From positions 4,477,488 to 4,541,487 of the forward strand of contig OZ004585.1 of NCBI GenBank assembly GCA_963924555.1: a DNA stretch of 64,000 nucleotides, written 5' to 3'. This DNA comes from Crambe crambe (Eukaryota; Porifera; Demospongiae; Poecilosclerida; Crambeidae). Position 1 is the stretch's first letter; every line of letters begins with the position of its first letter. The notes under the pieces were generated by a model. It was not told where the DNA came from, did no database searches, and saw only the letters and a program-made list of their open reading frames with translations. Shown piece after piece: positions 1 through 64,000 of the stretch. The translations under genes and the position numbers were made by a program.

Positions 1-606
1 GTCTTCACTATCTTCACTGCATTCACTGTCTTCACTGTCTTCACTGCCTTCACTGCATTCACTGTCTTCACTGCCTTCACTGCATTCACTGTCTTCACTG
101 TCTTCACTGCATTCACTGTCTTTACTGCCTTCACTGCTTTCACTGTCTTCACTGCCTTCACTGCTTTCACTGTCTTCACTGCCTTCACTGTCTTCACTGC
201 TTTCACTGTCTTCACTGTCTTCACTGCATTCACTGTCTTCACTGCCTTCACTGCTTTCACTGTCTTCACTGCCTTCACTGCTTTCACTGTCTTCACTGTC
301 TTAACTATCTTCACTGTCTTCACTATCTTCACTGTCTTCACTGTCTTCACTGCTTTCACTGCATTCACTCTCTTCACTGCTTTCACTGTCTTCACTGCCT
401 TCACTGCTTTCACTATCTTCACTGCTTTCACTGTCTTCACTGCTTTCACTGTCTTCACTGTACTCACTATCTTCACAGCATTCACACTGTCTTCACTCAC
501 TGTCTTCACTGCATTCACTGAGATCACCAACTCCTTTCACTGTAGTAGCATAGACATATCTATGAATATCATTAAGAAGCTATGAATATCATATGCTAAT
601 TTCCTC
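1..606 (-). mobile_element. Foldback element copy 1, right end only (9-bp repeat arm plus unique terminus)
   Basis: Bases 1 to about 520 are a tandem array of a 9-bp unit (complement of GTGAAxyCA). Next comes a unique stretch of about 85 bp that ends with CTAATTTCCTC at 596-606. The last ~240 bp of the array keeps the same order of unit variants as 3390-3630, so this is a second copy of the element at 623-3701, cut off by the window edge. It encodes nothing recognisable. Confidence 0.8.
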
Positions 607-712
607 TCCCTAATGGCTAAGGAGGAAATTAGCATATGATATTCATAGCTTTTTAATGATATTCATAGATATGTCTATGCTACTATCTCAGTGACAGTGA
701 AAGGAGTTGGTG

Positions 713-2246
713 ATCTCAGTGAATGCAGTGAATGCAGTGAAGACAGTGAAGACAGTGAATGCAGTGAAGGCAGTAAAGTCAGTGAATGCAGTGAAGACAG
801 TGAAGACAATGAATGCAGTGAAGGCAGTGAAGACAGTGAATGCAGTGAAAGCAGTGAAGACAGTGAAGACAGTGAAGACAGTGAAGACAGTGAAGGCAGT
901 GAAGACAGTGAAGACAGTGAAAGCAGTGAAGACAGTGAATGCAGTGAAGGCAGTGAAGACAGTGAAGACAGTGAATGCAGTGAAAGCAGTGAAAGTAGTG
1001 AAGACAGTGAAGGCAGTGAAGACAGTGAATGCAGTGAAGACAGTGAAGGCAGTGAATGTAGTGAAAGCAGTGAAGACAGTGAAGACAGTGAAAGCAGTGA
1101 ATGCAGTGAAGACAGTGAAAGCAGTGAAAGCAGTGAATGCAGTGAAGGCAGTGAAGATAGTGAAGACAGTGAAAGCAGTGAAGACAGTGAAGACAGTGAA
1201 AGCAGTGAAGACAGTGAAGACAGTGAAAGCAGTGAAGGCAGTGAAGACAGTGAAGACAGTGAAAGCAGTGAAGACAGTGAATGCAGTGAATGCAGTGAAG
1301 GCAGTGAAGGCAATGAAGACAGTGAAGACAGTGAAGGCAGTGAATGCAGTGAAGGCAGTGAAGACAGTGAAGACAGTGAAAGCAGTGAAGGCAGTGAAGA
1401 CAGTGAATGCAGTGAAGACAGTGAAAGCAGTGAAGGCAGTGAATGCAGTGAAGGCATTGAAGACAGTGAAGACAGTGAAAGCAGTGAAGACAGTGAAGAC
1501 AGTGAAAGCAGTGAAGGCAGTGAAGACAGTGAAACCAGTGAAGACAGTGAAGACAGTGCAGTGAAGACAATGAAGGCAGTGAAGGCAGTGAAGGCAGTGA
1601 AGACAGTGAAGACAATGAATGCAGTGAAAGCAGTGAAGACAGTGAATGCAGTGAATGCAGTGAAGGCAGTGAAGGGAGTGAAGACAGTGAAGACAGTGAA
1701 GACAGTGAATGCAGTGAAGGCAGTGAAGGCAGTGAAGGCAGTGAAGACAGTGAAGACAGTGAAGACAGTGAAGCAGTGAAGGCAGTGAAGACAGTGAAGA
1801 CAGTGAATGCAGTGAAGGCAGTGAAGACAGTGAAGGCAGTGAATGCAGTGAAGACAGTGAAGGCGGTGAAGGCAGTGAAGGCAGTGAAGACAGTGAATGC
1901 AGTGAAGGCAGAGAAGACAGTGAAGACAGTGAAAGCAGTGAAGGCAGTGAAGACAGTGAAAGCAGTGAAGACAGTGAATGCAGTGAAAGCAGTGAATGCA
2001 GTGAAGACAGTGAATGCAGTGAAAGCAGTGAATGCAGTGAAGATAGTGAAGACAGTGAAAGCAGTGAAGACAGTGAGTGCAGTGAAGATAGTGAAGACAG
2101 TGAGTGAAGACAGTGAAAGCAGTGAAGACAGTGAAGACAGTGAATGCAGTGAAGACAGTGAAGTCAGTAAATGCAGTGAAAGCAGTAAAGACAGTGAAGA
2201 CAGTGAATGCAGTGAAAGCAGTGAAGACAGTGAAGACTGTGAATGC
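713..2246 (+). repeat. 9-bp minisatellite array, left arm (about 170 units)
   Basis: The unit is GTGAAxyCA, where xy is nearly always GA, GG, TG or AG. The other seven positions are almost invariant. Rare departures include GTCA, AACC and CGGTG units. The array is open in all three plus frames. Confidence 0.95.
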
Positions 2247-3612
2247 GCATTCACTGTCTTCACTGTCTTCACTGCTTTCACTGTCTTCACTGTCTTCACT
2301 GTTTTCACTGTCTTCACACTGCCTTCACTGCTTTCACTATCTTCACTGCTTTCACTACATTCACTGTCTTCACTGCCTTCACTGCTTTCACTGTCTTCAC
2401 TGCTTTCATTGCTTTCACAGTCTTCACTGCTTTCACTGTCTTCACTGATTCACTGTCTTCACTGATTCACTATCTTCACTGCATGCTTTCACTGTCTTCA
2501 CTGTTTCCACTGTCTTTACTGCCTTCACTGCCTTCACTGCTTTCACTGCCTTCACTGCTTTCACTATCTTCACTGCTTTCACTGCATTCACTGTCTTCCC
2601 TGCCTTCACTGCATTCACTAGCTCTTCACTGTCTTCACTGTCTTCACTGTCTTCACTGTTTTCACTATCTTCACTGCCTTCACTGCCTTCACTGCCTTCA
2701 CTGTTTTCACTGCATTCACTGTCTTCACTGCTTTCACTGTCTTCACTGATTCACTATCTTCACTGCATGCTTTCACTGTCTTCACTGTTTTCACTGTCTT
2801 CACTGTCTTCACTGCCTTCACTGCCTTCACTGCATTCACTGTCTTCACTGCCTTCACTGCATTCACTGCCTTCACTGCTTTCACTGTCTTCACTCCTTCA
2901 CTGCATTCACTGCCTTCACTGCATTCACTGTCTTCACTGCCTTCACTGCTTTCACTGTCTTCACTGCCTTCACTGCATTCACTGCCTTCACTGTCTTCAC
3001 TGCATTCACTGCATTCACTGTCTTCACTGCTTTCACTGCATTCACTGTCTTCACTGCTTTCACTGCATTCACTGTCTTCACTGTCTTCACTACGTATCTT
3101 CACTGCATTCACTGTCTTCACTGTCTTCACTGTCTTCACTGCCTTCACTGCATTCACTGTCTTCACTGCCTTCACTGCATTCACTGTCTTCACTGTCTTC
3201 ACTGCATTCACTGTCTTTACTGCCTTCACTGCTTTCACTATCTTCACTGCCTTCACTGCTTTCACTGTCTTCACTGCCTTCACTGTCTTCACTGCTTTCA
3301 CTGTCTTCACTGTCTTCACTGCATTCGCTGTCTTCACTGCCTTCACTGCTTTCACTGTCTTCACTGCCTTCACTGCTTTCACTGTCTTCACTGTCTTAAC
3401 TATCTTCACTGTCTTCACTGCCTTCACTGTCTTCACTGCTTTCACTGCATTCACTCTCTTCACTGCTTTCACTGTCTTCACTGCCTTCACTGCTTTCACT
3501 ATCTTCACTGCTTTCACTGTCTTCACTGCTTTCACTGTCTTCACTGTACTCACTATCTTCACAGCATTCACACTGTCTTCACTCACTGTCTTCACTGCAT
3601 TCACTGAGATCA
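2247..3612 (-). repeat. 9-bp minisatellite array, right arm (inverted)
   Basis: This holds the same unit as the left arm in opposite orientation (about 150 units), so the two arms could form one very long hairpin. A few off-size units occur, for example near 2620 and 3095. Confidence 0.95.
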
Positions 3613-3776
3613 CCAACTCCTTTCACTGTCACTGAGATAGTAGCATAGACATATCTATGAATATCATTAAAAAGCTATGAATATCATATGCTAATTTCCT
3701 CTCCCTAATGGCTAGTAATCTACTCTCCCTAATGGCTAGTTAGATATACTAGACTACGTAGTCTAGTCTATCTATG

Positions 3777-4440
3777 ACTCGACTAATTCAATTAGGAAGC
3801 CATCTTTTCTAGCATGCGCATGTATTTGATATCCAATTATTCGAAATTATAATATTACTCAGCTGTCTCTAGCTAGCTAGCTCTAGATAATGATGATAGA
3901 CTACTGTATCGACTCGGGGATTTAGATTCACCACGGTAGACTCTATTTCAGCATCTTCGACCTCCAAGTATAGCTCAACAATAACACAACACCTTGACTC
4001 CTGATAAATATGATTGGGCTGCTGTGCTATTCTTCTTTCATCTGTCCCTGCATAGAAGAATGAACTCTTATACATAGCTAAAAGCATAAAAGAGAGGAAA
4101 AAAGACCAGGAACAAGTAAGGGAAAAAGCATTTCGTGAAATGAAAAAAGATGTAGGGATGACCACTGCTCAAAAAAGTAAGGAAACAAGAAGGATGGAAA
4201 TGGGATCAATTATATCCAGCCAACAATCCCTACATATACGTTGGGTAGCTTCAGATTATAGTGTAGTAATGTACATATATGTAGTGATTGTTGGCTGGAT
4301 ATAATTGATCCCATTTCCATCCTTCTTGTTTCCTTACTTTTTTGAGCAGTGGTCATCCCTACATCTTTTTTCATTTCACGAAATGCATTTTCCCTTATTC
4401 GATATTACTCAGCTAGCTGGAACGTCTTCTAAATAAAAAG
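3777..4440 (+). repeat. Dispersed repeat 'F1', copy 1, containing a hairpin
   Basis: This sequence recurs at 12365-13225 and, inverted, at 49570-51170. It includes TTTGATATCCAATTATTCG at about 3827, which is an empty site for the LINE insertion in the third copy. It ends in a long hairpin (about 4118-4398) with arms of more than 100 nt that both contain the GATGTAGGGATGACC motif. The open frame read across it on the minus strand has no family features. Confidence 0.75.
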
Positions 4441-5477
4441 TAAAGTAGGGATAGCCATAAAATTTAGCTGCATTATTATTACTCACTCTTAGCCTCCTAA
4501 TTTCAATAACTACACCTATATTAAATCCCTACTTCACTCCCCCTTCAGCAACAAATGTCAAGTAACCACCCATCACCAAACTCAAGAACCACAGCAATAT
4601 TACAAAACTACTATTCCTACTTCACTCCTAGGCCTCACTGTGTGGTATCATGTACGTAGGTTAATTTTAGTGGCTTATATATCTACATTTACTTCATTGC
4701 CTCATTAGCTACTTGCATGTCCATCCAAAAAAATTTCCTCGCACAAGCACACCTGATCATTCAAATTCTGTGGACACACCCTGTCATTCGTAACAGAAGG
4801 GGTCAATGTTGATCAGAAGACCTACCAGGACTTTTTGAGTTTGTTGAAGGGCAGAGAGGTCTCTGGTTATTTTTATTTCAGTGGCTATTCAACTGCAAGT
4901 ACGCAGCTTCTCAGTACAGTGGTGCCTGTCATAGAAACACACTGACAGATTACCTTACAAAAAAGAAAAGCCAACAGCAACTATAGGTGCATGAATATAC
5001 AGTACTTGTATGTCTATGAAATACTGTATTTGTATGAAATTGCTCACTCAGTGAGATTACATAAAAGCATCAACCATGCAGACTCTCAAGTGATGTTGAG
5101 GAAGTGAACTCATGTCCTGAGAGGAAGAATCGTTGATGAAATGCACATTCACGAAGATCTGTATGCATGGTGTTTTACTGTCACACTGTGAAGGTAAGAG
5201 ACTAGCTATAGCTATACCTTAACAGCCATGGGTGTCCAGCATTCATTTGACAATATATACAGTAAGTAGCAATACTGTACTCTTTTATAAGAATTTTTAA
5301 AAAAAGTTTTGCACAATGTACAGTAGGTGACCTAGCTACAGTATTATGTTCAATACAATTGTTATGCCTGCATGTCATTAGAGACCTACAATGGCTACTT
5401 ATTAGCTATGTATACATATTATTGGCTAGTTTAATGACACACAAAGTCATAAAAATGTTTCTGTTTTAGCTTAAAGC
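4441..5477. other. Non-coding stretch 3' of the RTK gene
   Basis: I see no exon, RNA gene or structured repeat here. It lies downstream of the RTK stop codon and probably holds its 3' UTR and flanking DNA. Confidence 0.5.
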
Positions 5478-8400
5478 CTACAGGCCTAATTTTCTGGAGA
5501 ATGCTGAGAACTCAATATATCCAGCCACTTTTTCCAGTAGTGAGTTGATTTCTTGTACCAAGTCTTCAAAAGAGGGTCTCTTTCCAGGTTCTTCATCCCA
5601 ACATTGAGTAATTAGGCCATACCTGGAATATAGCAAGATTTTAGAATGGATGCTTGTGATTGGAGACTATGTTGAGTTTCATGTTCACACTGTAACAGTT
5701 CATGCGTGGCTCATCTATAGCTTTGATTATTGGAAAAATATATATTCTTAATGAAACAGATAAGTATAGGGATGGCTGGATATAAGGTTCCAAAAAAAAT
5801 CATGAAAAAATTCATGAACAAGAGAACAGCGAGCCAGCAAGCAATTAGCTAAGTGTCAAATTGGCTGATAGCTATATCCTTAGGCTTATCTGAGTTATCT
5901 CAGATATTGCTGTCAGAGACAGTGGTGCATGATTCCAACCAGGCAGCTGCATACATGATAAGAAGCTCTAATGCTCTTAGATAACCCAAGTTCCTACAAT
6001 GAGCCTAGTGCCTCTATGACAAAGCTCTGTAGAAAATTAAGCTTGATTACGATTGGAACATGACACATGCAGGACACTAGCTATACCATAGGCATAGGAG
6101 GAAGATGATTTTGATTAGGGGTGGGAGCAACAACAATTTCTCATTTCATTAATAATCTACGTTGGGGGAAACAGCCCCTCTTGCCCCTCTGGTTCCTATG
6201 CCTACAGTGGTGGATCCAGGATTTTCAAAAAGGGGGGGCACACAGGCTTATGGAAAAAATATCTGCGCGCTTGCGTGCGAAAATTTTTTTTACCCGGCTT
6301 TGGCTAACCAGCTAACTTGCAAACTGTCATGCATCACTGTAATTCTTATAAGTGGCCACACCAAAAAGGGGGGGGCATGTGCCTGAAATGCCCACTCCTA
6401 GATCCACCACTGGCCTACATTGTGTATACTATATCGCTATATGGGATGAGCATGCAACACATGGCTCTGGCTTGGGTAGCTGGTTAAAAACAAGCTTGCT
6501 ACTTGTACAGTATAGTAGTCTTTTCATCAACTAGCCCTGCCAGCAATTGTACGTGCCAGCCAGTTGCACTGTATTTTTGTCGTATATTCACTCGAGCCAG
6601 TTGAGCAATGTTGTTTTCAGTCTAGCAGTACAGTACTTGCCATTATTTGAAATTGTTTACTAAAATGGGTAACTAGGAGGGACTGTCCAATCCCCATATA
6701 ATTGTGTTACCAATATTATAATCCTCATCACTCATAGATCTATAGCCTTGTCCCCAGGCCCTCTTTTTTTAATTATGATTGTGGAGGGCCTGGTATGCGT
6801 AAATTTCTAGAAACCCATAGTGTGGGTGTGTCCAAGGAAATGCATTCCCATCGCATATGTCACCATGACAAATTGGTGATACGACCACACACGAGCACAT
6901 GGCCAGGCCTAAGAAAAGAAGAGGCATTGAGCATCCACTGAATTCAAGTGCTGCTACGCTTTGCTAGCTTAGCAGCATATACGTAGTATTGGAGCTGCTT
7001 ATTGTTAGCTAGTAAAATATCAAGTTGTCTAGATTTTGTTCATCCTTTAGGCTTAGCTGGATCATAGATAGATTGGCCTTCACGAGTGTTAGTAAGTGCT
7101 TGGTTATATGACCATAGTGAATTGGTCATTTTGTTGTAGCTAAACAGCAGAAGTTCTTCTGAACTCCTGGTGCCTTTAGGTCGATCCTGTAGTTGCTCCA
7201 GTCCATAGCCCAAATGTGTGGGCAGGGTCATAATGCTCTTGTGCACAACCCACACCCAATTAGATGGTTCTACCCCAGTTCTATTCCCCATGACTTTATG
7301 TACCAGGCCCTCCACAATCCTAACTTAAAAAAGGGCCTGGGGGATGAGGCTATATAGCTGCACTGTGCACCAAATTTTGTACACCATGTACAACAATGAT
7401 GTACTTTTTCACACATTATAATGGACTAACTTAACAAAAGAACTCACACTTGAAGGGTACAACCAGCATCACTGGGTTGTTCGAGTCTTCCTCCACTTTG
7501 GAGAAATTTAACCAAAGTGAATGGATCAATGGCAGGGTAAGGGGTGTGGCCAAGACTGAATATCTCCCAACATGTTATTCCAAATGACCACTGAAAACAA
7601 GCAAAATTTATAATTATAATTTTTTGATTCCATGAAAGTGTGTCTTCTATTTCTAATAAAAGCTAGCTATGTAGCTACAGTAAAATCTCTTAACAAGGGA
7701 CAGTTTATTAATCAAAGTTGGCACAAGTTATTGTATTGTTATCAACTTTATCGTCCAGAATGGAGAGGTATCCTTTTTTTGTGCAGAGGTTGCAAATGTG
7801 GAAGAATCAATCAGGGGGATGTCATTTGAATCCAACATTAAAACAGATCTCTCTTATAGCTAGCTACTCACTACATCAGTCTTCTCAGAGAAGATCCCAT
7901 CAAGAAGACTTTCCAAGGCCATCCACTTGATTGGGAGTTTCACTGAGGTCTCCTCCCCTTGTCTGAAATAATTAGTACTGTATATTTCTTCACTGAGGCC
8001 AAAATCTCCCACCTTTATCAAAAAATGCTCATCAATCCTGCATTATATAATATATATATACCAATGGCTCTATAGCAAATTTGATTGGTGGGTGCACAGG
8101 CCTAGGTACGAGACTATAATATCGGAGTACATATTGAGTTATACATATCAAATTGATTACTGTGCATGTAGCTAGCCTTGAACCCAGCCTCATTTTTCCT
8201 GCCATGGGGTGGGGGATTGAGGCATATTACCATGTTTTTGCTATCTATCCTATCAAGATATCTATCATAAGTTCATGCAATGAGGGCAGGGGGAAATGAG
8301 AGCCTGGTAGCTATCCACTGTTTGTGCATGCACCAATTTCCCCCAACAGGATATTCACTTGCTACGTACATGATCGTCATAATTATTAGCTAATAATGGA

Positions 8401-11400
8401 CACAGTTTCACAATTATTAAAACAACAGAACTAGCTATCGCTATAGCAACAGAGAAACTTGTAATTCAAAATTTCTTAAAGAAGGAACACTGCTCAGTAA
8501 TCTGCGATGGGAATAATATACTTCCATTTCTCCTGCAGACTGTAATGCTTAATAACAAATGAGTGCAAGAGAAGATCCCTGAAGTTCTGGTCCCCCTCAC
8601 TATGAGAAGCTGGATGAAGTCCTGAGCCCAGGACTGACTCTTTTGTGATATATAGACTTGGCCAACTATGCTCTGGAGTTCTTTGAAAGATCTAAGCAAA
8701 AATCTGGTACTGTCCTTTTTGCCTTGGCACCGAAGTGCTGAGGTGCAGTGCTGCAGGCAACTATCTAAGCATGTGCAAATAGTCATAAGCATGCGCATGA
8801 CCTTGATGTGAGAAAGCAGAAAGAGAGCCAAGTAGCAAGAGCAGAGACAGTACTATAATTATAGTATGAAAGGAAAACAATTATGCTAAATAAAAAGGCC
8901 ATGTACGTAGGCTTAGTCCAGCAGTTTCTGTGAACAAACATCAAAATTATGCTGCCTTCCCTACATCACTGCCTCCCACCAAGTTGCTCTAATTGTTCAT
9001 GTCAGTGTAAAAGTTCTGCTTGGTTTAGGCAGTGATGTAGGGATTATTATTGAAGGCAGCATTATTTTGATGTTTGTTCACAGAAACTGCTGGACTAAGC
9101 CTACAGGCCTTTTTATTTAGCATACTTTCACTTGTTTGTTTACTTTTTATATGGCCTCATTTTTTATTTTAGCTAGCTAGCTAGCTAGGTACTGGTTGGC
9201 ATGCATGTACATCCATGTGATCGTGACAGACGGTCGCACGTGACAAATGACATCATTAATTCAAAATGGCTGACAGTATCGTTTGTAATGTAAAGTCGTT
9301 TGATATGACTGATTATTTTGGAGGAAAACTGTGTGAATAACGATGGTAAAAGCATATTGTGTGATTATAACTGCATAAGTTGATATGAATTTGATTGTCG
9401 TATGTGAAAGGATCATGGAGTTACAGCCGTCAAAGAAAATCTGATGAATCTGATGATGATGATGATCGAATCAAAAATTTTTTAGATTTAGACGGTGGCT
9501 GGTCTAGAGACACATAATACTTGGACTTGTTCATTTAGCAAGAAATCTGCTAAATGAATGAATATCATTATGTGACGTATTCTGGCGTACGCGAAATAAC
9601 GTCACGTGCTACTGGATGACATCATTTAAAGGCGCTCACAATCCACATGCTCTGGAACAACACTGAAAGATGCTGCCGACAGAGCTGCTGCTGTTTGGGG
9701 TACCGATTCATACGATTGGGGTTGAAGTGTGCTTTTCTATCTAGGAGAGATGTTCCTGCAGTTCTGCCCACTGCGAGTGTGTAATGCGTCATCGTGACAC
9801 ATGAATTATTGGAAGCGTTATCCGGCACTTCCTGCCCCGAATAAGTCCATGTATTATTAGTCACCAGACCCTCGCACCTTCGGCACTCAGGGCTGGCTAC
9901 GCCAGATTATGGCTGGTCCCCGATTGTTGACGCTGTTCTGGAGGAGTTTGAGTGGACATATCATCATCTTCATTGTTTTCCAGATGTAAGAAGTTTAATT
10001 GAGCCTGTATCAAGAATAGAAGAGATACAGAGAGTCTAGTTTGTATTGTTCTAACGAGAGAAGCCACGCCCATTCTGTACTAACCCTACATAGAGAGTGC
10101 TACCGCACTCTCTGATAACAATCGTCTGAGAAAGTACTGGGAGCAAGGAAACCAACATGAAAGTCATAAAATTAATAATGAGAGCAAGTTTAAGAATTTA
10201 TGATCATCTAAAAAAGCAGCAAGAACAGAATCTACAAAGTCACAGTAGGATAAAAGTCCTTCACAAGTCAACTACGTGCACATGTGCTGAAACATGCAGT
10301 CTTTTTAAAGACAAACTTTTTGAAGCTATAGCTACTATTGCTACTATTTGCCTTTTTGAAGCTACTATTGTCTACTATTAATATCAGCTTGTTTGTGGTT
10401 TGAGGCTATCATTGTATGTGATCAGCTGTGGACACCAAAACAGTACAAGAAAGACTGGATCTGTCTTAGCCTCGTTCCCAGGCCTATTTTTTTTCAGGGG
10501 GAGGGAAAAAAAATACTGGTATACACTGATTGCGCATGCGCTAAAATGCCCCGGCATTCCAGGGCCTCCGCATACTACATCGTAATATCATCCGTATACC
10601 TTTACTACTACGTAAGAATAATGGGTGTGGTTAATTTCTTAGGAGAAGTTTGGTTCATTCTTGCTTTGAAAGAAGAACAGGGCCTGTCCATTCAACAGGG
10701 TAAAGATGTCTTCGTGAAGACATGAAGACCAGCGCTGTGCTGGTAGTGTCTCCACTCATCGCTCTGATGGTTGACAGGTTTAAAGTCTTAGAAAGAGACT
10801 GAGAGGTGTGAAATCGGTAGTCATCTCATCTCAAAACGCTTCAGACTCGAGCCTTTACACTGACAGTATTTTCTTTTATGATCTTGGAGCCCTGTTCACG
10901 TCTATAGTGGAGAGATGCTCTTGACAAGCCTACTGTTTATGCATTGATTTCTACGTCATAATAACCACGTGCTGTCATTATGACGATTTAATCTTGCGCA
11001 TGCGCAATCATTGTATACCAGGCCCTATTTTAATTGGCCTGGGAACGAGGCTAGATCTGTCTATGAGTCCAGGCTGTGAGCAAGGACTTCATGTTGGAAC
11101 CAGTTGTGCAGGCTGTTGGAAGCAAGATTTGATTGGTCTGGCTAAAGTTAGATATATAATTATGAACACAGGAGAAATTTGTACAGCTGTATGAAACTTA
11201 CATGCAGTTGCGAGCAGCTAAGTCTCTATGCAAAAACTTCTGTTCAGAAAGATAACACATTCCTTTAGCAACTTGAAGACACATTGACAACAGCTTTCTT
11301 TGGGCATCTTCAATCTTACAGAAATACACATTACTATAACAACAATTATAAATATTATCTTTCTACCATTTCCTCTCCAGCACCTTCTGCTAATTTAAGG

Positions 11401-14000
11401 TGGGGTCGTTTTTTCTTCAGGTATGTCAGGAGACTGCCATTTGCCATGAAGGGCATGACAATATATGGCCTTTCTCCTACATCAATGCAAACTCCAATCA
11501 GATTCATCACGTTAGGATGGTTAAACTTCTTCATCCTTTCACTTTCTGCTATCAGATCTTCAATATTTTTTGCTGAATAGAAACCTGAGTAGTTACATAA
11601 TCATTATAATCATTATGCCTTACTTACGCATGTTCACAGGTATGGATACTTTTTATGTAGTTCATGCATTGGCTTTCAGTCCTGTTTTACGTACCACATT
11701 ATTAATTTAGACAGCCATTACAAATAAGAAAAAAAATTAAAATTTTAGCTATAATCATGTAAGTTGATGAGTGTATTACTGGACTGATGCATATGACAGG
11801 AGTACCATCTCCCTCATGCTAGCTACAATATTTGATTATGAGTATCCTAGCTTGCAACTTAGAAAATCTATACTTAAGCCATTATTACTTTTCAGAGTCT
11901 TGACAGCTACAACTTCTGCTGTAGTTCTTCCTTGCCAGCTTGTGAGAGAGCTTTGATATACGAGTCCAAACTCTCCTGTCATTTAGGAAATAATAAAATA
12001 TTGAGTAGTATAATTATTATAACACAGACCTAAATGTTTCTGTATGCACATTAGAACATGCCTTGCGTGTACCAGGAAATATGTGGCGGGAGTTTACTGA
12101 AGAGCATTAAGAACTGCTGCAGTGATCCACAGCTAGCTAAATGGGAATCTAATACCAAGTAGCTAATCAGAGAGTGTGGTAGCACTCTCTATGTAGGGAT
12201 GACTCAGACGGCTGCACACACCGCCTATAGACTAATACAAAAATGAAATTCTAGTTCCCCACTTAGACCTAACAAAAGCGACCGTGAATGATTATCCAAT
12301 GTGCAGACCAAGTTTCAGGACCAGGGAGCTTACCGTTTCAGAAATACGACAAGCAGGTAAATCGCTGGATTCTTCTTCTTCTCTATTATTCTTCTTAGAC
12401 AACCATATCTCTCGAACCACTCAAGCTACCAGGAGCTGATTCAGGTAGGGGCCTAAGGGACCGGGCCCCCCCCCCCCCCCTTTTCATTATAAAGATATAT
12501 AAATGAAATCATAGATATGTTTGCTGACAAACACCCCAGATGTATGATCCTTATAGATTAATCGCCAGATATTTTTAAGATTCAATAATTGGATGTGTTT
12601 TGGTCAGTGGCCAGCCAAAAATTTTTCCACGTGCAAGCGTGCGGTTCTCCTGGCCCCCTCTTTCATAAAACTCTACATCAGCCCCTGGCTACAGCTATGA
12701 TTTCTGGATAAATCCACTCCAAATTCTACCAACTACGATCTTTTCTACTCGTTGATCCTTGGAAGCCATCTTTTCTATAATACGCATGCGCATGTATTTG
12801 ATATCCAATTATTCGAAATTGGGATTTAGATTCACCAATCCATCCTCTATTTCAGCATCTTCGACCTCCAAGTATAGCTCAATAATGGCACAACACCTTG
12901 ACTCATTGATATGATTCGGTTGGTATGCCATTGGAGAACTATTCTTCTTTCATCTGTCCATAGAAGAATGAACTCCATACATAGCTAGCTAAAGTAAGTA
13001 AGGAAACAAGAAGGATGGAAATGGGATCAATCTTTGTTCTGTATATCCAGCCAACAATCCCTACATATATGTCGGGTAGCTTGCAGTAATGTACGTAGCT
13101 ATATGTAGGGATTGTTGGCTGGATATACAGAACAAAGATTGATCCCATTTCCATCCTTCTTGTTTCCTTACTTTTTTGAGCAGTGGTCATCCCTACATTT
13201 CACAAAATGATTTTTCCCTTACTTGTATAATATGTAAAGTGAAAGTGAATGAAATGGAAACTGGAAAAGGTTGTCAATAGAAAACACTGTGTGTGCTCAA
13301 AATATTAGATACCACCTGATTTGAGTTTGTAGTCAGCATTGAGTACAAATTTACCACTTATAATATCTAGCTGCTCAAAGTACATAAATATTGTTGGATA
13401 GAACTTTAGACTATCATAATAGCAGGGTGTGTCAAGAATTCATTGATGATTACAATGATGGTATCTTTATAATTATGTGTGAAGAAAAATTAGTAAGAGT
13501 TAGCTAAATATGGAAATCAGAACCACTGAAGCAAAGGGTTCATGACTAAGACAAGGGCTAGGCACTAGTTAAGGGCCCCCAAGCATCTCAATTAAGATGC
13601 AACAGCAAGGGTTTGAATATTATAGTCCCCCAGTTTTCAACACAATAAAGGAATATGCATTCCCTTGTCCACCACATATTATTGTTAATGATACGAAGAG
13701 CAAACTATCAAGAGTTCATATTGACCATAACATTATTTTATGGATTACAAGTGCCGAAAAATTATTGAGTATGTGCCATTGACGACCCTTTCCAGTGTCC
13801 ATTTCTGCTTTCTATTTACATTTCCACTTTCCATTCCACTGTTTACAGTTGCCCAATATACCTCTATAGCCAGTTGAAATCTGGATGCAAGCAGAGTTGG
13901 ATCACAAACTCACATTGCAAAATTAGAGAGTTTGTGTTTCTAAAGTCAAGAGGGGTTTCAGATATGTACATCATGTAGAAAACAACTCAGTGTCTTGAAA

Positions 14001-14064
<64 letters not shown>

Positions 14065-15000
14065 CACAAATTTATTAATAGTAGCTATTGTATTTATGAC
14101 ATTTCCAAATTGATAGACTTGCAGTGACATTATTTACCCTGTCCTATGGTGTGTTCCAGCTGAATATAACGACCAGGTATCAGCAAGTTGGACTCAGATA
14201 GATTTCTAATAAATGATTCAGAAGGACCTATTTTTCCAGCTCCAAGTACAGTAGATTTCACTAGTATACAACATAGAGAACATCATTCTATTAATAATTA
14301 ACTTTGCTACTTTGTAGTACCGTAATTGACATTGAGACTTGATGAATTGGAAGCTTGAGGTTGCTCATCTTTATCATTTGACCTGGAGGAGTTTAAGGTG
14401 TTGATAATATATGTACGTATGTATGATGTACACTTCAAGTTATTGAAAAAGAACCTATGATAGAGACTTCTTTATTTTGAATGGCATAACTTCGCCTTCA
14501 ATATCAGTAGCTAGCTCTATCTCCACTTAGTGGCTCAATATGCCATTAGGGTGCAATGGAACACCCAATTGATGGACACAGTCTTGAGATTGGCCTAGCC
14601 TTGGAGGCTATTAATTTTTGTAAACAAAGGATTTTAGATTATTAAGAAGTTTGTCATCTTTTGGAGTGTCTTTAATGTGTCACATTATTACAGCTATCCT
14701 GATTATGATAGAGCTAGACCTAATCATTCTGCAGGGAAAATCAATGGAGCATACTATGCTATAATGCGTAATAATATTATTACATTTTCTTTTGAAGTTC
14801 TGCATCAAGGTTAGAAAGGATTTTTTTGGTTCTCTTCTTCTTAATGCAAAAGGCTGCAACAGCTACAGCTGTTATTATTCCTAGTAGTAGCAAGTTGCTG
14901 ATAGGGACTGAAACTGCAATCAAAAGTGAAGAGGTGTCATCTCTGCCTAAGGTCAAATCATTGATGACTGTTGAGGAGGAAGTGACAGTAGTCATAGTCC
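5478..15000 (-). CDS. Receptor tyrosine kinase: transmembrane, juxtamembrane and complete kinase domain (5' part not found)
   Basis: Nine exons (plus-strand coordinates, transcribed right to left): 14784-15000, 14321-14382, 14138-14260, 11889-11975, 11367-11572, 11202-11314, 7872-8037, 7448-7590, 5478-5622. All have GT-AG borders and all phases agree, giving about 419 aa to the stop. Seen in order: a Ser/Thr-rich stalk; a transmembrane segment ending CIKKKR; a juxtamembrane region; glycine loop GQGEFGLVY; VAVKTLK with the ATP-binding lysine; a hinge with MPFMANGSL; catalytic loop [11 protein letters not shown]; activation loop [28 protein letters not shown]; and [10 protein letters not shown] in subdomain XI. 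All catalytic residues are present, so an active tyrosine kinase in the plasma membrane is expected. The ectodomain is unresolved: the exon just upstream is a truncated copy of the receptor family's exon 1, and the transmembrane exon accepts phase 1 like the Ig-receptor exons. Introns carry many MITEs. Confidence 0.88.
6205..6412. mobile_element. Short MITE, CAGTGGTGGATC termini
   Basis: The termini are CAGTGGTGGATCCAGGA (6205-6221) and TCCTAGATCCACCACTG (6396-6412), inverted with one mismatch. GCCTA flanks both sides as a candidate 5-bp target duplication. It lies in the intron between the last two RTK exons and has no coding capacity. Confidence 0.7.
6744..7345. mobile_element. MITE (~600 bp) with AGCC-TGT-CCCAGGCCC termini
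   Basis: The left end reads CCTTGTCCCCAGGCCCTC and the right end reads the complement, GGGCCTGGGGGATGAGG, with further inverted similarity inward (the GGAGGGCCTGG segments). It is flanked by TA-rich bases (CTATA on both sides). Its termini resemble the element at 10470-11051. The minus-strand open frame at 7040-7315 inside it has no recognisable domain. Confidence 0.65.
8905..9120. mobile_element. Palindromic MITE, copy 1
   Basis: Inverted arms of about 70 nt (AGTCCAGCAGTTTCTGTGAA ... reverse complement near 9080-9105) surround a centre with GGCAGTGATGTAGGGA. A related copy lies at 54125-54300, inside the intron of receptor E. It has no ORF. Confidence 0.75.
10470..11051. mobile_element. MITE (~580 bp) with CCTCGTTCCCAGGCC termini
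   Basis: CCTCGTTCCCAGGCC starts at 10470 and its complement ends at 11050. It is flanked by TAG on the left and TAG on the right, a candidate 3-bp duplication. It contains several GCGCATGCGC-like palindromes and no coding region. The element sits in an RTK intron. Confidence 0.7.
12365..13225 (+). repeat. Dispersed repeat 'F1', copy 2, interrupted by a small transposon
   Basis: Both flanks of the 12430-12687 insertion match the uninterrupted copy on the opposite strand near 51100-51170. The hairpin part (about 12990-13220) again carries arms around an ATATGTAGGGATTG loop region, with the left arm shortened relative to copies 1 and 3. Confidence 0.75.
12430..12687. mobile_element. 258-bp transposon inserted in repeat F1, 5-bp target duplication
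   Basis: The insert begins CAGGAGCTGATT and ends ATCAGCCCCTG (imperfect inverted ends). GCTAC flanks it at 12425-12429 and 12688-12692. The F1 copy near 51110 reads straight through with a single GCTAC, which is the empty site. There is an internal poly-C tract and no coding region. Confidence 0.8.
14004..14062. repeat. (CT)n microsatellite
   Basis: An uninterrupted CT dinucleotide run of about 59 bp, just downstream (in gene sense) of an RTK juxtamembrane exon. Confidence 0.95.
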
Positions 15001-15230
15001 CTAAAATTAATATCAACAGAGTTATAGAGGTTAGTAAAGTGATTTGGCTAGTTGAAAATTTCTGCATTTCCGTAATCCTATACAAGTTGCAGAAAGATAC
15101 AAGTGTTGTACATGAAACACTCTTGTAGGATATTGTCATTCATTCATCAACATAAGCTCACAAGTCATAGGCTACTTAGATTAGTTTTAGATAGCTATAG
15201 CTCTGATTCACTAAGGGTGGGTGTGAGGTT

Positions 15231-15389
15231 TCTTGCATTGGTGTCAGCCACACCACTGTCGGCAATACATTCGAGCCTTAGTACATTTGGAGCTTCCCTT
15301 GAAGGCAAGTAATAGTCCAGAGTAGGAATGCCTAGAATGACATGGATGGAGCACCAAACTAGAGTGCAGATGAACAAAGATGCCATCAT
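15231..15389 (-). pseudogene. Truncated receptor exon 1 (signal peptide and half of Ig domain 1) upstream of the RTK
   Basis: From an ATG at 15389 the sequence matches exon 1 of receptors A, D, E and F: an MMASLF-type signal peptide, then GIPTLDYYLPSREAPNVLRL and the first cysteine. The match stops abruptly after DTNAR at 15231. The second half of the exon, with the second cysteine and the usual splice donor, is missing, and the frame runs into a stop at 15195. The truncated exon lies 230 bp upstream of the RTK transmembrane exon. It may be the relic of an RTK ectodomain or an incomplete duplicate; I cannot tell which. Confidence 0.75.
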
Positions 15390-15455
15390 CAATAGAGAGA
15401 CGTGCATGCAGACTAGCAAATATTCTTTAATGGAGCGAGTATCATCAGTTTTCAT

Positions 15456-17287
15456 TATGCAATACCATATTATATGATATGAATAGCTGGAAACAGCTTA
15501 TCATTATACACTGTGTTTATACACACAAGTGCTCACTCACAATAACAAGTTCTCTAAACTGGAAATTACCATAAATTCTCTGTACAGTAAAGATTGATCA
15601 ATGACAAAAAAATAGAGAGTATACTAAATGTTAGCTGGCTGTATAGCTAAGAGGTGGTCCAACTGATGGTGGCCGGTACAGAGAGTGCAAGAGAGCAATG
15701 AGAAAGGGTAGGTTTGGGAAGTATTTTGGAAATACAGTGTAGAGTATGAATGCTCAACAATCACTAACATCAGTGTATGAGCATGCACCTGAATCATAAT
15801 GCTAGCTAATCCCTGCAGAACTGTAAAGTTCAATTGTCTTATAAAAGTACCCTCAATATTGAAATGGGTGAGATTTCTTGCAGATGGGTCATGAGAATTG
15901 TCATCATAAACTTATAATCATTCTTATGGTCAGGATTTCATTATACTAGCTATCCAATCAGTATCTTTTACGTACTTAAGTTTGCATGCATTCTATAGAA
16001 AAGCATAATTGTTTTGTCAGATTTTATCATGTTATGCATAGTATGATAACATGTATGCATGGTCTGGACTTGTCCCTCAAATGGAATCATGCTTTGTTCA
16101 TGCATGATAACTATAATAGTCATGCCCTAACTTACAGTATTGCCTATAACATATTAGACACTCAAAACTGTAACCAAATCGTCATTCCCTTAGAACTAAC
16201 TGATAGAGAATTAGCTAAGTAAGCATTACTTAATGGATACATGGGAGAGAGAATATTTTGAATAGGCTGGGCTTTTAAGCTTATCATTAAGCAAAGAGTA
16301 CATATTTATAGCTACAATGTAGCGTAGCGATTATAAAAATGCATAAGGAGATAAGGCATGTGGTAAAGCCACTCCATTAACAGAATATTGATTCAACTTA
16401 TGATCTCCTGTATGTAACTACATATCTCTGAAGATGTGTCAGTAATATACGTAATCTCTGCTACAGCTGAGCTTACTCAGGATCCATGCTTTGCTTGCAA
16501 TGTGAGCAATGATCATGCCAATCAGGAACTCCCTAAGGCCTTCAGTACTTCACCCACTCTACCCACACATTCATGCACAGCACAAATAAAAATTACATGC
16601 TGGTCTCACTGAGAGCGAAGGTAGAGATGAAGATAGAGCTTGATAGCAGAGTGTTAGTAAGGCTGCTTCATCTAAAAAGGGTAATAATGTATGTAGCTAA
16701 TTATGAACATAGCGAAACTGCTCTGACTTCTGACCTCAAAGTTGGAGGATGTACGTAGCTACTAATTTACTACAATAGAAATCGTGTTCAGAAATGTTTC
16801 ATGGTTTACATGTATCAATATCTCTAGTGCAACCATTAATACTCTGTATAGACAAGAACTATAAGCAATTTAAATGAGTGCAAGCATATTGGCTGTTGAT
16901 TCAACTGATGGTGAGTTTTTTGATGAGAGTGCCGGTAAACTAGTACAGAAGAATTATTGATGATTAAATGAGGGAGGAGGACAGTCTCTTTTTTTAAATT
17001 TTTTTTATTTCTCTCTCTCCATCCCTGACTACGTATTCTTAAACTAGCTAGGGAATGTTGACTTATCAATCAAAAATGAACTTGATGCAAAAACAATAGA
17101 AAAACAACAACTGGTTATTCATGTTGTTATGTAAGTTATGCAAACAATTGAAGCTGTTGTGCATAACTAGCAATCTCCTACTCTCTACAATGAAATGTTT
17201 TATGCACATAATAAGGAGCTATAATAATTATAATAAACAATAATTATGGTAGTCATACAGTGAATGATATTCTCAACATTTGCTATT
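15456..17287. other. Intergenic segment between receptor A and the RTK
   Basis: No gene found. Much of it is collinear with 58932-60675 (between F and E), for example the runs near 16400-16900 and 59770-60250. The tandem duplication unit therefore included the intergenic DNA plus the 3' end of the upstream gene. Confidence 0.7.
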
Positions 17288-21250
<3,963 letters not shown>

Positions 21251-22641
21251 GAGATCTTTCTCATTTCAGATAGAGAGACGTGCATGCAGACTAGCATTGA
21301 CTTATTATCCTAAATGGAGCAATTACGTATAGCATCACATGATGCAATATGTCATATATGAATAGCGGAATGGTTTATATTGTATATTCAAAAAAGCTTA
21401 TCATATAGCTACATTACATGCATGCATGTGTTTTATACACACAAGCAGTCATTGTCAATATGTTAACAAGTTCTCTAAAATGGAACTGACCAGTTAAAAA
21501 AAAAAAATTTCTATGCAGTAAACAGTGAAGTATTTTAATGACAAAAAATAATGAGTAAACAATTAAAGTTGTTGTGCATAACTAGGGACACGAATCTCTA
21601 TGTCTTCATAGTTGTGATGGCAGACTTGATTTGCTGCTGCATAAGCAGGGCATTGTGTAAAGCTGTATGTGGTAGGAGTAGCTATTTCTTCATAATATGA
21701 CTGTGCTAGGTACAGATTCTACTTCAGTTTCAGGCACATTCAATTGAACATGAGCTTTTCTTGACTTTTCTCTAAAATAGTGTTCATAAATAATATTGAT
21801 TGAGCGAACTTTCCAATATAGTTATAATTATAGACAACTTACCCTAAATCTGTGCATTGCTTACGAGCGATTAAAATTCCGCCAGCTAAGAAAACAGTTA
21901 TTGTAGGAAGAGTACCAGCTACTCCAATCACAATGCCTGTATACGTACGTAATTCAATAAGATATGACTGAAACTTGGCTATCCTACCTTCTTCCAGACA
22001 AAATTCTCCACCCCCATCCACACACACGCACGCATGCACACACATATGCATATTGTCATTTAATGGGGAGTGCAGCAAGAAAACATTTGTGAAACCGTAA
22101 TACAGAAAAAAAAAATTCCATCATACTATACTATTTTAGATAATAGTGTCTGGTAAGTGGTCACTCACTTATTCCTGGATTATGTCTTAGCTATTACAGT
22201 AAAATTTTCTTGTTGAGAATGCACGGTAAATGTCGTTATTACTATTTCCCCTTATTGATGAAGTGACCAGATTTTGCTCCACAATGGTATAGTTTTCTAT
22301 TATAAGCTCACCAGTACTGATCTCCAAGGTGGAGTTAATCATGAAACTATTATTATTTTCTCTCTCAGTTCTATTAATAGATATCCCATTCTGTTCACAA
22401 CTATCAGGATCACAAGGTGATCCATTAAATATCCACCTCACACTGATATTACTTCCTCTAGCATTGCAATGAAAGATAGCTGTGTCACCGCACACTACTG
22501 TCTGGGATGAAGGGGAGACCATTATTTCACTTCTCTATAGAATAATAATTATTATTAGAACACAGCTCTGTACATTCACAATACAAAATCAGATCTTCTA
22601 AACCTCATAATGCATCACAGGGATACTAAGTGCCTAACAGT

Positions 22642-22676
22642 AGGTTTACTAAGTGCCCCGGGCACTTAGTAAACCT
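22642..22676. repeat. Perfect hairpin, 16-bp arms
   Basis: AGGTTTACTAAGTGCC (22642-22657), loop CCG, then the exact complement to 22676. It is in a receptor B intron. Confidence 0.9.
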
Positions 22677-22991
22677 GTGGTGGCAGCAATTAGAAATATT
22701 GCTATGAATCCATAGTAACCAACCAACCCCGCCTGGTGGGTGTGTGTTAGAAGACTTATCAAAAAATGGTGAAAGCTAGTTTCTCGCCTCCTGACACTAG
22801 TGAGTACCAACTAAAGCCTAGAAAAGAGTAACAAGGTACCGAAGGTAGCGTAGAAAGCTTAGTTAGTTCATATTTTCAAGCGTATAAGCTAGAAAGCCTA
22901 CCTTAGTTCTGGTGATTTTCAGCTGCTGGATTTTCCGTGCACGAAGCTTTCATGGCTGACTAGCTAACTTTAGCGATTCATTTGAACATAG

Positions 22992-24655
22992 ATATAAGAG
23001 GTTTTACGGGATTGGAAACGCCCAATGAACTGCACAACCGAGGCGCGTTGACAGATGCGCACGCGCATGCAGCATTAATTATATCATAGATACAGAGGTT
23101 TTCAGGTTGGTTGACCAGTAGAATTTGCGCATGTGCAAGATAAATTCAAGCGAGCAAGATATATTGTCATACAAATCCAATACTCTTAATTTTAGCGAGC
23201 ACCAATTTAATTATGCACCGTTGGCAAATTTTGTGTCAACCAACCTGAAAACCTCTGTATACTGCGGTTTTAGGAAATCTTGGAACACGAGAAAGTGCGC
23301 ATGCTCAAGCGCATGCTCAAGCACATTGGTAACTAAGGCTCCAGATCGTTTTTCAGCTTACAATGGCCAGTGAACCAGGTAGGAGAAGCCCTTATAGTAA
23401 GGATATTCGTTGGAGAATAACTAACACCCGTCCTAACTGAGCCATCATCGATTGTTTTGGTAACTATGCACAATTGCGCATGCGCTGACTACGGTTTAAT
23501 GTTTATTGCCGGCCGTCTTTGTTCCAAGATTCCCTAAAACCGCAGTAAGAGGTTTTACGGGATTGGAAACGCCCAATGAACTGCACAACCGTGGCGCGTT
23601 GACAGATGCGCACGCGCATGCAGCATTAATTATAGTAATCGTTGTGAAAAGAGATCAATATTCACTCCTTTCAAGGCAGTTAAAAGTGATATTCTGCCCC
23701 TACAGCTCACAGAATAGTACAAGTAAGCTAAGGGGAAGGTATTGAAGAAGTGAAGAGTCAGAGAGTTGAAGTTGGAGAGTCTGAGGAAGGAAGTTATTAA
23801 TTATTCATAACTTTTTTCCTTGTAATTATAACTATGAGTACCTATCATTGCTCATTATACATTAATTTTATGTGATTGATTTGAAAGAAAGGCCAGAATG
23901 ACTTTTGGTATTAAAATTAGACATAAATTCATTATTATCATAGCTAGATAATTTTGCCCCAAAGTTATCCGCCAGTTTCTGCTCAGTTCTCCCTCATCAA
24001 CATTATTGCAATACTTCCAGCTTTTGGCTGTTGGGTTTTGACACCATCCACCTCAAGAATTCGGCTCAGTCAGCTGTCCTGTGGACCCTATGGATGTTAG
24101 GGGGGAAATATAGTAAGCTTGTCATCTCCATAGGATGACTATTATATAGAAAACGAATGCACCAATTCCATTTACTGTTCTATCCTTTCCCTGAAATAAC
24201 TAATACAGTTTCAATATTGTTAATCTATTTCTTGGGAGAGGGATTACAGTTTTAACACCACTTGCAAATGCTAGAGACAATATATGTCAGCTAGTACAAA
24301 AACCAACATTACTATTCCATGTAGCTAAAGTTTACATGCCTTTTGATCAGAAAATGGGCAACAGCAATTGATTCCATCAAGCGTGAGAGGGATTACAGTC
24401 CCATTAACCACTACAGTAGTATTTGTAGGATTAAACTTGAAAATCTGAGCTGAAATTTATTTCATACAGTAAATCTATGCCCTAGTGTATTATAGTATCA
24501 TTGGCATAAGTCTTACCTCATGGATCTTGTCAGAACAGCAACTTTGACAAAAGTGCTATGTCATTCAGCTGTCAACGTGCCTCGGTTGTTAGTTGCTAAC
24601 GAGAGCACGTGATCCGTTTCCAAACCCGTAAACATCTTATATCTATGATTATATT
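22992..24655. mobile_element. Non-autonomous element(s) sharing the P-element terminus, with two nested MITEs
   Basis: Left-end sequence TTTTACGGGATTGGAAACGC occurs at about 23001 and again at about 23554. The right end, CGTTTCCAAACCCGTAAACATC, lies at about 24615-24640. CGGGATTGGAAAC is also the core of the terminal repeat of the P-type transposon at 37571-42223, which suggests mobilisation by that transposase. Between the two left ends lie two smaller inverted-repeat elements: about 23089-23261 (CAGAGGTTTTCAGGTTGGTTGA ends) and about 23262-23547 (ACTGCGGTTTTAGG ends). There is no ORF of note. Confidence 0.7.
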
Positions 24656-25665
24656 AATGGCCGTGAACGGAGATCAATATTCACTCCTTTCAAGGCAGTT
24701 AAAGTGATGTTCTGCCCCTACAGCTCACAGAATAGTACAAGTAAGCTAAGGGGAAGGTATTGAAGAAGTGAAGAGTCAGAGAGTTGAAGTTGGAGAGTCT
24801 GAGGAAGGAAGTTATTAATTATTCATAACTTTTTTCCTTGTAATTATAACTATGAGTACCTATCATTGCTCATTATACATTATTTTATGTTGAAAGAAAG
24901 GCCAGAATGACTTTTGGTATTAAAATTAGACATAAATTCATCATTATTATAGCTAGATAATTTTGCCCCAAAGTTATCTGCCAGTTTCTGCTCAGTTCTC
25001 CCTCATCAGCATTATTGCAATACTTCCAGCTTTTGGCTGTTGGATTTTGACACCATCCACCTCAAGAATTCGGCTCAGTCAGCTGTCCTGTGGACCCTAT
25101 GGATATTAGGGGGGAAATATAGTAAGCTTGCCATCTCCATAGGATGACTATTGTATAGAAAACGAATGCACCAATTCCATTTACTGTTCTATCCTTTCCT
25201 TGAAATAACTAATACAGTTGCAATATTGTTAATCAATTTCTTGGGAGAGGGATTACAGTTTTAACACCACTTGCAAATGCTAGAGACAATATATGTCAGC
25301 TAATACAAAAACTAACATTACTATTCCATGTAGCTAAAGTTTACATGCCTTTTGATCAGAAAATGGGCAACAGCAATTGATTCTATCAAGCGTGAGAGGG
25401 ATTATAGTCCCATTAACCACTACAGTAGTATTTGTAGGATTAAACTTGAAAATCTGAGCTAAAATTTATTTCATACAGTAAATCTATGCCCTAGTGTATT
25501 ATAGTATCATTGGCATAAGTCTTACCTCATGGATCTTGTCAGAACAGCAACTTTGACAAAAGTGCTATGTCATTCAGCTGTCAACGCGCCTCGGTTGTTA
25601 GTTGCTAACGAGAGCACGTGATCCGTTTCCAATCCCGTACAACCTCTTATATCTATGATTTGAAG
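24656..25665. mobile_element. Second tandem copy of the ~1-kb non-autonomous element, left end missing
   Basis: From GAGATCAATATTCACTCC (about 24671) onward it is nearly identical to 23648-24655, including the final GCCTCGGTTGTTAGTTGC and the CGTTTCCAATCCCGT end. The first ~90 bp of the left end is absent. The arrangement is a direct tandem duplication in the receptor B intron. Confidence 0.75.
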
Positions 25666-25726
25666 CCTTTCTAAGTTCTAAAACTATGTTGCTATGTTCT
25701 AAATAAGTTAGGAAACTTGACCAACG

Positions 25727-25829
25727 GGATCTAAGTTATTTAGAGACTCTCGGGCCCTTGGTAGCGCCCTCGCTGCGCTCGGGTCGCTACAGCCCAGGGC
25801 CCTCGGGTCTCTAAATAACTTAGATCCCT
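25727..25829. repeat. Long GC-rich hairpin MITE
   Basis: GGGATCTAAGTTATTTAGAG (from about 25727) pairs with its complement ending near 25829. The stem is interrupted only by small bulges, and the loop reads CCCTCGCTGCGCTCGGG. It is in the receptor B intron. Confidence 0.8.
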
Positions 25830-27227
25830 AGGTCTCGTTGTCTAACTATTATTAAGTATATAATAGTTCCACTAAAACTGTTAGAGCCGTACAAGCTACA
25901 TAAAAATTTAGCTACAATAGATGGTAGCTTTGGAACCAAATCTAGCTATATAGTTTGGAATAGATCTTTCTTGGAACTGTCATTAATTTTTATTCTCCAA
26001 TTTGGTGAATTGTGTTTTTTTTTCTCAGTCATGCACACACAACTTACTCAGCACACAGACTTTCATGAGAGGTCCTGTTATTACCCATGCACTGACAGAT
26101 CTGAGGAAGAGAACATTGTTGCATTCTTAACTTACATTGGAATGCCCTCTGATCAATAGAGTCTGATATAAGTACAGAAAGGGTTCTGTTATCTTGAGAG
26201 AGCACATATTCTCTTGTCTCTGTATCATTCATTAACTGCATTCGATGTGAATCCACAGTTACTTGTTCCCATTTTATAGTATAAAGAGTAGGCAGTGGTA
26301 TGGGACATGTCAGCATTGCATATGTATCAAGGAACACATCAGTCAAGATAGTTTCAGTAGACACATTTGGAACAGCTGCATTAGGATCAGAATTATTTCA
26401 GTCAAGTGCATGTCTGATTTATGCTTCAGGTTTAGCTATGTTGTAGCTACCTATAGCTAACCTATTCTTGCTTATACTTTATTGTCATATGCTGATTCTT
26501 AATTGTACATAGTTACGTATAGTTACAGTATTATGATGATCTTACGCAGAAACTGAATCCATTGTGATTATGCAAAATCTCTTCAGGTTCTAATTTACGT
26601 TAATCATGTTACTCAATCAGATCTGAATTTAAACAGTCTATTAAAGCTCTCATAGCTATAGGCACAGTTAGTAAACTGCTCCTTTACATGCATTCTAACT
26701 ACTTTTATGTTATACATGTAGCTAGCATAATTACAATACCTATATAAGTATTAGACAGTTCTTTGGGATCTTATTCATGTTTGTAAATCAGCTACGTTGC
26801 TCTATTGCATAACAATTCTTAACAGGTAGCTATACTGCTAAACTATAGGCAGTCTTTTTATGCATGCACTCGTATAGCCAAGTACTTATGCATTATAATT
26901 GTGTAGATATACGTACTACCACTAACCATAGAATGTAGCAAATTCAGAGTGTTCTCCTTGTATTTCACAACTAATATTGACTTCAAAATCTGCTGCAATG
27001 TCATATGTCAGATATTCTTCATCATCATCTGTAGGTTGCTCCATCAATAACACACAACTAGTGTTAATACCTGCATTGATGTCAGGCTCACCATTGTCAC
27101 CAACACAATCGAGCCTTAGTACATTTGGAGCTTCCCTTGAAGGCAAGTAATAGTCCAGAGTAGGAATGCCTAGAATGACATGGATAGAGCACCAAACTAG
27201 AGTGTAGATGAACAAAAATGCGATCAT

Positions 27228-29067
27228 GAGATCTTTCTCATTTCAGATAGAGAGACATGCATGCAGACTAGCATTGATTTATTATCTCAAATGGAGGGAA
27301 GCAGTCGCTGTTGACATGATAACAAGTTCTCTAAACTGGAACTTAGCTACCAGTTACCAAAAATTCTCTGTACAGTAAACAGTGAATGACCAAAAATAAC
27401 AAAATATTAGCTGGCTATAAGTGGTTGTACAACAGATGGATATTAGTGCAGAGAGTGCAAGAGAGCAATGAGAGAGGGGCAGGTTTGGGAAGTATTTTGG
27501 AAATACATTGTACAGTATGTCATAATGAATGCTCACCAATCACTAGCATCATTGTATGATTGCCCTTATCATGCACCTGAATCATATACATAGTATGATG
27601 CATAATAACTATAATAGTCATGCCCTACAGTAACTTACAGTATTACATTAGGCTCTCAAACTGTAACCAAATCGTCATTCCCTTAGAACTACTCAGTGCA
27701 ATTAAGGAAAGGTTAAGAAATATACGCGCTGCGCCGCGTACGTAATGCTATGAATAATTATCATTAAGTGACGTAAATCGTGACATACATGAAGCTCTAT
27801 CCGGCCGGCCAGCATTGTTTAATATTAGAGGGCGGTGGCCATGTTAGTACGAGACCACGCCCCCGCGTCGTTCGTGACGTCAAAACGGTGGATTGCTTGC
27901 TAATGTCGGCAAGTAAGGGGTGCGATACCGTCCAACGTTCTTCCCGCTATCGTGGACCTTCAGCAGGTGTAAGAAGTAGTAGATAAATAGGCCAAAAGCA
28001 ATTTTATCGGAGGGATTCTCGAAATAATGAGCCATACTGACGTTACTCGCAGAGTTGTGTACCGTCAACCACCCCAGTTCGAGGTTTTCTGCGGTTCCTG
28101 CCTTCTCTGTTCAAGCTATTCACTATCCCTCCGGTGTAAATTTCAAGTATCATGCCAGGATTCTGCCCTCCAACTGTTAGCTTCATAGAGCTAGTGCAAC
28201 AATGTTGGAACTTTAGATTTATATGTTTAGGGTGCGGTTGTTTACAGATCAACCCACCCTATACAATGTTTGCATTCCTGTGGTTAGCTGTATATATTGA
28301 AAGTGAATGTACATACATACAACATATATATGAGAACTAGCTTAAACAATGCTTTAATACCGTAGTACAGCCTCACAAACCTGCATGAAAACATGGTACA
28401 AAGTGCAGTGGACCTGTCCTTAATTGCACTGAGTATCTTACTGAAAGTGATTAGCTAAACAAGCCTTACTTATAATGGATACATGGGAGAGGGAATGTTT
28501 TGAATAGGGATTTTATCAAAAGAAGTTATGAACTCTTGCATGATGTAAAACAATACAATAATTATCATAAGCTTATCATTCATTAGAAGATAATTACAGT
28601 TTAGTGATAATAATACTCATCAATTACATAAAGAGATAGCTAAAGCAAGTGGTAAAGCCACTAAATTAGCAGAATATCGATTCAACTATGTGCTACGTAT
28701 CTCTGAAGTGTCTGTAGCTAATCAAAGAAAAGGTTACAGGAGCTGTGTTTTTCTGCTTCAGCATGAATGAAGACCAATTCGTTTTGGATGACGATCTCAA
28801 AAGGTTGGCTACGTAAAACTTCAGTAGCAGGATTGGCTTTGTGCTCAAATAATCTGTTGATCAGTACTATAGTAACCATTTTTTGCACTGTAAATATCTA
28901 GTCTGGTGTAGAGAGTTTGCTATGTTTACATCCTCTAACTTTATGGTAATTAATGTAAAAAGTACTCTCTAAGTAGGGATGGCATTGAAGTAATACTAAA
29001 CTTTTTCACTGGAGTACTAGATCTACTGTCAGCATGCAACTCTTGAATAAGACAGAACACATTCAGT
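27228..29067. other. Intergenic segment between receptors D and B, with a CpG-rich patch
   Basis: Mostly A/T-rich intergenic DNA collinear with other spacers of the cluster. Bases 27720-28110 are unusually CpG-rich and unlike their surroundings, with short plus-strand frames (ATG at 27902 and 28027). No domain is recognisable, and I cannot say whether it is a promoter or first exon of an unknown gene. Confidence 0.4.
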
Positions 29068-30107
29068 GTACTTAAAGGGTAGGTGAAATGAAAATTTTTT
29101 TTTACATTTTTGGGTTGTTTTGTATGCCTACATTACTGGGAAAAAATATGAGAAGCATTGGTTGAAATCTCACCGAGAAAATAGCAGTAGAAGTTGACAA
29201 TTTTATTTACATCCTGTTTTGGGCGGGGCTTACTTGTGATGTCATAGAGGGAACTCATTGTACAATCCCTATTGAAAATAATAAAAATGCTGGAGTCTGT
29301 ATTTCACACATGGTTCAGTGTATTCCCTCCAAACTTTACACAAGTTAATCTTAGAGTATGCTAAAAGTTATGCCAATATTTGAAGCTCATGCCTGTTACC
29401 AAAGGTGAGATATTCAAAAAATCACTTCAAAATGTAGAAACAAGCACTCAGAGCTGATGGCCAGCTTGTCATGCTATAGGTAGGGAGCTAGAATTCTCAG
29501 ATAGACTTACTGGAGCATGTGTGAGTTATACATATACAGCACAAGGCATCATACCTACTAGCTGTCAAACTAAGCTTACAAGCTAGCTAGGCATCATCTT
29601 TTATGCTGTATAGCTCACACATGTTCCAGTATATCTAAGACAGCTCACACATACTCCAGTAAGTCTATCTAAGACTTTTAAGCCCCTACCTACAGCATAC
29701 TAGATTGGTCATCAGCTCAAAAAGCCTATTTTTATATCTTGTATGCAGTGAAGGATATCTCACCTTTGATCAGAGGCATGGACTTTAAACTTTGTTACAG
29801 CCTTTAACATACCCTAGCTTTTGTTAGTGCAAACTTTGGAGTGGAAATATCAAACCTTATGTGAAATACAGACTCCAACATTTGTATTATTTTCAATAGG
29901 GATTATACAATGAATTCCCTCTATGACATCACAAGTAAGCCCCGCCCCAAACAGGATATAAATGAAATGGCCAACTTCTACTGCTATTTTCTCAGTGAGA
30001 CTTCAACCAATGCTTCTCATATTTCTTCCCAGTAATGTAGGCATACAAAACAACCCAAAAATATAATAAACTGAGAAATAATTTTTTCATTTCACCTACC
30101 CTTTAAT
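29068..30107. mobile_element. Foldback element (~1.04 kb) between TTAA sites
   Basis: AGGGTAGGTGAAATGAAAA at the left is matched by the complement, CATTTCACCTACCCT, at the right, and inverted similarity extends for about 450 bp of each arm. TTAA stands immediately outside both ends (29069-29072 and 30103-30106), as for piggyBac-type TTAA target duplications. The centre (about 29500-29650) contains further inverted copies of an ACATG(C/T)TCCAGTA motif. No transposase is encoded. Confidence 0.75.
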
Positions 30108-30485
30108 ATCAGGAGCAAACTACCTAAGTACAATCCCTACTTCACTCCTCATAAGAGGCCATGGCTCAACAGGAGCAGTCACAGAACATTCAAAGGTAGT
30201 GAAGTAGGTATTAGTTATCTTAAGTAGTTGGGTAAGTTAGATTAGTTACAGTATCCTCTTGTTCATGGACTTTTTTTGAACCTTGCCATCCTACTTGTCT
30301 ATTTTTTTTATTCCTTTACATGTACTTGTAGAACAATTCATGCATATAATAATTACACACAGTGCTAACTACAGGAATTATAATTCTATTTTTTGTGTGT
30401 GTGCTGACTTAAGATGTGTCGGTCCACAGAGTACATCATTGATAAATCAAACGGAAGAATTTCAGGAACTTGCTCTGGAATATAG

Positions 30486-33400
30486 CTAATCTGTTTGTTT
30501 TTTATCAATGACTGAAGATTTGGGTTCACGTGTGTCTCGCAATATTAACTGAGGTTTTCCCCCCTTGTTTTTGCTGTACATTTCATTGCAAGGGTCATTT
30601 AATTCAAGTGCTCCATAATCAATATTTCTGGGAGGTATCTTTGGCTTCTTCTTATTCACAACAGCGTATAAGCAGTTGTCACGCGTTCCCTCTACTTCTG
30701 CACTGCATTTTCCAGCAGTTTTTGATTTCTTATTTACAGTGGAATAAATATGTGAAGGATCCCATGTTTCAGAACCCTTTTGCATTTGAGTTTCCTTCTG
30801 CACTGAAACATCACATGGTGTAAGGTCTATTTCTTTGCGATTTCTTGAAGCATTTGCAAATGTTTTCTTCATCACTGTAGCAGAGTGGGAGCCATCCCAA
30901 TAATCAGATGCATAAGATTTCTTCTTTCGCTCAACTTCATTATGTACTAGAGGAAATTTATTTATACATTGTGCATCTTTTAATGATGTTACTGTGCTAT
31001 TATTTGGATCATTCAAATCTTCATGAGTTTCTCTGTTCTCCAATTCCATAGCAGGAAGATTTTCAGTTATATGTAATGTTGATGCTATGGATACTCCAGT
31101 CTCTTTCTTGACGTGAGTTTTAATGATTCTGCACAATGTTATTGAACTGATAATAGTCAATAATAAAGCTCCAATTCCAGCTCCAATTCCAACTACAATT
31201 CGTATTGCTGTAAGTGATATGAATGATAGTCATAATGATATAGCTATGGGGAGCTACAATACACTATCATGAAAAGACTGTTTACTCTTTGAACTTGGGG
31301 AACACTGATTTTATTAGCTAGAACCATAAGAGAGTGTTATGTAGGGATGGCCCAGTTAGAATTCGGTAAATATAATAGTTGCAAGCTTAGCTACATTCTT
31401 AACATGCTGGTTAGTGAGTAAAAGAGAAAAGAAATAATTCTTCATCTTCGTATTATGAGGATAATAATAAGCCATGTCCATGCTCTGGGTACACCTAACT
31501 CCATGATATGTCCTATCAACTATAAGCAAACTAATTAGCTATGTACTGCATGCACACTACATATGTCATTGAACTTCAATAGCAAACTTTAAAATTTATA
31601 TGCCGTAGCTACATGTATGCTTTTTGGAATTACTGTATACTGGAACTCACATTTCTCAGTCTATGCATGTCTTAGTGATAATAAATACCAATATTTTCAG
31701 CCAACTAAGAGACAGGCTAAATAATCATGTTAGCTGACAATACCTATTCTCTGACTCTATAGTGCAAGCTACATCATTATAGCACTGCTATAATACAGTC
31801 AAACTGCCAATAGTGGACCCTTCAAATGTGGAGAACTGACTCTGAATAACATGCTCCCTATATTGATTCACTCATAGTGAAACCACACACAAAAGAAGCA
31901 CACCCCCATTTAATAAAAAATGTGTGTTAATAATGCCTTCATTTTCTCTATGAGATTTAGGTCTGTAAAGAATAAATGATCTCCACTCTATACATCTTTT
32001 CTCAGACACGATTGATATGGGAGATGGCTGATGTAGACAGCCACTGCATGCACATCATGGCTGTTCTCACTTCAGTTGGAGTATCTGTCATGTTGTTTTA
32101 TCCATCCATTTAATATACTGTATCTACATATACAGGGGTGGACAGGGTGGCCTGGGCAACCCTATTATTTTTGAGGAATAATCATCACTTAGCTACATTA
32201 TGGTTACACCACATTTCCAACAAACTACAATTTAGCACACACATTAACAACTCACCCAAATTTAATTCTTGAGGATATGCGGACAATGTGATGGTAATGG
32301 TAATATTATCTCCCCTTAGTGATGAAGAGACCAGATTTTGTTCCACAATGCACTTAATTGTGTAGCTTTCCATTACGACAAAATTAAGCTCACCAGTACT
32401 GATCTCCAAGGTCGAGTTAATCATGAAATTATTGTTATTTACTCTCTCAGTTCTATTAATAGATATCCCATTCCATTCACAGCTATCAGAACCGCAAGGT
32501 GATCCATTAAATATCCACCTCACACTGATGTTACTTCCCCTAGCATTGCAATGAAAGATAGCTGTCTCACCATTCGCTACTGTCTGGGATGAAGGGGAGA
32601 CAATTATTTCACTTCTCTCTAAAATATAATAATCAGTGTATGTATAAAAAGTTCCATTAAATTTGTCCTTACAAGCTATACATAAAATAAAGCTACAATG
32701 AATCAAATTTTCAAAAACAATGGTAGCTTTGGAACAATTTCTTTTTGAAACTCTTATTGTGTGCTTCAATTTGGTACCAATATCTCAAAACTTGTGTAAT
32801 TATTCATAGCTACCTATACTTATTAACTTACCTAGCACATGGACTTTTATGAGAGGTCCTGTCACTTTCCACTGACAGTAATTGTTCTTAGGAAGAGAGC
32901 ATCGTTGCATTCTTAACTTACACTGGAATGCCCTCTGATCAATAGAGTCTGATATAAGTACAGAAAGGGTTCTGTTATCTTGAGAGAGCACATATTCTCT
33001 TGATTCTGTATCATTCATTAACTGCATTCGATCTGTATCCACAGTTACTTGATCCCATTTTATAGTATAAAGAGTAGGCAGTGGTATGGGGCATGTCAAC
33101 ATTGCATATGTATCAAGGAATACATCAGTCAAGATAGTTTCATTAGACACACTTGGAACAGCTGCATTAAGATTAGAATTAGTAATTATTTCGATCATGT
33201 GCATGTCTGATTTATGCTTTAGACTTAGCTATGTTGTAGCTACCTAGCTAACCTATTCTTGCTTATATTTTATTGTCATGTATGGTACATAGTTACATAA
33301 AGTTACAGTATTATGATGATCATAACGTAGAAACTGAATCCTTTAGGATTATGCAAGATCTCATTAGGTTATAATTTACGTTAACAATTTGCACTTGGGA

Positions 33401-36400
33401 ATACCATTTAGCTACCTATGTTAAGCTTCCACATGTATGTGGAATAAAGGTTTGGTAATGCTGCAGGGGCCACTCCCCCAAAGCTTGTAATCTTGGGGGC
33501 CCAGCGAGGGCATACCTCTACATAGAACATAGAGCTAGGGGGCCCCAGCAGGGTCGCCCCCACATAGAACATAGAGCTGGGGGGCCCCAGCAGGGTCCCC
33601 CCCCCCCCCCCCCCCCCCCCCCCGTGTAATGATAACTGCAAGGAGGGGGGATGATAGCTCGCCCTCCTTGCGTCGATGGCTACCTCATGCAGTTGGGTCA
33701 GCCACCGATAACTGCCGCCACTATACTTCATGTTGGGGAGTGTCATGTCTGAGACATGTCCCAAAGTGTAACTACACTCTCCAAACCATGAATGTAATGT
33801 GTAAGTTATGTCTAGTGATCCTGTTGTTCTTCTCTATCCTATGAATATTGTTCAAATTTTTGTACCAATCATTATCGTTATTTATTCATGTAATTATCTC
33901 TGACCAATAATACAAATGTGAATGCATTGTAGGAGTGTGTGTCAGTGTCTGGTGAGCTCCCTTGCTACTGCTATCACCTCCTCTGGCGGGGTTTTGATGT
34001 AGGCTATGAAAGCAGATGACTTCCACCTACCCAGAGTTTTGATGAATGAATCGCTGAAGCCAGCCTGTGCTGCAGCAGTTGCTGCACCAATTCGAAAACT
34101 ATGACCAGCATAGTGTGTGGTATCGACACCAGCTTGGGAGAGAGCATCTCGCAGATGATGAACTAAGTGCACCCGAGACAATGGTGTACCATTCTGGAAA
34201 CAGAACAGTGGCCCCGGGACTGGGGGGCGAATGGCCAAATAACTCAGCACTGCTGCAACTGGGCAAAGAGTCTGATCACCTGTACGTCCCAGATATAGAT
34301 GGGTACCAATGCCAAATGGGTCTGTCTTGCTGTGCCGTAGGTGCACAATTAGTACCTGTGGGCTATCCCTTGAATCAATGGTGACATCCGACACTGACAG
34401 TACATTCTTGCAAGGGGATGTGTAAGTAAATTCCCCTGCCCGCATAAACCCCAAAAAACCAAGACAGCAAGCTGCCCAAAGCATGGCCTTATCGAATATT
34501 GATGGGTCCTTTGACCATATGGCATGTATTCACCGAAGAAGGGATGGTGTGATAGGCAGCCTCTTGCCCCGCACGCAATCTGGTTTGTTCCTATGAATTC
34601 CTTTAAGTAGCTACGTATGACAGCCTTGGGAAAGATGTGTATGCTGGGTCTGAGAGACCTACGCTGATTTGCTGAAACTGCAGTGCACTCAAGTAAGATC
34701 GGATAGTCCCCACACTCACTGACTGTGAGAGGACGGCAGCAAACTGGCAGAGGGTGTGTTCTGTAAGAGGAAGTGGGGACAAGGTGTAATGTATGCAGAA
34801 GTGGATGTACTGGCGCCAGCCTGATTGGTACACAGCTCTGGTTGATCTAGAGATCCCCTGATTAAAGAGCGAGCTAACAACACTGTCCACTCCTGCGAGC
34901 CCCAATTGGGCATCCTGGTGACCAGTAGATCCAGCACTGTGTTTGGTACAATCACATGAGACAGCTGTGGAACGAGAGTGGAACAATGGTATATTATTGC
35001 GGGAAATAGCATCAGCTGCAGTATTATCCACCCCTGGCACATGCTCTGCTATGAACTCAAACCCACAGGATGCAGCATAGAACACAAGACAACGCACTAA
35101 GTGCATGAGGAGGGGGTCCTTGGCTGTTCGGCTCCTGATTATCCCCACCACTGCCATGTTGTCAGAATTGAAGCGCACACAACTATGCTTCCAATGGTGG
35201 CCCCATAGGGCTGCTGCAATAACAATGGGTACTACTAACTCCTTGGCAGCAATGTTAAGAGAATGCCAGTTATCAGGCCATTGGATCTGAAACCAGCCAT
35301 GGGAGAGGGAGAATGCGCCCCAGCCAAAGGACCCAGATGCATCAGATGTCACCTCGGTAGAGGGGGTGGAAATTGGGAAGAAGATGTGCCATTCCAGCCT
35401 TGCAAGAATGTGCTCCACCACAGTGGAGCACATTGGGGGGCTCTGTGGTGGGGGGCTCTGTTAAGGGATAACAGGGGGAAACAGTTGCCTAAGAAAGGTT
35501 CTACCCTGTCTGACAACTGTTGCAGCGTGGGACAAGTGTCCAAGCGATGACTTCAGCTCTCTCCTGGTGCACGATCTCTTTTTTTTTCCAGTGCTGTAAA
35601 GCTGTCTGAAGGCGTGTAAGTTATTCCAGGGGAAGACGTAGCTCAAACCTGTGGGTGTCAATGAGGATACCCAGAAAAACCAAGGCAGTGCTTGGACCTT
35701 CAGTCTTTTGGGTTGCAATTGGGATGCCTAAACCCTGAAAGATTCTTAGCACCTGGTCCAGTGTTCCTGTTGATCCTTGAGGGGTAGCTGCGTCGAGGAA
35801 TAAAAAATCATCTAGGTAGTGGAGCTGGTGCTTGATTCCTTGCTGGTGTAGTACCCAGGCCACCAGGTCTGCTACTGCACTAAATATCTTTGGTGCTGAC
35901 CTAAGCCCGAAAGGGAGGGCTCGATCGATATATGTTGCACCTCTCCACGAGATCCCTAACAGGTGGTAGTCATCGGGGTGAACAGGAATAATGTGATATG
36001 CATCTTTAATGTCCAGCTTGGTCAGTTGCGCATCTTGGCCTAGACGTCTTATCACATTGACTGCCTCATCCACTGATGCATAGCGCAGCGAACAGAGGTC
36101 TGGTGAAATGCCATCATTAACACCGGCACCAATTGGGTGAGGCGGAACTTGTTCAATTGATGTGGTTTTGGCACCAGGCCCATGGGACTGGTATGGGCCA
36201 GTGGTTTTGGGCCATGAAGCCTACTGGCAGCAACCTCTGTAGCTATCCGGTCCTCAACCACCCTCTCATTTGCCAAGGTGGATGGGTGATTAGAGCCTCG
36301 ACTATGGAGACTGGTGTTGCTATAGTTGAAACCTATCCGGAATCCCTTGGTCAGCCTTCACGGATGTATGCTGCATAGGTTGCATCTGGGTGGCTGTCTA

Positions 36401-39400
36401 AAAAGGGGGATAGATTCTCCATCCGAATGGGTGAGTGGTATCGTGGCCATAAGGGGCTAGGCTGTGATGACACAAATGCTGCCAATTGGACAAGGTCCTG
36501 GGTGTAGCAGTAAGAGCCATTGATGATATTAGCACAATCAAGAGAGATCGATGGACCTGGGAAGAAGAAACTGTGACCAGTGATTTCTAGCATCCGGTGC
36601 AGGTGTACACCCATACCAGTATACATCCAATAATAACCTATACAACCCTATAAAGCACATGCACATATACAACCTCTACATGCCATAGTCCCCTATATAG
36701 TTATATCTACATGATACATGTACAAAAATACATGCATGGGTACAACATATACATATACACCTGCACATAAGTACCTAATACTACATACACATGCACATAA
36801 ATTACCTAATACTACATATACACCTGCACATAATTATATTTTTATCTGCATACACACATAATGTACAAGCACAGATGTAGCTCCCCTTCACACATTACGC
36901 ATGCTCATATTAACATGATTCATCAAGTATATAACTCTATGTGTGCCACTGATGGCATCAAGAAAACCAATGAATCAACGATTGGGTCAGGAAACGAAGT
37001 AATTGAAATAAGTACAATAGTCTAATAGTTGAGGAAGTATTTCAAGGGGGCACTTCCCCTCAGTGATGGGGAGCAGATGTCACCGCAGGCTGCTGTCGAA
37101 CCCGAGGTGCACTGAGCCGTGACTTGTATGCAGATGATTCGGGCACCCTGGCACAATCCTTAGCCTTATGATCTGCAGATCGGCAAACAGGGCACTCATG
37201 CCTATAGATGCACTCCCCAGCTGGAAAATAACAAGCACCTTTATTCCACGAGACACAGAAGTTGCCTCGGTTTCTACGCCGGGGAATTGGGGGCTGAGAG
37301 GTAGCCACTGGGTTGGAGACTGGTGGCTCGAGACATGCCAACGCACACTGCGCTCTGGTGTGGTCCACCTGTCTGCAGAGGGTGCAAAAGACTCCTGGAC
37401 CGGCCTGCCGTTGGCCAGGATGGTGGAAGCTTGGAGGCCTGGGAGCAGCGTGTTCCATCGCATGGTGGGATCAGCTGCAGCCTGCTGCCGGAAGGCGCGA
37501 TCATAATCCAACCATCCCAAACCACCATGATGCTGGGTGTAATGTTCATACTTACTATTATCATAGATATACTACACGGAACGGGATTGGAAACCGCCCA
37601 CGCACTCTCATAGGCGCAATACATTTCAAAACGTGATATCCGCGTTGTGCAATAACCCTTTTCACTCGTAGTATTAGCCATAGCCATTATACTAGGCCCT
37701 GCACAAGCTTTGTGTAACAGTACTGCCTACAGCGGATGAGATTAAAGGAAGGTAAGTGTAAAATTAGGAAGCTGATATGTTTCTACACAGGAATATAGCA
37801 TTTTGAATGATATCAGATGGGTAACTCTAGAGTTCATGCTTTTTAGGGGCTTGACTTTGTGTAACTAAAACTGAACAGATAGCCATCCAAATAGAACTTT
37901 TTTCTCACCATTCTGTAGTTTTAACATCGTTGTAATGGGATAAGTAAATACCATGATAGCAGAGTGTACATGAGCCCTATAACTATTGGTGAAAGATGCA
38001 CTGAACTTTGAACCCCTGTACTTAGTACCTTTTCTTGCCCATAGATGAGTAGGAGAAAATTGAAGTTCGACCTCAGAAAGAACTATGCTAGGAAGAAGAG
38101 TAGGGGATCAGTGACTCGTATCAATCCAGTTACTGAGCTACATATTAGTCTACCACTTTCAATATTTACTTCCTCACCAGCTCCCGATATACCATCTCTC
38201 CACAGGAGGTTGATGAAGGCTAGCATAGTGCCTTCAAATTGGATTTGCTCTTTAATACCTCCTGACCAAAATCTTGCTTTATATAAGCTCCATGTTCTGC
38301 CGCACTCATCATCAGCTGATTTTTCAATTATCTTAACAATATCCAACAATCACTCATGGGCAGTACGGGTAGGACAAAAAGAAGTAGATATCAGCCAGTC
38401 GCTTTTACTTCAAGGATCACCTAGTTTTCTGAAGAGTATTGGTGAAATTGTTAGTGTTCTATCATTATTGGATGGCTCTAAGTTCTGTGTGGGTAATCAA
38501 GATGAAAAGTTCAAATATCTTGATCATAGTCATAAGGGAAAATTTATGGACCAGCAAGGTAAGCATTGTGTTTTCATAGTTTATAAAACTTTTAGTTTTG
38601 AATTGTACAGGTAAAAAACTTGTTGCTTATAAGGATGAGAGCTTTAATCCAAACCCTACAATATGTCATAGCAGATGTGACATTATCATTTCTATTCAGA
38701 GCAGTGATCGTTGCCTAATGTGTGAGGAGTACAGGTACTAGTTCATTTTTTGCTGTAAATTTACATAACACATTGGTTAATCCAATCATAGGAAAACCCT
38801 CCATGCTCTACTTTGTCGTCAGAGGTCCCAAAGTGTGCCTAGAACAAGTAGCTATACAAATTTTAGGTACCTCAAGACACCTGAAAAGATCAACCGACTG
38901 CATGATATGCGTCGTAAAAGCAAGGTTACCCAGGTAACTAGCTAATCATCCTCATAATAATTATGGAAAGTTAAAATTGAAATTCTAATAGTTGATGATT
39001 AGTCGGCTTAAGGCAAAAGTGGCCAGTTTGACAGAAAGTATTGGAGTTGCTCTTGATAATGACACCACAAGTGACTTTCAAAAAATTATGGATGAGGAAG
39101 ATGGGAAAGTTAAGCAATTGTATCCTGAAGGTTCCTTTCAACAAATATTTTGGGAACAGCAAAAGGAAGCATCATCTAGGACTGGAAAAGGTAGACGCTG
39201 GCACCCCTTAATGATTAAATGGTGCATTTTTTTACGTCACCAGTCAAGTAAAGCATATGAGATGCTTAGGCAGTGCATACATCTTCCCTCACAACGAACA
39301 TTACGGGATTATACAAACTGCATCAAAGCCAAAGCTGGCTTTTCTGCCGAAGTTGACCAACAGCTAATAGAAGCTGCTCATTCCGAATCTTCTCCTGAAT

Positions 39401-42400
39401 GGCAGAGATTGATTTTTCTACTTCTGGATGAAATGTACATACGCGAGGACCTTGTATATAATAAACATTCTGGGCAAATGATAGGATATGCAAACATAGG
39501 GGACATCAATAACCATCTTCTTGCTTTTGAGCGTTCCATTCAGAATGATATCCATGAAGAACAACCCATTGCTAAAACAATGATGGCATTTATGGTAAGA
39601 GGTGTGTTCACTCCCTTGAGATTTCCATACGCCCATTTTCCATGTAAACGAGTCACTGGTGAACTGCTGTTCCAGCCATTTCGGGAGGCTGTGTACCGTC
39701 TGGAACGAATGGGACTCAAGGTAAATCGCAGTCTTATCAGTTCAATATCAGGATGTATAATTATTATTATTACATAATAGGTATTGGCTGCAACGTTTGA
39801 TGGAGCATCGATCAATCGCCGACTAGTGAAACTTCATGATACCAAGAGTGAGGTTTATAAGGTGGTAAATATACATGCTCCTGATAAAAGAGATCTCTTC
39901 TTCTTTTCGGACCCCCCTCACCTTATTAAAACTACTAGAAATTGTTGGGCATCACAAACTCGAACATTATGGGTAAGGTTTATTATTTTTGTCAGTGTTG
40001 TATTTTACGTTGTAACGTACAGAAAAATGGACGAGAAATAACTTGGAAGCATCTTGTAACTCTTTATGAAAGGGATCGAGGCAAAGGTTCAGGGCTTGCA
40101 ATGGTGCCAAGATTGAAATTTGAACATATTCATCTGTCCTCCTTTTCTAAGATGCGAGTAGACCTAGCTGCTCAGGTTTGGTAATTTAAAGACCACTGAT
40201 ATACATGCTATTACATTATTATGTAGGTTTTAAGTGAAACAGTTAGCAATGCTTTAATGCTTACTGGTGGGGAAGAAGCTGTAGAGACAGCAAAATTTGT
40301 TGGAGTCTTTGATAAGTTCTTTGACATATTGAATGTAAGCAACTTTACCAATGGCACCAAGAAACGCAAGAGATTTCAGCATCCATATCGAAGAGCAGAT
40401 GATTTCAGATTGGCAGTAAGTGTAGTAGTTGGTGTGCTCAATATAGAATCTGTGGCTTTCTTAATTTGATAGTGGCTAGAAGAAGTATTTTTGCCATATT
40501 TGGATGAGTGGGAAAAAAGTGTTGGTTCCCGTGAAGGGTACAAAAATGAGAAGGCACAACAAGAGCGCATGCTGTTGAGTGCTGAAACTCGTTCAGGTCT
40601 TCGGATGACAGGTAAACATTGTACCTAGCTATTACCTTTTTTTTAAAAGTACTTTTTTATCATTATAGCTAAGTCCTTTGTAGGCTTGGTGAAACTTCTT
40701 TTCTCCCTGCCTGAAGTCAAGGACCAAAACTTGGCTTTCCTCAGTATGAATATATGTCAAGACCCCCTTGAAAACTTTTTTGGGTGCCAACGACAACGGG
40801 GTGGCACAAGTGATAATCCAAATGTATTGGAATATTATCAAAATACTCAGGCTCTCAGGGTAGTGGATTCATTTTGTCGTGCTCCTGTGCGGGGCAATTG
40901 CCGTGGTTCCACTTCAGCCATGCCTTATGATTTTTGTACTCCTCTCCCAAAAAGGAAGAGGCCAACTACCAATACTATGAAAGATAAGGATTTATAATAA
41001 TACACATACGTAATTATATACATTAATTATTATTCATTAGATTTTTCTCCAGTTATTAAATTTTTCCTTAGTCCCTTTGACTTTTGTGTGGTTTTTTTAT
41101 TCCTCTGCTTATATTTTTCCATACATGCGCTTGCATTTGAAAAACCACGAATGGTAACCCAATGTCTGGTTATAAATTCTCGTAATGTAGTAGCCTCCTT
41201 TGTTTCCCAGTTCACAGCTAATAAAGACCAGTAAAATGTAGCATCTTCATTGTCATTTATTTTCTGTATAATAGTCTCCTTTATTCCTTCATCCTCACTA
41301 GCAATCTTTTCATTGATATTTCTTCGAACTTCCTCTTCCATGGCATTAAAAAACATGTATAACATATCATTCACATGAATCAGCCCTCCTCTATCGATGG
41401 CATCTGTCCACTCTTCTGAAGTGTGGTCAATATTTACACTTCCTTTGAAATAATTAAGCATAATAATACACATACATAAGGCATTATGCAGTCTTACCTA
41501 CATCTTCTTCAAGGTCTTTTAGACATAATAAAACTTCTTTCTTCAGTGGGTGGGCAGAATCTTTGATTTTTTTTCTTAGAGATCGGACGACATATCCAGC
41601 CATGTATCTCAAAGCGTTAGCTTCTAGATAATCCAATGGGGCCACTTCTTTTTCACTGTGTATTGACTTCAGTGGAAAATGTAACTTTATCATTTTTTTC
41701 ATAACCTCATCAGTTATAAATTGGAAAAATATGGGGGATGCTTGTATAACAATGCTATCATGTAGGAACTTGCTCCACATGCTTCTAAAATCATCCCTTG
41801 AGCGTAACTTATAATAATTCTCCCACATTCTCTCTCTTTGTACTCTCATGCTCTTTGTGGTGTGAAAACATCCTTCAAGTTTAGACACAAGCTCTTCACT
41901 GAAAATGTTTGCAGAAGCTTGGTTATCTGAATCTGAAATCCACTCAAGGAGCTTTTCAGCACAGTCACAGGCACTTTTGGCATGTGGTGAAGGAAGGCTA
42001 AATCCTTCATCAGTGAGAACTCTAGATATTGCTTCCCTCACATACTCTAGATAGGTGTATATAGGATATATCAGCTATGCTAGATAGCTATATAGTACCT
42101 CTTGGTGCTTTAGTAGCCATAGCTCATATTTTATATTTTCCCGCCAAAACTTTACCGGCAAACACGGGTGGCACGGGTTAATCTATGATCACGTGAGCGG
42201 TTTCCAATCCCGTTCCGTGTAGTATATTATATGCTCATATGTATCACAATCACACATTGTGTCATGATTACATCACAATCATATATCATGTAATTCACGA
42301 TTATGTAATGATAAGTTAGTTGCCACGCGGTCCAAGCACACAAGCGGTTGTTTCTTGGAACACTGTAACTGGCGACGAGGATTCGAGGTATGGCAGAAGG

Positions 42401-45400
42401 AACGGCGAAACCAGGACTCGGTCTTACGCCACTCTCTCCATTTGACCCTCTAAGCGATCCCACAAGCCTAGGGCAACGCTGGAAGACGTGGAAGCGACGT
42501 TTTCAAGTCTATGTGGCAGCCATGAAGATAGAAGACGCCCAGCAAAAGCGTGCTCTTCTATTGAGTATTGTACCAGATGGGCGAGGCAACTCAATCTATT
42601 TTCGACACCTTCACAGACACAGGTGATGATTATGACACAGCTATGACTAAGCTAGACGAGTATTTTTCTCCCAAGAAAAATTTAGACTATGAGGTATTCA
42701 AATTCCGAAACACTGCTCAGATGTCAGGCGAGACTATTGACCAGTATACCACTAGGCTTCGTAAGCTGGCTGTTAATTGTGATTTTACTAACATTGAGCG
42801 AGAACTAAAGTCTACCATAATTCAGAACTGTATCTCGAAACGACTCAGACGAGTAGCTCTTCGTGATGACCTTACATTGGACGCTCTTCTTGCCAGGGGT
42901 AGATCCATCGAAGCCAGTGAGATGCAAGCCAGTGGAATGGAACAATCATCAACGTCTGGTATGCAGAATGAAAAGGTGAACAAAGTCAGTTCAAAGAAGC
43001 ATCTGAAGAAGCTGCCATTCAACCGACCAACCCCTCCACCTACTCAATCAACTCAATGCTGCAACTGTGGACTCGCATGGCCTCACAAAGGCAGTCCCTG
43101 TCCTGCTAAGGGTCAGGTATGCAAGGCATGTGGCAAGCCCAACCATTTCGCTCGTGTGTGTCGCACTAAGCTAGCAGTTCCCCCGAAACATGGCAGAAGC
43201 CGTTTTCAGCCAAAGTTTGCATCTCGTGTTCATCAGGTGACTACCGAAGAGACTGTGGACCCTGATTTAGAAGAGACCGACAGCAGTGATGACGAGTATC
43301 TCTTCACACTTGGTAATACAGCTAGTGGTGCCAAGACTCCTGTGATCTCAGTTTCAGTTAACAACGTCCCAGTTCCCATGATGATTGACACTGGAGCATC
43401 CACAGACATAATTGATGAAAGCAGTTTCAGTGACATCCAACAGAATGGAGAAATTGAACTCCTACGATCTACCAAACGTATATTTGCATATGGATCTGAC
43501 TCCCAACTTCATGTACTAGGCCAGTTCACCGCTGATATTTGCATTGGAACCAAGCATGTCCAGTCTACGATCCACATCATCCAAGGCAATCATGGCTCTC
43601 TATTGAGTTACAAGACTGCTTGTGATCTGGGTATTATTGATGTTAAGGTTAACCAGATACAAACTCAGCAAACCTCTGATGAGCTGATTAAGCAGTTTCC
43701 CCATTTGTTCAAGGGCATTGGAAAACTCAAGGACACAGAACTTCACCTTCATATTGATGACTCTGTTCCTCCGGTAGCACAGCGTGCACGTCGTGTTCCT
43801 TTCCATCTTCGGAAGCAAGTGTCAGAAGAACTGGAGCAGCTTGAACGTCAAGGCATCATTGAGAAAGTCAACGGTGCCACACCATGGGTCTCCCCACTAG
43901 TAGTTACTCCCAAAAAGAATGGAAGTGTCCGTCTCTGTGTGGACATGAGAAGACCAAATGAAGCCATTCGAAGAGAGAGACACCCCAGTCCGACACTAGA
44001 CGACCTCATTCACATTCTAAATGGAGCCACTGTTTTCTCAAAACTCGATCTGAGATCTGGTTACCATCAGATTCCACTTGCACCTGAAAGCCGACATATC
44101 ACAACATTCGCTACACATGAAGGCCTCCGTCGCTATCGTCGTTTGAATTTCGGAACTAACTCTGCCAGTGAAATTTTTCAAAACATCATTGGTGAACAAC
44201 TCCATAACATTTCCGGTTCATTTAACATTAGTGACGACGTCATCATTTTCGGCAAGACTCAAGCTGACCATGACCGGGCACTGAAAGCAGTTTTTCAGAA
44301 GTTTTCTGATGTCAATTTGACCCTCAACAAGTCTAAATGTGAGTTCAACAAACCCTCTATCTCCTTCTTTGGTTTTATCTTCTCCAAAGATGGCATCTCA
44401 CCAGATCCTGAGAAAGTTTTGTCTATCCAGAATATGAGCCCCCCTAAATCAGTATCAGAAGTCAGAAGCTTTCTTGGCATGGCGACTTATTGCGCCAAGT
44501 TCATTCCTTCATTCAGTAATATTTCACACCCTTTGCGTGAACTGACGAAGAAGAATAGTTCATTCCAATAGACCAAACTGCACCAAGCAGCATTTGAGAA
44601 GATCAAAGAGTTGTTGACCAGTGAGACTACTATGGCCCTCCAAGGAGACTGAGCTGACTACGGATGCATCTCCAGTTGGACTCTCTGCGATTCTGTCCCA
44701 GAGAACGCCAGGACAACTTGATCGTAGAATTGTAGCCTATGGCAGCAGGTCACTCTCTGATGTGGAGACTCGATATTCCCAGACAGAGAAGGAAGCTCTG
44801 GCGATTGTTTGGGCCGTCGAACATTTTCATCTCTACCTCTACGGAAAGCTGTTTACTTTGTACACTGACTGTAAGCCAGTGCAAATGATCTTGGGAAATC
44901 CTAAATCCAAACCTCCAGCTAGAATTGAGCGATGGAATTTGCGACTGCAAAGTTACAATTTTCGAATAGTGCATACCAAAGGCAACCAGAATCCATCAGA
45001 TTTTCTCTCTCGGCATACCAGCCTGGTTGAGTCGAAACAAGCAGAGAAGTTGGCTGAAGACTATGTCAATTTTCTCTCTCTACATGCAGTTCCTCGAGCA
45101 ATGACGCTAGCAGAACTTCAGGAAGCAACCAAAGCTGATGCAACTCTCCAGTACCTCATACAAGTGATTCGTTCTGGGGAGTGGAGTGAGATACAGTCCG
45201 TTCAATCAAACGATGTGGACAAAGCGCAGATCAAGCTGTTTATGAACATCAAGGATGAATTGACTGTGAACTCCAACTCCAACCTCGTTCTCCGTGGCCA
45301 ACGCATTGTCCTACCAACTGAATTGCAGCAGAGAGCAGTTCAGATTGCACATGAAGGACACCAGGGACTAGTGAAGACTAAGAAATTGCTAAGAGAGAAG

Positions 45401-47641
45401 GTCTGGTTTCCTGGAATTGACAAGATGGCAAAGAACCTGATCCAGAATTGTGTTGCATGTCAGGCTAACAGTCTGCCAGATCATCCTCAACCCCTCCAGA
45501 TGACTCCGTTACCACCAAAACCATGGCACACCGTAAACGTTGATTTCTGTGGTCCGTTCCCTACCGGTGAGTACCTTCTTGTCGTTATTGACGCTCATTC
45601 TAGATTCCCAGAAGTGGAAATTGTTCACTCTATATACTGCTGGAAGAGGGACCTTACAGAAGCTTGACCGTATTTTTGCTACACATGGCATACCCACTAT
45701 TCTCAAAAGTGATAATGGTCCTCCGTTTTTTGGGGAAGAATTCAGAGCTCACATGGAAGAAAATGGTATCAAGCACCAGAAGGTCACCCCATTATGGCCA
45801 CAAGCAAATGGAGAAGCTGAAAGCTTTATGAAGCCACTCACCAAAGCAGTTCGATCTGTACATGCTGAAGGGAGAGATTGGAAGAAAGAACTTTACCGAT
45901 TTCTGTTGAATTACCGTGCAACTCCTCACAGTTCAACAGCAGTTTCCCCTGCTGAATTACTTTTCAATCGGAAGATTTCAATGAAACTTCCTGAAATTTG
46001 TGAAAAAAATAATTCTGAGATACAAGCCAAAGATTCTCAGGCGAAGCAGAAGATGAAAGAATATGCTGATCAAAGAGTTCAAGCTCGTGAATCCAATATA
46101 AATATTGGTGACACTGTTCTCGTGCGTCAGAAGAAAAAGAACAAGTTTACAACCAAATTTGATCCGTCTCCATACAAAGTTGTTGAAATCAAAGGAACCA
46201 TGTTGACTGGTGTGAGAAATGAAAAGTACATCACGCGCAACATAAGCCATTTTAAGAAAATCGAACCGACTATGAAAACTCCGGAATGCGATTCAGATGA
46301 ATCTGATGATGATCAACTGAATGATGAAGCTGATACACCTGACCTGGTTGCCATAGTACCTGTTCCTGCTGTACCTGTGCCACCGCCTGCACCTCAGCCA
46401 ACCAGGCGATACCCAGCCAGGTCTCGAAACCCGATTCACCGCTATGGACAGAACATTTACGATAAGTGACTCTACCTCCAATCTAAAGTAAGGGAGGGAT
46501 GTAATGTTCATACTTACTATTATGCTCATATGTATCACAATCACACATTATGTCATGATTACATCACAATCATAATTATATCATGTCACAATTATGTAAT
46601 TCACGATTATGTAATGATAAGTTAGTTGCCACGCGGTCCAAGCACACAAGCGGTTGTTTCTTGGAACACTGTACTGGGCCTCCTTTATCAGCAAACGGGC
46701 ATAGGCTAACTGATCCCTAGTGATTGGATCTGATATCCTCAGTGCCACGTAGCCGAGGAAGCAGTGACACCAGGATGGCAAGGAAGTGACCTCTCGCAAA
46801 CGAGGTCTTGTTGCTCCGAGCATATGGGTAGCAGAGAGACCAGGAATGGCATCCAACTGACCGAGCAATGAGATATTATCCGCTAATAATTCCTTCATCT
46901 CCGTGAACTGACCACTTCGTACCTTGTCCACCAGGCGTCTAGGGAATGTCTCTGACACCAGAGACAAAGTCACACCAGCGTGTGAAGGAGCTGCTGGGGG
47001 CAGGCTGAGTGGCCAAGGGTTGGTAGTAGCAGTCAACGGGTTGGTGGTACTTGACCAAGAAGTGTTGGTATTCATGGACCCAGCCCAGGACACGAAGGGT
47101 GACTGCACCGACAAGGAAGACACCGTTTCTTAATGCTGCAGGGGCCACTCCCCCAAAGCTTGTAATCTTGGGGGCCCAGCGAGGGTATACCCCTACATAG
47201 AACATAGAGCTAGGGGGCTCCAGCAGGGTCGCCCCCACATAGAACATAGAGCTGGGGGGCCCCAGCAGGGTCGCCCCCCGTGTAATGATAACTGCAAGGA
47301 GGGGGGGGGGGGGGGGGGGGGGGGACTGAAGCCAAGGATCCTGCTGGTGGGAGCAAGCCCAGAGCTGCCGCCAATGGACACAAACAGACAAACAGCATAT
47401 ATACACCCATGATAAAAGAGCAGCTGACAGTGTGTATTAGCTCTGTGGTGACTCAAACAGATAAACAGTATATATACACCCATGATAAAAGTGCATAGAT
47501 TACTCAGCAGCAGTGCGTATTAGCTCTGTGGTCACTCAAGCATACACACACACCTGTAACCAGACAAAAAGTTACACCCATGCTAGAAATGCATGGATTA
47601 CTGACAGCTATTAGTCACTGCAGCACCCACACAAGTATACA

Positions 47642-47706
<65 letters not shown>

Positions 47707-48883
47707 CAATCAGCACTGCAACAAATGTGGCCAACCTGCCAAAGCTGATAACTAATACTTGATGAAGTGTTAACCACCAAGGCAAGAAGCTATGGTCATA
47801 ATTCTATAGTCAAACACCTGATGATGAAGTATTTGAGGAATGACCAGTGTGACCTGGAGCGGCTGAGGATGTCTCACTATCAGAAGCCGTTAGTTGGTGA
47901 GTAGCAGATGATTCGGTCGCCGCCAGCTGGCCTTGGTGACTGCATCTCCTCGCGCACTTCAGCGCGCACCAGCTCCAGAACTGGCTCAACTGCAGGGACG
48001 AAAGTGTGGTAGTCTATCATCTGCAATGGTAGGCTGGCTGTCCGCCGCCGGTTGATCCTCCACTGAGGCCCGAGTGGTCTGGAAATCAGCAGAAATCAGC
48101 AGCAGTCAGTAAGTTGATCCCTTGCTCCTGCTCCTTCAGCGTGACTGGCGCATGATCGTGTGCCCCGCATATACACATTAAACTCGCGAGGGAGTGGCCA
48201 ATAGTGCCATTGTTAACTTCATTTAAAGAGCCCATCCTTTCAAATTATATTTAATCATGTTACTCAATCAGCTATTTAAAATTCTAAACAATCTATTAAA
48301 GCTACTGCTAGACTAATAGCTATATAGGCACAGTTAGTAAACTGCTCCTTTACATGCTACTTTTACATGTAGCTAGCATAGTTACAATAGCTAAGCATTG
48401 AATATACGTAGCTCTTTGGGATATTCATGTTTGTAAATCAGCTACCTCTATGGCATCAGGTACGTAGCTATACTGCTAAACTATAATAGGCACAGGTAGT
48501 AAACTGCAACACTTGTTTTACATGTTCTTATAGCCAAGTACTTATGCATTATAAATTGTGTAGATATACTACCACTAACCATAGAATGTAGCAAATTCAG
48601 AGTGTTCTCCTTGTATTTCACAACTGACTTCAACATCAGCTGAAATGTTGTATGTCAGATAGTCTTCATTATCATCTGTAGGTTGCTCCATTAATAACAC
48701 ACCACTAGTGTTATAAAAATTGAATCTTGCATTGGTGTCAGGCACACCATTGTCACCAACACATTCAAGCCTTAGTACATTTGGAGCTTCCCTTGAAGGC
48801 AAGTAATAGTCCAGAGTAGGAATGCCTAGAATGACATGGATGGACCACCAAACTAGAGTGTAGATGAATAAAGATGCCATCAT
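30486..48883 (-). CDS. Ig-like receptor D, long multi-tyrosine tail, split by a 14.9-kb transposon nest
   Basis: Exons: 48580-48883, 32832-33161, 32256-32618, 30486-31207. Splice sites and phases agree, giving 1719 nt (about 572 aa). Exon 1 carries the signal peptide and Ig-like domain 1; exons 2 and 3 are C-W-C Ig domains. I found no separate stalk exon. The last exon encodes a transmembrane segment (GIGAGIGALLLTIISSITLC) and about 200 cytoplasmic residues. Tail motifs are HIYSTV, CLYAVV, KKPKIPPR (SH3 class II type PxxPxR), IDYGAL and EMYSK. Relative to receptor E it has lost two tyrosines (NYEEI to NRKEI, NYSVI to SSVI) and ends about 60 residues early. Intron 1 holds nested DIRS, Gypsy and P elements. 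The coding sequence is unbroken, so the gene could still function if the 15.4-kb intron is spliced. Confidence 0.8.
31208..32255 (-). other. Intron of receptor D
   Basis: I looked for a stalk exon like those of A, E and F and found none. Nothing else is supported here. Confidence 0.5.
33455..33630 (+). repeat. DIRS-associated direct repeat, left copy
   Basis: Begins TAATGCTGCAGGGGCCACTC. It contains two sub-copies of ACATAGAACATAGAGCT followed by GGGGGCCCCAGCAGGGTC, then a poly-C run (33598-33623). It matches 47133-47300 in the same orientation. Confidence 0.85.
33942..34484 (-). pseudogene. DIRS tyrosine recombinase, catalytic part
   Basis: A 180-aa open frame with LGFMRAGEF (first catalytic arginine), HSFRIGAAT (H-x-x-R box) and LGRWKSSAF...Y (tryptophan and tyrosine nucleophile region). 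These are the core residues of tyrosine recombinases used by DIRS elements instead of a DDE integrase. The frame is separated from its N-terminal part by a frameshift near 34610 and an in-frame stop near 34535. Confidence 0.85.
34603..35433 (-). pseudogene. DIRS RNase H and start of the tyrosine recombinase
   Basis: A 276-aa frame. It opens with an RNase H-like domain of the DIRS type (TSDASGSFGWG, AAKELV, FNSDNMAVVG, HVPGVDNTAADAISR), giving the D-E-D-D acid pattern. It continues into the SAM-like N-terminal DNA-binding part of the recombinase (SRSTRAVYQSGWRQYIHFC, TIRSYLSALQ) and then ends by a frameshift. Confidence 0.8.
35621..36626 (-). pseudogene. DIRS reverse transcriptase, frameshifted
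   Basis: RT blocks are spread over three frames: YAAYIREG (to 36351), then GLVPKPHQLNKFRL (about 36150), then KLDIKDAYHIIPV, LPFGLRSAPKIF and the catalytic YLDDFLFLD (36073-35621). Frameshifts near 36350, 36135 and 35640 break the ORF. The RT domain itself is recognisable and places the element with DIRS-order retrotransposons. Confidence 0.85.
37060..37532 (-). pseudogene. DIRS gag, C-terminal part with zinc knuckles (cut by the Gypsy insertion)
   Basis: Contains CTLCRQVDHTRAQC and a Cys/His-rich segment (FCVSWNKGAC...H-C-P-V-C-...-H-K-A-K-D-C) typical of DIRS gag proteins. Parts are in two overlapping frames. The coding sequence is cut at the Gypsy target site (37533-37537) and its N-terminal portion continues at 46679. 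Confidence 0.75.
37533..37537. other. Gypsy target-site duplication, left copy (CTGGG)
   Basis: CTGGG directly precedes the 5' LTR start TGTAATG. The same five bases follow the 3' LTR at 46674-46678. Confidence 0.9.
38045..40997 (+). CDS. P-element-type transposase, nine exons, apparently intact (about 836 aa)
   Basis: Exons: 38045-38558, 38611-38734, 38792-38933, 38992-39720, 39781-39972, 40023-40175, 40227-40415, 40473-40611, 40669-40997. All are GT-AG and in phase (2511 nt). Residues about 190-210 hold a C-x3-C...C-x2-C cluster. Then come a helix-turn-helix-like LPSQRTLRDYT, LLDEMYIRED (probable catalytic Asp), ATFDGASINRR, FSDPPHLIKTTRN, and near the C-terminus QDPLENFFGCQRQRGG, all typical of P-element/THAP9-like transposases. 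I see no N-terminal THAP zinc finger, which might be replaced or lie in an unfound 5' exon. It is expected to cut and paste elements with the ACGGGATTGGAAAC termini. Confidence 0.88.
41030..42041 (-). CDS. Second gene of the P-type transposon, function unknown (two exons)
   Basis: Exons 41499-42041 region (donor GTAAGAC at 41491-41497, exon end 41498) and 41030-41442 join in phase into about 318 aa. The protein is charged, with NALRYMAGYVVRSLRKK, EEWTDAIDRGGLIHVNDMLY and a lysine-rich C-terminus. I do not recognise a named domain. The phrase resembles C-terminal segments seen in some P/THAP9-like transposon proteins, which is only an impression. It lies wholly inside the terminal repeats, is transcribed toward the transposase gene and has no lesions, so it is probably an accessory transposition protein. 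Confidence 0.7.
42390..42575 (+). pseudogene. Gypsy gag, N-terminal piece
   Basis: Starts at ATG 42390, about 22 bases after the LTR (MAEGTAKPG...), with a capsid-like W-x3-K-RR-F start. The reading frame is lost near 42560-42590 and gag continues in another frame, so a frameshift separates it from the rest. Confidence 0.75.
42568..44571 (+). pseudogene. Gypsy gag C-terminus, protease and reverse transcriptase
   Basis: A 667-aa open frame. It has capsid residues, then zinc knuckles (CCNCGLAWPHKGSPC and CKACGKPNHFARVC), aspartic protease active site MIDTGAST, and RT blocks LDLRSGYHQIPL, LNFGTNSASEIFQ and NISDDVIIFG, with DD as catalytic acids. It ends at a TAG (44569-44571) exactly where related elements usually have a tryptophan just before the RNase H region. 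This is probably a nonsense mutation, because similarity continues in frame for about 25 codons beyond. Confidence 0.88.
44621..45667 (+). pseudogene. Gypsy RNase H and N-terminal half of integrase
   Basis: RNase H: ELTTDASPVGLSAILSQ, TEKEALAIVWAVEHF, LYTDCKPVQMIL. Next is an integrase zinc-binding region (H...HEGHQG-xn-C-x2-C: NCVACQ) and the first catalytic aspartate in NVDFCGPF. The frame is offset from the upstream RT frame (shift near 44630) and fails near 45640, where similarity moves to another frame. Confidence 0.85.
45645..46469 (+). pseudogene. Gypsy integrase C-terminal half
   Basis: FATHGIPTILKSDNGPPF carries the second catalytic Asp and PQANGEAESF the Glu of the DDE triad. A GPY/F-like C-terminal domain follows (DTVLVRQKKKNKF...YKVVEIKGTMLT). 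It ends at a stop 30 bp before the 3' LTR. The join with the preceding frame is a small indel around 45640. Confidence 0.85.
46500..46673 (+). repeat. Gypsy 3' LTR (174 bp)
   Basis: TGTAATGTTCATACTTAC at the start, ACACTGTA at the end. It matches the split 5' LTR apart from a short indel around 42275 and 46570. It contains repeated CACAATCA(T) blocks. Confidence 0.92.
46674..46678. other. Gypsy target-site duplication, right copy (CTGGG)
   Basis: Identical to 37533-37537. DIRS gag resumes immediately outside. Confidence 0.9.
46679..47123 (-). pseudogene. DIRS gag, N-terminal part
   Basis: The frame from ATG 47123 is Ser/Thr/Pro-rich (MSSLSVQSPFVSWAG...), then helical (SGQFTEMKELLADNISLL, ITRDQLAYARLLIKEAQ). 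It runs into the Gypsy LTR at 46673. Removing one copy of the 5-bp duplication keeps the frame into the part ending at 37532, so the insertion itself was clean. Confidence 0.75.
47133..47300 (+). repeat. DIRS-associated direct repeat, right copy
   Basis: Matches 33455-33630 with few differences and is followed by a poly-G tract (about 47305-47324). It lies just upstream (in element sense) of gag. Confidence 0.85.
47645..47705. repeat. (CA)n microsatellite
   Basis: CA run of about 60 bp in the 5' region of the DIRS element. Confidence 0.95.
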
Positions 48884-49569
48884 GAGATCTTTCTCATTTC
48901 AGATAGAGAGAGACTTAATTATTATCTTAAATGGAGCGATATTATAACATCAGTTTTCATGATGCAATGCCATATATGGTATGAATAGCTGGAAACATGG
49001 AATGGCTTATACTGTATATCCAAAAAATCTTATCGTATACACTACAGTCATGTGTTTTACACACACAAGCGGTCACTGTTGATATGATAACAAGTTCTCT
49101 AAACTGGAACTGACCAGTTTACCAAAAATTCTCTGTGCAGTAAACAGTGAAGTATTTTAGTGACAAAAAAAATTAATAATGAGTATATAGCTAGCTGGCT
49201 ATAAGAGGTGGTAGCTACAACTGATGGTGGATTACAGTACAGAGAGTGCAAGAGAGCAATGAGAGAGAGGCAGGTTTGGGAAGTATTTTGGAAATACATT
49301 GTACAGTATGAATTCTCACCAATCAGCATCAGTTTATGATTGCCCTTAGCATGCACCTTACTTAATGGATACATGGGAGAGCGAATGTTTTGAATAGGGA
49401 CTTTATCAAAGTTTTATGCATGGACTCTATAATCATTGTAAGCTTATCATTCATTAAGCAAAGATAATTATAGTGATAATAACACTCATAAAGAGATAAA
49501 GCAAGTGGTAAAGTCACTCCATTAGCCATAGCTACATTCATCCAAAATTAGCTACAGCACAAAATAATA

Positions 49570-51170
49570 ATAAAGGAAAAAGCATTTCGTGAAATGAAAA
49601 AAGATGTAGGAATGACCACTGCTCAAAAAAGTAAGGAAACAAGAAGGATGGAAATGGGATCAATCTTTGTTCTGTATATCCAGCCAACAATCCCTACATA
49701 TATTTCAGGTAGCTTCAGATTATAGTGTAGTAATGTACGTAGCTATATGTAGGGATTGTTGGCTGGATATACAGAACAAAGATTGATCCCATTTCCATCC
49801 TTCTTGTTTCCTTACTTTTTTGAGCAGTGGTCATCCCTACATCTTTTTTCATTTCACGAAATGCTTTTTCCCTTACTTGTTCCTGGTCTTTTTTCCTCTC
49901 TTTTATGGTTTTAGCTATGTATAGAGTTCATTCTTCTATGTGTATGCAGGGACAGATGAAAGAAGAATAGTTCTCCAATAGTTCTCCAGCATACCAGCCC
50001 AATCACTATACTTGGAGGTCGAAGGAAGATGCTGAAATAGAGTCTATTGTCGTGAATCTAAATCCCCGAGTCGATACAGTAGTTATCTGGAGGTAGCTAG
50101 CTAGCTAGAGACAGCTGAGTAATTATTATAACACTCTCTAATTTCGAATAATTGGATATTCAAAATTTCATTATAAAGCCCGCAAGGGATACATACAGAG
50201 AGAACATAATGTGAAATAACCAGGCTTATGATGTGACATGATACAATAACTTGCTATAGAGTTGTGTGCAATATTGTTCTAAGTGATAGTGCCTTTTCAA
50301 AGGTTTCCTCGCAAGGAGTTGTGAGAAGGTGCAGCAGGTGCTTGAGTTCGCAGCCGAGGTGAACCTTGGTGATGTGGTCCGCAGGAAGGTTGCTCCTGCC
50401 GTACTTGTGCCCGCACACAGGACAGGCAAAGTCATCTGTGAACACTGGGATGGTGATAACACGAAGGACTGTGGCAATTGCCCTGGCGCCTCGAATACCT
50501 TGCTCCCTGGCCTCATCCCATAGTCTCATCCAACTAATATCACGGGAGAGAGCAGCAAGGTTCTCACGTGAAGACACTAGGGACCAAATGTAGTCACGAT
50601 CAGCAGCCTGGAGTTTGTCTTTGACTGCTCTCAGGGTGAGATGATTTTCAAAATTCTCTTCTTGCTGCAAAATAACTTCTGTCAGATTGGTCTTATAAAC
50701 CTGCTCCAGGAACTTGCACTGCTGAATCACTAGTGGCTCAGAATCTTTCTCCCTCAGACAGTTGAATACCTCCACACTGATGGACACCTTTTTGGGGTGT
50801 AGGAGACGCCAGAGGAAACTGATCTTGCGGTGAAGGATACGAAGTCTCATAGTAGGCCACTGGAGTGCAACTAGTGGGATGAGATTGGAGTGATGTTTTG
50901 GAAGGTTTAGGATTTTCTTGCCGAGTTCACCTTGGAACTGATCCAGCGATGAGATCATTGGCTCTGTTATCAAATACATGCGCATGCGTATTATAGAAAA
51001 GATGGCTTCCTAATTGAATTAGTCAAGTGCTGTGCTCCGTAGTGTCTCCTTTTTCATCGAGGATCAACGAGTAGAAAAGATCGTAGTTCGTGGATTTATC
51101 CAGAAATCATAGCTGTAGCTTGAGTGGTTCGAGAGATATGGTTGTCTAAGAAGAAGAAGAAGAAGAATAG
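49570..51170 (-). repeat. Dispersed repeat 'F1', copy 3 (inverted), with a LINE inserted
   Basis: The hairpin part (about 49572-49878) is near-identical to 4118-4398. The outer part (50985-51170) matches 12365-12430 and 12690-12790 on the other strand. The LINE at about 50160-50975 interrupts the TTTGATATCC of the other copies. Confidence 0.8.
50254..50985 (-). pseudogene. Non-LTR retrotransposon C-terminal fragment
   Basis: A 243-aa open frame resembling the segment after RT in LINE ORF2 proteins: LDQFQGELGKKILNLPKHHS, ALQWPTMRLRI, KISFLWRLL, then a zinc-finger-like C-x2-C-x11-H-x4-H (CPVCGH...DHITKVH). The 5' part with endonuclease and RT is absent, as in ordinary 5'-truncated LINE copies. 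The first few codons come from repeat F1, so the frame's start is not a natural one. The short TTTGA(A)T at both edges is a candidate target duplication. Confidence 0.7.
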
Positions 51171-51731
51171 CAGAGTGTTAGTCCCAATGCTTCATTTATA
51201 ATGTAGCTAATTCTGAACTTAGCTATTTTTTTAAGAAACTGCTGAGACTTCTGAGGTCAAAGTTGGAGGATGTACTTATTTACTACAGTAGAAATTTTGT
51301 TCAGAAATCTCAGTAGTTTCAGAATTACTGCCACATTGGTTCATGGTTTACATGTACCAATCTCTCTATTGCAACCATAAATTCTCTGTAAATAATTTCC
51401 ATGGACTAAGCAATTTTGATTCAACTCAAATTTTTGATGGGAGCGTTGGTAAACTAGTACAGAGATGAATTATTAATTAAATGAGGGAGAAGGCCAATAT
51501 GTGTTAGCCTCTTTTTTTCCTCTCCATCTCTGACTATTCTTAAACAAGACTTGATGCAAAAACAATAGCTGGTTATTCATGTTGAAGTAGCTAGTTATAA
51601 ACAATTAAAGTTGTTGTGCATAACTAGCAATCTCCTACTCTCTATATACAATGAAATATTTCATGCACATACGTAATAAGGAGCTCCCCAGCCTTAAGTT
51701 TGCCCTGTACACTTTGCTCTATAATAATTAC

Positions 51732-51734
<3 letters not shown>

Positions 51735-51788
<54 letters not shown>
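51735..51788. repeat. (CA)n microsatellite
   Basis: CA run of about 54 bp in the E-D spacer. Confidence 0.95.
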
Positions 51789-51792
<4 letters not shown>

Positions 51793-52199
51793 GTCATACT
51801 TAGTAAAGCTTTAGTCAAGCTACAGCACAACCAGATAATTTACACTACTCACCACGAACTTATACATTATGCATGAAATTAAATGACATGTGCAGTAGAG
51901 CACATGCTAATAAAAAAGAAAAGAGAATCCTCAGCCATAAGGTACATAATTTAAGCCTAGATAGTATAACATGCAATAACAACTACTCAGACTCACATTT
52001 AGATAGAGAAAGTTCAGTCAACTAAAATCAATAGTAAACTTGTAATCAAACCTAAGAATTAACCAACATGGTAGCTTGCAAAATAAAACCCAACAAACTA
52101 AGTCACGTGATGTCACTTAGAAGTCACAAGACGAAAAAACTGTCATGAGAACAGCAGTCAAGTTCAAGAGACATATCCTACAATGACTCAGTCCGGACT

Positions 52200-52522
52200 C
52201 CTGTGGGAGTGGTCCTGCCCTCTTCGTAGCCGACCATAGGTCGGGAGACTAATGGGACCGAAACCTATGGTTGGTGATGATCGAACTGGGTTCTCCCCTG
52301 ATGACCGGATAAGAAGCTCTCGAAAACAAGTTCTCAAAGAATAACGTAGAATCATCTCATAATCACACTATCTCAACATATGGTCCTAAAGGGTTAGTTA
52401 TTAGCTAAGTTAATTGGATTAAGCTCCCAATAGGTGACCTCTACCTGTGATAAGGCAATGGACAAAGGTCTTACCAAACTTATACTTTTATGTTTTTCTT
52501 TTATTCTTCTTACAATCCTAAC
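52200..52522 (+). repeat. (CA)n-tailed interspersed repeat, copy 3
   Basis: Contains GGGAGACTAATGGGACCGAAACC within the stem CCATAGGT/ACCTATGG, then GGGTTCTCCCCTGATGACCGG and GGCAATGGACAAAGGTCTTACC, ending in a (CA)n tract at about 52520-52566. It is homologous to the two copies in the receptor A intron. Confidence 0.6.
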
Positions 52523-52848
52523 ACACACACACACACACACACACACCACACACACACACACACACAAACACACAAATGGTATATCATAACAGAAGCCTCT
52601 ACCATAAGGAGGGTCATATCAACCTCTCTTAAATACCTGTCACACATACATGTACACATTATCCTCTCACAATTCAATAGTGACCTATTCCAACATCAGA
52701 CATTCTTTGATTAAGCAGTCTATAGTTAAAACTATCAGCTCATAAAAGTTGATGTTAATTCAATAGGAAAATGGCACCAAATAATTATAGTTAACTACAA
52801 GTCTACTGCTATTGATTTTTTTGTGCTGAGTTAAAGTGTGTTCAGTAG

Positions 52849-55496
52849 CTAGTCCGCAGGGTACATCATTGACAAATCAAATGGGGGAATTTCAGGAGCT
52901 TCTTCTTCTTGCTCAAAAGTGATTTTTTCTGTAGAGTCTGGAATATAATCTGTGACTTGACATTTTGGCTTTGTTTTTTTATCAATGACTGAATAGTTGG
53001 GATCACATGTGTCTGATACTGGATCATTCAGTTTTAACTGAGGCTTTTTCTTCACTACATTGCTGTACATTTCATTGCCAGGGTCATTCAATTCAAGTGC
53101 GTCTAACTCTCCGTAATCACTACTTCTGGGTGGTACCTTTGGCTTCTTCTTATCCACAACGGCATATATTAAGCAGTTATCACGGGTGGATTTCATGGTG
53201 GTTTTTTTCACAGCAGTTTTGGTGGATTTTTTATTTACTGCAGAATAAATATGGGAAGGATCCCATGTTTCAGAACCCCTTTGCATTTGAGTTTCCTTCT
53301 GCACTGAAACATCACATGGTGTAAGGTCTATTTCTTCATAATTGCTTGCAGCATTTGTGAATGTCTTCTTCATCACTGTAGCAGAGTGGGAGCCATCCCA
53401 ATAATCAGATGCATACGATTTCTTCTTTCGCTTAACTTCATTATGTCCTGGAGGAAATTTATTAAAACATTGTGCATCTTCTAATGATGTTAATGCACTA
53501 TAATTTGGATCATTGTCAGTAATCTCAAATTCTTGGTTAGATAAATCTTCACGAGTTTCTCTGTTCTCCAATTCTGTTGCAGGAAGATTTTCAGTTACAT
53601 TCGGTGTTGATGTTATGCATACTCCAGTCTCGTTCTTGATGTGAGTTCGAATGAGATATAGTCTACAGAATGTTATTGAACTGATAATACTAATAATTGT
53701 TAGTAATAAAAAAGCTCCAATTCCAACTCCAACTCCAATTTGTAGTATTGATGAGTCTAGAAAAGTAATAATTGATATAATTATAGTTATCATGTAAACA
53801 GGTACAAATACTTAGCTCTGTTACTCTTTGAATTGGGGAACACTAATTTTATTAGCTAAAACCATAATTATTCAGAGAGAGACTTAAGTATGAATAAATA
53901 CTATCCACACATCTATTTAACCTTTAGCCATGTATTAGAACCTTTACCAACCTTTACCACATGCACGTGCACATGCAAGCCATATCAGTACCAGTGAACT
54001 ATTAGCTAAAACGATACAGTAAATAAACTAAAGGTCATTAACTAAAGTTGATACAGAAAGTAAAGGTCTTTTAAAAGTAAACAAACAAGTGAAGGGAAAA
54101 ACATTGTGCTAATAATAAGGCCATGTAGGGTTAGTCTGTATTGCAGTTTCTGTGAACAAACATCAAAATTATGCTGCCTACATCACTGCCTAAACCAAGC
54201 ACAACTGACATGAGCAATTAAAGCAGCTTGGTGGGAGGTAGTGATGTAGGGATTATTATTGAAGGCAGCATAATTTTGACTGTACAGACTAACCCTTTTA
54301 TTTAACATAATTTTTTTTTTCCTTCATTTGTTTAGCCTTTGGCCAACCTTTACCAATTAATGTTTACACTAGTCACCACTAATTGATCATGCACACTGTA
54401 AAACCACCAGTCACTTCACTGGCGTAGGAACAGGGGGGCCACAGGGGCCAGGGCCCCCCTATTATTTTCAGACAGGGGGCAGGGCCCCCCTTATTATTGA
54501 TTGCATAATTGCTATAGTTACTATACTACACTGCATAATACTTCACAGCTGTAATAAAAGTGAAATCTACAAACAGGAAGTAGATAAACTTATACTTGAC
54601 ATTTCCAGTCACTTCAGCCACAGCAGAACACTCTTTTTCTTCCCTTCATCAAATGAAAACTTAGCTATTTAAGAAGCACTATGACTGAATGTCAATTGAA
54701 TAACTATATAGCTAGTTATACATGAAGAATTAGCCAAAGAATAAATTACTTTGGAGTTTGATTTTTTTATGACAGTGTAGAGTGATTTAGACTATTTGCA
54801 TGGTACTCACTATTATGTTGATTTAAGAACCAGTCAATAGTGCCCCCCCCAAGTAAAATAAGCATGATCTTGACTATTACTTAGGTGGCCCCCCTATTCA
54901 AAACCATCTTCCTACGCCACTGTACTTATATCTGTATAAATACTCAGTCTCTAACTGGTTCACAAATAATTATCTTCAAACTACTACAGGGATGGCCCAG
55001 CAATGGAGTTTCTCAGAATTAAGTATGATAGCTGCAACAGTGTCAGATAAATTTGTGAGCAGTAAACACTTTCATATTTACTTTCACAGTGTATGAATGA
55101 CGTAATACTGTTTTCTAACTCCGTGTTATCCTATCATCTAAATTTTATGCACTCATAATATTTATATGCTGTATTATCAGGGATGGCACAGCCGATCCAA
55201 ACATGGTGGAGTTAGAAAAATGATTTAGTTTAGTGTGCTCCCAAGAGAGCGCAAAGCGCAGAAATAATCAATATAATGATGAGCTTCAAGTGTCTTCATG
55301 CGATCATTGCTTTCTTGCAATATCTCTTTCTTTATGTAGGTACCGTATGTAAATCATCATAGCAGTATAAGAAAGTGGCCCCCAGCACCCCCATGTATGC
55401 CACCCCTGATTATAGTCAGAAAATGCATAGCTAGTCATCTGTATCGTCAGCTGACATTAATTTAATCCAGCCTGTCTCTTAGCAGGGTTCATCTAA

Positions 55497-55527
<31 letters not shown>

Positions 55528-58500
55528 TCCCCCCAAACTAACCTAACTTCCCCCCCCCCCCCTTCGTTGACCACAGGTTGTTACATGTAGTCACCAAAGG
55601 GAATAATTAAGGACCAATTTGAGATACTTCAGAATAGTAAGCATTTTTGGCTTCGCACTTTGCACAGGAGCTAGGCCTCCTCTCACTGTGGCCTATGGCC
55701 ATCTGATTGGTGAGCTTCCTCCCCAAGGTGAAATTCCTAGATGAAACCCTGCAAGTTAGTTGGCTAAAGCAATTGACTTCATAAAGACATACATACATAG
55801 ACTGAGAAATGTGAGTTCCAGCACACAGTAATTCCATGCAAAATATGTAGTTTAAATTTTTCTATAGCTACTTATAATGGGATCAGTCTGTCCATCTATC
55901 CAATAAGCTTGTCCTTCAAGTATGAGAGGTCAATTGAAATGTTATTTTTGGAACTCAACCTTGGTATTAACAAATTCGACGGCTGCCTAACCACTCTAAC
56001 TTGCTACTGGTTAGAAAAAAAGCCACTAAGTGTGGTAACTAGCTAGCTACACTATTATGGACCAACAGTCGGTTTGTATAATAATAATGTGATTAGAATC
56101 TTATATCTATGCATTCAAAATTGACTACTTAGGTAGGTATTAATTTGATTATACAGCAGTGTTATTATTGAATTCACCCAGACTCTTAATTTTCATGTGA
56201 GCATGTGGTTACTTGTAATTGTGAAATTTTTACTTATCATTTTGGTCATGTTCAATAGCGAAAATTAATCACATGAAATAATACCTTGTAAAAAATAGTG
56301 TGAAAGCTAATTACAAGTAAGTAAGCTGTAACAATGGAAATAAATTAACATGAAACACGAATAATATCTAACAAAAATTTCCCTATTTCTGGTAGTTCAG
56401 ATGAAATACCCATGGGTTCTTTAGCTTAACAAGAATGGTGGCTGGAAGGGGGGGGGGGACTAATGAATCTAGCCTTTTCTCCAATCTCACTGAGCCTTAG
56501 TATTGCTATAGTAGTATACTGAGACCATGGTCCTTCACGCTAGAGTGGCATAGGAATATGTTTTACTATTAGGGGGGCACCAATTTTTGGGGGGTACAGC
56601 TGACTGTGTGGGCACAACATGGAGAAGGGATGTGCATAAATAGCTACATACCACAACCAGCTATGGTATTATGGGGGGGGGGGGGGGCTCCAGCCCTCAG
56701 AACCCTCCATTCCTATACCACTGCACTATAGGCAAATTGCTAGCTGTATGACTCACTCTTAACTACATTTAGTGAATTACATGCATCTTACCAATTACAG
56801 TACTATTTTCTTGTTGAGGTTCATCAGTCAATATCACTGTTGTACTATTTTCTTCTAAATTCAATAATAGTAGCATTCATGATAGCTATTCGAGGTTTTT
56901 AAAATTCTGCCACTCACCAAAATTTATTACTTGAAGATATGCAGACAATGTGAAGGTAATGTTAATATAATCACTTCTTAGTGATGAAGAGACCAGATTT
57001 TGTTCCACAATGCACTGAATTGTGTAGTTTTCCGTTATAAGCTCACCTGTACTGATCTCCAAGGTGGAGTTAATCATGAAACTATTATTATTCATTTTCT
57101 CAGTTCTAATAATAGATATCCCATTCTGTTCACAGCTTTCAAGACCACAAGGTGATTCATTAAATATCCACCTCACACTGATGTTACTTCCTCTAGCATT
57201 GCAATGAAAGATAGCTGTGTCACCATTTGCTACTGTCTGGGATGAAGGGGAGACCATTATTTCACTTCTCTCTAGAATATAATCAGTGTACAAAAAGTTC
57301 CACTAAAGTTGTCCTTACAAACTACATACATGTACGTAAATGTAGTTACAATGAATCCAATTTTCAAAACAACGGTAGCTTTGGAACCACTTTTTTAGAA
57401 CTTTCATTGTATGCTTCGATTTGGTACCAATATCTCAAAACTTGTGTTGCAAGAAATTATATTTTTTTCTCAGTCATACATATAACTAAATACACACTTA
57501 TCAACTTACCTAGCACACGGACCTTCATGAGAGGTCCTGTCACTTCCCACTGACAGTTCTCAGGAAGAGAGCATAGTTGCATTCTTAACTTACACTGGAA
57601 TTCCCTCTGATCAATAGAGTCTAATATGAGTACAGAAAGGGTTCCGTTATCTTGAGAGAGCACGTATTCTCTTGACTCTGTATCATTCATTAACTGCATT
57701 CGATGTGAATCCACAGTTACTTGTTCCCATATTATAGTATAAAGAGTAGGCAGTGGTATGGGGCATGTCAGCATTGCATATGTATCAAGGAATACATCAG
57801 TCAAGATAGTTTCATTAGACACACTTGGAACAGCTGCATTAAGATAAGAAAACAATAATTATTTGCTCAGTCATGTGCATGTGTCTAATTATTTAGCTAT
57901 GCTGTACCATGCTTCATGTAATGGTTATAACATGCCTATATTATAGCTAATTTAAAGTCAATATGTGCATATGAGGATAATGTGATAGCTAGTGCACTCG
58001 GTTACATAATGCACTTGTGCACTTGCCTTTGGCTTGTGCATTATGTAACCTCATGCACTATCATATCATCCGAGTATGCCTCATTAAAAGACGCAAAGTT
58101 CACTAGGCTTGTCATAGCTAAGTGTTTTATTGCTGGTCACATGTCTTGGGTCTAATCAATTTTCAGTTAGCTAGTGAAATGCCAAAGTTTATAAAAGAAG
58201 ACATTCAGTTGAGGCTGGAAGGTCATAGTAAGTGGATCTGCCTATGTATCTTCACCACAAGTTCCTCAAGTGTGCAATAAACGTTAAAATGTATTCAGAG
58301 GATCTGTTGGTCACAATTATGTCATGTACTATGCTGACTCTTGGTGCATGGTTACATAGATACCTATTGTAAGTGACATGCTAGCAATTGCTCTTTTAAT
58401 ATTATGTTACATACGTAGAAACTGAATCCTTTGAGATCATGCAAGATCTCTCTGGGTTCTAATTCATGTTACTCAATCAGCTATGAATTTTCAACAGGTT

Positions 58501-58931
58501 ATTAAAGCTACTGCTAAACTAATAGCTGTAGGCAGGCACAGTTAGTAGCTAAACTGCAACACTCCTTTACATGGACTCATTAATAGCTACATATAGTGTA
58601 GATAATATTACTATCACTAACCATAGAACATGACAGATTCAGAGTGTTCTCCTTGTATTTCACAACGAATATTAACTTCAAAATAAGCTGCAATGTCGTA
58701 TGTCAGATAGTCTTCATTATCATCTGTAGGTTGCTCCATCAATAACACACCACTAGCATTATAAAACTTGAATCTTGCATTGGTGTCTTCCACACCACTG
58801 TCACTAATACATTGGAGCCTTAGTACATTTGGAGCTTCCCTTGAAGGCAAGTAATGGTCCAGAGTAGGAATGCCTAGAATGACATGGATGGAGCACCAAA
58901 CTAGAGTGTAGATGAACAAAGATGCCATCAT
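52849..58931 (-). CDS. Ig-like receptor E, long multi-tyrosine tail (652 aa, five exons)
   Basis: Exons: 58622-58931, 57510-57833, 56918-57271, 56792-56854, 52849-53756. All are GT-AG and in phase (1959 nt). Order: signal peptide; three Ig-like domains (LRLQC/IRCEI; LTCPIP/IWEQV/FQCKL; FHCNAR/VRWIF/IQCIV); a 21-residue stalk; transmembrane (IGVGVGIGAFLLLTIISIISS); and about 270 cytoplasmic residues. Tail motifs include SNYEEI (SxYxxI), LIYAVV (exact ITIM pattern), NYSAL, IYSAV, MYSNVV, NYSVI and DYIPDS, with KKPKVPPR as a class II SH3-type site. A membrane receptor able to bind several SH2/SH3 adaptors after tyrosine phosphorylation is inferred. The ectodomain is very close to receptors A, D and F. 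No lesions are seen. Confidence 0.86.
54125..54300. mobile_element. Palindromic MITE, copy 2
   Basis: Related to 8905-9120: CAGTTTCTGTGAACAAACATCAAAATTATGCTGCC arm, central CAGTGATGTAGGGATTATTATTGAAGGCAGCATAATTTTGA. The right arm is shorter than in copy 1. Confidence 0.7.
54417..54923. mobile_element. MITE with CACTGGCGTAGGAA termini
   Basis: CACTGGCGTAGGAA at the left and TTCCTACGCCACTG at the right (13 of 14 inverted). The element is rich in GGGGCC near its left end. A similar pair, GTGGCATAGGAAT...ATTCCTATACCACT, bounds about 56549-56717 in the same intron. Confidence 0.65.
57975..58075. repeat. Hairpin in receptor E intron 1, shared with F
   Basis: GATAGCTAGTGCACTCGGTTACATAATGCAC pairs with GTGCATTATGTAACCTCATGCACTATC. 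The same hairpin, with a shortened right arm, is at about 62607-62685 in receptor F at the equivalent intron position, so it predates the E/F duplication. Confidence 0.75.
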
Positions 58932-60675
58932 CAGATAGAGAGACGTGCATGCAGACTATATAGTTAATGGAGCGAGTATGATCAGTTTTTATTATGCAAT
59001 ACCATATATGATATGAATAGCTGAAAACAGCTTATCATTATACACTGTGTCTATACACACAAGTGCTCACTCACAATAACAAGTTTTCTAAACTGGAACT
59101 TACCATAAATTCTCTGTACAGTAAAGATTGATCAATGACAAAAAATAGTGAGTATACGAAATATTATCTGGATCTATAGCTAAGAGATGGTACAACTGAT
59201 GGTGGTACAGAGAGTGCAAGAGAGCAATGAGAGAGGGTCTATAGTTTTGGGAAGTATCTTGTATAGTATGAATGCTCAACAATCACTAGCAGCAGTGTAT
59301 GATGATTAGCCTTATATACAGCATGCACCTGAATCATATAGCTACGTATGCTAGCAAATCCCTGCAGAACTGTGAAGTTCAATTGTACCCTCTATATTGA
59401 GATTTCTTGGAGATGGATCATGAGAATTGTCATCATAAACTTAAATCATTCTTATGGTCAGGATTTTATTATACTAGCTATCCAATCAGTATCTTTTATT
59501 TAGTTAGACAACATGTGTGCATTCTATAGAAAAGCATAATTGCTTTTGTCATATTTTATCATGTTATGGATAGTATGATAACATGTATGCATGACTGGAC
59601 TTATCCCTCAAGTTGAATCATGCTTTGTAAGAGTACATACGTAGCTACAGAGTAGCAATGATAATGCTCATGAAATGCATAAGGAGATAAGGCATGTGGT
59701 AAAGCCACTCCATTAGCAGAATATCGATTAAACTTATGATCTCCTACGTATATGTAGCTACATATTTCTAAAGATGTGTCAGTAATATAATCTCTGCTAC
59801 AGCTTACTCAGGATCCATGCTTTGCTTGCAATGTGAGCAATAATCGATCATGCCAATCAGGAACTCCCTAAGGCCTTCAGTCCTTCACCCATTCTACCCA
59901 CACATTCATGCATAAAAAATACATGCTGGTCTCACTGAGAGTGAAGGTAGAAATGAAAGATAGAGCTTGATAACAGAATGTTTGTCAAGCTGCTTAATCT
60001 AAAAAGGGTAATAATGTACGTAGCTGATTCTGAACATAGTGAAACTGCTGTGTCTTCTGAGCTCAAAGTTGGAGGATGTACGTACTAATTTACTACAGTA
60101 GAAATAGTGTTCAGAAATCTCAGTAGTTTCAAAATTATCCTGCGTTGTTTCATGGTTTACATGTATCAATATCTCTAGTGCAACCATTAATTCTCTGTAT
60201 AGACAAGAACTAAGCAATATGAATGAGTGCAAGCATATTGGCTGTTGATTCAACTGATGGTGAATTTTTTGATGGGAGTGTCGGTAAACTAGCACAGAAG
60301 AATTATTAATAATTAAATTAATGAGGGAGGAGGACAGTCTCTTTTTTTAATTTTTATTTCTTTCTCTCCATGCATCACATCCCTGACTACTCTTAAACTA
60401 GCTAGGGAATGTTATTGAATTGGGACTTAACAATCAAAAACATTTAAAAATGAACTTGATGCAAAAACAATAGCAAAAAAACAAACTAAAAAACTGGTTA
60501 TTCATGTTGTAGTAAGTACGTATAGTCACTTGTTATGCAAACAATTGAAGCTGTTGTGCATAACTAGCAATCTCCTACTCTTTACTTCATGCACATAATA
60601 AGGAGCTATAATAATTATAGTAAACAATAATTATGGTTGATCATACAGTGAATGATATTCTCAACATTTGCTATT
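58932..60675. other. Intergenic segment between receptors F and E
   Basis: Collinear with 15456-17287. No gene found. Confidence 0.65.
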
Positions 60676-63561
60676 TCAATTTTTTTTGGTAATCACTCCA
60701 TAAGCAGAACATTGTTGGATCTTAATATCACCCTCATGTGAAGTAGGGACATCTAAATCACAAATCTTCACGTCTTCATAGTTGTGATGGCAGGAATCTG
60801 TGATTTTATTTGCTGCTGCATAAGCAGGGCATTGTGTAATGCTGTATGAGGTAGAAGGTGTAGCAATTTCTTCATATATGACTGTGCTAGGTACAGATTC
60901 TACTTCAGTTTCAGATGCATTCAATTGAACCTGAACTTTCCTTGATCTTTCTCTAAAATAGTGTTCATAAAAATCAATAATAACATTGATTGAGTGAACT
61001 CTCTAATATAGTTGTATAGACAGCTTACCCTAAATCCGTGCATTGCTTACGAGTGATTAAAATTCCACCAGTTAATGAAACGGTTATTATAAGAAGAGTA
61101 CCAGCTACTCCAATCACAATGCCTGTGTGTATTATTTAATGTGGACAAAATATGGTCAATAAATTATGATTGAAACTTGGCAATTCTACCCACTTCCAGA
61201 CAAAAATATCTCCACCCCCTCCACACACACACACATGTATGCATGCACATATACATGTGTTTATATAATGGAGAGTGCATGCAGCAAGGAAACATTTGCG
61301 CAACCATAATAGGGGTACAGAAAAGTGTACACAATGAAATGATATTATTCCATGATACTATGCTATTTAGTAATAGTCTGGTAAGTGGTCACTCACATTT
61401 TCCTGAATAATTATGTCTTACCTATTACAATAAAACTTTCTTGTTGAGAATCCACAGTAAGTATCACTGTTGTACCATTTTCTTTTTGAGGATTCACCAT
61501 CGAAGTCACCATTTTACCATTTTCTCCTAGTCGAAGATGGATTAATGGCATTCATGATAGTTAATTAAAAATTCTACCACTCACCAAAATTTATTACTTG
61601 AAGATATGCAGACAATGTGAAGGTAATGTTAATATAATCACTTCTTAGTGATGAAGAGATCAGATTTTGCTCCACAATGCACTGAATTGTGTAGTTTTCC
61701 ATTATAAGCTCACCAGTACTGATCTCCAAGGTGGAGTTAATCATGAAACTATTATTATTTTCTCTCTCAATTCTATTAATAGATATCCCATTCTGTTCAC
61801 AGCTATCAGGACCACAAGGTGATCCATTAAATATCCACCTCACACTGATGTTACTTCCTCTAGCATTGCAATGAAAGGTGGCTGTGTCACCATTTGCTAC
61901 TGTCTGGGATGAAGGGGAGACCATTATTTCACTTCTCTCTAGAATGAAAGTGTATAAAAAGTTCCACTAAAGTTATCTTTACAAACTACATAAAAATGTA
62001 GCTACAACCAATCAATTTTCAAAACAATGGTAGCTTTAGAGCCACTTTTTTGGAACTCTCATTGTATGCTTTAATTCGGTACCAATACCTCAAAACTTGT
62101 GTAATTTTTTATGTGAAATTATATTTTTTTCTCAGTCATACATAAATATACTTATCAACCTACCTAGCACACGGACCTTCATGAGAGGTCCTGTCACTTC
62201 CCACTGACAGTTCTCAGGAAGAGAGCATCGTTGCATTCTTAACTTACACTGGAATGCCCTCTGATCAATAGAGTCTGATATAAGTACAGAAAGGGTTCTG
62301 TTATCTTGAGAGAGCACATATTCTCTTGACTCTGTATCATTCATTAACTGCATATGATGTGAATCCACAGTTACTTGTTCCCATATTATAGTATAAAGAG
62401 TAGGCAGTGGTATGGGACATGTCAGCATTGCATATGTATCAAGGAATACATCAGTCAAGATAGTTTCATTAGACACATTTGGAACAGCTGCATTAAGATA
62501 AGAAAACAATAATTAATTATTATGCTTTAGATTTAGCTATGCTGTACCATGCTTCATGTAATGGTTATAGCATGCCTATAATAGATAATTTTAAGTCACA
62601 TGAGGATAATGTGATAGCTAGTGCACTCGGTTACATAATGCACTTGCCTTTGGCTAGTGCCTCATGCACTATCACATCATCCGAGTGTGCCTCATTAAAG
62701 ACACAAAGTTCACTAGGCTTGTCATAGCTAAGTGTTTTATTGCTGGTCACATGTCTTGGGTCTAATCAAATTTCAGTTAGCTAGTGAAATGCCAAAGTTT
62801 ATAAAAGAAGACATTCAGTTTTGTAAGCACTTGGGACTGAGGCTGGAAGGTCATAGTAAGTGGATCTGCCTATGTATCTTCACCACAAGTTCCTCAAGTG
62901 TGCAATAAATGTTAAAATGTATTCAGAGGATCTGTTGGTCACAATTATGTTATGTACTATGCTGACTCTTGGTACATGGTTACATAGGTACCTATTGTAA
63001 GTGACATGCTAGCAATTGCTCTTTTAATATTATGTTACGTAGAAACTGAATCCTTTGAGATCATGCAAGATCTCTTTGGGTTCTAATTCACTTTAATCAT
63101 GTTACTCAATCAGCTATGAATTTTCAACAAGTTATTAAAGCTACTGCTAAACTAATAGCTGTAGGCAGGCACAGTTAGTAGCTAAACTGCAACACTCCTT
63201 TACATGGACTCATTAATAGCTACATATTATGTAGATAATATTACTATCACTAACCATAGAACATGACAGATTCAGAGTGTTCTCCTTGTATTTCACAACG
63301 AATATTAACTTCAAAATAAGCTGCAATGTCGTATGTTAGATAGTCTTCATTAACATCTGTAGGTTGCTCCATCAATAACTCATCACTAGTATTATAAAAC
63401 TTGAATCTTGCATTGGTGTCAGCCACACCACTGTCGGCAACACATTCAAGCCTTAGTACATTTGGAGCTTCCCTTGAAGGCAAGTAATAGTCCAGAGTAG
63501 GAATGCCTTGAATGACATGGATGGAGCACCAAACTAGAGTGTAGATGAACAAAGATGCCAT
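60676..63561 (-). CDS. Ig-like receptor F, short ITIM-like tail (486 aa, six exons)
   Basis: Exons: 63255-63561, 62164-62487, 61585-61938, 61422-61526, 61029-61122, 60676-60952. All are in phase (1461 nt). Domains are as in receptor A: signal peptide and Ig-like domain 1, two C-W-C Ig domains, stalk, transmembrane (GIVIGVAGTLL...TRKQC) and a 91-residue tail with VIYEEI (ITIM pattern), NYEDV and SAYGVI (SxYxxI). The stalk exon is 105 nt rather than 63 because an ENG-x-x-V-type segment is repeated. Its first donor is at the same position as in all paralogues. The gene appears intact and is the nearest relative of receptor E in the ectodomain but of receptor A in the tail. Confidence 0.86.
62607..62685. 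repeat. Hairpin in receptor F intron 1
   Basis: The counterpart of 57975-58075 with about 10 bp missing from the right arm. Confidence 0.7.
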
Positions 63562-64000
63562 TATGTGATCTTTCTCATTACAGATAGACTAAGAGAGATG
63601 TGAACATTGGAATATATGATGGAGTGAATAACATCAGTTTTCATGATGCAGTTTAAATGTATGACCATATATGGTATGAATGGTTTATATTTTAATGCAA
63701 GCAGTCACTGTTGACATGAAAGTTCTTGAACATTTTCCAAACTGGAATTCACCAGTAACCATTACAGACAACAGTGGATCATTTTCAATGACAAAGTAAT
63801 TTGAGTGAGTACAAATTTTGGATTGCTATAAAAGGTGGTAGCTAGCTAGTTAAAACTGATCATGGACTTTTGATTTAGCTGTGAACTATGCAAGAGAGCA
63901 ATGAGGGAGAGGCAGGAAATGAGAGGTTCTTGGCATAGTTACTACATGTACAGCATTTATTAATGGCCTTTAGCATGCACCTGAATCTTATTGCTACATG
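63562..64000. other. Upstream flank of receptor F
   Basis: Resembles the sequence upstream of the other first exons (AGATCTTTCTCATTTCAGATAGA-like block next to the ATG, then a spacer with GAGAGCAATGAG). It probably contains the promoter and 5' UTR. No next gene is visible before the window ends. Confidence 0.5.

Follow-up and report, generated by a model that had tools for sequence, protein, structure and literature searches.

What do receptors that carry almost the same ectodomain and end in different signalling tails do in a sponge? The question is raised by a stretch of 64,000 nucleotides of Crambe crambe (contig OZ004585.1, positions 4,477,488 to 4,541,487; hereafter the window), for which a preliminary description, made from the sequence alone, had proposed five tandem minus-strand genes with common exons, a probable sponge host and a role in self/non-self or immune recognition. 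The host is indeed a demosponge, and the window is a small part of a megabase-scale receptor complex, most likely on chromosome 5.

Receptor genes in the window

All elements of the tandem genes A, B, D, E and F were found where the preliminary description had placed them, with common exons for signal peptide plus module 1, Ig2 and Ig3 (Table 1). The short tails proposed for A, F and the decayed copy B, and the long tails proposed for D and E, were likewise recovered; a frameshift breaks the tail of D, of which a piece is left out of frame at 30475-30422. Gene models in which every junction follows GT/AG and keeps phase gave open proteins of 459 codons (with stop) for A, 572 for D, 631 for E and 452 for F, while gene B is a pseudogene in which the ends of exons 2 and 3 and the tail are out of frame. 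The first intron of gene D (~15 kb) contains transposable elements that together span 35621..46469. Ectodomains of five pairs of genes with different tail classes were compared and proved 91.4-99.7% identical in nucleotide sequence. A search within the window found no second tail remnant inside any gene, each having one tail type.

Table 1 Coordinates of features in the window
Feature	Position	Strand	Exons or segments	Remarks
Gene F, short ITIM-type tail	60676..63561	-	63561-63255 (signal peptide + module 1), 62487-62164 (Ig2), 61938-61585 (Ig3), 61122-61029 (TM), 60952-60676 (tail)	Open when spliced; every junction GT/AG and in phase
Gene E, long tail	52849..58928	-	58928-58622, 57833-57510, 57271-56918, 53756-52849 (TM + long tail)	Open when spliced (631 codons, stop included)
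Gene D, long tail, frameshift removes C-terminus	30486..48880	-	48880-48580, 33161-32832, 32618-32256, 31207-30486	Spliced model open
Gypsy-type gag-protease/RT/RNaseH/integrase ORFs, D first intron	42565-46469	+		Pfam on single ORFs
P-element-like transposase, D first intron	38992-39777	+		Pfam on single ORFs
RT fragment, D first intron	35621-36220	-		Pfam on single ORFs
Gene B, decayed copy, short tail	21593..27224	-	Exon 1 ~27224-26928, exon 2 26376-26092, exon 3 22534-22244, TM 21937-21845, broken tail 21770-21593	Assembled from tblastn matches; tail split between two frames
Gene A, short ITIM-type tail	17288..21247	-	21247-20941, 20411-20088, 19860-19495, 17727-17625, 17564-17288	Spliced model open
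Truncated exon 1, short/long type	15231..15389	-		Repeat family; 91-97% to other window copies; adjoins RTK
Receptor tyrosine kinase (RTK) without Ig2/Ig3	5481..15139	-	TM exon ~15000-14786; kinase exons 14282-14133, 11982-11839, 11600-11358, 11362-11201 (HRDLAARN), 8042-7863 (DFG), 7662-7447, 5666-5481	Kinase exons within open frames

The neighbouring RTK had been taken for a kinase version of the same module, adjoining a truncated copy of the common first exon. The truncated exon is present, but is of the short/long (non-RTK) type, and its similarity to exon 1 and upstream DNA of the short/long genes stops at 15231. No Ig2 or Ig3 exon for the RTK was found within the window. By eye, the TM exon of this RTK resembles that of an Ig3-RTK at C8:4030363-4030091.

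The description of the ectodomain as three Ig-like domains stood only in part. Exon 3, alone of the three ectodomain exons, scored above the Pfam Ig cut-off. Exon 2 was weaker, with an Ig_3 match in 9 of 25 members and a profile match to the basigin Ig domain (E 0.0011), and AlphaFold2 gave no usable model of it (mean pLDDT 39). None of 26 exon 1 members had an Ig match; the predicted model is a seven-strand beta-sandwich of either Ig or FN3 type (pLDDT 85), for which Foldseek returned no match at E 0.001 or better.

One ectodomain module coupled to three outputs

Many further copies, for which the preliminary description had suggested a genome search, were found, the module being repeated along 3.9-6.6 Mb with three outputs. 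All three ectodomain exons lay upstream in 22 of 26 kinase rows, 16 of 23 long-tail rows and 20 of 30 short-tail rows, giving 58 tail or kinase rows with the full set in one region; the set was incomplete in 10/30 short and 7/23 long rows by the chaining rule used, under which some rows miss it since another tail row intervenes. Most exon matches were free of internal stops, and one full Ig3-RTK could be read exon by exon (signal peptide-module 1, Ig2, Ig3, TM and kinase exons open, C8:4034993-4026478). These gene structures show that the same ectodomain module, made up of a signal peptide, an N-terminal Ig/FN3-like sandwich and two Ig domains, is joined in each gene to a single one of three outputs. 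These are a receptor tyrosine kinase, a long multi-tyrosine tail that includes a proline-rich motif of SH3 type, and a short tail around invariant tyrosines. The proposal that one recognition module exists in kinase, adaptor-docking and inhibitory-type forms is supported, and more strongly genome-wide than in the window.

The short tail holds one invariant tyrosine in an ITIM-type V/I-x-Y-E-E-I motif (VIYEEI in gene F, together with SAYGVI). Across 22 aligned short tails from four chromosomes (two from the window and 20 other matches picked as mostly intact), this first tyrosine and that of H-x-Y-E were invariant, and the ITIM consensus [SILV]xYxx[ILV] was present at the first in 19. The same tail also terminates an unrelated array of Ig/FN3-like receptors on C6. 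The long tail of gene E contains YSAL, YEEI, YAVV, YGEL, YSVI and KKKPKVPPR; no ITAM (two YxxL/I 6-12 residues apart) was found in it, YSAL, YEEI, YGEL and YSVI lying at 414, 468, 543 and 583 with spacings of 40 or more.

The genome contains a tandem-SH2 phosphatase gene, with an SH2 exon nearest SHP-2, and Src-like kinases (three SH2 + kinase pairs on C15). The SHP-2-like phosphatase is a candidate partner of the short tail. YEEI is also the textbook ligand of Src SH2 domains, and the short tail could therefore be activating.

Exchange of outer domains and variation between contigs

Tail class was mapped on trees of single exons from 27 genes and again from 23, with four ambiguous genes removed. 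It showed no link to exon 1 (10 changes, 157/200 shuffles as low; for 23 genes 10 changes, 198/200), a slight link to exon 2 (8 changes, 53/200; 7 changes, 70/200) and a clear link to exon 3 (5 changes, 0/200; 4 changes, 0/200). Being unlinked to exon 1 and barely linked to exon 2, tail class indicates that outer domains move between the short and long outputs. The whole-ectodomain tree did no better than chance with 27 genes (9 changes against a mean of 9.3, 261/500 as low); with the 23 unambiguous genes it tended towards clustering (6 changes against a mean of 7.9, 23/200 as low), so mixing is incomplete. Short and long genes occurred as sisters (SH-aLRT 97-100) with 95.4-99.7% identity per exon. 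Duplication and exchange keep their outer domains nearly alike, and the pool of recognition surfaces is therefore common to both outputs.

Other deposited contigs, drawn from a database whose clustering at 90% conceals similar alleles, yielded fourteen variants of exon 1. Compared without a baseline heterozygosity, none of these was identical to any assembly copy examined (nearest 87.5-97.2%), and all ten exon-1 proteins on the assembly's own contig were identical to an assembly copy. The other contigs probably represent a second haplotype. P0010 matched an assembly copy with 100% identity across 199 residues, and P0001 and P0027 were each listed on two contigs.

No sign of positive selection was seen in exon-wide paralogue dN/dS (0.49 for exon 1, 0.87 for exon 2 and 0.51 for exon 3, none above 1). 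The value was 0.51 for both short and long tails and lowest, 0.20, for the kinase exon, the mean being below 1 in every exon class tested. In some analysis windows pN nominally exceeded pS.

Candidate function and comparison with known systems

The number of copies, the movement of outer domains from one output to another, the variants found on other contigs and the SHP-2-like phosphatase speak indirectly for self/non-self recognition in sponges, for which the family is, plausibly, a strong candidate. We propose, with a probability of roughly 0.5, a multi-output complex whose balance of tails at cell-cell contact sets fusion or adhesion against rejection or attack. The receptors would act at such contacts, possibly by binding one another; the outcome would be decided by the balance of kinase and docking partners versus short-tail partners recruiting the SHP-2-like phosphatase, and a change of tail by recombination would reverse the meaning of the same contact for that receptor. 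More tentatively, at clearly less than even odds, this may be a sponge counterpart of allorecognition complexes, in which recombination joins a common, haplotype-variable pool of recognition domains to opposed outputs, namely a docking scaffold, a tail that recruits SHP-2 and a kinase class whose ectodomains are its own and more divergent. One and the same contact could then mean go or stop, and the inhibitory tail would be a portable module, found also on the unrelated Ig/FN3-type array on another chromosome.

Kinase-bearing and kinase-less receptors could instead form an ordinary adhesion or co-receptor family, which binds sponge cells and tunes RTK signalling without discriminating individuals and owes its copy number to tandem duplication and gene conversion. 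Homogenised ectodomains, mean dN/dS below 1 with its minimum in the kinase exon, and the description of the Ig-bearing Geodia molecule as an adhesion molecule in the available part of PMC11999971 are consistent with such a family, but the 58 rows with full ectodomain sets and the variants on other contigs seem beyond the needs of a housekeeping adhesion gene, and we regard it as rather unlikely. Innate immune receptors for microbes or symbionts, i.e. an expanding arms-race array with inhibitory members and not an allorecognition system, are an unlikely reading; the large array of tandem genes, some of them broken, with its transposons, ITIM-type and multi-tyrosine outputs and the recurrence of the short tail on C6 would fit it, although no pathogen-binding domain was recognised among the exons scanned. 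Highly improbable, in our view, is neutral birth and death, in which gene conversion mixes the tails incidentally and most copies are redundant or dead. The damage to genes B and D and the rows with incomplete ectodomain sets point that way; against it stand the scarcity of internal stops, the constrained kinase exon and the tail tyrosines, invariant across families in the 22 aligned tails.

If the tail-balance proposal is true, sponges too use the stop/go logic known from paired immune receptors and add an RTK to it as the third output. In vertebrate KIR, SIRP and LILR receptors, near-identical ectodomains carry different signalling tails and are kept alike by gene conversion. The Crambe crambe family is similar in its ectodomain identity across tails, and differs in that no ITAM was found in the gene E tail and that a tyrosine kinase is built in as the third output. 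We know of no RTK members in Hydractinia Alr, whereas the present family includes them. Geodia cydonium reportedly has a trio of GCRTK, GSAM-long and GSAM-short with polymorphic Ig domains; the likeness (an RTK with Ig-like ectodomain, and kinase-less long and short forms with a related ectodomain) is one of described architecture. The ectodomain of GCRTK/GSAM reportedly consists of two Ig-like domains, while Crambe crambe has three modules, the first not Ig by sequence. Its receptors also differ in forming a chromosomal complex, in the ITIM-type motif of the short tail and in the exchange of outer domains from one output to another.

In the parts of the literature available, a sponge RTK with Ig-like ectodomain is recorded from Geodia cydonium (PMC12018476) and the Geodia Ig adhesion molecule is named GSMS (PMC11999971). 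Hydractinia Alr, in a sessile animal, is there a family of 41 members (PMC11999971) of clustered Ig-type receptors with tyrosine-motif tails (PMC12065747, PMC11999971); the present family is like it in being large, clustered, Ig-type and tyrosine-tailed, a likeness of architecture. According to the available text of a 2025 review, candidate allorecognition proteins are not conserved among sponges, cnidarians and ascidians, and how they work is termed a complete mystery (PMC12065747). With its place on the chromosome mapped, its outputs defined, an SHP-2-like candidate partner and apparent differences between haplotypes, the complex offers a concrete, testable candidate in a chromosome-assembled species. 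As far as the same review's available sections go, the fester/FcoR tails of Botryllus fuhc differ in motif (ITIM, hemITAM, core tyrosine motif) and the choice is switchable by alternative splicing, whereas the Crambe crambe window has separate genes with one tail each; the domain make-up also differs, Botryllus having V-type Ig, sushi and C2 Ig domains (PMC12065747).

Receptor genes in the window and across the genome

The five tandem minus-strand genes with common ectodomain exons claimed in the preliminary description are present, and splice-consistent open models were obtained for A, D, E and F. All five share one exon plan (exon 1, signal peptide and module 1; exon 2, Ig2; exon 3, Ig3; a transmembrane (TM) part; a tail), with one tail only in every window gene. 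Short ITIM-type tails were confirmed in A and F, which have a separate TM exon; the tail of F contains VIYEEI and SAYGVI, both matching [SILV]xYxx[ILV], and the sole match in A is VIYEEI. The long tail likewise stood in E, where a single exon encodes TM and tail (motifs YSAL, YEEI, YAVV, YGEL and YSVI, and the proline motif KKKPKVPPR); that of D is of the same type, interrupted by a frameshift.

Tandem receptor genes of the window
Gene	Position	Strand	Model	Tail
F	63561-60676	-	splice-consistent, open	short
E	58928-52849	-	splice-consistent, open	long
D	48880-30486	-	splice-consistent, open	long, cut by frameshift
A	21247-17288	-	splice-consistent, open	short
B		-	decayed copy	

The first intron of D, 15 kb long, holds transposable elements: one of Gypsy type, an ORF for a P-element-like transposase, and an RT fragment. 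A 251-codon open frame without a Pfam match (50257-51009, minus strand) lies between exon 1 of D and gene E, and positions 1-3571 carry a 9-base minisatellite of about 370 units; it is split into three arrays, between which inverted repeats occur, and its long open frames are probably not genes.

Pfam, PDB profile and AlphaFold2 results led us to describe the ectodomain as one putative Ig/FN3-like sandwich followed by two Ig domains, so that of the three Ig-like domains originally described, those of exons 2 and 3 were retained and exon 1 was reassigned. Exon 3 scored above the Pfam Ig_3 cut-off; for exon 2, Ig matches came from some divergent members (Ig_3 in 9/25, Ig_2 in 3/25) and from a profile search of PDB (basigin Ig domains, E = 0.0011), its AlphaFold2 model (pLDDT 39) being of no use. 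Exon 1 gave no Ig-family match in any of 26 members and no PDB match by sequence; its AlphaFold2 model (26 sequences, mean pLDDT 85) had seven strands, with weak structural matches to sandwiches of CD3-gamma, FN3, cytokine-receptor and alpha-2-macroglobulin type, none clearly ahead.

The genome search covered 143.14 Mb in 119 contigs, the window being 4,477,488-4,541,487 of C8 (chromosome 5); the published Crambe crambe assembly odCraCram1.1 comprises 143.20 Mb in 124 scaffolds, with a chromosome 5 of 9.18 Mb (Table 2, PMC12166358). Further copies were indeed abundant: exons 1, 2 and 3 gave 103, 106 and 94 matches, the long tail 32, the short tail 68 and the kinase 199. When ordered by position on C8 (3.9-6.6 Mb), these form sets of ectodomain exons followed by one of the three outputs. 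Among the matches listed there, all three ectodomain exons lay upstream of at least 22 kinases (22/26), 16 long tails (16/23) and 20 short tails (20/30), counts that are lower bounds and include certain exons and tails that are fragments or contain a stop. Close copies of the window genes occupy 4.147-4.326 and 4.49-4.55 Mb; additional copies, on the plus strand, lie at 4.73 Mb and, lacking exon 1, at 4.94 Mb. Older tails (42-50%), some with a long-type start and a short-type end, occur at 4.83-4.87 Mb, and such divergence argues that the tail classes are older than the recent expansion. At three places, C8:4833214/4832481, 4871470/4870740 and 5875801/5876565, a long-tail start is followed within 0.8 kb by a short-type tail; these are probably hybrid tails and belong to divergent members of the family. 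Smaller groups, by exon 1-3 matches, were found on C18, C20, C15, C1, C13, C10 and C5. A long-tail exon (63%) also exists away from the chromosome 5 complex, at C20:3625517-3626506, more than 1.3 Mb from the C20 ectodomain matches.

The adjacency of a receptor tyrosine kinase (RTK) and a truncated exon 1 was upheld. The truncated exon and its upstream DNA, however, match the short/long genes, with similarity stopping at 15231, and neither Ig2 nor Ig3 was found between it and the window RTK; the latter has therefore lost its recognition domains, and a stray fragment is the most fitting interpretation of the exon. Against PDB, the window kinase scored highest with 9p9u, listed as EGFR (E = 1.5e-88), ahead of Mer, ROS, AXL, RON and Met; it is accordingly classed as a predicted receptor-type kinase and no further. 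Among the matches listed on C8, the other 24 first kinase exons were 67-85% identical to the window query, and exon 1 identity was 40-61% in 21 of 22 full kinase sets. One Ig3-RTK at C8:4034993-4026478 is open throughout exons 1, 2 and 3, the TM exon (FYIKKKRTR) and the kinase exons. Ig3-RTKs lie mostly outside the close-copy blocks and have more divergent ectodomains. The partial exon 1 of the RTK set at C8:6557537-6563513 (6.56 Mb) shares 84% identity with the short/long type, as against 40-61% in other RTKs, a hint that kinases too can acquire the common outer domain.

Exchange of outer domains and variation among copies

The tail label changed 9 times (shuffled mean 9.3; 261/500 shuffles as low) on a tree built from exons 1-3 of 14 short and 13 long close genes, 27 in all, and well-supported branches require at least five changes. 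Direct swaps are exemplified by window gene A (short), which pairs with a long gene at 4180 kb, and by a short gene at 4200 kb that is 99.7, 98.8 and 99.1% identical over the three exons to a long gene at 4190 kb. Exon by exon, there were 10 changes for exon 1 (157/200 shuffles as low), 8 for exon 2 (53/200) and 5 for exon 3 (0/200). Repeating the analysis with 23 genes, four with an ambiguous tail label being dropped, gave 10 (198/200), 7 (70/200) and 4 (0/200), respectively, and 6 changes versus 7.9 for the joined ectodomain (23/200). Linkage to the tail therefore weakens from the membrane outward, a pattern expected if recombination or gene conversion breaks at various points along the gene, and this gradient is a stronger statement than mixing of whole ectodomains.

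Nei-Gojobori dN/dS, calculated as ratios of means between paralogues, was 0.49, 0.87 and 0.51 for exons 1, 2 and 3 of close copies, 0.51 for both short and long tails, and 0.27, 0.46 and 0.34 for the RTK exons, with 0.20 for the kinase exon; exon-wide positive selection was thus absent from ectodomain, tail and RTK exons by this measure. In raw comparisons, to which no significance is attached, pN exceeded pS in several stretches: in exon 2 (including codons 37-56 and 85-104), where exon 1 encodes the signal peptide, and in portions of exon 3. The most variable codons of exon 1 include 25, 41-42, 47, 60-61, 70, 88 and 98-100.

Second-haplotype contigs of Crambe crambe have been deposited (PMC12166358). 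Searching a large protein database with exon 1 returned 25 proteins, none with a name, which were compared with about 55 of the 103 assembly places, including the 27 closest full-length ones. Ten, on a contig of 2,911,941 bases, were 100% identical to the assembly (one over 66 of 80 residues); 14, on contigs of 1,041,771, 956,155 and 326,168 bases, were 87.5-97.2% identical to the nearest compared copy; the last (1,088-base contig) was a distant relative (57%). Among long-tail proteins, 11/21 (contigs of 2,911,941, 507,445 and 824,687 bases) were 99.6-100% identical to the assembly DNA compared, and 10/21, on the other three contigs, had best matches of 73.5-95.3%, except that P0010 also matches an assembly copy perfectly over 199 residues before diverging. 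Some sequence is common to contigs, since P0001 and P0027 each appear on two. The simplest reading is that the contigs with non-identical variants represent the deposited second haplotype, apparently differing in gene content. None of the 14 exon-1 proteins on the presumed second-haplotype contigs was identical to a compared assembly copy; the comparison is confined to receptor-family proteins, as opposed to ordinary genes, and the 90% clustering of the database hides similar alleles.

Tails, candidate signalling partners and known systems

In an alignment of 22 short tails chosen as mostly intact (2 from the window, 20 from the other matches; C8, C6, C9, C14), two tyrosines were invariant, the first one and that of H-x-Y-E, and 19/22 had the ITIM consensus at the first. 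C6 holds 26 of the 68 short-tail matches, others besides C8 being on C9, C14, C18 and C66. A receptor array at C6:7.74-7.97 Mb ends in an ITIM-type tail as in A and F. At the one C6 locus examined (7796000-7801000), Ig-like and FN3-like segments, recognised by eye, precede the short tail; because this receptor carries the same tail, the latter seems to be a module common to different receptor families.

A compact SHP-2-like gene with two SH2 domains and a phosphatase lies at C18:6538800-6541600, about 27 kb from the contig end. Its SH2 exon is nearest to SHP-2 (E = 1e-57), and its phosphatase exon (HCSAGIGRTG) best matches LAR-type phosphatases, then SHP-2. Among the matches listed, C15 has three SH2 plus kinase pairs of Src-like layout. 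Inhibition is the likelier reading of the short tail, and not the sole one, because YEEI doubles as the classical ligand of Src SH2 domains.

The sequence shows that a common ectodomain is joined to three outputs, two of which exchange outer domains, the tail tyrosines are conserved, and matching SH2 enzymes are present. Receptors would bind at contact, short and long tails might be phosphorylated by RTK members or Src-like kinases, the short tail would recruit a phosphatase, and the balance of outputs could set the decision.

A comparable set exists in Geodia cydonium, whose RTK has kinase-less long and short relatives. The three-output chromosomal complex, the swapping and the portable tail distinguish Crambe crambe from Geodia and from Hydractinia Alr and Botryllus FcoR. 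From Geodia, an RTK bearing an Ig-like ectodomain was already known (PMC12018476), and Alr and FcoR receptors bear an ITIM or a related motif (PMC12065747). By term search, the main text of an Amphimedon graft study contains neither immunoglobulin nor tyrosine kinase.

Large arrays of phosphatase exons were seen at C12:0.07-0.38 and 2.5-3.2 Mb, C9:2.6-3.4 Mb and C13:3.6-3.9 Mb, and protein tyrosine phosphatase arrays are possibly a counterpart expansion to the receptor arrays. At C14:3697948-3702252, weak SH2 matches recur every 2058 bases in one 9513-residue open frame, a predicted giant repetitive protein. Finally, C16:5.73-6.05 Mb carries a dense array of other tyrosine kinases, which differ from the multi-exon kinases of the receptor family in having the kinase domain in one long open frame.
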